From contig CP136063.1 in the NCBI GenBank assembly GCA_032622095.1, forward strand, positions 35,066,106-35,130,105: a DNA stretch of 64,000 nt. Direction: 5' to 3'. The translations under genes and the position numbers were made by a program. Below are positions 1 to 64,000 of this stretch, in pieces. The notes below the pieces were generated by a model. The model did not search any database. It was given only the letters and a program-made list of their open reading frames with translations, and was not told the origin of the DNA. Positions within the stretch are counted from its first letter, which is position 1; every line of letters begins with the position of its first letter. The DNA comes from Siphonodentalium dalli. Its lineage: Eukaryota > Mollusca > Scaphopoda > Gadilida > Siphonodentaliidae.

Positions 1-866
1 ATTAGGAGATAGTAAGTCCTAATTAGGAGATAGTAAGTCCTAATTAGGAGATAGTATGTCCTAATTAGGAGATAGTAAGTCCTAATTAGGAGACGGTAAG
101 TCCTAATTAGGAGATAGTATGTCCTAATTAGGAGATAGTAAGTCCTAATTAGGAGATAGTAAGTCCTAATTAGGAGATCGTATGTCCTAATTAGGAGATA
201 GTAAGTCCTAATTAGGAGATAGTAAGTCCTAATTAGGAGATAGTAAGTCCTAATTAGGAGATAGTATGTCCTAATTAGGAGATAGTAAGTCCTAATTAGG
301 AGATAGTAAGTCCTAATTAGGAGATAGTATGTCCTAATTAGGAGATAGTAAGTCCTAATTAGGAGATAGTAAGTCCTAATTAGGAGATAGTATGTCCTAA
401 TTAGGAGATAGTAAGTCCTAATTAGGAGATAGTAACTCCTAATTATGAGATAGCTATGTCCTAATTAGGAGATAGTAAGTCCTAATTAGGAGATAGTAAG
501 TCCTAATTAGGAGATAGTTAGTCCTAATTAGGAGATAGTAAGTCCTAATTAGGAGATAGTAAGTCCTAATTAGGAGATAGTATGTCCTAATTAGGAGATA
601 GTAACTCCTAATTAGGAGATAGCTATGTCCTAATTAGGAGATAGTAAGTCCTAATTAGTAGATAGTAAGTCCTAATTAGGAGATACTATCTCCTAATTAG
701 GAGATAGTAAGTCCTAATTAGGAGATAGTAAGTCCTAATTAGGAGATAGTATCTCCTAATTAGGACTTAGTATCTCCTAATTAGGACTTACTATCTCCTA
801 ATTAGGACATAGCTATCTCCTAATTAGGAGTTACTATCTCCTAATTAGGACTTACTATCTCCTAAT
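1..866 (+). repeat. Left subterminal array of TCCTAATTAGGA units
   Basis: About 41 head-to-tail units of 20-21 bp. Each has the perfect palindrome TCCTAATTAGGA and a short asymmetric spacer (GATAGTAAG, GATAGTATG, rarely GATAGCTATG). The spacer polarity is constant to about base 740, then flips to CTTACTATC towards the inner end. A higher-order pattern of three to four units is visible. The core contains TAATTA, a generic homeodomain-type motif. It could be a transposase-binding array, but that is inference. Confidence 0.95.
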
Positions 867-964
867 TAGGACATAGCAAGATCAGTCAGTTGCTGTATAG
901 GCACTTAAGTGACGTCTCGAGCGCGCTGTGGACAACTTGGTCTACTTCTAGCTATACGTAGATC
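867..964 (+). promoter_or_regulatory. Conserved inner border, probable integrase promoter/5' UTR
   Basis: About 100 bp of non-repetitive DNA between the array and the integrase ATG. Its blocks TAGCAAGAT, GTCAGTTG, GTGACGTC and CGAGCGCG recur, in inverted orientation and with scattered changes, next to the right-hand array at 48648-48734, again directly upstream of an ATG. GTGACGTC resembles a CRE/ATF half-palindrome. No clear TATA box is seen. A promoter role is inferred from position and from conservation at both ends. Confidence 0.5.
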
Positions 965-3900
965 ATGGACATGGATGAGGTGATCTGTTTTTACTTTAAA
1001 CTTGGTCTTAAATATAAGGATATCATAGATTGTTTAGCGACCATAAATGGCATTAGTATTTCCCTGCGTACTCTCAAACGTGTCTTGGATAGGAATATGT
1101 TATATCGCAGGAAAAACCGATGCAGCATCGACGAGGTGGCTTTGTTTCTTATTAGTCAGATAAATGGGTCTGGACAGCAACTCGGATACAAACTGATGCA
1201 TCTTAAGTGTGTACAGAATGGCATCGTGACAACACAGGAGACTATAAGGCTTCTCCTCCAAGTGATTGATCCTCGTGGTGTTGAGGCTCGGCTACATAAC
1301 AGATTAAGAAGACGTGCATACGTTAATGAGGGACCAAATTATTTATGGCATATGGACTCGTACGATAAATTGAAACCATACGGAATTTGTATCAACGGTT
1401 CCATCGATGGATTTTCTAGGTATATTATTTGGTTAGAAGCGGGCAAGACAAACAGCGACCCACGAGTGATAGCATACAACTTCATAAGTACAATAAAGAA
1501 CATTAATGGGTGTCCGTCTCGTATTAGAGCCGACCTGGGAACAGAGAACGGACATGTCGAACAAATGCAAAAGTTTTTAAGATGTGACCACAACGACGCA
1601 TTTGCCAATAGCTGTTTTATTTACGGATCCAGCAATCATAATCAGCGCATTGAGAGATGGTGGGGGAATTTGCGAAAGCAGAACTGTCAGTATTGGATGA
1701 ACCAATTCCAATACATGAAGGATTCTATGATGTTTAGTGGATCATTCTTGGACAAATCGTTGGTTCAATTCTGCTTCATGTGTATCATTCAGGTAAGCTA
1801 GCTATCACTATGAATTGAGTCAAAACCATCTATATGACATCTAGTGCGCGCGGTGCATGATGTTCACAATTTCCTTCCGCGCACAGAATAGTGGGGATAC
1901 TTTTTGTATTTCTCATCCGATCATCACCAAACTTCATATACAGGTCTGGCAAAATCGCAAATCCTCCAATAGTATCAGAAACCTACTACTCTTGGTCCTT
2001 TTGGCTATATATAGTCCGTAAACCTGACTTTTATTATCAGAGCATAGCGTCTAGCTCTGTTTGATTAGTTGGGTCCACCAACTAGGCTATATAGAGCTCG
2101 CACTTAGTTGTAAGCACAAATCCTTCAATAGTAGCAGAAATGTGTTACTCGTGGTCATTTAGGCTATAGTATATAGCTCCCAGAAGTACTACTTTGGCGT
2201 TTCATAACAATGCCACGTTTTCGATGAGTCGCAAGTCTCCGAGGCTCACAGGTGATGTCAATATTAAAATGTATGAATGCATTTTGGACCGAAAATTCTG
2301 TGTGAACGCTTCTGCGATTCACACAAATTTACGATCCAAAATGCATTCATATACATGATTAATATTCACATAACAAACATCCATTTCTTAAATGATAATC
2401 AACAGTGGAGATATTATTGATATATTGGGGGGCTATCTTTTTGTTATGTTTATTTGACCCACTTTATGTCAAATAGTTATATTGTGTGTTATAATTCAAG
2501 TGTTACATATATAAGATCATATAAACATCTAATTTGACACCAGTTCGATTACTAAGGTCAATTGAACTGCATGGGATTGTTGGATGACAATTCACATTTC
2601 CATATCTAATATATATTTGAGGAAAGTTAGGGTGTGTGTGTGGGGGGGGGGGGGGTTGAATTTCTAAAGAAATGTCCCCACAACGTATGTAATACAAACA
2701 AGGGTGTGTGTGTGAGGGTGTGGGGGTGAGGGGGTGTGTGTGTGGCCGCGATGGACTCGAAAACGGTTGGACCGATTTCGACGAAACTTGGTACGTAATA
2801 TCACACGGGAACCAACATAGGCCCATCCATTTGTTCGTGCCGCGTGACCTTCACCTTCAAAACGCATATCTCCGGATCCACTGAGCCGCAGTGCTAAATT
2901 GCCTTACAATTAACGCTCTTTATTAATCCCATATTCGGGTTGGTTAACCTAATAACGCTCTTTATCTGTATATGAGGCTGGCGTAACCCGTTCAGGTGCG
3001 ATAGTGAAATTATAACTGGTATACCGTATAACAAAATGAGTTCAATCAGTGAGCATACAATTATCAGGTATTTAAAGTAACATATATTGGATAAAATCAA
3101 GTAATCACTGGTCAATGAGAAATACCATAGTGGGGTGTATATGCGGGTAATGACTGTGTTAGAGTTCAATCGAGTGATCACTCGTCAATGAGAAAAGTCA
3201 TATTACTAAGACTATGTTTATAGGTGATCATTGTAAGGGTTATAGAAATTAAATATTGTAATCACTCGTCAATGAGAAATAAAAATTATTATAATTATCT
3301 CAGGTGGTGATTGCATTAGGGAATATCAAGTGCATCATGTTTGAATTACCAACATGGATGGGAATTTTATATATAAACATGAATTATAAGTGGTTTGGAT
3401 AAAAGTCAATCAAGGGATCAATAGTCAATGAGTTCACAAGATATGGTGCGGCTAAGTTAGACGTGGATTTATGCGTGTGGGCTTTGATAGTCAGATTTAC
3501 GCTTCGACTTCAGACATTCTTTTTGTTAATTTCCTCTGGATTTCATCGTCGACTCGACCGCAACATTCCTTCTGTATGCGAGCAAGGCTGTCGACGTTCT
3601 ACGATCTACACCCGATGGCCTTGGCTGATGGACAATTCGAAGCTATCTTTTAATAATTTCTTTTTGCTATAATGATTCATACAAGAAACCTCTATATATA
3701 TACACACGTACATTGTGGTCGATAGTTCAAAGATAATTAATGCATGATCACCAGCAATCGGCATCACGCCTATTGTCACATCAAAACTGTTTCCATTCAG
3801 CTGGGCCATTTGCGTGTTACATAGTATCCATTATACACTCGCATTCACATTATACCTGACATATGTCTTAAATAGGCCATTTTCATGCTACTTTCTGAAT

Positions 3901-6900
3901 TCGATGTCTGAAATCCTTGTCTAATTTCACTCTATACGGTGATATGACGAAACACATTCTCAATTTCTTATACTCAACTTTGATGTCCAGTAAATATTTT
4001 ATTTGGAAGTTTTATTTCGCTCGATCACACGCATGTGATTTTGCTAATTTATTTCCAGAAACGCTCGTCAACTTTCACTCGACAAGTTAATATGACGACT
4101 CACATTCGAAAGTTCCAATACTCAACTTTGATCTGCAATAAATATTTTATTTAGAAATTTTATTTCGCTAAATCACACGCATGTGATATTGCTAATCAGG
4201 TTTTTTGTTTTTAGTTATTTTTTGTTTTTGACACTGGCTTTTCTATATTAGATTATCACCGACCTCCTTAACACATGGAATTTGAAAATATCAGACCTGG
4301 CCGCATGCGTGTGAAATGGCATAAACACTGTTATATTAATATTGTGACTAGTATAACATTTGCATGCATAATTATGTAACTTAAAATTGTATATAACTGT
4401 CATTTGTATATATGCTCTCCTAAATTGAGGAGGTTAACAATAAACTCATTGTAAATTCAGACTGTTGACTGTAAGTTTACAGTGAGCATTTATTTCCCAC
4501 ACCTCGCTTAGTGCGAAGTCCTGTACATTTACGCTTCTCGGACTTTTGGCTAAGGTCAAGGTGTGGTATCTGTTCTTCTCAGATCAGCGCCTGATAGGGG
4601 ACTCCGATGTTGGTTTGAGGAGAATGGTGGACGGAAGAATCACCTTCTAAACATCATGGTCCACAGGCCGAAATTTTGGTTAAAGTCGTGTAACAGACGT
4701 TTGGTTTATTTACATTGAAAAATTGCTTAACTCGATTCTTTTGAAGCTTCATCCTCAAAGAGCGTGTGTATATGAGGCCTTCAACCTCTATCTCGGGACG
4801 GGTAGTTTGATGCGCTGATCAATTTCGTCACACTTATTTATTTTATAAGAAAAAAATCCATGATTGTCTCCATTTAGCTGAGATGGCTTCCAGAATGGCC
4901 GAAATTTTGGTTAAAGCCGTGTAACAGACGTTTGGTTTATTTACATTGAAATTGCCTAACTCGATTCTTTTGAAGCTTGATACCTCTATCTCGGGACGGG
5001 TAGTTTGATGCGGCGTGACCTTGACCTTTAAAATGACATTGAAGCTGTATCTCGGTATCTGCTGGGCCGATTTCCACCATTTTCGGGGTGTTGGTGTGAA
5101 AAAAACAACACAACGACTCTACCCCGTCAGGACGGGTACCCAGCTAGTCTCATATATATTTTGAAGACCTCTGTCTGTTTGTTTGTCTGTCATTTATACA
5201 AATCTACGATTCTCGACCGACCGGGACGAAACTTGGTATGTGTGTGTAGTTTTAACAGGCGGTGGACGTTGTCGTATTGGCGAGGCCGTGCGGCGCCCGC
5301 TTAGCGCATGCGCAGACGAGATATCGGAAACGGGTGGAGCTATAATCGACTTGAAATTTGGTATGTGAATGTATCTTGCCCCGGATACGAATTTTATCGG
5401 GTCGCCGAGCCCGTGCGACACCAGCTTCGCGCATGCGCAGACGAGATATCGGAAACGGGTAGAGCTATCGACTTGAAATTTGATTTTTGAATAGCCCGGA
5501 CAACGTCGAGCTGGGTAGAGCTATCGACTTGAAATTTGGTTTTTGAATAGCCCGGATAACGTCGGGCTCATCGGCTAGTCTCATATATATTTTGAAGACC
5601 TCTGTTTGTTTGTCTGTATGTTTGTTTGTCTGTCATTTATACAAATCTACGATTCTCGACCGATCGGGACGAAACTTGGTACGTGTGTGTAGTTTGACCA
5701 GGCGGTCGTCGTATTGGCGAGCCCGTGCAGCGCATGCGCAGACGAGATCTCGGAAACGGGTGGAGCTATCGACTTGAAATTTGCTATGTGAATGTATCTT
5801 GCCCCGGATACGAATTTTATCGGGTCGCCGAGCCCGTGCGACGCCAGCTTCGCGCATGCGCAGACCAGATCTCGGAAACGGATGGAGCTATTGACTTGAA
5901 ATTTGGTTTTTGAATAGCCCGGACAACGTCGGGCTCATCGGCTAGTCTATTATATATTTTGGGAAATCTTTCTGTCTGTTCGCGATGGACTCGAAAACGG
6001 CCGAGCCGATTTCGAAAACGGCCGAGCCGATTTCGATGAAACTTGGTATGTGTGGGTACTTTCGGCCGAGGAGTGGCATAGGCCTATTAATTTGTCCGTG
6101 CAACGTGACCTTGGGTTATTTCAAGGTCAAACGCCCAAATATCACGATATTTCGATGAAAATTAGTGTCTAGGTGTGTTGGCGATACTGGCGGATATATG
6201 CTTGTCTTCTCACCGCTTCAATGTTTTATTTATGTAACGCTGTATCTGCTAATCTGTTCTCAAACTATATGTATATGACATATTTAGAGTACGTTCACAC
6301 GGATATATAATTTGTTTTTATATTCGATCAATATTTTGTAATATTTTAGAGGGAGAAAAATAATCCTGGATGGGTGGATGGTGTGGTGCGGTGAAATCTC
6401 ACCCTCGGGGCAAGATATTTGAGCCAGACTCTCGGCAAGCCTCGTGTCTGGCTCAAATATTTTGCCCCTCGGGTGAGATTTCCCCGCCCACACCAATAAT
6501 CATAATATACTTATTCTAATGTTTTGCATTTTGACAGCTCGTATTGTGGGACTTTTATATTCAAACATTTATATAATGTGTTATCTAATGTTTTGATGCA
6601 TGCTTTCACAACTAAAATTTTATTTATCTTATTTTCAGAAGGAGCTGGATCAATTTTCTACACTATGGAATTCGCATCGCATTCGCCCGTCTAAACACTG
6701 CAATAGTCCTTTTGGAAAACCCATTATGATGTACTTGTGTCCAGAGTTACTCGGAACACACAACTATTTGCTTGATGTATCACAACAGAAAGTTGATGTC
6801 TGCTTACAGGAATGTAATACTCCTGTAGCAGCAACGTGTGACGAAACGGTATACGATTTATGTAATATACTGTTGGATGACAATGGACTAAGACAACCAG

Positions 6901-6968
6901 AAACCGCAGAAGAAGGTGTTCTTTTGTATCAGTTCCTCAGAAGGGAATTGTTGAGTGGAATTTCGTAA
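965..6968 (+). CDS. IS3-like DDE integrase/transposase (two exons)
   Basis: Transposase of the giant element, acting on DNA ends in the nucleus. Exon 1 is 965-1792 (276 codons) and ends at CAG|GTAAGC. Exon 2 is 6639-6968 (109 codons plus stop), after TTATTTTCAG. The join is phase 0 and gives 385 residues with no frameshift or stop. Residues 4-45 form an HTH-like segment (LGLKYKDIIDCL, then SLRTLKRVL). Residues 62-100 resemble the IS3 OrfB pre-core helical domain. The catalytic core has D131 (WHMDSYDK), D190 (IRADLGTEN) and E230 (NQRIERWW), with 39 residues between the last two. Exon 2 carries the family's C-terminal block (LWNSHRIRPS, MMYLCPELLG). The family matches metazoan 'integrase core domain' proteins (Pfam rva_4, from memory). 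M1 is the first ATG after the array; M3 is an alternative. The intact frame suggests recent activity. Confidence 0.88.
2265..2357. repeat. Imperfect palindrome in integrase intron
   Basis: The arm TATGAATGCATTTTGGA is repeated in inverted form (TCCAAAATGCATTCATA) around a 55-bp centre that also has inverted GTGTGAA/TTCACAC. It looks like a small foldback MITE. No clear target duplication was found. Confidence 0.6.
2625..2890. repeat. GT-rich tract plus dispersed repeat fragment
   Basis: GT/G-rich simple sequence (2630-2745) is followed by a segment beginning CGATGGACTCGAAAACGG. The same segment recurs at about 5981-6060, so it is a dispersed repeat. Glycine/proline-rich frames here come from the simple sequence and are not genes. 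Confidence 0.6.
3095..3440. repeat. Four spaced copies of a 'TCAATGAG' repeat
   Basis: The motif ATCACTCGTCAATGAGA or a close variant appears near 3103, 3175, 3260 and 3417, spaced about 70-160 bp, in otherwise AT-rich intron DNA. This is a degenerate tandem repeat with no coding signal. Confidence 0.55.
3880..4195. repeat. Two tandem copies of a unit of about 165 bp
   Basis: Two successive copies share TACTCAACTTTGAT, AATATTTTATTT and TCACACGCATGTGAT in the same order and spacing. They lie inside the integrase intron and are non-coding. Confidence 0.65.
4531..4607 (+). ncRNA. U2 snRNA 5'-end-like fragment (pseudogene or SINE head)
   Basis: The segment starts ACGCTTCTCGG and continues CTTTTGGCTAAGGTCAAG and GTATCTGTTCTT, closely following the first 45 or so bases of U2 snRNA, including stem-loop I. 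The branch-site recognition region expected next (GTAGTA) is changed to GTGGTA. After about base 4607 the similarity to U2 is lost. It is therefore a 5' fragment, either a U2 pseudogene or the head of a snRNA-derived SINE, not a working U2 gene. Confidence 0.65.
4665..5145. repeat. Direct repeats and dispersed-repeat tail
   Basis: A block beginning GGCCGAAATTTTGGTTAAAG occurs at about 4667 and again at 4898. Both copies continue through a shared CTCGGGACGGGTAGTTTGATG. The second copy runs into a tail ending GGACGGGTACCCAGCTAGT at about 5145, the kind of terminus seen on short dispersed retroelement tails in molluscs. Confidence 0.55.
5146..6070. repeat. Tandem array of dispersed-repeat 3' tails
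   Basis: Three head-to-tail segments each begin TATATATTTTGAAGACC or a variant, pass through a CTGTCTGTTTGT-rich stretch and GGGACGAAACTTGG, and end in AACGTCGGGCTCATCGGC followed by TAGTCT. Internal subunits (GCGCATGCGCAGACGAGAT, TGGAGCTATCGACTTGAAAT) are also repeated. All lie in the integrase intron. The short ORFs here on both strands are by-products of the repeat. Confidence 0.65.
6365..6497. repeat. Long palindrome upstream of integrase exon 2
   Basis: The arm GGTGAAATCTCACCC, then CGGGGCAAGATATTTGAGCC, is repeated almost perfectly in inverted form with a central loop of about 16 bp. The outer arms are GGTGTGG and CCACACC. It is a foldback MITE about 140 bp before the exon 2 acceptor and could form a strong hairpin in the pre-mRNA. 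Confidence 0.75.
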
Positions 6969-7160
6969 CCGTTATTTCGTAACGGTCATGTTATTGTCAC
7001 ATTATAGATATATAATGATATATAATGACATTCGTTTTATACCAAATTACACGACCGTACCCGGATCGAGCTACCTGTACAGTATATTATTCTGACCGTG
7101 CATGTATATACATGTAGGTTATTACCACTGCTGATACAATGCAATATATACATACACCTT
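6969..7160. other. Integrase 3' flank
   Basis: AT-rich sequence with no gene. No AATAAA lies close to the integrase stop. The first clear one is near 7529, about 560 bp downstream. Confidence 0.4.
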
Positions 7161-7279
7161 ATTACTACAGTGTAGTGATTTGGTCGTAGTATCACATCGA
7201 GTTGAAACAGATGAGATCGTGAATCTCACCTGTTTCAACGAGATGTGATGCGACGACCAGATCACTACATTGTAGTAAT
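7161..7279. mobile_element. Small palindromic MITE
   Basis: The arms ATTACTACAGTGTAGTGAT, then TGGTCGTAGTATCACATC, are repeated in inverted form to the right (GATGTGATGCGACGACCAGA, then ATCACTACATTGTAGTAAT), including inverted TTGAAACAG/CTGTTTCAA near the centre. It is 119 bp, non-coding, and probably folds back. The target duplication is not clear. Confidence 0.65.
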
Positions 7280-8248
7280 AATATGTTTATTATATGCCCC
7301 GTATATGATTAAATTAATTAACATGTGATATTCAAGAGGAATTAGGTCTATGAATATCACAATTTTCTGTTGATGCATAAATATGTGACGTCAAGTTAAT
7401 GCATAATTATGTGACGTCATCAGATTCTTTAACGAAAATGTTTCTAAAACATTGCCCAAAAGTGCGAAAATATGCATGACACTGCGTTTAAAACACATTA
7501 TATGTGTGTTATACATCCATGGCTATGTTAATAAAACATAATAATGTATAAGTTATTCGTGTATGGTTATTTAATTGGTCAAAAACTTTTCGAAGTGGAG
7601 CAAGTTTCATAGAACATGCGTACTAATATCCGAAACATAGTTCCAGACTAGCGTGATACGGGATCAGATTCCCACTGCGTGTGATCTGAATCAACGGAAA
7701 CGATCGTCATATACTGTAGTGGTATTTGGAAAGATAATTCGTAGGCATATGATAAATTTATATATTCTGCTCATTTATTTTTCACACGGGGGACACTACA
7801 TGAACCTACCATAGGGAGATCTAATGCCAGTGAAGCCATATTCGTGATACGTACCTTAATTATCTGCTTGGAAAACTCAAGTGTACTAACTCAAAATACT
7901 TCCAAATCCTTTGTATACAACCCTATATTATACCCTATATTATTGCCTGATAGATTACTCCCATAAATCAGAAAGGTTTATATCCAGTTCGTCGGCTCAG
8001 TGCTTTAATGTTCTAAGTATCAAAACTAGTTTTGTTGGCAAAATCGATTTGAAGTTTTGACTACCTGGTTTATGTATAACAGCGCACTTTTGGTTCCGTA
8101 ATTAGGTTCTGTTGGCTCCGTGGTATTGAAAAAGTAATGCGTGCAAAATTTAATGCCATATATGTCAGTAGTCTGCATAATATTCGATGAAATGTGTTTA
8201 GAGATAGAACAATCTGCTCAACTTTTTGTCCATTTTTTGTTGTTCCAG
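7280..8248. other. AT-rich intergenic stretch
   Basis: No gene, array or inverted repeat that I can support. AATAAA near 7529 could serve the integrase transcript. Confidence 0.4.
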
Positions 8249-8355
8249 TTAATGCTATAATGTTCTATGTTGCTGGACCAATCAACTTGCCAGATCCATC
8301 CAATCGCTGTCAGCCTGTGTGTGCATCAGGTCTATTTCGATTAGAGGATATAAAG
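8249..8355 (+). other. Exon-like segment of unknown origin
   Basis: A 107-bp open segment lies between a good acceptor (TTTTTTGTTGTTCCAG) and a donor (AAAG|GTGTCA). In the open frame it reads FYVAGPINLPDPSNRC and then QPVCASGLFRLEDIK, with ordinary protein-like composition unlike the AT-rich surroundings. No partner exons or family were recognised. It may be a stray exon of a captured gene or chance. Confidence 0.3.
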
Positions 8356-8696
8356 GTGTCACACTATATATGGACATATATGTCTATATATATATCCATT
8401 TCTTACTGATTGCATATACATGCATACGTGTTAAAGTATTAGAAAATATAAAGGCGTTATATTAGCGCGACAACACTGTATAGAACACTTTATATATACA
8501 TAGAACAGTATAGCACTGAATTTGACTGAATATTTATTGTACGTATTATTTTCTATAAGTGTATTATATATCTGACGTAATTTTGGATGGGAATAACAAG
8601 TCAGCACACCACTAAAGAAATGACTGAAATTACACAATGTTGTACATCTTGGTAATCATAATATTATTATTAATTAATAATAATAAGTATCAGGAC

Positions 8697-9287
8697 GGGG
8701 GGGGGGGGGGTTCGAAAAAAAATTTCAGGCACATACAGAGAGGGGGGGTTCGGAAAAAAAAATTCAGGCACGTATGGCATTTTTTCCCTTTCGATCATTT
8801 GTTGTACCCACCCACCCCCACCGCCAAATTTTTTTCCGTTTTCGGCAGTTTTTTCCCCGACCATTTTTTGACACCCACCCCCCCCTTTTAACACTAAAAC
8901 AGAGATTTGCAGGGGGAAATTCACTATAAACAGCTGTATATGAATTTCTGTGCATACTATTTATCATGGATGTTAACATGGACATGTAAATAGGAATGAG
9001 TCATTTTGAGGTCATTCGGCCAAAAAAACATGGCTGCCAGCGGCCATCTTGGATTTCAAAATTTGCAACAAAATACAACACGATAACTGCCTGCAGTCAG
9101 TTACCAGTTATAATTACATTATTTCTCTCATTCAAAGTGGTTTTGAAGCCCAACTCATTGCCAAAACACTAAAAAAACAAGCAGGAATTTTTTTTTTAGT
9201 TGCAGAAAAAGCTGATTGTTGGTGGCTTTGACCACCCACCCACCCCGGCATACGTGCCGGAATTTTTTTTTCTCACCCCCCCCCCTG
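8697..9287. mobile_element. hAT-like non-autonomous element with poly-G/poly-C ends
   Basis: The 8-bp duplication ATCAGGAC flanks it (8689-8696 and 9288-9295), as for hAT transposons. The left end is a G-run and the right end a C-run followed by TG. The first 200 bp or so match the right end of the element at 54145-59019 in inverted orientation, and the last 230 bp match its left end, so this is a short relative. The middle includes a pearl-type fragment (CATGGCTGCCAGCGGCCAT). The ORFs are G/C-run artefacts. Confidence 0.7.
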
Positions 9288-9469
9288 ATCAGGACAGAAG
9301 AATTCCAATATGTAGAGACAAAGTTGTTGGCGTCCCAGGAACAATTTATATAAAGACAACATTTTCGTTTCTGAAAACGTTTATTGTTATAGCGAATAAA
9401 TGTGGATCCACACAAAATCTGTCAAAACATATGATTAAATGAAAGTGTCAAGGACACTGCAGATTATCT

Positions 9470-9780
9470 TGAAATAGTTGCAAATAAAGAATCCAAAATC
9501 AAGTTATCATCTGGACACCATAAAAATAGAAGAAAGACGGAATTTTCTAAGTAAAAACAAAGGGGCATAACTCTGGCGAAAATTGGCGGGCGGAAACCAC
9601 AATTAGCGTCATGCTGAGAGTCGGTCCTAAAGAGATTACATACCAAAAATTATTGAAATCGGTCCATAGTTGTTCGAATTGTGAGGTCGGACGGACGGAC
9701 GGACACACGGAGGGAGAAATAGTGACGGACGCAGTCAATCCAGTATACCCCCCATTTTCTTCGAAAGTGGGGGTATAATA
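9470..9780. repeat. Dispersed repeat with GGAC-rich block
   Basis: Contains GGGGCATAACTCTGGCGAAA, a run of GGAC repeats (9688-9705) and a terminal CCCCCATTTTCTTCG/AAAGTGGGGG hairpin. Related text recurs at 19840-20990. Repeats of this style are common in bivalve genomes. Non-coding. Confidence 0.55.
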
Positions 9781-9880
9781 AAAGACAATGTATTGTAATT
9801 TATTTAATGAGCCGTGCAGCAATTGGGTGTGATATTATGGAAGCGTATTGGTGCCACATCAAAATACAAATTTGGGTCAC

Positions 9881-10221
9881 AGTATGTCCTATTAGGAGAT
9901 ATAGTAACGTCCTAATTAGGAGATAGCTATGTCCTAATTATGAGATAGTAAGTCCTAATTAGGAGATACTAAGTCCTAATTAGGAGATAGATACTAAGTC
10001 CTAATTAGGAGATATCTCCTAATTAGGAGATATTATACTCTAATTAGGAGATAATATCTCCTAATTAGGACATAGTATCTCCTAATTAGGACTTACTATC
10101 TCCTAATTAGGAGATACTATCTCCTAATTAGGAGATATTATCTCCTAATTAGGACTTGGTATCTCCTAATTAGGACTTACTATCTCCTAATTTACTGTTA
10201 TTATCTCCTAATTAGGAGATA
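9881..10221 (+). repeat. Left TCCTAATTAGGA array of element A
   Basis: About 16 units of the 20-21 bp palindromic repeat. Polarity is inward (GATAGTAAG-type spacers) to about 10010, then flips, as in the left array of the giant element. Several spacers are shortened. Confidence 0.9.
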
Positions 10222-10571
10222 ACACAGATATAAAGAACTCAACATGTTCGTGGTCAGATTCATATCGTCTCCGGATCACTCGGCTGACGGTCGCATCGCT
10301 CCGTTCGTTCTCATGCCTTTCGCCCTTGTTTTCAAAATTAAAGGCTTAAAATGAGGGGTTGGGGAAAGGACATATTGGCCCTTTCGAGAATCCCGGAGTT
10401 AGCCACCCCATACCCCAATCCGCCGCTGTCATTTTGTTATATATATGACAAAGTTCTGTTACAGGGCCAGGTATGTGTACCATATAGTCAATCCGCGGCA
10501 TATAGTATATGTATATACCCGTGACTATCCCGAGATAATTTGATGACACCTGTTTATATGCCAAAATAATT

Positions 10572-10709
10572 TCATTTCATTTTCAGTTTACGCTTAACAG
10601 TACGTAGAGATATGTGCAAATTCCGTGTAAATTAGACAAACATTGGACGATGTATTTATAACTCAGACCCAAATTGAAGTAGAGTTGCAAGTTGCAATGC
10701 TTCATCCAT
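10572..10709 (-). pseudogene. Relic of the integrase N-terminal exon
   Basis: The minus strand encodes a start resembling the intact integrase (YFNLGLSYKYIVQCL against YFKLGLKYKDIIDCL). After a frame change it reads ISLRTVKRKL, matching ISLRTLKRVL in the intact gene. Compared with element B there is also a 7-bp insertion after the sixth codon. The DDE core is absent. A dead exon kept in a non-autonomous element. Confidence 0.7.
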
Positions 10710-10989
10710 TGCAACGAATGAATACAATAATAATGTTGAGTGAGTCTAAATGACCGCGAACCGTTTATTGGGAATTTGGTATTGGGGCCTGGGAGGATTT
10801 GGAAGGGCAGTATGTCCTCCCCACGACCCACTTAGGAATGATGTTGGGTGTTATAAATGGTGATATAACAATGAAAAATGATGGGAAAATGATCTAAACT
10901 TTTTTTTACTTCTTTTTCGCTTTTCCCCCTAATTCTGTATACTGTTTCTGTGTTTCACTTTTTCTTTTTCCCTCGAGTGGTCTTGGTGG

Positions 10990-11210
10990 CCCCCATGAGG
11001 GTGGTTTCCTGTCAGTCCTACCAGACGTATATCATACCCTATCAGGCCACTTCCAGTTACTGTTGCTACTGGTGTGACCTGTTACTGCAAAACCACTTCA
11101 AGTCAGCCTGCATTTGTACGTATGGTTATGATTGGTCCATGGACACAATGCACCGACTGGAAAGAGTTCACCTCGTGCGAGACTTGGCTGGGGATTAAAG
11201 GGTACTGAAC
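10990..11210 (+). other. Conserved segment shared by elements A and B
   Basis: About 220 bp here match 50740-50950 of element B closely, in inverted orientation. One frame is open in both (ending TWLGIKGY, with QCTDWKEFTS before it), but the differences include amino-acid changes in every frame, and an alternative frame is stopped in B. It could be a captured exon or structural DNA. Function unknown. Confidence 0.4.
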
Positions 11211-12130
11211 ACTAACTCCGTACACTAAAGTACTGTACACTAAAGTACACTCGTGTGCTCTACGAATGATGCAAACAACATTGCAATTATAATGGAAATT
11301 AATAAACGGCTAGAGTCATAAATAAATTTTCATTATAATTACCATGTTATTTTATTCGTTCATAAAGCACAGGAGTGTATTTTGCACTAATACATGTCTC
11401 AAATTCATTCATTTGTTGCATAAACTCTGTGAAGTATAAACGGAGATGGTCACACAAATGGTCGGATTTAGTGTACAGTCCCCCTTTAAAGGCACGTGAG
11501 ACCTTAGTTGTCGAAAATATTCATATTTGTTCTAATCACCGTAAACAGAAAAACATTAAAACGCATAGTTTCGTTCATATATACCATGACCATCACGTAA
11601 ACAGCATGTTATCACAAAGACCTACTATATGTTACCTAAGCAAGGGCCTGATTGTGTTACAGAAGACAGCACAATGCTACTGGCTAATCACACACAAATG
11701 GCATAAACGCTCTTTATTAGTTCCATATCAGGAATTCACCAACAAAGAACGCTCTTTATGTTTACCATCACAATATAAACAAACACCAGAAAAGTTACTT
11801 TTTATGCTTTTGTTTACATAACAATGGTCAAACATTAGACAATAACATACTGTTGATGCGATATTTCTTATTTGTATACGGACACAGTCTGTCTACATTT
11901 TGATGTTCTTTCTGTTTGTTGAGGTTTTTGACCGGTGGAAATATTTTCAAAGGATACCCACCGCCAAGGCCAACCGTACCTTTAAGCTATCCATGTCCAG
12001 CCAAGCCCGACAGAAAAATCAACCGCCACCCAAAGAGGGCACGTCCTTTCTCTGGGCGGCGACTCTGAGCAATGAATGGGAATGAAAATGACCGCTAACT
12101 GGTGTTGAGTTCTTTATATCTATATTATCT
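11211..12130. other. Internal DNA of element A
   Basis: Contains inverted TTTAATTTCCATTATAAT-type stretches near 11280-11345 and text shared with B at the inner right border (GACTCTGAGCAATGAATGGG). The ORFs here have no recognisable family and are not treated as genes. Confidence 0.45.
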
Positions 12131-12470
12131 AAGTCCTCTCCTAATTAGGACTTACTACCTCCTAATTAGGACTTACTATCTCCCAATTAGGAGTCACTAT
12201 CTCCTAATTAGGACTTACTATGTCCTAATTAGGAGATACTAAGTCCTAATTAGGACTTACTATCTCCTAACTAGGACTTACTATCTCCTAATTAAGACTT
12301 ACTATCTCCTAATTAAGACTTACTATCTCCTAATTAGGATTTACTATGTCCTAATTAGGACTTACTATCTCCTACTTAGGACTTACTATCTCCTAATTAG
12401 GACATAGCTATCTCATAATTAGGAGTTACTATCTCCTAATTAGGACTTACGATCTCCTAATTAGGACATA
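12131..12470 (-). repeat. Right TCCTAATTAGGA array of element A
   Basis: About 16 units with CTTACTATC-type spacers, the opposite polarity to the left array, leading to the terminal GGGACCCAAATTTTTATT, TGTGGCACC and CGCTTCCATA block. Confidence 0.9.
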
Positions 12471-12573
12471 CTGGGACCCAAATTTTTATTTTTATGTGGC
12501 ACCAATACGCTTCCATAGTTTTCAATATGATATGCTAGGGACTCACAGATGCTAGACAATGAGCCGTGCGATT

Positions 12574-13713
12574 TAGTGATGCGGACCGGAACGGACCACC
12601 TTGGGTGGTCCGGTCCACTGCCAAGGCGGTCCAGTTTGGTCCGGCCCAGACCATTCCGGTCCGGTTCACATGCCTGGACCGGTCCAAAATGGTCCGGTCC
12701 ACCTATAATAGGCTATATGTTAATGAATTCTGTTTTATCAAAGTTTTTACTCTGTATAGTACAAACTATAAGGTTACTAAGTTCAGTGCATTGCAATGAG
12801 TCAATATATGTTAAAAAGTACATTGTTTGCCGATTGTATGCATCATTGTCTGTCTCTGGTGGGATATACTGGGAACGATGCACGATAATAGTATTTCTAG
12901 TAATGCGAACATGCATTAATTAAATGTATTGGACAGATATATAGCTAGGGCCAGAATGTGTTATAACCAATCTAACATGGCACTTAACTGATCGTATATA
13001 TTATGTGCATGATTCGTATCATACTTATGATCATTAAATTGAAATTTAAACGAAACAACTATACTGATGACAATTATACAAATGTGTATTAATATGACTA
13101 CTACATTAATATTGGAGTCTTGGAGATTGTGATGGCTGATTGTATAGTCCTGACAATTAGTTATATTCCTAAGTACAACTACTACTGGATTAATGTGACT
13201 GTCTTGTGTATGTACTATGTAATGTTGTTTGCATGTTTCTTCGATAACTATAACTGTGAAAAACAATAAATACTCAATTCGATATCCATCCAAATTGATT
13301 AGTTGATGATATGTTACACTGTTTATGACAAATAGTTCCATATATACTCATCCAGTTGCATGTTTGTCGCACTGCCAGCGTGCTACATAGTGTTGGCCAG
13401 TGTTACACAAATACATTATAAGGAAAGTGACATGTACAAAGTTCATCTATACATTGTTTTCTTGGCATCAAACGTTTAATAGAGATTAACCACTTGAATG
13501 CGTCAATACATCATTGCTAATTTATATGACGGCAAATATGCAATAATATTCGCGATAGTTTATTATAACTGAAGTAAAATAGTGGACCGGACCGGAGAGT
13601 ACCGGACCGGCGGCAAAAAGCGGTCTGTTCCGGTCCAGTGACAGCCGGTCCGGACCAGACCGCGGTCCACCCCTGGACCGGACTGGTCCAAAGCGGTCCG
13701 GTCCGCATCATTA
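12574..13713. mobile_element. hAT-type non-autonomous element with GGTCC-rich ends
   Basis: The 8-bp duplication GTGCGATT flanks it exactly (12566-12573 and 13714-13721). The ends are TAGTGATGCGGACC and GGTCCGCATCATTA. About 120 bp at each end is dense in GGACCGG/CCGGTCC motifs in both orientations (12580-12705 and 13583-13706). The 870-bp AT-rich middle has no transposase. TSD length and terminus fit the hAT superfamily. Confidence 0.85.
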
Positions 13714-13886
13714 GTGCGATTTGACGAAAAGTCAAGTGAAGCTAAAATCCATGATGATGTCTTATTAACATGACAACGAGAGGCCGACCACGATCGGCAG
13801 ATGTTTAACCCATACCTTGGCGATAGCGTTTAGCTGTTTTCATAAATCCTTACACCAACCTTTTCAACAATTCACACCTTACTATG

Positions 13887-14304
13887 AAAGCTACTCGATC
13901 CGATTAAGCACCCCCAGTTACTATTTATTTGGCTTCGGGGGTAAAAAATATATTATTCAAATCGAGGAACCCATTAATCAAAGCTCAGAGTAACCAGATA
14001 TCAATTTTTTAAATCTATTATCTTTAACCACCTGGAATATTTAGTGGTCGTATAAAAGTCGATGACCAAATAGCAGATGAAGATGAATAACTCTAAAATC
14101 AAGTGCCTTTTTTGACAAACCAGCAAAATTTCATTGTACAAAATGTTGATTAATAACAGGTTTTGGGCAATTTAATACTATAGTGGACTGTGGTTAGCAT
14201 TATTTTTGGGCAATTAATCGATTCTGATAACTGAAGCGGCATTTCAAAAAAACTTGTTGTTGGAATCTGATAATATGGGGACCATCAAATCGGATTGAGT
14301 ACCT
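13887..14304. mobile_element. TTAA-type MITE, copy 3 (decayed left end)
   Basis: The right end reads CGGATTGAGTACCT followed by TTAA. The left end (CTACTCGATCCG) is a decayed inverse. Internal blocks (TTTGGCTTCGGGGGTAAAAA, ATCGAGGAACCCAT, CAAAGCTCAGAG) are shared with 43008-43484 and 45549-46017. TTAA targets suit piggyBac- or Kolobok-mobilised MITEs. Confidence 0.75.
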
Positions 14305-15180
14305 TTAAGTTCACAAGTGGCATAAGACTTATTGGGCACCTTCCATATGAACATGTATATGCCATTCGATTCCAACCTATTAAGTCACTTTAAAATAGAT
14401 ATATAGTCTTATAGAGCTCAGTCCATAGACAGGCAGAAGAACCATACTTAACAATTAAAGATAAAATAATTTAAAAATTTAGTAAAGTATGATTGATAAT
14501 GATTGGATATAACATACTTTAATGCATAATTATGAGATAACTAGAGGTGGGATATGACATTGAAGATATTAGAGTCATTACATTGGATACTGTATGTCTA
14601 TGGAATGGGTGGGTTAATTTTGTTAACATTTTAAAGCAATTAAACCAAATGATTAGGGTGTGTTATCATAAACTATGACTTGAAATATAAATATAATCAA
14701 TGACAAATATTTGAGTTATGAAATGAGATAGCAAGGGGTTGATCTTAATCACACTAATGAAGTGATCTAAATAGTCTATAAATGCATGTAATTGGATTTA
14801 GAAGCCCACACAATAAGTCAGTCTCAAGCATACAAGCAACATTATTATTATCCTGCACCCCAAATGCAATAAAGGGAATTTCAAAATAAGACATTTCCTC
14901 TAATGTTTTTAGAAATCCTTACTGAACCTGGCTCAAAGTGAAAGATATAATTTAATATCTGCCTATCGGATATAATTTGTCTATGGAATGGGTTAATTTT
15001 AATCCCAAAATCCATGCAAGACCAGAGAGCTATGTGGGAGTTGATCAATCCTAAGCAGACATTGTCCACACACTATGGAAATGCAATAAACAACAGATAG
15101 CCATTCAAGTGCAGCAGTATCAGATTTCATTATCGAACTGTATTTTAGGTGGAGAAACTGACATACCAAATGTGGTTCTG
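14305..15180. other. AT-rich intergenic DNA
   Basis: No gene, transposon end or structured repeat that I can support. Short ORFs look like chance. Confidence 0.4.
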
Positions 15181-15483
15181 ATCAGAAAACTTTATTTTTA
15201 GTTGTCATAGAATTCGGGAATTCTAAGTCGAAAAAGGGCCATAACTCCGTAAAAAAAAGTCTGATCAAATATTCGAACTCGATCTGTATTTTGGTCTGAG
15301 AGACTCATATACAAAATTTGGTTCTGATCAGTTAGAAAATGTTCAAGTTATCGCAGCATGCGTAAAGTGTCTACGGACAGACAGACAGACGGACACAGAC
15401 AGACGACGGACGGACTAACGACGAGTGGTCAATCCGGACGTCGACATTATGTGTACCATACTATGGTATGGGTACACATAAAA
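15181..15483. repeat. Dispersed repeat ending in CATACTATGG hairpin, copy 1
   Basis: Contains GGGCCATAACTC, TCGAACTCGATCTG, a GACAGACAGAC-rich stretch, CGAGTGGTCAATCCGGAC and a terminal ACCATACTATGGTATGGGT hairpin. The same order of blocks recurs at 17440-17690. Non-coding. Confidence 0.65.
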
Positions 15484-16037
15484 AGGTATCAAATTCTAAC
15501 AATATAGCATACAGATGAGCCACCTCACTGCTGAGTGTGCTGACCCATTAATATCAATTATATATCACAGCAGTCAACAATCACAAGAATTGTGTATGTT
15601 GAGCACTGACTTCTCTATTAAAACAATAACAATTATAATGACCCCAGACGATCTGAAGATATCACTCTATAGCACAGATGTCCAAGTCTCACTGTTAATA
15701 CCATGTGTTGTTTATTGTTGAATCTTAATTTTAAATTAGATACCATAGCTTTCTTTATCAGATTATTTGCACATCAAATGGCATAAGAGACATCAGAAAA
15801 TATTATAGACTTATCAATAGCGAAGTAGTCCAAAGTCATGGGATGGAATTGGTGAATTGGGTTTAAAGTTGCTCCAAACAAATTTACCAGTACATAACAC
15901 AAGATTATGGACCGATTTAAACCAAATTTGGTGTGGTGACTCGGGGTACCCTTAGCAGAGTTATAATGGTGTTAGTTTTTCAATTTTTTTTACTTTAAAT
16001 AATTTTTTTTTTAATTATTTAAACAAAATATATTTTA
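15484..16037. other. AT-rich intergenic DNA with homopolymers
   Basis: Holds poly-T and poly-A runs near 15975-16030. I see no gene. The short ORF at 15515-15721 has no recognisable family. Confidence 0.4.
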
Positions 16038-16735
16038 TCACATAATTTGGCCATACAAGCAGTTTCATAATTATCGGTAATAGACACGTTTAATATCAGC
16101 GCGAGCAATGACGTCATGGCGTTCTTCAAATAACTTGCGATCGCTGTAGTTTATGATTGTTGTTTTCGATGAATATTTCGCGTTGATTCGGGTTTATTTG
16201 ATCATGTGATAAAAGGTATCTCACACTCGTCCTATTTTATACGTAATTTATCAACCTCGTCCTCTAAATTCTATTTGAGCCTCAGTAAACCTCGGCTCAA
16301 ATCGAATTTAGTGAACTCGGTTGATAAATTCCGTATAAAATAGAAACTTATGTGAGATCCTCTATTTATTATATATTATTTTTATTTATCACATAATTTG
16401 GCCATAAAAGCAGTTTCATAATTATCGGTAATAGACACGTTTAATATCAGCGCGTGCGATGACGTCACGGCGTTCTTCAAATAACTTTCGATCGCTGTAG
16501 TTTATGATTGTTGTTTTAGATGAATATTTCGCGTTGCTTCGGGTTTATTTGATCATGTGATAAAAGGTATCTCACACTCGTCCTACTTTATACGTAATTT
16601 ATCAACCTCGTCCTCTAAATTCTATTTGAGCCTCGGTAAACCTCGGCTCAAATCGAATTTAGTGAACTCGGTTGATAAATTCAGTATAAAATAGAAACTC
16701 ATGTGAGATCCTCTATTTATCATATGACTCAATCA
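16038..16735. repeat. Two direct copies of a palindrome-containing element
   Basis: Two copies about 351 bp apart (starting CATAATTTGGCCATA at 16041 and 16392) are almost identical. Each contains an inner palindrome: AGGTATCTCACACTCGTCCT with its inverse ATGTGAGATCCT, and ATTTGAGCC/GGCTCAAAT at the centre. It is a MITE-like unit duplicated in tandem. Confidence 0.75.
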
Positions 16736-17439
16736 TTATTTTTGTTGGAAACTATGTCATAAATCAATTTCATATCAATTACTAATTCATATCACCTTCC
16801 GATAATTTGATTGGTTTGTTGACAAAAAGTGTGTTCTGATTGGCTGAATGGCAGCGGGGGCCGAGCCGCATTTCTGACTAAATGCAGGTCAAATTCGTGC
16901 GCGTCAATCAAAATCGAACTATTTTTGAAAAGCAAAACAAATACACGAATCAACGCGATGCCAAATTTTTCGCAATTATAATCTTGAAATATATAGTTTT
17001 GGACATTGTCATATGATAAATAGAATATGTGATTTGTATTTATCTAATAAACATACGATATAATGTCACAAACTGAGAACAGAATAGCGCACTATATCTT
17101 CGCGTGCATATTATTTCAGCTAGTTCACCAGGTGTAATTGGGCTTCCGGTGCAATGAAGTGATGTCACATTAACCTTTTGCTGCCGATGTCATATAGCTA
17201 TTTAGTGATTTGTGTGCGTTTTGGACATCATAATCAATTTATAGGTGTCATATGTAAATAGAATATGTAATTCTTGTTTCTCTCATATGATGTTTATGAA
17301 ACTCGTCACGAATTTTCAGTTTTCTCTCTTTCTATCATATGAGAGAAACACTCATTTCATATCCTCTATTTATTCATATTTTTTTTTTTTTGGATAAATT
17401 CAGCAAGGAATTTGTTTTTGTTTTTTGAGTGAATATATT
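16736..17439. other. AT-rich DNA with weak inverted repeats
   Basis: CATATGATAAATAGAATATG near 17010 and related inverted text at 17245-17370 (TATGAGAGAAACA/TTTCTCTCATATG) suggest another degraded foldback element. No coding signal. Confidence 0.4.
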
Positions 17440-17690
17440 TTTTAGAAAAAGGGCCATAACTCAGTTAAATATAGTCAGATCAAACCCATATTCGAACTCG
17501 ATCTGGGCTGAGAAACTCACATACTAAATTTGGTTGCAATCAGATAGAAAATGTTTGAGTTATCGCACCATGCGTAAAGTGTCTACAGACAGACAGACGG
17601 ACTGACGGACTAACGACGACGAGTGGTCAATCCGGACAACGACAATCTGTTTACCATACTATGGTATGGGTAAACATAAAAAAGGAACAT
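17440..17690. repeat. Dispersed repeat ending in CATACTATGG hairpin, copy 2
   Basis: Same blocks and order as 15181-15483: GGGCCATAACTCAG, CGAACTCGATCTGGG, GCGTAAAGTGTCTAC, CAGACAGACGG, GAGTGGTCAATCCGGAC and the terminal ACCATACTATGGTATGGGT. Confidence 0.65.
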
Positions 17691-17696
17691 TCTCAT

Positions 17697-18475
17697 CTAG
17701 GCAATGCAATGAACATACATGAAATTTGGTGATTATCAGATGATAAATGTAGCCTGCACTGAAGGAATTGCTGAAGAAATCCAATATGGCTGCCTTGGTG
17801 GCCATATTGGATTATATATACAACATGCTAACAAATTTTGGATTGATGAAACGTGACTAAAAGGCCGTGTTCTCATATATATATTACAATGAACAACCAT
17901 ATGAAATTTGATTATGATTGGATCATAAATGTGACATGTCATTTGTGCAGAAGGAATATCTGAGAAATCCAAGATGGCTGCCATGGTGGCCATTTTGGAT
18001 TGATGGAACGTGGCAAGCCTATATCATTTGGTGATGATTGGATGATACGTGTGACCTGTAGCCTGTGCGAAGGAATTGCTGAAGAAAATCTCGGGAAATC
18101 AAAGATGGCCACCATGGCGGCTATTTTAGATTACGGAACGGGACCAAAAGGGGATGTTCTCATCTAGGCATTGAGATGAACAAGCATATGAAATTTGGCT
18201 ATGATTGGATGATAAATGTGACTTGTAGCCTGTGCTGAAGGAATTGCTGAAGAAATCCAAGATGGCTGCACAGCGGCCATTTTGGTCTACGGAAAGTGAC
18301 CAAAAGGGGATATTCTCATCTAGGCATTGAGATGAACAAGCATATAAAATTTGGTGATGATCGGATGAGAAATGCAGCCTGTAGTCTGTGCAGAAGGAAA
18401 TTGTTAACAGACTCAGACTTCCGCACGGGCGATGACAATAGCTTATTTTGACTTCGTCAAGGTAAGCTAATGAAC
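17697..18475. repeat. Pearl-like tandem array, second family
   Basis: About four units of roughly 190 bp built on AAGATGGCTGCC, GGCGGCCATTTTGG, TTCTCATCTAGGCATTGAG, AAATTTGGTGATGATTGGAT and GTGACCTGTAGCCTGTGC. The right edge reads GACAATAGCTTATTTTGAC, then TTCGTC and AGGTAAGCTAA, a short hairpin followed by CTAA, like Helitron/Helentron 3' ends. ORFs across it are repeat artefacts. Confidence 0.7.
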
Positions 18476-19690
18476 AAGACGACCAAAAAAAATGGAGCGA
18501 GTCCGCCAAAATGACACAATTCAACTTAGGACCAGATGACCATGGGAGTTACCAGGGGGTATAATGGGATGTGCCCTAGAATTCTACACTTCAAAGTTAT
18601 TGTGAAAACAATACCAAAATGACTTATCTACATCCACACAGTAAATAAAATATGTCTGATATTATCAGTGTTATTGGTGGAGGAAACCACATTCATAGGA
18701 AACCATATATTTAATATTAGTCGCCACTATCGTGAGACTTAAAACATAAATGATATCAGAAAATCATAATAAAAATAATACATATCGCATGAAACATCCA
18801 AAATATCACAAAATAAGCTAAAAATCCATGCTAAATTTCTTGGCATACACCACTAGTGTGACAAGTGCGCATACGTGACACTTCACATGATATTATTACG
18901 TGGTTGACACACACTGAAGTAGAAACAATCAGTGGGTGGTGAACTTCAGACAATCATTCTCGCGTTGATCAATGACATTCTCCAATCACATCAATACCAA
19001 TAACCAATTTGTAGCTCGCCACAGAATTACAAGAACTATATATTTTGATCGGAGGGCAGTGAAACCAATTAATCAGTGTCATTTCGTATTTTCTTATAGC
19101 CGGTTGGATTTTTTAAATTACACAAACACTGTAAAACGCTTGTTTTATTCATGTGATATGCATGATCTGCCACTTGTTATGTCGGTATATCATAATTATG
19201 AAAGGAGTTTGATGAAGTTCAGTCGATTCACAATGAGGGGTCAGCCTCGTTGTGAATCACTTGAACTTAATTGTTCATAAAATATGATATCCAGGCATAA
19301 CAAATTGAAGATCCTCTATATATATATACATTTATCAGATATTTATATAATGAAATAATAAAGACGTCTTGTCACATTATATATTGATCACAAAACTTGT
19401 GACGTTCCAACAACATGGTTCCTAGTGATTAGTGATGGTGTGGAATAAATTCAAACCAAACACTTGTAAAAGTAGGTTGAATGCATTGGATACAATACAG
19501 TCTAATTAAAATTGACTGTGAGTCAAATATATTTGATATTACGTATAAACACATTAGCATCCAATATCATATCCCTTTAGAAGATGTTGTCCAATCAAAT
19601 CACTTTACTATCAATTCAAATCTTAGCGGAATTCCATATATTATACCTACAAGGGCACCGCTGGGACGGCGGCTTAATACGCCCGTTGTT
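18476..19690. other. Intergenic DNA with one hairpin
   Basis: No gene supported. A 37-bp hairpin (GATTCACAATGAGG/CCTCGTTGTGAATC) lies at 19222-19258. The rest is AT-rich without recognised repeats. Confidence 0.4.
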
Positions 19691-20995
19691 TGGGCATAAA
19701 AATTGGCATGACGAAAAAGCACAAATTTAATAGTAGGGTCTTAACTCAAGATACAATTATTGTAAACTTAATTTATTAGACAGAAAAATAATTTTCCATT
19801 TTTTGTGTGATTTTTACACTGATTTCTAAGTAAAAATAAGGATATAACTTTAATAAAAATCACCGGACCTGGCCCATATTCGAACTTGACCTGAATTTTG
19901 ATATGATTCAGTCACATAACAAGTTTGGTTGTGATAAAGTAATCCTTACTCAAGTTAACGATCGGAAACAATAAATTTGGGAAATTCCAAATCAAAATTA
20001 GGATGCAACTTTTTTTTTAAATCATCGGTTTGGGCCCAAATGCGAACTTGACCTGTATTTTGATATTATTGAGTCACATACCAAGTTTGGTTGTGATAAA
20101 GTCATCCTTACTCAAGTTAAATCATTGGAAACCATAAATTTGGGGTATTCTAAGTCAAAATAAAAGGTCGGTAGACCTCATGTCCGCCTCTGCGTCGGCT
20201 TAATACGACCGTTGTTTAACTCTGGTGAAAATTGGCGGACGGAACCCAAATTTGAACTTGACCTGTGTTTTGCTGGGAGAAAGTCACATATCAAATTTGG
20301 TTTGGATCTGATTAATTCTACTAAAGTTATCATCCGGAAACCAACTTTCCGAGTATTATACGTCGAAAAAAAGGCCATAACTCTCGCAAAAATTATCGGA
20401 ACTGGACCTGTATTTCGATATAAGTATTAATCCACAAAAAAACGGGTTTTTCTAATAAACAATCAAAAATCAAATTATCATCCGGAAACCAAAAAAATAG
20501 TAGAAAAACTGAATTTTCCGAGTGGAAAAAGGGGCATAACTCTACCAAAAATGGTCGGGCAGAACTTGACCTGTGTTTTGCTGGGAGAAAGTAATATACC
20601 AAATTTGAATCCGATAAACTCTACTAAAATTATCATCCGGAAAACAACTTTCAGGGGTTTTCTAAGTCAAAAAAGTCGAAAAAGGAGCATAACTCTGGTG
20701 AAAATTGGCGGGCGGAACACAAATTCGAACTTGATCTGTCTTTTCTGCTAATAAACCCACATACCATATTTAATTTAATTTGGTTCATTCTAACTAAAGT
20801 TATCATCCAGAAACTTCGAACGGACGTACCTGCCGATTATAATAGTCCTCCGAACTCGGTGGGTCGGTGGACAATAAGGACGCAACTTTAATAAAAATCA
20901 TCGGTCTGGGCCCAAATTCGAACTTGACCTGTATTTTGATATTGTTGAGTCACATACCAAGTTTGGTTGAGATGAAATAAGTAAAACTGGAGTTA
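19691..20995. repeat. Degenerate tandem repeat of about 200-bp units
   Basis: Five or six diverged units contain CATAACTCTGGTGAAAATTG, GCGGGCGGAAC, ACTTGACCTGTGTTTTG, AGTCACATACCAAATTTGGTT and AAAGTTATCATCCGGAAACC. It is related to the repeat at 9470-9780. ORFs on both strands are derived from it. Confidence 0.7.
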
Positions 20996-21450
20996 ACGAT
21001 CTTTTTCAAACGGGCGTATACAAATAGATATCCGAAATCCCAACAGGTGCTCACCGGCGAGGAAACATAATTTTTTACATTAAATCAAGACATTGGCTTC
21101 AAAGGGCTTGTTATCTCCGCCATTGTGTGTGCACAGTGAAACAAAACCAAAAATATGTTTTATTTTTAACTCATAAATGCTGCATTCTTATTAATAGCAT
21201 TGGGAATGTCGCTTCACGTTAAAAATAGAATTGGATGCCAATGTCTTTAGACGTAATATCAGATGTATTTAACAGGATACAATACAACATGTTAAAATAC
21301 ACACATGCATTTAAATGTTCCGATCATTCGATATTTGAACATTAAATAACATCACAATTAAGATCATACATGTCAGATCTCGTAACATATATTTTATAAT
21401 AAAATAATATAACTCAAAATATTGCATATGTAATATCAAATTATTCGCTG
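20996..21450. other. AT-rich flank of LINE relic
   Basis: No gene or structured repeat seen. Confidence 0.35.
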
Positions 21451-22146
21451 ATGTTACATCCATATTCATTTATAATAGAGGACCCAACTACAGCGGCCCA
21501 TCTACTAAATCAAGATATTGAAAAAGTTGTCAATTGGTCACCTCAATGGTTGATCACGTTCAACCCACTTAAAACCGAGGCATTAACAATTAGCAGGAAG
21601 AAAAATCGCCCGCAACACCCTCCTCTGACTATGGCTGAATCCCAAATAACAGAAGTAGACATGCAAAAACTCAATTTACTAAGACAGTTCAGATTTAGAC
21701 TAAATAGAAGAACCCTTGAGAAAATATATATATCCGTAATTAGACCCACATTGGAATATGCCAGTATGGGACGACTGTACAAAACAACATACTGTAGTGA
21801 TCTTATTGAAAACATTCAATACGAATCTAAGTATAAACTAAATGAACCAAAGCGTATAGCATCTCTTAAAGTGAAACACTAATACTACTGATCGTCTCGA
21901 AAAGCTCAGATACGTCAAACTAGAATGCGACTTGGATGCAGTAATCTTAATAATGAGTATTATGACCTACTCTTTAATCATCTTAGCGAAACGAATAAAT
22001 GTCAATGCGGTAACACAGAAACGTCAGACCATTTCCTATTATTTTGTCCACACTATGACAAACTTAGGCATGAACTATTTAGATTGATTGATTCTAACCC
22101 TTTAACATCGGAACTATTGTTATGCGGATCTCAGGAAACTAAATAG
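21451..22146 (+). pseudogene. LINE reverse-transcriptase C-terminal relic
   Basis: Two fragments in different frames. 21451-21882 has the post-catalytic RT/thumb signature of non-LTR elements (VVNWSPQWLITFNPLKTEAL, then EKIYISVIRPTLEYAS), with an internal deletion between them. 21925-22146 has the C-terminal zinc-knuckle-like motif (CQCGNTETSDHFLLFCPHYD). The YADD catalytic region, the endonuclease and the 5' part are missing. Jockey/CR1-group origin is likely but not resolved. Dead on arrival or long decayed. Confidence 0.85.
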
Positions 22147-23189
22147 TCATATATTCATGGCACACAGGAATATATAATACGCAGTAAACCCTTTTAGCAC
22201 AATTATATGACATATGCACTTTACTTTTGTAGCTAATATCTGAGAATAATATCTAACTCTGCATATGGAATGGTTTGCTAGAATGGACATATTCTAAATT
22301 CTAAAGACTAATGCATGAACATGAGCCACAGTAGTCATTATGCTTGTAATCATTATGTATCATTATTTATGTTTTTCTTTTTCAAATCAAATGTGCTCAT
22401 AATTGATCATTTTCGTCTCCATAATCTATCATTAAAGTAAACATCCATCAGGACATGCAGGGTCACACGAAACTCCATTAAAATGTTTTTTGTTACTCTT
22501 CAGGTCCTTTGATTAAATCAACCAAACAAACTGATTAATTATATCAAAATAAAAAAATCCTAAACTATTCGTCACATATAATCTATTATATCTTTTGTGA
22601 ATCAAACTTTTGAATCATGTTTAGGATATTTCAGCAAGATCGAGGAAATGGCTTAAATATAGACCAAATGTACACTGTTTTCGATTACGAAATTTACTCC
22701 ACGAGTAAGGTTTCAATTTTCAAGATGGCCGCCCACTCGCCTAACCACTTGTTGCCAAATCCTCTTTCAAATCTCATCTCATCAATCACCTTGTAATCAT
22801 TATTTGTGTCATGTTTGTATTTGATTTGAAATAAAATGATGCAATATGAATATCTGATCACGTACAAAAATGTATATTGATCAATATAAAAATTGAAATT
22901 TCACTGAATCGTGACACTCGTGACATATGAGGATTTATAGTTCCTGTATTAATATTGCCGAGAATAGCCTTTTATGGCTATTGTATCATTTTGTCTCGGT
23001 TAAAGCTGTCTGCTAATCAACTAAATTGCAGACATCAAAATATATATTGAAAATACAGTTCAAACAACAAGACATGTTTTCAAACACATTGACACAACAA
23101 TTCACCAGATTGTCTTTTCAATAGCTTATAAAGTTATACTGTATTTTAACAGATGTTTCCATTGATTAATAAAAACAGTGATCAAATTG
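22147..23189. other. AT-rich intergenic DNA
   Basis: No gene supported. The first part is the decayed 3' flank of the LINE relic. A CAAGATGGCCGCC fragment near 22720 is a pearl-type remnant. Confidence 0.4.
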
Positions 23190-23193
23190 TTAA

Positions 23194-23499
23194 GAAGGCG
23201 CCCCATTCGCGAATGTTAAAAAAAAATCTCAATTTCAAACTATCAATTTGAAGGAAGAAATCATTATCCTTTATCACTAATATATGCTATAATACTATAA
23301 TAACATATGTTTACCCTCACAATATGAGAGGTATGTTCTAAGTGATTTAAAAAAAATAAAAGTGAAAATTTGGCTGCCATGTCCACAGAGTTTGGCAGAA
23401 AATAGTTGCATAAAACACACTGCATTAGCACTGGTTTCTTCCTTCAAACTGATAGTGTGAAATTGAGATTGTCTGAAAATTCATGAATGGGGTGCCCCG
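23194..23499. mobile_element. TTAA-flanked MITE
   Basis: 306 bp with TTAA on both sides (23190-23193 and 23500-23503). Inverted arms of about 70 bp share CCCCATTC, AATCTCAATTTCA and ATTTGAAGGAAGAAA. There is a short AT-rich centre and no ORF. The TTAA target suits piggyBac- or Kolobok-type mobilisation. Confidence 0.75.
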
Positions 23500-23768
23500 T
23501 TAATATAACCTGAAAATTACAAATCGTCGCCAGATTATTAATGGTAAGGTTTATAGTAGTGAGAGTATCTTACCATATAACTTTTTGCAAACTAAGAGCT
23601 TTTCGTGATTGACAATTATTCTCTGTCCATTGAATATGATATAGGCCTACTGAGCCGCAAATGCTCTTTATTGTTATATGTTGGGCTAGTAGATGTTTTT
23701 TCCACAAGTTCTATATACTATGTAACCTAATATGTAACAGTGTTCATACATCAACCTACAGTCAGCAG

Positions 23769-23774
23769 TTTATT
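23769..23774 (-). terminator. Poly(A) signal AATAAA of the HECT-type gene
   Basis: AATAAA on the minus strand about 33 nt after the TAG stop at 23807-23809, a normal distance for a compact 3' UTR. Confidence 0.55.
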
Positions 23775-23806
23775 GGGTTGTACCAATATTAAATGCATCA
23801 AACAAT

Positions 23807-26800
23807 CTAAATAATGTCCATACACCAAATATCTGATTTCAATATGCTCCAGAACTCCCCAGTCAGCTCAGCCTCCGACATGTATGACGTGGGCAGTTCA
23901 AGCACACATCCACATGTGTGGGCCACTGGCGTCCTTCCAAACTCGGTCAATGGTTTCGTGAACCGCACCGAAATGCGGTCAGTAATTACTACATCTGCTC
24001 CTGTAAAAATATGAAAATGTTAATGACAATGTACCTTATCTCGACATGGAGTTATATTTCATGAAATTACAGTAGTATTTGTACTATTTATGATAAACAT
24101 CAGGTTCAATACGTTACACTAATGACTATGCTTTTGTGAAATGTAATATATTTATTTTAGCTTGTTGATTGAGCGCTGTGCGCAGCAATTGGATGTGATA
24201 GGCTAGGGCATCCAGTAGTGCAAATTGACTTAATTACTTTCGAAATTAATTATGATAATATTCAGCATGATTCGGATTAGGACATCCATACAGACAGAAT
24301 AAGATGTCACCATGCCGAACAACACAAGATGGCCACCATGGCAGCCACTTTGAATTAAGGAATGCGTCCAAAAGGGGACGTTCTCATCTAGGCATTGATA
24401 TGAACAAGTATATAAAATTTGGTGAAGATCGAATGAGAAATGCGACCTGTAGCCTGTGCAGAAGGAAATTGTTGACAGACAGACAGACTTCCGCGTGCCC
24501 GATGACAATAGCTTATTTAGACTTCGTGACTTCATGAAAATGCCTTGGTTTGTGTATATATCGGACATGTAGTATTATATCAATCGATCAAAGTTTATCA
24601 TTTACGTTTCCCCCATTACCATAGTAATAATTATACCTGTACAGAATCTCAGGAATCTTCTTAGTCTCTCACCATCCGATTTTTTAACGAATTTTTTCAA
24701 ATAATCACCAACTACCCGATCAGCATCACACGCATACTCAAAGTCCAATAAAGCAACAACTTTTCTCGATGTAGGATTCATGCTTGCAAAAATTTCGTCT
24801 AAATCAAATCCAGCTCCAGAAAGGTTCTTCATTGTGGGGGCCCAGCAGTCGGCAATGAACGCTGGCTCTTGAATGACTTCTTTATGTGCAATCTCGGTAA
24901 GAATGGTTGTCCAATTTGTTTCACTAACTACTTTTCTCACATCATGCGTGGACAGGAAATCCAGGAAATCAATGAATGTTTAGCATATTTTATATAAAAT
25001 TTGGGATGCCATATATAGCCAACATGTTACATGTAGTTGTTAACATTCAATGCAAATATAGTTTGTAGGCATGATTGAACCATATTGTGCAGCATGTACC
25101 TCAAACTTATGTAATATGGTACATTTATATAAAATTATGATAAATGTTCATGGCGGTAGTCACGCTTATGTAGCACACCGATTACAGGGTAGTCAAGACG
25201 ATCATCAGCGTCTTAGAGCGTGAATAAAGCACTATACAAAATTAATCATTATTACTATTATCAAAATTGTTTGATATATATGTCCAAATACAAAGATATA
25301 TTGAAAAGAAATCCAATCTGGGTATCTAGTAGTCCAAGTCTTCTTGTACTAAAACCAGCTAAGATATTGGGATGGCGATGCTGGCGTTTAGTCCAAGACC
25401 GCCCTATATGCTCGCTTATGACACGGCTTAAGCGTTAGTGACCCGCTCAAATAAAACCACAATTATATGAAATAAAATATCACAATTGCGACAATAAACG
25501 GATATTTTCCGCAGAAGACATGCTATTTTATCTGAAACCCACATCAGTTGTGAATTTAAAACGGTAATTTAATGCGAAAAGAGACATTTACCTCAATGTT
25601 TACAATTTTTTAAAAGTATGCGAACTCGGTTGACCTCGCGAACTGTGTTCCGCATTTTCCGTTGAAAATATCTTCGGTAGATTTTGGACAACAACGCAAA
25701 TTACGATGAATTTTCCATTGTAATCGTAATTATGTGTGTCAATAAATAAAATAATAAATAGATTAATTAAACATTGGAGATATAAATGTAATACACTAAA
25801 TAAATGAACCTTAAGTTTGAAAAGTCCCACTAAAACGGAAGAACTATATTTCGAAACTGTGTGATTCGGTTCTCCTATTATTTTATCAACACAGATGTCA
25901 AAATGCACATCACACGCATGGCAAGTCAGACACAAGAGTTCTAATTTGCTCCAATTTTGACAAGTTGCTTGCGAAAATTGTCAACAAAACTACCGTTCTG
26001 ATCCTCCATTATGTGATTAAGTTTTTAGTGTGGGAATTGTTCTGAAAGCACATAGAAAACTGGACTTTCGGGCGATCGGTTTTCGCCATTTTTGTTCGGA
26101 AAACCCGCGCTATATATAGAAACGGAAAGTAGAATTCCCAGAACAAACAGCGGATTATGCCGAACTTATTCGGACCACTTCGGCTTTCAGTTAAAACGTA
26201 AACAAACAGAGAAACAAATCGATGTTTGTGGCAATCAACCGGAATATTCTATGTGTAATTTAACATTAAAGTTAGATTATTATACACCATTATGACCATA
26301 AGATGTAAGCCTTTCCGATGTATATAGCATCATGTATTGATTTGCTAGGTAAATCGAGTAAAATACACCACAAATTCCCGCCACAGATCGTGGGCATAAT
26401 TCGTGTGATAGGATTGGTATACAAGCGGGCTTGGACTAAACGCCAGCATCGCCATCCCAATATCTTAGCTGGTTTTAGTACAAGAAGACTTGGACTAGGT
26501 ATCTAGCTGCCATCAACTGAAGGAACCAATTTGTATATGGTGTACATGTATACTAGTACAGAATAGCATGTTCAGACCATTGCACATAATATTAACTGCT
26601 TTGTTTTCTCCATTTGCAGATATATATTTTTAATTGTAAATCAATTTATGCATTGTTATAATTCATTCAGTGTTGATCATTTTTGTAATTCCAAACAGTA
26701 TAACATGAATTTCTGTGCAATAACTTAACCCCTAATGCTAACTTTGGGACACACACTAGCACTAAACCTAACCCCAATCCTAGCATTAACAACGAAAGTG

Positions 26801-29800
26801 TCAATGACACTGTACCTTATCTTGACATGCCGTTATATTTCTGGAAATTACAGTAGTATTTCTGCTATTTATGATAAAGACAGGTTTTGCAAATAAACAA
26901 TCAATGAAAGTGTCAATGACACTGTAGCTCAACTTGGAAAGGGAATAATTTAATGTATTAGTTAATGGAGCGATTAGGAATGTGGAAAATTGAATGTCTA
27001 ATACTAGTTTATAGACATGAAGAGAAAAGTAAAATCCAAGATGGCTGCTGTCGGCCATGTTTTCGTCCGAATGACCCCAAAATGAGTCGTTCCCATCTAC
27101 ATGTCATCGTTAACATCCATGACAAATTTTATGATGATCAGACTAAAGGTACGACCTGTAGCCCATGCAAAAGAATTTAGTCATACAAAGAGTAAAATCC
27201 AAGATGGCTGCTGGCGGCCATGTTTTTTGGCCGAATGACCCCAAAATGACTCGTTCCCATCTACATGTCATTATTAACATTCATAACAAATTTTATGATG
27301 ATCAGACTAAAGGTACGACATGTAGCCCGTGCTAAAGAATTTAGTCATACAAAGAGTAAAATCCAAGTGCTATGTTTTTCGGCCGAATGACCCCAAAATG
27401 AGTCGTTCCCATCTGCATGTCATTGTTAACATCCATGACAAATTTTATGATGATCAGACTAAAGGTACAACCTGTACTAAAGAATTTAGTCATACAAAGA
27501 GTAAAATCCAAGATGGCTGCTGTCGGCCATGTTTTTTGGCCGAATGACCCCAAAATTACTCGTTCCCATCTACATGTCAATATTAACATCCACGACAAAT
27601 TTCATGATGATCAGACGAACAGTACGACATGTGGCCCATGCTACTGGATTAAATTTTGAAATCCCCCAGCTGGCGGCCATGTTTTTTGTCCGAATGACCC
27701 CAAAATGACTCGTTCCCATCTACATTCCAATTTCAACAGCCATGAACATTTTTATGATGATCAGACTAAAGGTACGACCTGTAGCCCGTGCTAAAGGATT
27801 TAGTCATACAAAGAGTAAAATCAAAGATGGCTGCTGGCGGCTATGTTTTTTGTCCGAATGACCCCAAAATGACTCGTTCCCATCTACATTCCAATTTCAA
27901 CAGCCATGACAAATTTTATGATGATCGGACTAAAGGTATGACCTGTAGCCCGTGCTAAAGGATTTAGTCATACAAAGAGTAAAATCAAAGATGCCTGCTG
28001 GCGGCCATGTTTTTTGACCGAATGACCCCAAAATGACTCGTTTCCCATCTACATGTCAATATTAACATCCATGACAAATTTGATGATGATCAGACTAAAG
28101 GTACGACCTGTAGCCCGTGCAAAAGAATTTAGTCATACAAAGAGTAAAATCCAAGATGGCTGCTGGTGGCCATGTTTTTTGGCCGAATGACCCCAAAATT
28201 ACTCGTTCCCATCTACATGTCAATATTAACATCCATGACAAATTTCATGATGATAAGACGAACAGTACGACCTGTGGCCCGTGCTAATGAATTAAATTTT
28301 TAAATCAAAGATGGCTGCTGGCAGCCATGTTTTTTGTCGGAATGATCCCAAAATGACTCGTTCCCATCTACATGCCATTGTTAACATCCATGACAAATTT
28401 TATGATTATCAGACTAAAGGTACGAACTGTAGCGCGTGCTAAAGGATTTAGTCATTTGAAGCCTGCAGCCTGTGCTAATGGATTGAATTTCGAAATCCAA
28501 GATGGCCGATGGCAGCCATGTTTTTTTTTCCGAATGATCCCAAAATGACTCGTTCCCATCTACGTGTCAATGTCAACATCCATGACAAATTTCATAATAA
28601 TCAGACCAAAGTTACGAACTGTAGCCCGTGCTAAAGGAAATTGTTGACGCATCACACACGCACCCTCACACACACGGACGACGGATAGCAAGCCATGGCA
28701 ATAGCTCAAACTTTACAAAGTAAAGTTGAGCTAATAAAGTTATATATTAAGATATTAAAAAGTCTTACGTTCAAGTGCATTTTCTGCAGATTGTGCCCGA
28801 GTTTCCTGGCTAGTTCCTTGAACGCTTTTCCCAGTGTAGCACCATTTACAAACATTATCAGTATCTGAGTTATGAGAGGTGCACTGGTTGCACTTCCATC
28901 CTGAAACATAAAGATTACACTTTTAACCAGTTTTAACCATGAAATTAAACAGACAGTGTTTGCATAAATTGACTAATGTAGATTAAAGCAACACACTGTA
29001 CACATCTGAAATTATATTCATTGAACTAATACATATCCTCTGTATTATGTAATTTATGTAATCTATAACTTGTTATTTTATTTTACCTATCTAAAAAGGA
29101 CCATTTAATTTACTTTATAAAACAATTGGGAAAATGTACCATCAATTTTGACATGTTGATAATGATATATAGAGGATATGATATACATGTATGTTTCTCT
29201 TGTATTGATAGTTATGAAACAAGTCGAAAAAAATTCTTCTTTTTTTTCGAGCCTTCGGAATCTCTAATCCAAAGCAGATTTGATTTAAAACTGATTTAAA
29301 GTGGACAGAAGGGATGAGTTCGACAAACATGTGTCACCATACCGGACAACGCACCATAACAATATCTTCTTAACATAAAATGAAGAAATCCAATGAATTG
29401 CTAAAGAAATCAAAGATGGGCATGGCTGCCATGACGGCCATTTTGGATTGATGGAATGTGACCAAAAGGGTCATTATGTACACAATTTGCCCAATTTGTA
29501 TCACTCGGACTCATGTGCACATTCGGACTCTGGCCTATTTCGGGTGCTTTGTTTACGAAATGTTGCTAAAGTATGTTGCCGGAAGCGGAAGAGGCACATC
29601 GTCAGTTGTTTACATTTTTTTATGGTTTGGTATGTGGTCTCATGTCTTGATATTTCTGTGCCGTAGTTAAAATGCTTCAACTAAACTGTCAGCTATGCTA
29701 TAAAACTGTTATTATTTTTAAATGTTATATTTTACAAAATATAATTTTATATTAATATCTTGGAAATATATACATCAATTTAGCTATACTAACGTTATAT

Positions 29801-32800
29801 ATGTGGGTGGTCTTATTCGTTTATTAATTTAGTCTTATATTACTGTTTTCTGACATTGAAATACCCACACCACGATTAAGCAAAGCCCATTTAGTAGGGC
29901 CTGATCACCTGTGACAGAAAAAGTAATTTCATTCCGTGTCCGAAGGGTTTTTTCCAGATTTTTTCATGGAATCTTATAATCTGATGACTGATGTGATATC
30001 TTGCGCTATTTTATATTTACTGGAAATCTTCGGATTATCGTCCTTATCGCAGACTATTTCCAACATGTCAACTACATAATGAGATCCGAGGCAAATACCG
30101 CAGGATAATTTGGCTGAGGTGATCCGAATGCAAAAGGGGACGTTTTCAACTAGGCATCGAGATGAACAATCATATGAAATTTGGTGATAAATGGATGATA
30201 AACGTGACCTGTACTATGTGTCCAGGCACGTGGTAACTAATAGTGGCTCATGTCACAAATATTACAGTGTAAATACCAGTTCATATGGGTCTTACCAATT
30301 GCAACGTCCTGTACCATTGGCTCCACACTAGAATTATCGGATGTCCGTGTTGTCATTGTCTGATGCTTCATGTGAGACTTTGATGGCAATAATGGCATTG
30401 GTGGCAAGTCTGGCAGTGTATACTCATCATCATCCATCCTGGCAGGACTATCCCCTGTCGAGCTAACCTTAGATTCACTGCTGAGGTAAAATGTTAATAT
30501 CCCAGTTTTAAATGTGTCATAGCAATCACTCACAGTGACGTTAGGCGGAACTTTCTGCTCTTTGAAATCCAACAGATCAAAATCCATTTGCCCAACTTTG
30601 CCCATCAAAGATTCCCCACTGGGGAAGAACAGCATAGTCGCCATTTCAATTATGTCTGAACGATTTGTATCTCTTTTAACATCAAAATTTCTCGTCCCAC
30701 CACCTTTCCGCTTTTTTACCTGCCTGTGGTTGTGTATCCATCCTAGTTCAATTTTTCTGGTCACTTTTCGAGGTCTACTTTTACTTTTTCCTACGGAATC
30801 AGCTGTTGATTTCGGAGAAGAGTTTGTGGAAGATGTCACAGATTCAGCAGCTGCATTAACTTTCTGTTTCAGCTGCTGAAATAAGAGTCCTCTTTTAGAT
30901 ACACTTTTTTTGTCCTTTTGGGAACACCACTTTCTGAGAGCGACTCTATCGCCCAGCTTTGGAATGTAGGATGACAGTGTGTCATCTTCAATTTGGATGA
31001 TGGTATCCATGGATATCTGAAATGAATATGCCAGTGAATATAGATTTGGCCCAAATGCATGTCCCAACATTGAACAAGACCATGCATGTTGTTAAGAAGT
31101 GCTTTATAAAATTTGCTTCCGATTAAAAGCCCACAACTACTTGGGGAAGTCAGAATTTTCATATTAAGGCCCAAATGAATGAAATTGTCAATGCCAATGT
31201 AGCTTATCTTGAGACACAGTTGGATGATTCTCAGCGTCACTTATGTTATACTGAACCCATTTTTGAAGAATAAAAGATATTACTGCTTGAAAACTGAACA
31301 CTGATATCAACAATTGTCTAAGTGTCCAGATTTTCAACAGTGTATATAATCATAATAAAATAGCAGATCAGTGGATTGGTGGTGTTTTAAAATTTGATGC
31401 CAAAACTGATGTCTGTCACGTACGTTACATGCAAAAACACACTTTTTTCGCAAACTATTCGTGTCATTCATTGTTTCTGTGATTTCTGACAACTATATGT
31501 CATTTCCAATCAACAACTAGTGACACAGGCTCACTTTCTTTTGTTTTCAAGAAATAATTTATCTGCAGAGCCTCAAATTGTTCTGCAGTGACTCTCAATT
31601 TGTTGTCACGTACGTTTACATGAAATTGTCACGTACGTTACATCTTCAAGTCATGGACAATGTTTTCATGATAGCTTTATAATGCATTTATTTCAAAAAT
31701 TATTTTATTACCCCATTTATGTTAAATTGTAATACAAATAAAAGTGTCAATGACACTGTAGCTCAACTTTGTAAAGAAGGTATTTTTTTTGTGATGAGCA
31801 ATGAATAGAGAGATTAATGAAAGTGTCAATGACACTGTAGCTCAACTTGGAAAGGGAATAATTTAATGTATTACAGTCAATGAAGCGATTAGGAATGTGG
31901 AAAGTTGAATGCCTAATACTAGTTTATAGACATGAAGAGAAAAGTTAAATCCAAGATGGCTGCTGGCGGTCATGTTTTCGGCCGAATGACCCCAAAATGA
32001 GTCGTTCCCATCTACATGTCATCGTTAACATCAATTAAAAATTTTATGACGATCAGACTAAAGGTACGACCTGTAGCCCATGCTAAAAAATTTAGTCATA
32101 CAAAGAGTAAAATCCAAGATGGCTGCTGGTTGCCTTGTTTTATGGCCGATTGACCCAAAAATGACTCGTTCCCATCTACATGGCATTGTTAACATCCATG
32201 ACAAATTTTATGATGATCAGACTAAAGGTATGACCTGCAGACCGTGCAAAAGAATTTAGTCATACAAACAGTAAAATCCAAGATGGCTGCTGGCGGCCAT
32301 GTTATTTGGCCAAATGACCCCAAAATTAATCGTTCCCATCTACATGTCAATATTAACATCCATGACAAATTTCATGATGATCAGACGAACAGTACGACAT
32401 GTAGCCCGTGCTAATGGATTAAATTTTGAAATCCAAGATGGCCACTGGCGGCCATGTTTTTGTCCAAATGACCCCAAAATAACACGTTCCCATCTACATT
32501 CCAATTTCAACAGCCATGACAAATTTTATGATGATCAGACTAAAGGTACGACCTGTAGCCCATGCTAAAGGATTTAGTCATACAAAGAGTAAAATCCAAG
32601 ATGGCTGCTGGCTGCCATATTTTTGGCCGAATGACCCCAAAATGACTCGTTCCCATCTACATGTCATTATTAACATTCTTGACAAATTTTATGACGATCA
32701 GACTAAAAGTAGGACCTGTAGTCCGTGCTAAAGGATTTAGTCATACAAAGAGTAAAATTCAAGATGGCTGCTGGCGACCATGTTTTTTAGCCGAATGACC

Positions 32801-35800
32801 CCAAAATTACTCGTTCACATCTACAGGTCATTGTTAATATGCATGACAAATTTTATGATGATCAGACTAAAGGTAGGACCTGCAGCTCGTGCTAAAGAAT
32901 TTAGTCATACAAACAGTAAAATCCAAGATGGCTGCTGGCGGCCATGTTTTTTGGCCAAATGACCCCAAAATTACTCGTTCCAATCTACATGTCAATATTA
33001 TCATCCATGACAAATTTCATGATGATCAGACGAACAGTACGGCCTGTGGCCCCTGCTAATGGATTAAATTTTTTAATCCAAGATGGCCGCTGGCGGCCAT
33101 GTTTTTTGTCTGAATGAGCCCAAAATAACTCGTTCCCATCTACATTCCAATTTGAACAGCCATGACAAATTTGATGATGATCAGACTAAAGGTACGACCT
33201 GTAGCCAGTGCTAAAGGATTTAGTCATACAAAGAGTAAAATCCAAGATGGCCACTGGCGGCCATGTTTTTTGTCTGAATGACCCCAAAATAACTCTTTCC
33301 CATCTACATTCCAATTTCAACAGCCATGACAAATTTTATCATAATAACTCGTTCCCATCTGCATGTCAATATTAACATCCATGACAAATTTCATGATGAT
33401 CAGACAAATAGTACGGCCTGTGGCCCGTGCTAATGGATTGAATTTTGAAATCCAATATGGCCACTGGCGGCCATGTTTTTTTCCGAATGACCCAAAAATG
33501 ATCATTCTGGTCTAAATGTTGATGTCAACAGCTATGACAAATTTCATAATGATCCGACCAAAGGTACGACCTGTAGCCTGCATTGTTGACGCCTTACGTA
33601 CACACGCACACACGCACACATGGACGACAAAGCCATGGCAATAGCTTAAACTTTACAAAGTAAAGTTGAGCTAAAAATGATTATCCAGAGAATGATAAAT
33701 CCAAATTCTTTCAAATGGTATAAAAGTAAATAGACACTCTCTTTCATACCATATGTAAAATAATGTAAGTATAATATGAAAGTGTCAATGACACTGTAGC
33801 TCAACTTAGGTAGGGGAATAATTTAATGGTTGACAGTAAATGGAGGAATAGGAAAGGTGCTAATTGAAATGTCTAAGTAAGACTAGATGTACGTGTCAAT
33901 ATAAACATTCATGACAGGTTTCATAATGATCGGATCAGGGATGTGGTGATTAATGGTGTGCCAAAGGATTTATTGATGCAAAGAGTAAATTCTAAAATGG
34001 CCACCGGCAGCCATTTTTTTTTCCGAATTACCCCAAAATGACCTGTTCCCATCTACAGCCTTTACAAATCTCATAATGATCTGATCAAAGGTACGACCTG
34101 TAGCCTGTGCCAATGGATTTAGTCATGCAAAGAGTAAAATCCAAGATGGCTGCTGGCAGCCATGTTTTTCAGCTGAACGACCCCAAAATCTACATGTCAT
34201 TGTTAACATCCATGACAAATTTCATGAAGTTCCGACCAAAGCTACGACCTGTAGCCCGCACCAAAGGATATAGTCATGCAAAGAGTAAAATCCAATATGG
34301 CTGCTGGCGGACATGTTTTTAGCCAAACGACCCCAAATCACTCGTTTCCATCTACATGTTAATATTAACATCCATGATAAATATCATGACGAACAGTACG
34401 ACCTGTAGCCATGTTTTTTGGCCGTATGACCCCCAAAATGACTCGTTCCCATCTACATGTCAATATCAACATTCATGAGAAATTTCATCAAGATCAGACC
34501 AAAGGTACGACCTGTAGCCCGCGCCAAAGGATTTAGTCATGCAAAGAGTAAAATCCAAGATGGCTGCTGGACGACCCCAAAATCACTCGTTCCCATCTAC
34601 ATGTCAATATTAACATCCATGACAAATTTCATGATGATCAGACGAACAGTACGACCTGTAGCCTGCGCCAATGGATTGAATTTTGAAATCCAAGATGGCC
34701 GCCAGCGGCCATGTTTTTTGGCCGAATGACCCCAAAATGACTCGTTCCCATCTAAATGTCAATGTCAACATTCATGACAAATTTCATAAAGATCAGACCA
34801 AATGTACGACCTGTAGCCCGCGCCAAAGGAAATTGTTGACGGACACACGCACGACGGACGCCAAACCATGGCAATAGCTCAAACTTACAAAGTAAGTTGA
34901 GCTAATAAGGGGACATTCGGGACTGTGTGTGCCTAACAACGTTTGATTTCATTAGGAGAATCCAGCTCGTGATGATGGCAATCCGAGTGTTTTGCTTGTC
35001 ACATGACCGATGGTCACATGACCAAAACGTCAATCAAAATGTCGGAATAGTTAGCGGCGACCGCTATTCGAAATTAAATCAAGAGTTCTGATCAATCGAC
35101 AAGGAATAATGGCTGGTAGACCTGTGGGCAGAAAATGAGTGCCTGTATAATAATCGCAACAAGTGGGCGGCAGCTTTGGAAAGGTCTATTACGTAAATTT
35201 ACGGCTATTGCTCATTACCTCAATATATTATACTATTTAATTTATTATTAATAAATATTAGTCTTTAGAAATACATATTAATATATATATCTTATTGGAA
35301 CTTAGTAGCATGGCTTACGCCATCTAAGTTCCATCCTGGTTCTCAATGCTATGAGCGAGTAGATTTTCAATGAAAGTGTCAATGACACTGTAGCTCAACT
35401 TAGGTAGGGAAATAATTTAATGGTTTACAGTAAATGGAGAAATAGGAAAGATGCTGATTGAAATGTCTTACCTGTGCCAAAGGATTTAGTCATGCAAAGA
35501 GTAAAATCCAAGAAGGCTGCTGGTGGCCATGTTTTTTGGCAGAATGACCCCATAAGAACTCGTTCCCATCTACATGTCATTATTAACATCCATGACAAAT
35601 TTTATGAAGATCCGACCAAAGCTACAACCTGTAGCCTGCACCAAAGGATTTAGTCATGCAAAGAGTAAAATCCAAGATGGTTGCTGGTGGCCATGTTTTT
35701 TGGCCGAACGACCCCAAAATGACTCGTTCCGATCTACATGTCAATATTAACATCCATGACAAATTTCATGAAGATCCTACAAAAGGTACGACCTGCAGCC

Positions 35801-38800
35801 CGCACCAAAGGATTTAGTCAAGCAAAGAGTAAAATCCAAGATGGCTGCTGGTGGCCATGTTTTTTGGCTGAACGACCCCAAAATGATTCGTTCCCATCTA
35901 CATGTCAATGTCAACAGCCATGACAAATTTCATGAAGATCCTACAAAAGGTACGACCTGCAGCCCGCACCAAAGGATTTAGTCATGCAAAGAGTAAAATC
36001 CAAGATGGCTGCTGGTGGCCATGTTTTTTGGCTGAACGACCCCAAAATGACTCGTTCCCATCTACATGTCATTGTTAACATCCATGACAAATTTCATGAA
36101 GTTCCGATCAAAGCTACGACCTGTAGCCCGCGGGAAAGGATTTAGTCATGCAAAGAGTAAAATCTAAGATGGCTGCCGGCGGCCATGTTTTTTGGACAAA
36201 TGACCCCAAAATTACTCGTTCCCATCTACATGTCAATATTAACATCCATGACAAATTTAATGATGATCAGACTCAAGGTACGACCTGTGGCCTGTGATAA
36301 TGGATTAAATTTTGAAATCAAAGATGGCTGCTGGTGGCCATGTTTTTTGTCCGAATGACCCCAAAATGACTCGTTCCCATCTACATTCTAATTTCAACAG
36401 CCATTACAAATTTCATGATGATCAGACTAAAGGTACGACCTGTAGCCCGTGCTAAAGGATTTAGTCATACAAAGAGTAATATCCAAGATGGCTGCTGGCG
36501 GCCATGTTTTTTGCCCGAATAACCCAAAAAAGACTCGTTCCCATCTACATGTCATTGTTAACATCCATGACAAATTTTATGATGATCTGACCAAAGGTAC
36601 GACCTGTAGCCCGTGTCAAAGGATTTAGTCATGCAAAGAGTAAAATCTAAGATGGCTGCCGGCGGCCATGTTTTTTGGCCAAATGACCCCAAAATTACTC
36701 GTTCCCATCTACATGTCAATATTAACATCCATGACAAATTTCATGACAATAAGACGAACGGTACGGCCTGTAGCCCGTGGTAATGGATTGAATTTTGAAA
36801 TCCAAGATGGCCACTGGCGGCCATGTTTTTTTTCCGAATGACCCCAAAATGACTCGTTCCCATCTACATGTCAATGTCAACATCCATGACAAATTTCATA
36901 ATAATCGGATCAAAGGTACGAACTGTAGCCCGTGCTAAAGGAAATTGTTGACGCATCACGCACACACACACACGCACACACGGACGACGGATACCAAGCC
37001 ATGGCAATAGCTCAAACTTTACAAAGTAAAGTTGAGCTAAAAATGAATCATGTCTGGGTAAGGGATGTTGTGTAGATAGAAACACACTTTTTCGAAATGC
37101 TAACCAACTATTAGGCAGTTTCTGGAACTATGGGTAACTGAACAGTAAGAAGTAACTGGCCTCTGCATTTAAATAAATCATAAAACATGTTTGTTTCACT
37201 ATGTCTGGAATAATTGATTTCTGGAGATTGCACAAATCTACCTATACCCACTAGAACTAATGTATATAGCCAATCTGCTGGTAAACAATGGAGTTGTAGA
37301 TGCTAAATCATGTACATTAAGTGCTTCTGTTAGTAGAAGCATCACAGCATAGAACAGAACGGGGAAATTGATGTGTAGTTGCAATAAATTAAAATGTAAC
37401 GTACGTGACGACGTCACATAACTTATAGAGTATGTAAGTGTTTTTACCTACCACAAGAACACTTTTGATAAACCGTCATAATTTTTCAATCCATTTACTA
37501 CATACAATAATGCAACTGTTATATACTTTTACATAGTTTTCGTGTAATAAGAAAACTAAACAGTTCTTTTATTTTAAGTTAAACTCATAAGGCCTAAAAA
37601 AAAATATACGTTTGTTTCCGCTAACGAGCTGGAAAAAATTAGGGTAGGTAGGTAGGCTTAACTTTTTTTTTTTTGTTAACTTTTTTTTTCAGTATCTTTA
37701 AAAATAACTGTATAATACTTGCACTTGCAATAACCCAAACTATGCACTTCTTAGCCCCAATCAGGTTAACCCAGATGACAGAGGAACTAGAAACTCCAAT
37801 TCAATCTTACATATGCTTTAATATTTACATATATACTAGTCTATATACTAATATAGTCTTTGATAATCCTAATATTTCCCATATGGTCTGGCGACAACTG
37901 GAGTCAGTCCAGCACCACTGCACTGTTCACATATTGGAGTGACCGTCTTGTACCGATCTTTTAATGATGGGTTCACAACACCACCTTCTCCGCATTCAGT
38001 GAAGGATCTAGGTATTTTTTGGGGACACCTGTTTTTGGGCAATGATATGCCGAATGCATAACCTGAAGGCCTGAGCGGAGGATTGTTTGGGAGGGGTGAC
38101 CCCCTGATGATGGTGGAGGTTCTCCCCCTGGAAATTTTTTGAAAATCCATTGCATTTAGAGCTAATCTAAGGCACTTTGAGTCAGTATTTTGAATTTTAC
38201 TGAGAGGTCAATTTGATCAAGTTTCTCAAGCATAACTTTGGAATTTTTTGATATATGTATGGATTGGAAATGCCTATAAGTTATAGTCAGATATCTTTTG
38301 GTTCAATGGATTATGCTTATCCTGCTTGAAATGAGACTTACCATTATCAGTCTAATTCATATAATAGACTATTTTATAAAATTCAAGTGAGACACATACC
38401 GTACAAAATATACTACATGTAGTACAGACAAATGTCTATTAAGGTAGTAATTACTATATATGGTACTAATTTTTATGTTAATTTTTCATTTGGTATTATG
38501 AGATCCCACCTGATAACCAGGTTGATTTGATCAAATTGTTAATGTTCCTGTGCTGTAATTGATTGAAATACTGAAGTCTGAACGCTGAATGATAAATAAC
38601 CTGAACTCAAATTATTTGAAGTTTTCACAGATGAAAGCTGGATAAAGCCAAACATACTTTACAGTATGATTCCAACTGTTAAACTTAAATCTTTTTGTAA
38701 ACTTAAATTTCTTATGTCAATATATATAAATATATAAATGTTTTGCATCTTGTTATGATATGAATTGGGACCTAAATTAAAAATATAAAATAAAAATAAA

Positions 38801-41800
38801 AATAAAACAAAATAAAAAAATGTTTTGTTTTTTTTTGGTCCAATTTTTTGTTGTTTTTGCAATGGCAATAAAAAGTTTAGTTTAAAATAGGGTCGGTCGG
38901 GTTAGCGAAACAAACGTCTTTTTTTTTAGGCCTAAGGTGTATTGTGTCATATCAAGAAATTTATGCACTGTTCTTGGAAGTAGTATCTTTGATTATAGTT
39001 TTGACTACTCAAACAATATAAAATGAGATAAAACTATGGCCTAGTGTGTATTAGTAACTATTTTTTCATAATACTAATTTAGAATTAGATATTCACAAGT
39101 ATTTGAGACTTTTTGTCCCCTGTGTCCCACATGCATAACAAGAAATATACTGGCAAACTGCAATAAAAATAATTTTTCAAACAAATCAGTGTCTTCACAA
39201 ACAAATTAAAAAAAAATCACAATCTTTAAATAGGACAAATTCAAATTTTTACCGTTCTGATTGAAATTTTTTGAGAATCACCCACTTACATTTCAGATAC
39301 AAACAGATATCAACATACCGGACAACGGACCGTGGTCCATGACAATATTGTCTTAATATGCACAGGAAATCCAAGATGGCTGCCAAGGCGGCCATTTTGT
39401 TTTATGGAACGTGACCAAAGGGGGACGTTCTCATCTAGGCAGCGAGATGAACAAGCATAGAAATTTGGTGATGATTGGATGATAAATGTGACCTGTAGCA
39501 TGCATGTGCAGAAGGAATTACTGATGAAAAGCACTGGAAAACAAAATGGCTGACAGTGGCCATTTTATTTTGCTGAACAACCCCAAAATGACTCATGCAA
39601 ACATCCTCAAAGACAAAATTAAAGATAAACAAACAGTTTCCATTTTTTTTTGGACAAAAACCAACAACACAATCAACATAATAATGTCATCTAGAATGGC
39701 CTTGACCGATGATACATAATAGGATTTAATGTCAATGATGACAAACTTACTTTTTGCTCTGTCATTTCTCTGATCACCTTCTCGGGTATCTCCCGACTTC
39801 TTAAATATTTCTTTAGATCATCCTCCATGTCAGTCTTTTTAAAACAAAGAATATACAGATATAATTAGTTTAATACAATCAATAAATTATCACAAAATGA
39901 TCACATTCAACCGCAAACTAATTTTTTTTGTGGACAGGTACATGAATGTAGATTTCTTTTATTTTTATCCTTTATTATTCCGAAACTATATAGTGTTTTC
40001 AGTGATGAAATGAGTGAAGTGACCATAGTTTATAAATATATTCAAAACAATCAATGATCGCCGATAAAATGATCAACAAGAGTGATTTGACACAGTTGAA
40101 AAACACCCAAACATTAGGCGCCAAATGTTCTTTAACATCCAGTCTATAAATTTGTGTTTTAAGATGATATAATGTTTTTTAATTATTTAAATACATGCTC
40201 ATGTGGCCCCTAGTTGTCCGATAATTGTCAGTTAAAGCCCCATAACAACTTTGTGAAGGTTAAATTTTCGAATTAAATATTACTATGTACTGAGTATTAT
40301 TGTATATGAGAACCCCCCCCCCCCCACCCCCCCCCCAAACATACATACATGGCCATTCTTTGGTCGAAACATGATAAAAACAGGAAATATTAAATACGAG
40401 TTTACTAAGTTGATTTCGAAGCTTGTTTCAATCAAAGCTGTAATACCTCTGTGTGACGACAGGAACTTTATCTATAATATTACGTCAGTTCTGGTTGATG
40501 CTATTTATAGACGCTAAATTCCGGAAACGTAAAATAAAAAAATTTCAGTTTGAGGCGGTGGATTATTTTGGTTTATAGCGATGTTTAGACAACACGAATC
40601 CAACCTAGCGGGTTCAGGTATGTCCTTCCACATATTTTTACATATAAAACCACCAGCGTATCGAACCTAGCTGCTTTTAAAATAAAAAATTGACCCTCAC
40701 AAAGTAGTTGTGGGGCTTTAATGATTTCATTCCGAAAAAAAAGGGAAAACCAACCAACCAACCAGATGACTTTGAATTTGTGAAATGTCGTATATTTGTT
40801 TTATCTGGTCAATTAAGCAATGCATCATTGCAATTGGATGTGATAGGCTAGGACAAGCAGACAAACAGTCTGAAACAGATATCACCATACCGAACAATGG
40901 TGAATGTACCATGACAATATCTTCTTAACATGACAAAAAGCCTGAAAAGGGGATGTTCTCATCTAGGCTACATGGAAGGAAAATCCAACATGGCTGCCAT
41001 GGTCTCATCTAGGGCCTAAACAAATAATACCTTTGTTTCCGCTAACGAGCTAAAAAAAAATTAGGGTAGGTAGGTAGGCTTAACTTTTTTTGTTTGTTAA
41101 CTTTTTTTTTTTCAGTATCTTTAAAAATAACTGTATAATACTTGTCAATAACCCAAACTATGCACTTCTTAGCCCCAATCAGGTTAACCCAGATGACAGA
41201 GGAACTAAAAACTCCAATTCAATCTTACATATGCTTTAATATTTACATATATACTAGTCTATATACTAAGAATAAAGATAGTCTTTGATAATCCTAATAT
41301 TTCCTATATGGTCTGGCGACAACTGGAGTCAGTCCAGCACCACTGCACTGTTCACATATTGGAGTGACCGTCTTGTACCGATCTCTTAAGGATGGCTTCA
41401 CAACACCACCTTCTCCGCATTCAGTGAAGGATCTAGGTATTTTTTGGGGACACCTGTTTTTGGGCAATGATATGCCGAAGGCATAACCTGAAGGCCTGAT
41501 CGGAGGAATGTTTGGGAAGGGTGACCCCCTGATGATGGTGGGGGTTCTTCCCCTGGAAAAATTTTGAAAATCCATTGCATTTAGATCTAATCTAAGGCTC
41601 TTTGAGTCAGTATTTTGAATTTTACAGAGAGGTCAATTTTATCAAGTTTCTCAAGCATAACTTTGGAACTTTTTATATACATGTATGTATGGATTGGAAA
41701 TGCTTATAAGTTATTGTCAGATATCTTTTGGTTCTATGGATTATGCTTATCGGAAGCCTTATCCTGCTTGAAATTAGACTTGCCATCATCACTCTAATTC

Positions 41801-44800
41801 ATAAATAGGCTATTTTATAAAATTCAAGTGAGACACATACCGTACATAATATACTACATGTACATGTAATACAGAAATCCTACATGTAGTACAGAAACAA
41901 TGTACATGTATTAAGGTAGTAATGACTATATATGGTACTAATCTCTATGTTAATTTTTCATTTGGTATTATGAGATCCCACTTGATAACCAGGTTGATTT
42001 GATCAAATTGTTAATGTTCCTGTGCTGTAATTGATTGAAATACTGAAGTCTGAACGCTGAATGATAACATACCGTACCTGAACTCAAATTATTTGAAGTT
42101 TTCACAGATGAAAGCTAGATAAAGCCAAACATACTTTACAGTATGATTCCAACTGTTAAACTTAAATCTTTTTGTAAACTTAAATTTCTTATGTCAATAT
42201 ATATAAATATATAAATGTTTTGCATCTTGTTATGATATGAATTGGGACCTAAATTAAAAAAAAAAATTAAATAATAATTATTTTTTTATTTGGGTCCAAT
42301 TTTGTTTTGTTTTGCAATGGCAATAAAAAGTTTAGGGTCGGCGGTTTAAAATAGGGTCGGTCGGGTTAGCGGAAACAAACGTATTTTTTGTTTAGGCCTA
42401 GGCATTGACAGAAACGAATATGACATTTGGTGACTTCACAGATCGGATACTGTGACCTGAAGCTTTTCGGAAGTTATTTCTGAAGAAATCCAAGAATGTG
42501 ATCATTTTGTGAAACTTTATTTGATTGTATTAAACGGAACCTAAAGGGCACATTCTCAACTAGGCATTGAAACAAACAAGCATGTGAAATTTGGTGATGA
42601 TTGGATAACAAATGTGACCTGCATCCTGTACGGAAGCCGTCGGAAGGAAATTCTGAAGAAATCGTAAGATATCCAAGATGGCTTCCGCGGCGGCCATTTT
42701 GGAATTCGGAAAGGGACAAAAAGGGGACGTTCTCACCTAGGTATTGAAACAAACAAGCATATGAAATTTGGTGATGATTGGATGATAAATGTTATCAGTA
42801 TCGGCTAGCCTGTACAGAAATGACATAAAAATTGCTGAAGAAATCCACAAGATGCATGGCTTCCTCATCGGCCATTTAGAAATTCGGACCAGTGTTGTCA
42901 TGCTCATTGGAGAGTATTCACGCATATTATATTTACAGTTTTACTAGTATTGAATAGCACCACATATAGGACCATATGACACCATTTATACGGTGATATA
43001 TTGTTAAAGGTACTCAATCCGTAAGAGGGTCCCCATCTCAACAGATTCCAACAACAACAATCCGATCAGAGGGTCCTATATTACTATTTCTTTGGCTTTG
43101 GGGGTAAAAAATATTTGATTCGAGTCGAGGAACCCATCAAACAAAGCTCAGAGTTATTAGATATTGATTTTTGAAAATTGTTAATTGCTCGAGATGAGTA
43201 CTAATAACTGCCGTCAATTTGGTAACCTGCTCGAGATTTTACGCCAAAACTCTATTCAAACAGACAAGGATGGATAACTCTATAATCAAGTGGTAATAAT
43301 AACGAAATTTTGACTGTCTTCTGGGCCAGAAAGAATGCCCGATAATGAAAAATAATAGATTTCTAAAATCGATATCTAACAGATCTGAGCTTTGATGTGT
43401 GACTTCCTCGACTCGAATCAATATTTTTGACCCCCGAAGCCATTGAAATAGTAATTGAGAGGAGTTTTATCGGATTGAGTACCTTTAAATACACATTAGG
43501 CCTACTGCATGGGCTACTGCGAAGCAAAATATTGTTATATTTTAAAGGATGATGTGTTACTAGTGTGTGTAAAACAATAAGTGGGAAGACATATACATAT
43601 CTGTCTGACATTCATCCGATAGGACTCATGTTGCCCATACTTCGCTAAAATCAGAATATGCCTACATATGTATAGCCTCAAACTGATAAAAGGGGATCGA
43701 TATATATACATGTAAAATCTTAGTTTGTTTCTGTTGTTATTGTTTATGGTTGTTTAATATCTATTGCTTGATCTCTCATGCGAGTTAATAATTCCATTGG
43801 CGCGACTGGATTGTTTATGGTTGTTTAATATCTATTGCTTTATCTCTCATGCGAGTTGGTAATTCCATTGGCACGACTGGCACTCCAAAAACAGCTCAGT
43901 ATCGACAACGCCCGCCGGATGGAGAACAACCAATTGGTTATATCATGGGATGAGTGCCAATATACAAACGTGATACACAGTAGCCCAGTAATGTGCATTT
44001 AACAATATATCAGCATACAAAGAGTGTTATATGTGGTGCTACTCATTATTAATAAATCTGGAAATAAAATATGCGTGGTTACTCTCCAATGAGCACGACA
44101 ATACTGGTCCAAACTTGCGAAAACTAAACCGCATGCGAACCCAAATGCTAACGGTTGACCGGAAGGGAACCGTGACATTTTCGAGATATATAGGTCCACG
44201 TGTTGACAGAACAATTATGCAAATTAGTTACTCGGTCTTCGGACTAATTTGCATATAATTTGCATATATAATGAGGAAATTGGACTAAAAATCACCAAAA
44301 AAGGGAATTTTTCAGAAATTTTACACAAAAAAGAGGGAAAATTTATGTTTTGCATAATAAATTTATCGAACGTGTTGTTTTTGGTTGTTAACAAGAAACA
44401 TTATGTGCCCATGGTTTCATTAATATGCAAATTAGATGTTATGAACAGCCACACCCCTTTTTGATCAACACATTGTATATGGTGTAATCAGATTTTCATC
44501 TGTTTAATTTGTATACGGCTTCGAGCTGTTATTTCATAATAACTAAGTCATTATAAAGTCATTTCAAGTCATTCACTATTTATCTATATCGCGACAATCA
44601 GCGTTGCAAATTTCAAGTCATCAAAATGTCATATTTGCGTTTTCGTTTCAAATTCACACTTCGTGAATTTATCAAACTTCATCTCTAATTTATCATCTAT
44701 AGTCTCATTTAATATTTTATGTGTCATTTCGACAGTAATTAGTCGAAATTTATTTGCACAAGTTTCGTACTACGGCATTGTGGGAAATAAGTTTTCAACA

Positions 44801-47800
44801 TAATTTCTTCGCAAACTCAAGCTACTTTCACTTTTGTATTCAAATACCTGCACGTAAACACCGATTTACGAGTTATACTTACACCTACCTATCCACCAAT
44901 AGTTCCGATCTATGCATAATGTTTCATTATTCATGTCATGTCATATTTATGAAGTTATTGCCATTTTATCATGAAATTTCCATCACATACTTTCAGCTGT
45001 CAAACTCGTGTTTATATTTTCAGAACTACTTTCGTGTAGTAATATTGTACTAAACATTTATTCAAACAGTCAAAGCGGATGACAAATATCTCATTTGTCA
45101 TCATATTCACTACAGCTATATATTTCAATTAATTACTTTTACTAAATTTAAGGTAATTAGTCATTACCAGTCATCAGTCATTTTGAACTATTTCGTTCCT
45201 CCTTCGCTGAAGTGTAATGCGTTTCAGCCATAAAATATTTAACGCTTTCCGGCGGCTGCTAATTTGTGCACTTCGCTAATATTATATCAATCATCTAGTT
45301 GAAAACATTGTTGGAAACTACAGATTCCACGTGAAAATTGCACAAAAAGAGCACAAGTTCACATTCGCTCTAACTATTTTTAATAATTTCTTTAAAAGTG
45401 TACACAAACTTTTTCAGTAGGCCCTATAAAACTTCTAGGGTTCAAAACAGTACAGCAATCCTGATTGAAACATTCGGTGCTAAAAATTTGTGAATGTTGA
45501 ACTGGAAAAAATATTGAATTGATTCAGATGTAATTCATGCTTGTTTAAAGGTACTCAACCCGATAAAACTCCTCTCAATTACTATGTCAATGGCTTCGGG
45601 GGTCAAAAATATTTGATTCGAGTCGAGGAAGTCACCCATCAAAGCTCAGATTTGTTAGATATCGATTTTAGAAATCTATTATTTTTCATTATCGGGAATA
45701 CTATCTGGCCCAGAACTCAGTCAAAATTGCATTAAAATTACCACTTGATTTTAGAGTTATCCATCCTTGTCTGTTTGAATAGATTTGGAGAACACATCCA
45801 GAGCAGATTACGGCAGTTAGCAGTACTCATCTCGAGTTTATAACAAATTTCAAAAATCAATATCTAATAACTCTGAGCTTTGTTTGATGGGTTCCTCGAC
45901 TCGAATCAAATATTTTTTACCCCCAAAGCCAAAGAAATAGTAATATAGGACCCTCCGATCGGATTGTTGTTGTTGGAATCTGTTGAGATGGGGACCCTCT
46001 TTACGGGTTGAGTACCTTTAAATGTTTTCCACTTCATGCTTACATCAACCTGATGCTTTCTATGTCACTTGGTGTTTATATACAATTTAGTAGTTATGAC
46101 AATTAAGCAATAGAGAACCACACACACACTGGTATGGTCAATGGAGTTCCAACTTGAGCAGCTGAACAACAACCAATTAGCAGCTGTCATAGCTAGCCAG
46201 TGTGTTTAATTGATCGACATTGTATTTCCATGTAATATAATTAAATTAAAATTATGTTGAATTAGATATTTGCACATGACAAATATTCACCAAACAAGAA
46301 GATGAATCCTGCAAAAGAAAGACCTGCAATATATGTGTGTTCTATGTGATTTCTATCAGTGTTGGCACGCTATCTACGGTACGGTATGCGAAAGACCAAC
46401 TCAAAGTAAAATTCAGTAGAAAGTGAAAGTAGAAACGCTCAATTCATTTCACAGAAAAAATCATAACTATTTGCCACAATTTCCACAAAACTCTTTTAAA
46501 ATATTGTTATTTTGAAAACTATACAAACCAAATTCAACTTTAGTTATAACCACATGTTATTTATGGGAGGCCAAATTCACATTTAATAATTAATTTTGCT
46601 TAAGCGCAATCAATTGCGCTTAAGCGCAATTCATGGTTATATGTAACAAAACACCCCTGGTGAATAAATAGGTTTCTCCATAACTTAGCATTAACTCCTA
46701 TTGACATGTCACCTCTTGGTTTCATTGGTTTGGATGGGTAGGGAGCTAGCCCAACTTCTTTATCAAAATGGCTGACTCGCAATAGTATCACCTTCAAGTT
46801 CTGTTTTAGTTGGAGCGACTCGTGATAGCATTATATTATCTTCGGTATATATTAGTTGGGGCTACTTGCAATAGCATTACTTTCTGTATTAGTCGGGGCG
46901 ACATTTATTTTCTTCAATTTTCGAGTATACAGGCACACCATATGAGGGAAGCAAGCCCTCGGTGACACCACATTCACACTATATGATCATGGAAATACTA
47001 TAGATTTGTGCAAGAGATGCTGATTTAATAAGAAAAACTAGAGCTCCAGGACTGAGACACCAAAGCTCCAGCAATAACACACCATTTTTTGGACAGGGAT
47101 GCTGATAATATGAAAATAGGGTTTTTTCCCCCTGATTTAAGTCAATAAGTAAACCATACAGTAATGCTCTAATTAATCGACTCCTTAACCACAGCAGAAT
47201 TATGGATAACTTTTCAACATTTAGTCGGAAATATGGCTTGTTGCCATTCATCGGAAAGCTCTCGAGATTCTGCTGTGGTTAAGAAGTCGATTAATTAGAG
47301 CATTACTGTATGAGGTAAGAAAGCCCTCATGCAGTGACACCGCATGCATGTATAGGATATTACCATAGTAAAGGCTAAAATCTGTGCAAAAATACATTAA
47401 AAACATCATACCAAAATTTACTAGAGTTCCGGGAAGGCGACATCAATTCTTTGGATAGAGGGATGCTGATAATATGTAATTAGGGATTCTCCTTGTTGAA
47501 CACATACTCACAGTTGACTGTTGAGTACAGGTCAAAATTAGCCCAATGATCATCTTGTGTTGCTAGGTGATACACCAGGTCATGCTAATAGTTTATGGGT
47601 AAGTTAGATAGTAGTCACAATTACGCTTAAGTGCAATTGATTGCGCTTAAATGTAAATGCCCTATTTGCGCTTATAAAGCACAATATGTGGTATTTGCAC
47701 TCAAGCGCAATTATTTGCGCTTAAGCTCAATCAATTGCGCTTAAGTGCAATCAATTGCGCTTAAGCGCAATTCATTATTAAATGTGAATTTGGCCTCCCA

Positions 47801-48647
47801 TAGTTATTTATATGTAAAACTATACATTTTAAACGAACACTTTTGTCAAATTAAGTTCAGAATTCAATGCATTTTGGATATACTGCGTCTGACCTATTTT
47901 TACGCTAAATTCCGGGGGTGGTGAATGTTTGGGGGAATGTCCGGAGGGGCAAACTAGATTACCAGAAGCTGCCTTAACACTTTTTAAGATTGCCAAGACC
48001 CAACTATATCTTATTTTCGGTATGCTTTTTTTCTAAAGTCCATTCTGTGTCAAATTTTCTTCAATAAATAATTCGAAGACGAAGAGTCATAAAAATCTTT
48101 AAAATCAATTAGAAAAAAAGTATACCCCATAAAAATCAAGGTCAGAATCTCACCTTTCACACACATATCGACCAATGAGATTAAGATTTTCCCCTCCGGC
48201 GACAGCCAAAAAAGCCGGTCCGTCAGCCATTACGTCCGATTTCGTGCCGACGCACCATTACAAAGCAATTATCTCCAACAAACGCCAATAACGTCACACG
48301 TCAAGTTATACATCAAATTAAAGATAAAATCCCACTGAATACAACACAGAAAGAATTATGAAGTTTCCATTTGTTTCTTTTTATATACATTTCATCAGGC
48401 GCTCATTCAGCAGGATGAACAGTTCACGAACCGCTTGCAGTGGAGCGCGTGTGGCACAATTTCGATGCATGAAGTTGTAGGAGCTAGGCCTATATCAAAT
48501 TGCACCCAAGATTAATTCCCCGTACCGTCCCATTCTACATGTAGTTTGGGCCTATATAAAAAGAAAATATCATAGCGTCTAATGACTAATCAGGTCTAAT
48601 TGACTACGGTGCATACGTACTTCTGTAGCAAGTTCTGCCTCTTCCAT
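23807..48647 (-). CDS. Spliced SAM-like/RanBP2-zinc-finger/HECT ubiquitin-ligase-like gene
   Basis: Exons in order: 48621-48647 (MEEAELATE), 39751-39834, 30296-31016, 28769-28900, about 24637-24940, 23807-24000. GT-AG borders and phases agree for the first four and for the last two. Residues 11-68 resemble a SAM domain (REIPEKVIREM, SSYIPKLGDRVALRKWC). Residues 121-215 hold a conserved GWIHNH and KGGGTR region ending LTFYLSSES. Residues 278-298 are a RanBP2-type zinc finger (C281, C284, C295, C298). The last two exons are a HECT C-terminal part (RRFLRFCTG, GRTPVAHTCGCVLELP), whose HTC cysteine would carry ubiquitin, ending WCMDII and a stop. I found no exon for the HECT N-lobe, and the 5' edge of the fifth exon is uncertain. 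The gene is therefore truncated or an exon was missed. The first exon (near 48.6 kb) is the least certain link. Confidence 0.72.
24230..24545. repeat. Pearl-like fragment, second family
   Basis: Unit blocks AAGATGGCCACCATGGCAGC, TTCTCATCTAGGCATTGA and GCGACCTGTAGCCTGTGC, with a right edge GACAATAGCTTATTTAGACT, as at 17697-18475. It lies in the last intron of the HECT-type gene. Confidence 0.65.
24941..25329. other. Intron DNA, SINE-like tail
   Basis: GAGCGTGAATAAAGCACTATACAAAA followed by an ATTATTACTATTATC-type tail near 25210-25265 resembles the 3' end of a SINE. No HECT exon was found here on the minus strand. Confidence 0.35.
25330..26497. mobile_element. 9-bp-TSD transposon (Mutator/MULE- or Merlin-like), non-autonomous
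   Basis: The 9-bp repeats GGTATCTAG flank it exactly (25321-25329 and 26498-26506). The inverted repeats are perfect for 68 bp, starting TAGTCCAAGTCTTCTTG. Each TIR also ends in another TAGTCCAAG. The 1.0-kb centre encodes no recognisable transposase; the longest minus-strand ORF (25600-25935) has no known family. TSD length fits Mutator or Merlin. The element lies in an intron of the HECT-type gene. Confidence 0.85.
26906..28734 (+). mobile_element. Pearl/HINE-like element P1
   Basis: The left edge is GAAAGTGTCAATGACAC, then TGTAGCTCAACTT. The right edge is CAATAGCTCAAACTTTAC, AAAGTAAAGTTGAG and CTAA. GTGTCAATGACAC and CTTTACAAAGTAAAG form hairpins, and TAGCTCAACTT/AAGTTGAGCTA are subterminal inverted repeats. 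The centre is an array of about eight units of roughly 190 bp (AAGATGGCTGCTGGCGGCC, CCAAAATGACTCGTTCCC, AGACTAAAGGTACGACCTG). This layout fits bivalve pearl elements and Helentron-derived HINEs. The ORFs are repeat artefacts. Confidence 0.8.
28905..30295. other. Intron with pearl-like fragments
   Basis: Short second-family pearl fragments lie at about 29395-29475 (CATGGCTGCCATGACGGCC) and 30110-30230 (TAGGCATCGAGATGAAC). The rest is AT-rich. Overlapping plus-strand ORFs at 29448-29670 have no recognised family. Confidence 0.5.
31017..31818. other. Intron with CACGTACGTTACAT repeats
   Basis: Three copies of TGTCACGTACGTTACAT or a variant lie near 31417, 31606 and 31627, and an inverted one at 37393. 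A partial pearl left edge is at 31741-31790 (GTGTCAATGACACTGTAGC). No exon seen. Confidence 0.45.
31819..33674 (+). mobile_element. Pearl/HINE-like element P2
   Basis: Same left edge (GTGTCAATGACACTGTAGC) and same right edge (hairpin, then GTTGAGCTAA) as P1, with about nine internal units. Two alternating unit types are visible, one ending GTACGACCTGTAGCCCGTGC and one with CAGACGAACAGTACG. Before the right edge there is a CACACGCACACA stretch followed by GGACGAC. Confidence 0.8.
33778..34905 (+). mobile_element. Pearl/HINE-like element P3
   Basis: Left edge GTGTCAATGACACTGTAGC, right edge AAACTTACAAAGTAAGTTGA followed by GCTAA (a compensated hairpin variant of P1). About five units, some with internal deletions (for example near 34400 and 34570). 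Confidence 0.8.
34906..35371. other. Spacer between pearl elements
   Basis: Unique AT-rich DNA with CACATGACCGATGGTCACATG (an imperfect palindrome near 35000). No coding signal. Confidence 0.4.
35372..37040 (+). mobile_element. Pearl/HINE-like element P4
   Basis: Same edges as P1, with about eight units; the first several are closely similar, suggesting recent unit duplication (35640-36150). Ends GTAAAGTTGAGCTAA. Confidence 0.8.
37041..37587. other. Intron DNA
   Basis: No exon or structured repeat apart from AACGTACGTGACGACGTCAC near 37397, related to the motif at 31417-31640. Confidence 0.35.
37591..38932. mobile_element. 3-bp-TSD transposon copy 1 (PIF/Harbinger-like?)
   Basis: TAA on both sides (37588-37590 and 38933-38935). 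Ends GGCCTAAAAAAAAATATACG and its inverse, then TTTGTTTCCGCTAAC. It is about 90% similar to 41013-42398. TWA-type 3-bp TSDs suit PIF/Harbinger, though no transposase is present. It carries the small conserved ORF at 37869-38150. Confidence 0.8.
37869..38150 (-). CDS. Small conserved ORF of unknown function
   Basis: 93 codons, conserved in full length in the second copy at 41294-41575. The end is the most protein-like part (DRYKTVTPICEQCSGAG, then LTPVVARPYGKY), with a CxxC pair. It may be the C-terminal remnant of a longer transposase or accessory protein. No family recognised. The start is simply the first ATG and may be artificial. Confidence 0.4.
   Translation of the reverse strand: MDFQKISRGRTSTIIRGSPLPNNPPLRPSGYAFGISLPKNRCPQKIPRSFTECGEGGVVNPSLKDRYKTVTPICEQCSGAGLTPVVARPYGKY
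38936..39304. other. AT-rich intron DNA
   Basis: No feature supported. Confidence 0.35.
39305..39610. repeat. Pearl-like fragment, second family
   Basis: Blocks AAGATGGCTGCCAAGGCGGC, TCTCATCTAGGCAGCGAGAT and GTGACCTGTAGCATGCATG, in intron 1 or 2 of the HECT-type gene, next to its second exon. Confidence 0.6.
40236..40717. mobile_element. TTAA-flanked element with AGCCCCA termini
   Basis: TTAA on both sides (40232-40235 and 40718-40721). Inverted ends AGCCCCATAACAACTTTGTG and the inverse of AGCCCCACAACTACTTTGTG. 482 bp, non-coding, with a poly-C tract near 40315-40335. Confidence 0.75.
40810..41012. repeat. Pearl-like array, second family, split by a transposon (left part)
   Basis: CAATTGGATGTGATAGGCTAGG lead-in, then unit blocks to TCTCATCTAG at 41012. 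The array resumes with GGCATTGACAGAAACG at 42402, so the 41013-42398 element inserted into it. Confidence 0.7.
41013..42398. mobile_element. 3-bp-TSD transposon copy 2 (PIF/Harbinger-like?)
   Basis: TAG on both sides (41010-41012 and 42399-42401). Starts GGCCTAAACAAATAATACC, ends GTATTTTTTGTTTAGGCC. Nearly collinear with 37591-38932. The broken target reads CTCATCTAG|GCATTGA, the normal pearl-family-2 text, so insertion is directly demonstrated. Confidence 0.88.
41294..41575 (-). CDS. Small conserved ORF, second copy
   Basis: 93 codons collinear with 37869-38150, with about ten substitutions and no frameshift (for example NPSLKDRY against KPSLRDRY). The CEQCSGAGLTPVVARPY segment is unchanged. 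Confidence 0.4.
   Translation of the reverse strand: MDFQNFSRGRTPTIIRGSPFPNIPPIRPSGYAFGISLPKNRCPQKIPRSFTECGEGGVVKPSLRDRYKTVTPICEQCSGAGLTPVVARPYRKY
42402..42885. repeat. Pearl-like array, second family (right part)
   Basis: Two to three units after the inserted transposon: TCTCAACTAGGCATTGAAAC, AAATTTGGTGATGATTGGAT, AAGATGGCTTCCGCGGCGGC. Confidence 0.65.
42887..44108. mobile_element. Inverted-repeat element containing a nested MITE
   Basis: Inverted ends GGACCAGTGTTGTCATGC/GCACGACAATACTGGTCC extend about 45 bp (through ATTGGAGAGTA). A TTAA MITE (43008-43484) is nested inside. Two direct copies of TTGTTTATGGTTGTTTAATA lie at 43740 and 43811. No clear TSD, so class uncertain. Confidence 0.55.
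43008..43484. mobile_element. TTAA-type MITE, copy 1
   Basis: TTAA on both sides (43004-43007 and 43485-43488). Ends AGGTACTCAATCCG and its inverse. Largely palindromic interior with GGGGGTAAAAAATATTTGAT and CGACTCGAATCAATATTTTT. Confidence 0.85.
44109..45544. other. AT-rich intron or intergenic DNA
   Basis: Several TCATTTCAAGTCATT-type simple patterns (44540-44780) but no gene, array or transposon end that I can support. Confidence 0.4.
45549..46017. mobile_element. TTAA-type MITE, copy 2
   Basis: TTAA on both sides (45545-45548 and 46018-46021). Ends AGGTACTCAACCCG and CGGGTTGAGTACCT. In opposite orientation to copy 1 by internal markers. Confidence 0.85.
46022..46555. other. AT-rich DNA
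   Basis: No feature supported. Confidence 0.35.
46562..47802. mobile_element. TATGGG-terminal element with 6-bp TSD
   Basis: GTTATT flanks it exactly (46556-46561 and 47803-47808). Ends TATGGGAGGCCAAATTCACA and the inverse. Just inside lie repeats of the 16-bp palindrome TTGCGCTTAAGCGCAA: two at the left, five or more at the right (47626-47775). Terminus, 6-bp TSD and palindromic subterminal repeats parallel the giant element and A/B, so it is probably mobilised by the same type of transposase (inference). No coding capacity. Confidence 0.82.
47159..47308. mobile_element. Tc1/mariner-type MITE nested in the TATGGG element
   Basis: TA on both sides. Ends CAGTAATGCTCTAATTAATC and the inverse, 44-bp arms with one or two mismatches, 150 bp in total. 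CAGT start and TA target fit Tc1/mariner. Confidence 0.85.
47809..48620. other. Intron 1 region of the HECT-type gene
   Basis: Mostly AT-rich, with a GC-richer patch at 48190-48300 and 48400-48470. No exon confirmed on the minus strand. Confidence 0.4.
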
Positions 48648-48734
48648 GTCGATGTGTACCGGTGCCGAATAACACGTGGCGCGCACTCGAACGTCCCCGA
48701 AGAAGTGTTCACCACAACTGACTAAAATCTTGCT
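48648..48734 (-). promoter_or_regulatory. Conserved inner border of right terminus, probable promoter of HECT-type gene
   Basis: Read on the minus strand, the block GGACTTAGCAAGAT, GTCAGTTG, CACTT, GGGACGTTCGAG, TGCGCGCC parallels 867-964 upstream of the integrase. It ends just before the ATG at 48647. It contains CACGTG. The shared promoter role is inferred. Confidence 0.5.
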
Positions 48735-49646
48735 AAGTCCTAATTAGGAGATAGTATCTCCTAATTAGGAGATAGTATCTCCTAATTAGGAGATACTTAT
48801 CACCTAATTAGGAGATACTTACCTCCTAATTAGGAGATACTATCTCCTAATTAGGAGATACTAAGTCCTAATTAGGAGATAATATCTCCTAATTAGGACT
48901 TAGCATCTCCTAATTAGGACTTACTATCTCCTAATTAGGACTTACTATCTCCTAATTAGGACATAGCTATCTCCTAATTAGGAGTTACTATCTCCTAATT
49001 AGGACTTACTATCTCCTAATTAGGACTTACTATCTCCTAATTAGGACATAGCTATCTCCTAATTATGAGTTACTATCTCCTAATTAGGACTTACTATCTC
49101 CTAATTAGGACTTACTATCTCCTAATTAGGACATAGCTATATCCTAATTAGGACTTACTATCTCCTAATTAGGACTTACTATATCCTAATTATGAGTTAC
49201 TATCTCCTAATTAGGACTTACTATCTCCTAATTAGGACTTACTATCTCCTAATTAGGACATATCTATCTCCTAATTAGGAGTTACTATCTCCTAATTAGG
49301 ACTTACTATCTCCTAATTAGGACTTACTATCTCCTAATTAGGACTTACTATCTCCTAATTAGGACATAGCTATATCCTAATTAGGACTTACTATCTCCTA
49401 ATTAGGACTTACTATCTCCTAATTAGGACTTACTATCTCCTAATTAGGACTTACTATCTCCTAATTAGGACTTACTATCTCCTAATTAGGACATAGCTAT
49501 GTCCTAATTAGGAGTTACTATCTCCTAATTAGGACTTACTATCTCCTAATTAGGACTTACTATCTCCTAATTAGGACATAGCTATCTCCTAATTAGGAGT
49601 TACTATCTCCTAATTAGGACTTACTATCTCCTAATTAGGACATACT
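48735..49646 (-). repeat. Right subterminal array of TCCTAATTAGGA units
   Basis: About 43 units. The inner 150 bp carry mixed polarity, then CTTACTATC-type spacers continue to the end, with a higher-order cycle of three or four units marked by GACATAGCTATC and GAGTTACTATC. It is followed by the terminal block 49647-49691. Confidence 0.95.
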
Positions 49647-49691
49647 GGGACCCAAATTTTTATTTTTATGTGGCACCAATACGCTTCCATA

Positions 49692-49807
49692 CAACATAAA
49701 GTTTGGGGCTCGCGTATGGGGTAATATAATATATCATTTTTTTCTTCAAAGTTTATATAATTACACAATCAAATTACCATGATTTGCTTCTTTCTGGTAT
49801 CGGCATA
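49692..49807. other. Host flank right of the giant element
   Basis: Begins CAACAT (49692-49697), the predicted 6-bp TSD of the giant. Otherwise AT-rich with no feature. Confidence 0.4.
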
Positions 49808-49860
49808 GTTTCTTATGGAAGCGTATTGGTGCCACATAAAAATAAAAATGTGGGTCCCAG

Positions 49861-50268
49861 TATGTCCTAATTAGGAGATAGTAAGTCCTAATTAGGAGAT
49901 AGTAAGTCCTAATTAGGAGATAGTAAGTCCTAATTATGAGATAGTATCTCCTAATTAGGACTTAGTATCTCCTAATTATGAGATAGTATCTCCTAATTAG
50001 GACTTAGTATCTCCTAATTAGGAGATAGTATCTCCTAATTAGGAGATAGCATCTCCTAATTAGGACTTAGTATCTCCTAATTAGGAGATATTATCTCCTA
50101 ATTAGGACTTAGTATCTCCTAATTAGGACTTAGTATATCCTAATTAGGAGATACTATCTCCTAATTAGGACTTAGTATCTCCTAATTAGGAGATAGTATC
50201 TCCTAATTAGGACTTAGTATCTCCTAATTAGGAGATATTATCTCCTAATTAGGAGATAATATAGATAT
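49861..50268 (+). repeat. Left TCCTAATTAGGA array of element B
   Basis: About 19 units; polarity flips after the first four. Confidence 0.9.
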
Positions 50269-51238
50269 AAAGAACTCAACACCAGTTAGCGGTCATTTTC
50301 ATTCCCATTCATCTCTCAGAGTCGCCGCCCAGAGAAAGGACATGCCCTCTTTGAGTGACGGTTGATTTTTCTGTCGGGCTTGGCTGGACATGGATAGCTT
50401 AAAGGGGACTGTACACTAAATCCGACAATTTGTGTGACCATCTCCGTTTATACTCAACAGAGTTTATGCAATAAATGAATGAATTTGAGACATCTATTAG
50501 TGCAAAATACACTCGTGTGCTCTATGAACGAATAAAATAACATGGTAATTTTTATAATGAACATTTATTTATGACTCCAGCCGTTTATTAATTTCCATTA
50601 TAATTACCATGTTGTTTGCATCATTCGTAGAACACACGAGTGTACGCTAATCAATCGCTCAAATTCATTCATTCATATATATTATGTTGAGTATAAAAGG
50701 AGATGGTCTCATAAATAGCTGGATTTAGTGTACAGTACCCTTTAATCCCCAGCCATGTCTCGTACGAGGTGAACTCTTTCCAGTCGGTGCATTGTGTCCA
50801 TGGACCAATCGTGACCATACGTACAAATGCAGGCTGACTTGAAGTGGTTTTGCAGTAACAGGTCACACCAGTATCAACAGTTACTGGAAGTGGCCTGATA
50901 GGGTATGATATACCTCTGGTAGGGCCAACAGGAAACCACCCTCAGGGAGGCATCAAGACCACTCGAGGGAAGAAGAAAAAGAACAAGTGAAACACAGAAA
51001 CAGTATACAGAATTAGGGGGGAAAGCGAAAAAGAAGAAGTAAAAACAGTTTAGCTCATTTTCCCATCATTTTTCATTGTTTTATCACCATTAATAACACC
51101 CAACATCATTCCTAAGTGGGTCGTGGGGGAGGACATACTGCCCTTCCAAATCCTCCCGGGCCCCAATCCCAAATTCCCAATAAACGGTTCGCGGTCATTT
51201 AGACCCACTCACATACTTATTGTATTCATTCGTTTGCA
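50269..51238. other. Internal DNA of element B
   Basis: Inverse of 10720-12130 of element A with insertions and deletions. Contains the A/B-conserved segment at 50740-50950. No gene supported. Confidence 0.5.
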
Positions 51239-51367
51239 ATGGATGAAGCATTGCAACTCTACTTCAATTTGGGGCTGAGTTATAAATACATCGTCCAATG
51301 TTTGTCTAATTTACACGGAATGTGCACATATCTCTACGTACTGTTAAGCGTAAACTGAAAATGAAAT
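51239..51367 (+). pseudogene. Relic of the integrase N-terminal exon
   Basis: Starts MDEALQLYFNLGLSYKYIV, like MDEVICFYFKLGLKYKDII of the intact integrase, then needs a one-base frame change to continue ISLRTVKRKLK. The frame break is at the same place as in A, so it pre-dates the amplification of this subfamily. The remainder of the integrase is missing. Confidence 0.75.
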
Positions 51368-51688
51368 GAAATTATTTTGGCGTATAAACAGGTGTCATCA
51401 AATCTCTGGATAGTCACTGGTATGTACATATACTCTATGTCGTGGATTAACTATATGATACACATATCTGGCCCTATAACATAACATCGGCGGATTGGGG
51501 TATGGGGTGGCTAACTCCGGGATTCTCGAAAGGGCCCATAGGCCCTTTCCCTAACCCCTCATTTTAAGCCTTTAATTTTGAAAACAAGGGCGAAAGGCAT
51601 GATAACGAACGGAGCGATGCGACCGTCAGCCGAGTGATCCGGAGATGAATCTGACCACGAACATGTTGAGTTCTTTATATGTGTGTTA

Positions 51689-52106
51689 TCTCCTAATTAG
51701 GAGATAATATCTCCTAATTAGGAGATACTAAGTCCTAATTAGGAGATACTATCTCCTAATTAGGAGATACTATCTCCTAATTAGGAGATACTAAGTCCTA
51801 ATTAGGAGATACTATCTCCTAATTAGGAGATACTATCTCCTAATTAGGAGATACTATCTCCTAATTAGGACTTACTATCTCCTAATTAGGAGTTACTATC
51901 TCATAATTAGGACTTACTATCTCCTAATTAGGACTTACTATCTCCTAATTAGGAGTTACTATCTCCTAATTAGGACTTACTATCTCCTAATTAGGACTTA
52001 CTATCTCCTAATTAGGACTTACTATCTCCTAATTAGGACATAGCTATCTCCTAATTAGGAGTTACTATCTCCTAATTAGGACTTACTATCTCCTAATTAG
52101 GACATA
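51689..52106 (-). repeat. Right TCCTAATTAGGA array of element B
   Basis: About 20 units; inner part mixed polarity, outer part CTTACTATC type, followed by the terminal block to 52153. Confidence 0.9.
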
Positions 52107-52201
52107 CTGGGACCCAAATTTATATTTTTATGTGGCACCAATACGCTTCCATAGTTTCTAACATCTTGAAGTACCAGACGGTCAGAAATGTTCCAGTAAG
52201 G

Positions 52202-52276
52202 CGGACACCTCGTTGGTATTGGGTATGCGGCCCTACGATTATGTTTCTCTCGCATTTCCAATACCAACGAGGTGTA
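52202..52276. repeat. Hairpin upstream of zinc-finger gene
   Basis: ACACCTCGTTGGTATTGG is repeated in inverted form (CCAATACCAACGAGGTGT) with a loop of about 38 bp, about 240 bp before the zinc-finger ATG. Confidence 0.65.
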
Positions 52277-52513
52277 GGCCTATATCTGCAACATAGACTA
52301 TGTAAATTACATTGTTCTATTACGACCTCCGCTGTTTAAAACCACTTTTTGAAATGTCATTTTCGGCGCTGATATATTTTTATTTTATATGACGCGCGTG
52401 TTCAGTACAGGGGCGTTTCTTTGGACACGAATCCAACTGCATCGTCTTTCTGATAAAGTTAACTCTTGCATGAAATGTTCTGTAATATTTACTGAGGCAA
52501 TTCTATTGATACA

Positions 52514-53942
52514 ATGTACGGATCGATTGAGCCATCAGCACTGGAGACGGGAGAGGAGAAAAACACACCTGAGAGTAGGCCTACTTCTCAAACACAATTG
52601 GATTCGTTTAGCCGGTCGTACAATGGCACGAAGCAAATGGATGTTCCTTCCTATCAGTGCGATATTTGTTTGAAATCTTACACCACATCTAAAACTTTGC
52701 TGTCACATAAGAAAATCCACGCGGGAGATCGCCCGTATCAATGCGATGTGTGCGAGAAATCATTTACTCAGTGTGGTGGCCTGACGACCCATAAGATGAT
52801 CCACGCGGGTGATCGTCCGCACCAATCTGATGTGTGCGAGAAATCATTTACTCAGTCAAGATACCTGACGACCCATAAGAGGATCCACGCGGGTGATCGG
52901 CCGTATCAATGTGATGTGTGCGAGAAAACATTTACTCAGTCGAGATACCTGACGACCCATAAGAGGATCCACGCGGGTGATCGGTCGTATCAATGTGATG
53001 TGTGCGAGAAATCATTCACTCAGTCGAGATACCTGACGAAACATAAGAAGAATCACATGGGAGTTCGCCCGTATCAATGTGACGTGTGCGAGAAATCATT
53101 TACTGAGTCGAGTTATCTGACTTCACATTTATAAGAGGATGCACACGGGGGATCGGCCGTATCATTGTGATATGTGCGAAAAATCATATTCTTGGTCGAG
53201 TGACATGACTTCGCATAAGAGAATCCACACAGGGGATCGCCCGTATCAATGTGATGTGTGCGAGAAATCATTTACTCGGTCGAGTGACCTGACTTCACAT
53301 AAGAGAATCCACACAGGTGATCGCCCGTATCAATGTGATGTGTGCGAGAAATCATTTACTGCGTTTGGTCACCTAACTTCACATAAGAGAATACACGCGG
53401 GTGTTCGCCCGTATCAATGTGATACGTGCGAGAAATCATTTACTAACTCGAGTGATCTGAATCAACATAAGAGGATTCACACGGGTGCTCGTCCGTATCA
53501 ATGTGATGTGTGCGAGAAATCATTTACTCATGCGACTCATCTGATGATACATAAGAGGATCCACACTGGGGATCGCCCGTATCAGTGTGATTTGTGCGAG
53601 AAATCATTTACTTATTCGGGTGCCCTGAAGACCCATAATAAGATCCATACCGGAGATCGCCCATATCAGTGCGATTTGTGCGAAAAATCATTTATTCAGT
53701 CGAGTAACCTGGCTACACATAAGAGGATCCACACGGGGGATCGCCCATATAAATGTGATGTGTGCGAGAAATCATTTAGTAGTTTCCAAAACCTCACTAC
53801 ACATAAGAGGATCCACACTGGGGATCGCCCGTATCAATGTGATGTGTGTGAGAAATCATTTACTCAGGCGAGTCACCTGTTTTCACATAAGAGGATCCAC
53901 AGGGGTGATAGGAAGACAGTAGGGGTGATAAGAAGACAGTAG
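52514..53942 (+). CDS. C2H2 zinc-finger gene with a frameshift
   Basis: Probable nuclear DNA-binding protein. A 50-residue acidic/polar leader (SALETGEEKNTPES) precedes a run of fingers of the type YQCDVCEKSFTQSSDLTSHKRIH with TGDRP linkers. The first frame (52514-53134) holds five fingers and most of a sixth; the second (53139-53942) holds nine. Between them, at about 53129, four extra bases turn CACATAAGAGG into CACATTTATAAGAGG, which shifts the frame and makes a stop. Finger 3 lacks its first cysteine (HQSDVC). The last fingers end in a repeated GGGGTGATA-type stretch and a stop. Without the four bases it would be one protein with 15 fingers. It is a recent pseudogene, an allelic break or an assembly error. 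Confidence 0.85.
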
Positions 53943-54069
53943 GGGTGATATGAAGACAACCAGCCATGACTATATCACCCTAGCAATATACATGCATAGT
54001 CTATTAATATTATATTTATTTGTAATTGTACTTTCCATGTGTGTATATTGTAAAAACAGTTATTCTATC

Positions 54070-54122
54070 CTACCGGTATGTAATTTGTGCGAGAAAGCAT
54101 TTAATGACTCGAATCATCTAGT
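54070..54122 (+). pseudogene. Detached half zinc finger
   Basis: CNLCEKAFNDSNHL is readable 130 bp after the zinc-finger stop, and the finger is cut where the nested elements begin (54115 onward). It shows that the original finger array was longer. Confidence 0.6.
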
Positions 54123-56056
54123 CCAGCAGGATTGGGGTGTGCCCCAGGGGGGGGGGGGGGGGGGGGGGGGTGAAAACAAAATTCTGGCACGTATGCCGGG
54201 GTGGGTGGGTGGTCAAAGCCACCAACAAGCAATTTTTTCCGCAACTAAAAAAAAACTTTCCTGCTTGTTTTTTTAGTGTTTTGGCAATGCGTTGGGCTTC
54301 AAAACCACTTTGAATGAGAGAAATAATGTAATTCTAACTGGCAAACTGACTGCAGACAGTTATCCAGTTGTATTTTTTATAAATGGGTGTTAGTCCATGG
54401 GAAATTCGAACGTGATCCTGCATGAGCGATTTTTAAAAAGCAAAGTCTGCCTTTTGATGTTAAACCGAGCTAATCAAATATACACACTTGGTAATAAAAT
54501 ATACTGACAGTAGACTTATTCAGTTTTGTATTACAGGAGGGTGCAGCTGATAAGTTCTATCTTATACACTGAACAGCACTAAGGGAATTGTCATATAAAC
54601 AACAACCATTCTCATAACAAAATTATCTTGTTTTAGCATAATCTGCATATAAAACAAACACAAATAACATTTAGCATAAAGGTATAAAAAGTCCAGCAGA
54701 ACTGGGGTTCAACCCAAAATTCTCTGTTAAAGTTTTTATCTCTATTGATAATGTATCACGGGGGTGTCTCTATTGATATTCCGGTTGATGTGGATGTGTA
54801 ACCTTTGGGGAACTTTTTTTATTCAAGATGGCCGCTGAGTGCCCAAAAGTCTTAAATAGTGTGTATACCTTGACCATGTCAGCGGCAATTCCGTATCAAT
54901 ACCATCATATATGGCAGAAGAAATACGATACGATGTATGCATTGACATGCTGTGACAAATGACATAAACTGGACAAAATCGACAATTAAATACTCAAGAT
55001 GGCTGCCAAAATGGCCGCTCTCATAGCTTAAATCATATCTGTTGCAAGACTATCAAGAGAGTGCTTCCAACATATATAATTTTCGCTTTATTTTGTAACA
55101 ACATGTCATTGGGACAGAAACAAAATAATTATTATGACATATGTACATCAGCATTGGTGTATTGCATAAAGAATGTACCTAGAATAGTCAGTGTATGTCA
55201 CCAGTATCTTCCTCGTCATGTCGATGTGTCAGGTCGTTCATACACCGACTGTTCCCCTCTCACGAACAGAACGCCGTGCAAGTTAAACCCGCACGCCTAC
55301 AGCCACAACGTTTGGTCATGCAAAGACATTTTAAGCACAACAACATCTAATGAGTTTTAGTATAGTCTTAGGAGCTAGTGGTTTCCGAGTTGGGACAACG
55401 GTTGGGTCGAGTGACCCGTTCTCTCTCGACCAGCCGTAATCAGTTGGATTTAGGTAAGCAGGTGTGTCATCAAGCGCATGTATCCATACACATACTTGTA
55501 AGTGGGTGCGTTTAATATTTATCCATATTACAGCATCGTCGGTTGGAGGTAGATGTTTCAGTTTTGGCGCTTCCGTCGAGCATCTGTGCTTGATTGGCAA
55601 TTTGGTTGTCCATAGCGACCCAAAAATTGAAACGGACGGCACACCAATGTATGTCAGATTGCGACTTCCAACTTTGAGAATGTTAAGGGCAGTACATTTG
55701 CCTATACCATGTAGAGCCGCGACAGTGTCACATCATGTGGGTCCATGCATTGCTAAAGGTCACGAGCGATATTCATGAGAACTTTGGGCGTTTCATTGAT
55801 GTTTATTGTGTTCCGCCCCTTTGCCAGTGCTACCACCAGTACATGGCCGGATAAATCACCGCGATAAAGGAAATGGAGTAGCATTACAAATATGTCGGTG
55901 CCATTTGCTACAACCAACGATGTTTGGGCTGCTACTCTCGCAACCTGCTGAACAATAAGAGTATCTCCTTCTTCATGGGTCGATCGGAGATCACGCCCAT
56001 AGATACATATGCCCTTATTATTCGCTATAGGAATCGGATCCTTTCCCGTTACTAAG

Positions 56057-56378
56057 GCTGAAAGGGTCACTCTCACCAAAAAAGTGCTGAAGGGTACACA
56101 GGATTTGAAAACGTGCTGAAGGGTACACAGTGTTTGTGATCGCCACTAACACCGTTACTTAAACTGTGTTTCTGAAAGTCTGGCGCCCATTAGCAGTTTG
56201 TTTTCAGTTCATTTTAATGTTCATTGGAATGTAAACAATTATTCTCTTAGAGAAATCATGGCAGATACGAAAACTAAACGTCATTTAGAATGACATTTCA
56301 AATCCTGTGTACCCTTCAACACATTTTCAAATCCTGTGTACCCTTCAGCCCTTTTTTGGTGAGAGTGACCCCTTCAGC
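56057..56378. mobile_element. 9-bp-TSD palindromic MITE inside the pseudogene
   Basis: GTTACTAAG flanks it exactly (56048-56056 and 56379-56387). Ends GCTGAAAGGGTCACTCTCAC and inverse, with the internal direct repeat GTGCTGAAGGGTACACAG. It interrupts the reading LVTGKDP of the pseudogene. TSD length fits Mutator or Merlin. Confidence 0.85.
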
Positions 56379-56876
56379 GTTACTAAGTCGTTTATTTGTA
56401 TTGGCAAAACATTCCTCCTTGTGCACCTGGAGATCATTAACAATCATGTCAATAAGCTGTGTTCTGTTGTCACTCACTGTCAGGATAACTTCTTGTGAGG
56501 ATAACCTCGTGTTTTGCTTGATGTGGAGACTCTGCTAGCCCCTTTATCTCGGGCTAATCGCGTCGAATATCAAGTATACATCTGTTTTCTATGTCAGTGT
56601 TGCAAGTATATAAGCCGAAATTCATCAAGGAAATCTTGCACTACCCCAAGCGATGGCCATCGTACTGTCCATAATATTGCACAGCCGTCTAGGAAGGTTG
56701 CATGGCTGAGATCGCCCGTTGGTACGTCAGCTATGACGTCAGCTATGACGTCAGCTATGATGGCAACATGCAGCGCATTCCTCAGGTTTCCTTCCTATAT
56801 CCGTTACATCACACCGTTGTGATATGATCTATAGAGTCTGAAATTTCTTTTTTAACCCTTTACCCAACAGAAGGGC

Positions 56877-57108
56877 CCTGTGCCAATGCATTCTCTTATA
56901 TATGCGAGTCGACCATAGGTCGCCTCGCATATATAAGAGAATGCATTGGCTTAACACATTAAAAATTATAAAATTGTTAAAGAATGTAAGAAAAAATGGT
57001 AAAAAGTGTTAAAAAAAAGATTTTTTTTTAGGCCAATGCATTCTCTTATATATGCGAGGCGACCTATGGTCGACTCGCATATATAAGAGAATGCATTGGC
57101 ACAGGGCA
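56877..57108. mobile_element. Foldback element made of two hairpins
   Basis: Each end is itself a hairpin of about 70 bp (CCAATGCATTCTCTTATATA, then TGCGAGTCGACC and back), and the two hairpins are inverse copies of each other around an A/T-rich centre. Outermost GCCCTGTG/CACAGGGC. It lies in the long-TIR element's gene region. Confidence 0.75.
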
Positions 57109-59019
57109 TAACTGTAGCTATCACAGCCGGTTCCAATGATATCCATATTTGTATGGTTCTATTGAGACAGACCGAAGATATTTTAGATACATTGAAGGTG
57201 GATAGGGCGATAGCTCATACGAAAGGATGTCATCAATATCCAAGCTCATCGTACTATTCTTTAACCCCATTGTTCTCGCATAAATCACTTCCGTGTCAAA
57301 AATGCGTACCTTGCCAATGTTTATATGCCTACTAGTACTAGCTGTTGTAGTTGTTTTCACGTTCCGGATTATTGTCTTATGGAAACTGGACGGCCAACCT
57401 TTTTCGAAATTTATCATCTGGTCTCGTCCAAGTTCCATGGCCTTATCTACAGTGACGGAGGACTTGTCCGGACTCCACATTAGCGATCTCTTGTGGATGC
57501 TGCCTCAAGTGGGTCAATGCACAGCTCCAGCTTATGTTTTAGTGAATCTCGATCAGCCTTGTCAAACTTTATTCTTGAACTTGATACTACTTTATGACAT
57601 GTCTGAGTACATTCGCCTCCCTTCTCTCGCATACAATCCAAATCGTATATCAGGCAATTGCATGTATTCAAACTGTATTCCCATGTGCGAACACTCTCTG
57701 GTTTCAGTGTGATGGCGATTATACCTGAGCGTCCATGACCAACCGCATGGAGGTGGTCTCAATCGCCATTAAAAATGCCACTGTTGTGGTGCATAGTATG
57801 CTAACCCTTCATGAATGGCTTCTGAACATCACCCGGTAGTGATTACATTGACGTCAGGTAATATAGTGCATATCTGACACAATGAGTGTATCCAGCTGCG
57901 AAGAAAAGAGGAATCATATCTTCAACGGTGTCTAGATGGAGGGCCACACCGGCATTTTCAGTGCACTTTTCGTTGCTATTGCAAGCTTCTTTGTAACGAA
58001 ATTTGAATAAGCATTACGACATATTTGACCTACTTTTGTTGTACATGCACATGCGAACACGTAACACGACGTATCATATTGGGTGTCACCATTGAGTCTT
58101 TTTTTCGAAAGTGTATATTTTCGTAACATAAAAGTGTAGATTGTATGACGGCCATTTTGTATAATCCTATAAAAGTAAGATGTTAACACTTTTGTGATCT
58201 GGTGTGTACATATGCACATAAACCAACGTTCTGACGTGATTTCCAACTACTGCTTCTGAATAAAACATGATCACACCCATATGGCCATATGTCGTTTTGG
58301 TTAGGTTGTTGCAATCTTGAATATTTAATTTTCCCCAAGGGTTACAAGAGCACATCAACCGGAAAACATTTGCGGAGATACTACTAATGAATTATCTGCC
58401 GAGAAAAAAACTTTAACAGAGAATTTTGGGTTAGGGCAAAATCCGGTACTTGGCTGCTAGACTTGATAAAACATAACAATAAGCCATGTAAAACTTCCTT
58501 TGATTTTCAACTTTTACCAAGTTTGGTTTTCAAAGTTTGATTATACCAATAAAACTTCACTATAGTCATTCTGTCTATATAACTGAACTTGTCATAATTC
58601 AAAAGAAGTATTAATGGCGACATTATTTCATGTGAATCTATGGCTTGTTTTATCACAATCTAGACATTGATCTAAACACAATTAAATGTGCAAATAAAAC
58701 AAATGAAAAACAAATCTGGACGGTGATATAAGGTGATAACAAAATGCACTGAAGAAAAGCATGATCCGTTAGAGACTAGTTCCATTTTCATAGTAGTATG
58801 GGACTTGAAAGTTATTAACAACTGTTTCCGCCGGTTTTCGCATCTTTATTACAGTTTTAGTGTTTTAAGGGGGGTGGGTGTCCAAAAATGGTCGGAAAAA
58901 ACTGTCGAAAACGGAAATAAATTTGGCGGTGGGGTGGGTGGGTACAAGAAATGATCGAAAGGGAAAAAATGCCATACGTGCCTGAAATATTTTTCCGACC
59001 CCCCCCCCCCCCCCCCCTG

Positions 59020-60950
59020 TGTGACCCAAAATTTTCTATTAAAGTTTTTTCTCTGTTGATAATTTATCACTGGGGTATCTTTATTGATATCCCGGTTGAT
59101 GTCGATGTGTAACCTTTGGGGAACTTTTTTTTATTCAAGATGGCCGCTGAGTACCAATTAGTAAAATTGTTTGAACATCTCGACCATGTCAGCGGCAATT
59201 CCGTATCAATAACACTAATTTTACATTAATACCTGTATTATGATATTACGTGAGGAATAAAATGAACTGGACAAATTCGATGACAAATACTTGAGATGGC
59301 TGCCAAAATGGCTGCTCTAATTTTACTGTAACGAAGTTAGGTTTTCACCTTTCGTTTATCAGCGCGTCATTTCATTTCGTTTTTGTTCACCTATCAACCC
59401 TTCGCCTCATTCATAACATCACCCGTTTGGAAACTTTGGTTCGCTATATATCAGTATTTTATTCGCGCAAGTAATATTATTTGTCATGCTATTCATTGTG
59501 GATTGCTAGCACATGGTTTACTGGTGACGTCACGATCCAGAAGCTTAACTTCCGGTTCGTGAAATCACTGCGCACTTGGTTAGATACGGTTACTAGGAAC
59601 GCACTGCGTGCCCTCCAAGAGTATTGAACGCAGTGTGTACCCAGTAAGGGAACGCAGTCTTATGAGGGAAAGCAGTCACGTGACCGTAGGAAACGTACTG
59701 CGTGCTCTCGAAGGAACGCAATCCCGGGGTATAAAATACTTCCCCCTTCCGTAATGGAACGCAATCTCACATTATTTTGGTCAGACGATACATTATAGCG
59801 ATCTCAAACGTAACTACGTAGCAGTACGAAGGTACGCCCGTTGTTGAGATAAGTCAGCCCATTGACCACATTTGAGCATGCATTCCGTTGGGAATTTCCG
59901 ATTTATTTTTGTTACTAATAGTAATACTATTGTTTATCATGGATACAATCATATGTATCCTGTGTTCGTGTTAAACTACCGTCTTTCACCCAACGTAAAT
60001 ATCCTTTGAGAAACTTATTTCTCACATTGAATATTGTTAGTAAAGCAATATCTTGAAGTATTCAACTAATATATGAATACAAATGTTGATAAACAATCGA
60101 CATAACTAATGAGAATTTATTAACATTAATTCTAATAGACAAAGCTCAGGACACTCTGTTTATGTCCTATTCCATTACGGGAACGGTGGAGCAAGTAGAG
60201 AGCTAGCAGTCACAAATTGTACTCCATTGCATATACATGAAATAAGTACTACATCATTAATAATAGATGTCAGTATAGTACAGAATAAATGAGTGATTTA
60301 TAATTATTCAATTAATTCATTGAATTTAATTCTTCTCACCATTGAGACAGAACTTTCATTTAGAAGTGGGACTGGGCAACCAGGCATATTTAATTGCCCT
60401 AGTTGTCAAGTCAAGCTACTATACAATATCATATAGTTTTTATATACATACAAAGGTTACACTACCCATAAATGTTGCAGGACTACCAAGACAGTGCTAT
60501 CGATATATAACGTTTTCTCGTTATTTTGCAACAACATGTTATTAGAAGAGAAAGAAATGAATTATATTGGCAAGTCAACATTGGTAAATTAAATAATTAA
60601 TATACCTAGGAATTTTAGTTTATGTCATCAGTATCTTCCTCGCATGGTCGATGTGTCGGCACGCTCATAACCTACTTCCCGCATCACACGAACATAACAT
60701 CGTGCAAGTTAAACCGGAATGCATTCACACACAACGTGTGGCCATGCGAGGAGCATATGAAGCACATCAACATACCAGGAATTTTAGTATAGTCTCCGGA
60801 ACTAGTGGCGACGGTCAATACAAATAACCCGCCCTCTCTAGACCAGTCGTAATAAGATATATTGAGCTCAGAAAGTGTGTCGTCAAGTACATGTCTCCAT
60901 ACACATACTTGTAAGTGGGCGCGTTTAGTACAGTCATGGTACGATACATC
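59020..60950. repeat. Second copy of the long-TIR element's left half (F)
   Basis: Blocks ACCCAAAATTTTCTATTAAAG, CCTTTGGGGAACTTTTTTTTA, GACCATGTCAGCGGCAATTC, TATCTTCCTCGCATGGTCGA and CACATACTTGTAAGTGGGCG match 54711-55510 in the same order. F has about 1.2 kb of extra DNA, including the TATA-containing segment at 59570-59800. Confidence 0.65.
59570..59830 (+). promoter_or_regulatory. TATA-containing segment with GGAACGCA repeats
   Basis: At least five GGAACGCA or GAACGCAG motifs lie between 59597 and 59770. GGTATAAAATAC (59729-59740) is a good TATA box, and a cytosine-rich stretch and GGTCAGACG follow 45-50 bp downstream. It looks like a pol II core promoter or part of an LTR. No ORF follows closely. 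Confidence 0.4.
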
Positions 60951-60984
60951 TAAATTGTTTACTGCATTCTCACGGGCGATCTCC

Positions 60985-61395
60985 TCGTGTGTATTCTTTT
61001 ACGTTTAGTCAGGTGACTAGACTCAGTAAATCATTTATCGCACAGATCGAATTATCACGGGCGATCCCCCACGTGGATCATCTTATGTTTCGACCGGTGA
61101 CTCGAAAGTAAACGAGTTTGGATCCTCACGTAAAGTCATTCGATGAGTAGATAATTTCTCGCGCGCATCGCATTGATACGGGCTATGTCCGGTGTGAATC
61201 ATCTTGTACCAGTCACTCGACTGAGTAAATAGTTCTCGCACACATCACATCGGTACGGACGATCCCCAGTGTTGATACGTTCATGTCTATTCATGTGACT
61301 CGACGTAATAAATAATTTCTCGCACACATCACATTGATAGGTCGATCCCCAATGTGGTTCCTCTGATGTGAAGACAGTTCATTCGACCTAGTAAA
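60985..61395 (-). pseudogene. Decayed zinc fingers continuing the 62538-61396 gene
   Basis: Minus strand shows at least four finger units (TCGCACACATCACATTGATA-type text) broken by small deletions and stops, directly after the last readable finger. These were once the C-terminal fingers. Confidence 0.75.
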
Positions 61396-62538
61396 TTATT
61401 TCTCGCCCATATCCCATTGATACGGGCGATCCCCCGTGTGGATCCTCTTATGATTCGTCAGATGGCTCGACTCAGTAAATGATATCTCGCACACATCACA
61501 TTGATACGGGCGATCTCCGGTATGGATCCTCTTGTGTTTCATCAGGTCACCCGACTGAGTAAATGATTTCTCGCACATATCACATTGGTACGGACGATCT
61601 CCTGTGTGGACCCCTTTATGTATGGTAAGGCTAACCGAATGAGCAAATGATTTATCGCACAACCCACACTGATACGGGCGTTCTCCAGTGTGGATCCTCT
61701 TATGCCTCGTCAAGTTACTGGACACAGTAAATGATTTCTCGCACAGATCACATTGATACGGGCGATCCCCTGTTTGTACCACCGTATGTCGAGTCATGCT
61801 AACCAGGTGGCTAAATAATTTCAAGCACACATCACATTGATACGGGCGGGCTCCAATGTGGATCCTCTTATGTCTCGTCAGATGGCTCGACTCAGTAAAT
61901 GATTTCTCGCATACATCACATTGATACGGGCGATCTCCGGTGTGGATCATCTTATGTTTCGTCAGGTCACTCGACTGAGTAAATGATTTCTCGCACATAT
62001 CGAATTGGTACGGACGATCACTTGTATGGATCCTCTTTTGTTTCGTCGGGTGACTCAACTGGGTAAATGATTTCCCGCACTCATCACATTGATATGGGCA
62101 ATCTCCTGTGTGTATCATTTTATGTCTCGTCAGGCAACTCAACTGAGTAAATGATTTCTCGCACACATCACATTGATAAAGGCCATCACCGGCGTGGATC
62201 CTATTATGTCTCGTCAGGACACTCGACTGAGTAAATGATTTCTCGCACACATCACAATGATACGGACGATCACCTGTGTGGATCCTCTTATGTTTCGTCA
62301 GGACACGGGACTGAGTAAATGATTTCTCGCACACATCACATTGATACGGGCGATCTCCCTTGTGAATTCTCTTATGCATGTTCATATTAACCAACTGACT
62401 AAATGATTTCTCACACACATCGCATTGGTACGGACGATCTCCTGTGTGGACCATATTATGTTTCGTTAGGTCGCTCGACTGAGTAAATGAGTTTTTGCTC
62501 ACCCCACACTGAAATGAACCATTTAGTCCAGACGCCAA
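61396..62538 (-). CDS. C2H2 zinc-finger gene (C-terminally truncated)
   Basis: 380 codons with 13 finger units and a broken fourteenth (YQWDMGEK then stop). Most are canonical, with TGDRP linkers. Finger 1 lacks its second cysteine (FQCGVSKNSF), finger 6 its first histidine (TKQKRIH), finger 7 its first cysteine (YQFDMC) and finger 9 its last histidine (HTVVQ). The start is at MASGLNG; a possible splice acceptor TTTTCAG lies 10 bp upstream, so an upstream exon is likely. It converges on the gene at 52514-53942, with which it shares finger consensus. Probably a young, partly decayed paralogue. Confidence 0.82.
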   Translation of the reverse strand: MASGLNGSFQCGVSKNSFTQSSDLTKHNMVHTGDRPYQCDVCEKSFSQLVNMNMHKRIHKGDRPYQCDVCEKSFTQSRVLTKHKRIHTGDRPYHCDVCEKSFTQSSVLTRHNRIHAGDGLYQCDVCEKSFTQLSCLTRHKMIHTGDCPYQCDECGKSFTQLSHPTKQKRIHTSDRPYQFDMCEKSFTQSSDLTKHKMIHTGDRPYQCDVCEKSFTESSHLTRHKRIHIGARPYQCDVCLKLFSHLVSMTRHTVVQTGDRPYQCDLCEKSFTVSSNLTRHKRIHTGERPYQCGLCDKSFAHSVSLTIHKGVHTGDRPYQCDMCEKSFTQSGDLMKHKRIHTGDRPYQCDVCEISFTESSHLTNHKRIHTGDRPYQWDMGEK

Positions 62539-64000
62539 GTCTGAAAAGGTCTCTATTTTAGGAGTTAGTTCAACCGGTCACCAAGAAAATTTCCACGTGT
62601 TGCCTGTTGTGGGGGACTACAGTGCGGTCCATGCAAGGGTGGATGTAATTTCTGAAAGTGTTGCAATTTTTTTCTATTCATGGTTTTTAATTGAATTAAG
62701 CTTAAAATTACCATAAACTGAAAAATCAAACTACAGATGACAGTTTATGTCATGTTGACATTATTTTCCTCCAAAATCTTAGTAATAGATATATTATTCC
62801 ACATCGCCACACAAGATTTTGGATATAAATACTATTTTCGAAAAAAAATTATTTAAGGGTTTTTTTTTGGCAAATATTTGCTTTCGTTTCAATTTATTTC
62901 TGAAACTGATGGCACACAGCTTGTAAACTCCCCAAAGAACTTCCTTGTGTTAAAGCGTAATAATTTTCTACAATAAACTGGGAAGTCAAATTTCCAGATA
63001 AAAACTTCAGATGGTGCCTCTAATTTGTAAAAATAATAACCCTCCCCCCTAAAATTAGAAAATTGTCATTGTTTGCAGTTTCGTTAATAAGACTATTGTT
63101 CTGTATTATAACATGCAAATACACCCGTACCCGATCTTACCGTGTTCACAGTGTCATCGGAGGGTGAAGTTAGTACCGAGCTGTAGCTTTAAACTAAACC
63201 TTTGGATTGCATATAAGTATTAAAGACGGCTTCCACATACACTAAGCGCAATCAGGCCATACGGATGTGGTCAATTTATATTTAGTTGCAGGACTTAAAA
63301 CTCAAGTTTGAACAACTTCTGTATGTCTAAAAGTTCATACAACAACTGAAAAAAGTTAACTTTCATAGTTTCGTAAAGTAATATAACCCTGAGTTATAGG
63401 AATTTACATGGACAACAAGCTCTTAACTGGCATATTATTTTGTTGTGTGAAAAAGTTATTTTTCGCCATCATTCATCGTTATCAGCTTAAAATAACCATA
63501 AACCGAAAACTCGAACTAGCTATGACAAGTTATGGCTTTATGGCATTACTAATCATCATTATGTTAAAATAAAGATTTCATATGTCGTAGCTACAACAAA
63601 ATCTCTAATAGTTATACTGATTTCGAAAAATACACAATGAAGAGAATTTTTAGGGCTAAAATCAGCTTTCGATTCATTAATGTTTTCTAACTGCCCGCTT
63701 TGTAATTTTCCGGAACAATTCCTGGTATCAAACCTTAATAATTTGCTGCATTTAACTGAAGATTACAGTGATTTAATTGAAATGGAGACGAGTCCTCTCA
63801 AATTAATACTCGTTGCCAAAAAGTGTAAACTTTCGTTGAATTTCAAACGGTGTTTAAAGTGACACAACAATCTTCCCCGGTATACCCCGATTGACTGAAG
63901 CAATAACATATATATATACGGCGGAATCCCGCAGATAACTATTTTTAGCCACAATTCCAATCCGCGCGATCCGATTGGTCGGCGATCTTTCGTCACCAAT
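62539..64000. repeat. Flank with two diverged direct copies
   Basis: 62690-62960 and 63480-63760 share, in order, AGCTTAAAATTACCATAAAC, TTATGTCATG/TTATGGCATT, TTTCGAAAAA, GCTTTCGATTCATT-type text and CTTCCTTGTGT/ATTCCTGGTAT. They are old direct repeats about 790 bp apart. The short ORFs have no recognised family. Confidence 0.45.

Follow-up and report, generated by a model that had tools for sequence, protein, structure and literature searches.

Organization of the locus

The window, that is, the whole stretch of 64,000 nucleotides of Siphonodentalium dalli DNA analyzed here, carries two outer palindrome arrays, a two-exon transposase gene at the inner border of the left one, a convergent HECT-like gene, and nested and tandem repeats:

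1..880, + strand: left terminal inverted repeat, inner part, a 21-bp palindrome array (TCCTAATTAGGA plus a 9-10-bp spacer) extending upstream to -835 (tandem repeat scan, palindrome count)
965..1792, + strand: transposase exon 1, 276 codons, with the N-terminal helical modules and the D,D,E residues (PF24764, E 1.3e-29; donor GTAAGC at 1793)
6639..6968, + strand: transposase exon 2, 109 codons plus stop (tblastn with homologue C-termini; acceptor TTTTCAG)
9836..12517, + strand: nested short family-A element of 2,682 bp (flanks TGATAT/GTTTTC, no target duplication)
23807..24000, - strand: last exon of the HECT-like gene, PVAHTCGC plus stop (profile 566-630, iE 1.5e-23)
24637..24935, - strand: HECT-like C-lobe exon, acceptor uncertain (iE 8.7e-39)
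27028-28638, 31943-34830 and 35474-36942, unstranded: three ~164-bp minisatellite blocks (tandem repeat scan; copies elsewhere in the genome)
28769..28900, - strand: HECT-like exon with WxCxxC..CxxC (splice sites and phase; no homologue match across the exon)
30296..31016, - strand: HECT-like exon, N-terminal region (iE 4.5e-55)
39751..39828, - strand: possible first coding exon of the HECT-like gene, 26 codons (in-phase splice; no homology detected for this exon alone)
48738..49691, - strand: right terminal inverted repeat, a 43-palindrome array plus the terminus CGCTTCCATA (tandem repeat scan, palindrome count)
49692..49697, unstranded: right copy of the target site duplication (TSD), CAACAT (flank sequence)

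Palindromes resembling TCCTAATTAGGA with at most two substitutions number 79 in the left array and 43 in the right one, and their spacing is 21 bp in 71 of 78 and 33 of 42 intervals, respectively, the remainder being 22 bp. The commonest spacers, GATAGTAAG on the left and CTTACTATC on the right, confirm the opposite polarity of the arrays that an earlier interpretation of this DNA, the sequence-only reading, had proposed. The inverted homology claimed just inside the arrays stands for about 20 bp aligned by eye (TAGCAAGAT..AGTCAGTTG) but does not extend to a significant blastn alignment. As had been noted, the inner border differs in the two short elements of the window (9836-12517, 49814-52153). 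About 85 bp separate the left array from the start codon of the transposase, and TATGGAAGCG occurs five times in the window versus 0.06 expected.

Extension of the sequence upstream located the left terminus at window coordinate -835 (C3:35065270), 835 bases beyond the window start and preceded by CAACAT, the very hexamer that follows the right terminus; the chance of a 6-bp match between two flanks is about 1 in 4,096. Locating this end with its duplication was the check that the sequence-only reading had asked for, and the result, together with the opposite polarity of the arrays and the different inner border of the short elements, upholds the proposal of a single giant transposon closed by its two outer arrays. 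The element spans C3:35065270-35115796 and is 50,527 bp long because its left boundary lies at -835; the earlier figure of at least 49.7 kb counted from base 1 was thus right about the large size and wrong about the boundary. Part of this length consists of dispersed repeats and minisatellites present elsewhere in the genome, and duplicated segments are found inside as well.

Transposase and HECT-like gene

Once joined across a 4.85-kb intron, the transposase exons encode a 385-aa protein similar to animal homologues. The only intact integrase had been placed at one inner border, and one intact exon does lie there, on the left, its second exon following at 6639-6968. A Pfam scan of exon 1 lists rva_4 (PF24764) and rve as sole families, and residues D131, D190 and E230 are invariant across 40 sequences. 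In the predicted structure, the N-terminus is helical and the best PDB matches returned by Foldseek are TnsB, IstA and retroviral integrases, with low TM-scores. The label of IS3-like transposase is therefore appropriate given the rva_4 match and the IS3EU-type termini and TSD.

The HECT-like gene is convergent to the transposase. Its last exon contains PVAHTCGC, presumably the catalytic-Cys region by resemblance, and the WxCxxC..CxxC of the exon at 28769..28900 is what we take to be a zinc-ribbon-like motif. The C-lobe scores 21.9 bits against PF00632, under its cut-off of 23.9, and a six-frame profile search of the giant found no HECT N-lobe (profile 213-455 missing), the C-lobe being the only part of the domain detected there. 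Elsewhere in the genome, four near-identical HECT matches each have one open frame over 73-627 of 633, three of them adjoining family-B transposases. A homologue search with the joined exons retrieved 61 proteins and the 283-aa exon alone a single one, probably owing to a length limit.

Of the 15 transposase matches that rank best, 13 have a HECT match at most 40 kb away, always convergent. When all transposase matches with at least 540 bp matched are considered, the proportion is 13 of 25, each convergent (chance per site at most 0.0026), and no HECT match lies within that distance of the other 12; for shorter matches, the proportion is 4 of 13, just two of the four being convergent. Some HECT matches, such as that at C9:71882193, have no adjoining transposase match.

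Related families and full-length relatives in the same genome

Family-A termini match 416 places in the genome. Among 17 family-A end pairs closed within the sequence covered, 11 show a perfect 6-bp duplication, one more is off by one base and five have no matching duplication, including the 11.5-kb pair at C3:211617343-211628806 with its unlike flanks CATTTG/TTGCAC; 12 of 46 family-A ends found no partner there. At one locus, the right array is present without a terminus. Short copies giving no transposase match retain arrays and termini.

The order terminus, array with a 20-22-bp period, transposase is a plan common to other IS3EU families. Indeed, all 12 ends or loci compared, which sort into eight families, have a 20-22-bp tandem array upstream of their transposase, and a TAYGG terminus adjoins the array in 11 of them. 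Perfect 10-bp palindromes recur at nearly all units in seven of the nine arrays tested (six of eight families; in family D, 16 of about 21 units), and in each of these seven the recurrence exceeds all 300 column-shuffled controls. The palindrome sequence is specific to each family and the period is kept across all eight. No perfect palindrome was found in families E and I, the former having only 3-5 repeat units. Outside this genome, the pattern search yielded a single weak fragment, at 29%, in a contig of a bacterial MAG (one of 10 pattern matches), and none of 26 matches in viral contigs was confirmed as a relative.

Two of these families include full-length copies. Family-B copies of 28,218 bp and 28,627 bp lie at separate sites, are flanked on both sides by GTTTTA and CATTGC, respectively, and are 99.1-99.4% identical over the 12.8 kb of interior compared; for two of the four family-B transposase copies, no far end was located among the 100 places listed out of 301, and one stretch that was read had no terminus. 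Family-C copies of 40,876 bp (GTATCA on both flanks) and 39,494 bp (AAAGGG on both flanks) occupy separate sites and are collinear for four of four interior probes, one of which falls within a dispersed repeat that is 100% identical over 500 bp at the corresponding place in both. Since these copies have their own TSDs and are collinear, repeat included, units of about 40 kb transpose, and nested repeats can hitch-hike with them. Insertions of at least about 2 kb also distinguish copies within each of the two families. The DNA inside both family-B arrays is similar over about 45 bp containing the CCAAT motif. The arrays differ in length from one end to the other and from copy to copy.

One giant IS3EU transposon

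The giant has TA..TA termini of the TAYGG..CCRTA type (TATGGAAGCG..CGCTTCCATA), a 6-bp TSD (CAACAT twice, the duplication being perfect in 11 of the 17 family-A pairs) and an IS3-like DDE transposase (rva_4, with the invariant D131, D190 and E230). Available descriptions of the IS3EU superfamily give such termini, a 6-bp TSD and an IS3-related DDE transposase as its traits (PMC10045372, PMC12730594), and the giant is assigned to it by these features. The matching ends and TSD, the open two-exon transposase, the convergent HECT-like gene, the plan shared across families and the movement of the 28- and 40-kb relatives establish the 50,527-bp unit as one IS3EU-superfamily DNA transposon, with a probability of roughly 0.93. 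Its cut-and-paste movement is inferred from the class of its transposase. It is indeed very large, as first supposed, a property common to its 28- and 40-kb relatives in the same genome.

The giant is single-copy: no other copy of its transposase was found in this genome, the next transposase being 58% identical, and for this reason the full 50.5 kb is not seen moving. The chances are only slightly below even that a smaller IS3EU element, perhaps of 10-20 kb, inserted and reached 50.5 kb only by later growth at the site, through nested insertion and the expansion of repeats, so that 50 kb never moved whole. The nested family-A element, the three minisatellite blocks, the duplicated segments, the dispersed repeats and the lack of a second transposase copy all fit such growth, as do the insertions of about 2 kb or larger that distinguish family-B and -C copies; however, copies of those families have moved at lengths of about 28 and 40 kb, and both 40-kb copies have an identical dispersed repeat at the matching place. 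As a single copy, the giant may have inserted with all or only part of its present length.

A second alternative concerns the arrays, which could be operators or promoters for the two inner genes, or passively grown satellites, rather than transposase sites for end pairing. The gap of about 85 bp between the left array and the start codon of the transposase, the similar CCAAT-containing 45 bp inside both family-B arrays and the unequal array lengths between ends and copies make this conceivable, but the 20-22-bp period is found in all eight families despite differing repeat sequences, and short copies without a transposase match keep arrays and termini; we consider it a minority possibility.

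It is highly improbable that each outer array comes from a separate short element, the two flanking 50 kb by chance: although family-A ends are common (the 416 matches) and the window contains a pair of short elements, CAACAT is identical at both outer flanks, and the transposase at one inner border with its convergent HECT-like gene recurs in the 28- and 40-kb relatives. Two unrelated solo ends were rejected on the matching TSD. A Polinton/Maverick or other virus-like element, which would share the large size, integrase-like enzyme and 6-bp TSD, has a negligible probability in view of the IS3EU-like termini and transposase, and was rejected as Pfam scans of 16 distinct element ORFs showed no polymerase B or capsid family.

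Proposed mechanism and significance

For the single-transposon reading, we propose a mechanism that we hold to be somewhat probable as a whole. The N-terminal helix-turn-helix domains of the transposase would bind the palindromes, probably as dimers; the repeat recurs about every two turns, which would place the sites on one face of the DNA, so many protomers could sit next to one another at each end and assist in pairing ends separated by tens of kilobases. Cleavage at TAYGG/CCRTA and joining to a 6-bp staggered target would then fall to the DDE domain. As each family has its own palindrome, a transposase would mobilize the full elements of its family and also shorter copies that share their ends, and length would grow via nested insertions carried along in later jumps. 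The putative function of the arrays is binding by the element's own transposase.

Most of the nearest relatives have a convergent ubiquitin-ligase-like gene close by, which suggests manipulation of host protein turnover by the element, much as fungal relatives carry kinase and dioxygenase genes. More speculatively, and with low probability, the HECT-like protein may counter some host factor or set the level of the transposase. More broadly, we tentatively advance, at somewhat less than even odds, that the IS3EU elements of animals are a class of giant (28-50 kb) cut-and-paste transposons not recognised so far, in which a family-own palindrome, repeated tens of times at about two helical turns per site, would let a transposase multimer pair distant ends. 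In this class, a HECT ligase would regularly serve as a functional second gene, and insertions nested inside would be tolerated and carried.

Among its kind, a DDE transposon that moves as a unit of 28-40 kb, perhaps 50 kb, in an animal genome is large, and the paired copies allow end recognition to be tested. Families of one genome with the same end-repeat period and different palindromes offer a natural experiment on the joint change of transposase and binding site. Furthermore, these ends shape the genome, since hundreds of its places bear them.

Comparison with known systems

In the available text on fungal TET+ IS3EU elements, a second gene, an alpha-kinase, lies opposite to the transposase (PMC12730594). 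Styx, a fungal IS3EU-related element, has a DDD/E transposase of IS3EU type and extra genes and was sought with 6-bp TSDs; it differs from the giant by its 36-bp terminal inverted repeats and by a length figure covering copies under 13 kb, and the word palindrome is absent from the available text (PMC10853768). The giant has a foldback-type trait, long inverted repeats built of tandem repeats (79 and 43 units), which is a structural description and not a lineage. In this it resembles, on their partial descriptions, the foldback-like Galileo (PMC4168063) and Tetris (PMC4079207), with long inverted repeats possibly containing tandem repeats; however, Galileo belongs to the P superfamily and is described with ~140-bp repeats (single copy there), a 7-8-bp TSD and no phased palindromes (PMC4168063). 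Tn7-like/CAST ends, with several 22-bp binding sites per end for TnsB, itself among the nearest folds, are also similar, but are bacterial and, in the text available, have four uneven sites per end versus tens of palindromes (PMC9371665).

Among the matches listed, the literature search gave no relevant transposon-borne HECT and no description of palindromic or tandem-repeat ends for IS3EU; no paper combined IS3EU with HECT. In Teratorn, the fusion partner is a herpesvirus. Teratorn (180 kb) and the cargo-bearing Starships (up to ~700 kb) are, like the giant, giant eukaryotic elements, but are described, respectively, as a piggyBac fusion and as tyrosine recombinase elements (PMC10175614, PMC12134995); giant transposons are reviewed in PMC6431247. 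The 50.5-kb length, the long phased palindrome-array ends and the HECT-like second gene set the giant apart from known IS3EU elements, as judged from the available published descriptions and not from Repbase records. On those descriptions, size, ends and HECT-like gene appear to be new for IS3EU, the superfamily itself being already known.

Boundaries of the giant element

The sequence-only reading had taken window positions 1-49691 as a single element closed by both palindrome arrays and had set a test beforehand, namely that the DNA upstream of base 1 should contain a left terminus with CAACAT before it. A genome-wide terminus search located the 22-bp terminus at C3:35065270 (window coordinate -835) with CAACAT as the six bases directly before it, and the right terminus at window position 49691 is followed by CAACAT, which bears out both the single element and the upstream end. 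The giant occupies C3:35065270-35115796, or 50,527 bp (window, G000:C3:35066106-35130105; Siphonodentalium dalli assembly G000, 2.23 Gb in 9 contigs, C1 to C9). The ends of the 50.5-kb element match, it is flanked by a target site duplication, and its layout is that of its relatives. The length is its present span: it is single-copy and its interior contains dispersed repeats, as judged against 223 kb of comparison sequence rich in family A, the giant and its short relatives with the same ends. Three blocks of a ~164-bp minisatellite at 27028-36942 also occur near other family-A ends (loci L019, L052). To the right lie a short family-A element (49814-52153) with a perfect GTTTCT duplication, 122 bp from the giant's end, and two long C2H2 zinc-finger-type arrays of 84-bp tandem units on opposite strands (52514-54276 and 61135-62538; the Pfam scan covered the first 206 aa).

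Ends of family A

The outermost ~50 bp of both giant ends are inverted copies with small differences. The left array counts 79 palindromes and the right array 43 (up to 2 substitutions), mostly spaced at 21 bp, and comparison of palindromes and spacers confirmed the opposite polarity proposed for the two arrays. The claim that the DNA inside the arrays is alike in inverted orientation held for only ~20 bp by eye, and blastn gave no significant alignment.

The terminus has 416 matches genome-wide with at most 1 mismatch (209 forward, 207 reverse). The sequence stretches examined contain 46 distinct family-A ends. Of these, 34 could be joined as 17 pairs, and no partner was found within the stretches for the other 12. 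The 6-bp duplication is perfect in 11 of the 17 pairs, off by one base in one and mismatched in five. The pairs are mostly short (0.4-4.4 kb); an 8.9-kb member has ATATTG at both flanks. Among the five mismatched pairs is the nested element 9836-12517 (flanks TGATAT/GTTTTC), on either side of which the 12-base word AATGAGCCGTGC was seen by eye, which suggests recombination or local rearrangement. At 10589-10690 this element contains degraded antisense remains of the N-terminal part of an IS3EU transposase (best tblastn E 3e-4, 6e-4), a clue to how the short elements may have arisen. Elsewhere, AGGGAC flanks each of three right ends that lie within 5 kb (C1:219841024-219847697, L026-L029), perhaps owing to local tandem duplication around one insertion.

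Large relatives

Full-length copies of two other IS3EU families of this genome are as follows.

Family B, C4:26576442-26604659, 28,218 bp, GTTTTA twice
Family B, C7:158584711-158613337, 28,627 bp, CATTGC twice
Family C, C8:155464449-155505324, 40,876 bp, GTATCA twice
Family C, C7:164195858-164235351, 39,494 bp, AAAGGG twice

The family-B copies share interior stretches of 5.9 kb (99.4% identity), 4.5 kb (99.2%) and 2.4 kb (99.1%) and differ along one 3-4-kb stretch; the far end was not located for two other family-B transposase copies among 100 of 301 places listed. Four 500-bp probes from the C8 family-C copy, at distances of 4, 12, 28 and 34 kb from one of its ends, are all present in the C7 copy in the same order (96, 100, 100 and 98% identity), the last interrupted there by ~1.9 kb. 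The probe at 28 kb falls within a dispersed repeat, which both copies carry at matching positions (100% identity over 500 bp). Large units of families B (~28 kb) and C (~40 kb) therefore moved, carrying along, in family C, at least one nested repeat.

Transposase and HECT-like gene

The giant's genes comprise the following exons.

965-1792, transposase exon 1, PF24764 rva_4, E 1.3e-29
6639-6968, transposase exon 2, matched with the C-terminus of animal homologues
39828-39751, minus, HECT-like exon 1, splice phase, not homology
31016-30296, minus, HECT-like exon 2, splice sites and homology
28900-28769, minus, HECT-like exon 3, splice phase, not homology
~24935-24637, minus, HECT-like exon 4, splice sites and homology, acceptor uncertain
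24000-23807, minus, HECT-like exon 5, splice sites and homology

Both transposase exons are open, their intron is bounded by GT and AG, and their joining would yield a 385-aa protein; seven of eight animal homologues compared are full-length at 382-390 aa, and P0002 is a 303-aa reading frame. Residues D131, D190 and E230 are invariant across the 40 sequences compared. The predicted structure (mean pLDDT 75.6, pTM 0.47) has N-terminal helical modules mostly at pLDDT 84-95 and a less certain core; among PDB structures, Foldseek ranks TnsB, IstA and retroviral integrases highest for it, at low TM-scores. This transposase is unique among the genome matches scored, the next being 58% identical. An intron repeat (5281-6113) recurs at two family-C loci and was seen by eye, among the repeat units compared, in a family-B interior (L043, L044 and L070 together).

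The five HECT-like exons, placed through splice sites and homology, match when joined 61 proteins of 263-786 aa, many carrying PF00632 HECT, the named ones coming from fish, molluscs, beetles and others. Because the HECT N-lobe (profile positions 213-455) was not found in a six-frame profile search of the element and the Pfam HECT score is slightly below cut-off, the giant's copy is probably incomplete.

Pairing was counted for the 38 of 139 transposase matches that score 100 bits or more, against 72 HECT matches, both lists being lower bounds. A convergent HECT match lies within 40 kb of 13 of the 15 best transposase matches, for a chance of at most 0.0026 per site. Widening the count to the 25 matches that span 540 bp or more adds no further case, since the ten weaker ones of that length have no HECT match within 40 kb; 4 of 13 shorter matches have one nearby, two convergent and two not. 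Since HECT accompanies the best matches and is absent from the weaker long ones, the pairing is a trait of the lineage closest to the query. Partial transposase and HECT matches cluster at C5:259.1-261.2 Mb, perhaps a graveyard of these elements.

Arrays across IS3EU families

Twelve ends or loci were compared and sorted by sequence into eight families, whose letters are our own. Upstream of the transposase, every one of the 12 shows a tandem array with 20-22-bp units, next to which 11 have a TAYGG terminus (those of D, E, F, H and I identified by motif alone); locus L050 shows no convincing TAYGG terminus beside its array.

Family A, palindrome TCCTAATTAGGA
Family B, palindrome CCTGATATATCAGG
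Family C, palindrome GGCGTTTAAACGCC
Family D, palindrome GTTAGCTAAC
Family F, palindrome TCGTGGCCACGA
Family H, palindrome TCGAGATCTCGA
Family I, interrupted inverted repeat GGGAGA..TCTCCC
Family E, palindrome not clear, only 3-5 units

The palindrome test took a single array from each family, except for A, where both ends were used. In 7 of the 9 arrays, from 6 of the 8 families, almost all units carry a perfect 10-bp palindrome (16 of about 21 in family D), more than in any of 300 column-shuffled controls. Families E and I failed this test against the shuffled controls.

Relation to known systems

By the features given in PMC10045372 and PMC12730594, the giant is an IS3EU element. The literature searched, with Repbase outside that search, yielded no report of IS3EU together with HECT and no description of such palindrome arrays for IS3EU. 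According to PMC12730594, fungal TET-bearing IS3EU elements likewise bear an additional gene, for an alpha-kinase, that lies opposite to the transposase, where the giant has its HECT-like gene. Our reading of how the arrays may work is inferred. Tn7-like ends, with several 22-bp TnsB sites (PMC9371665), offer an analogy that agrees with the nearest folds of the giant's transposase, but the giant's arrays are longer, palindromic and evenly spaced.
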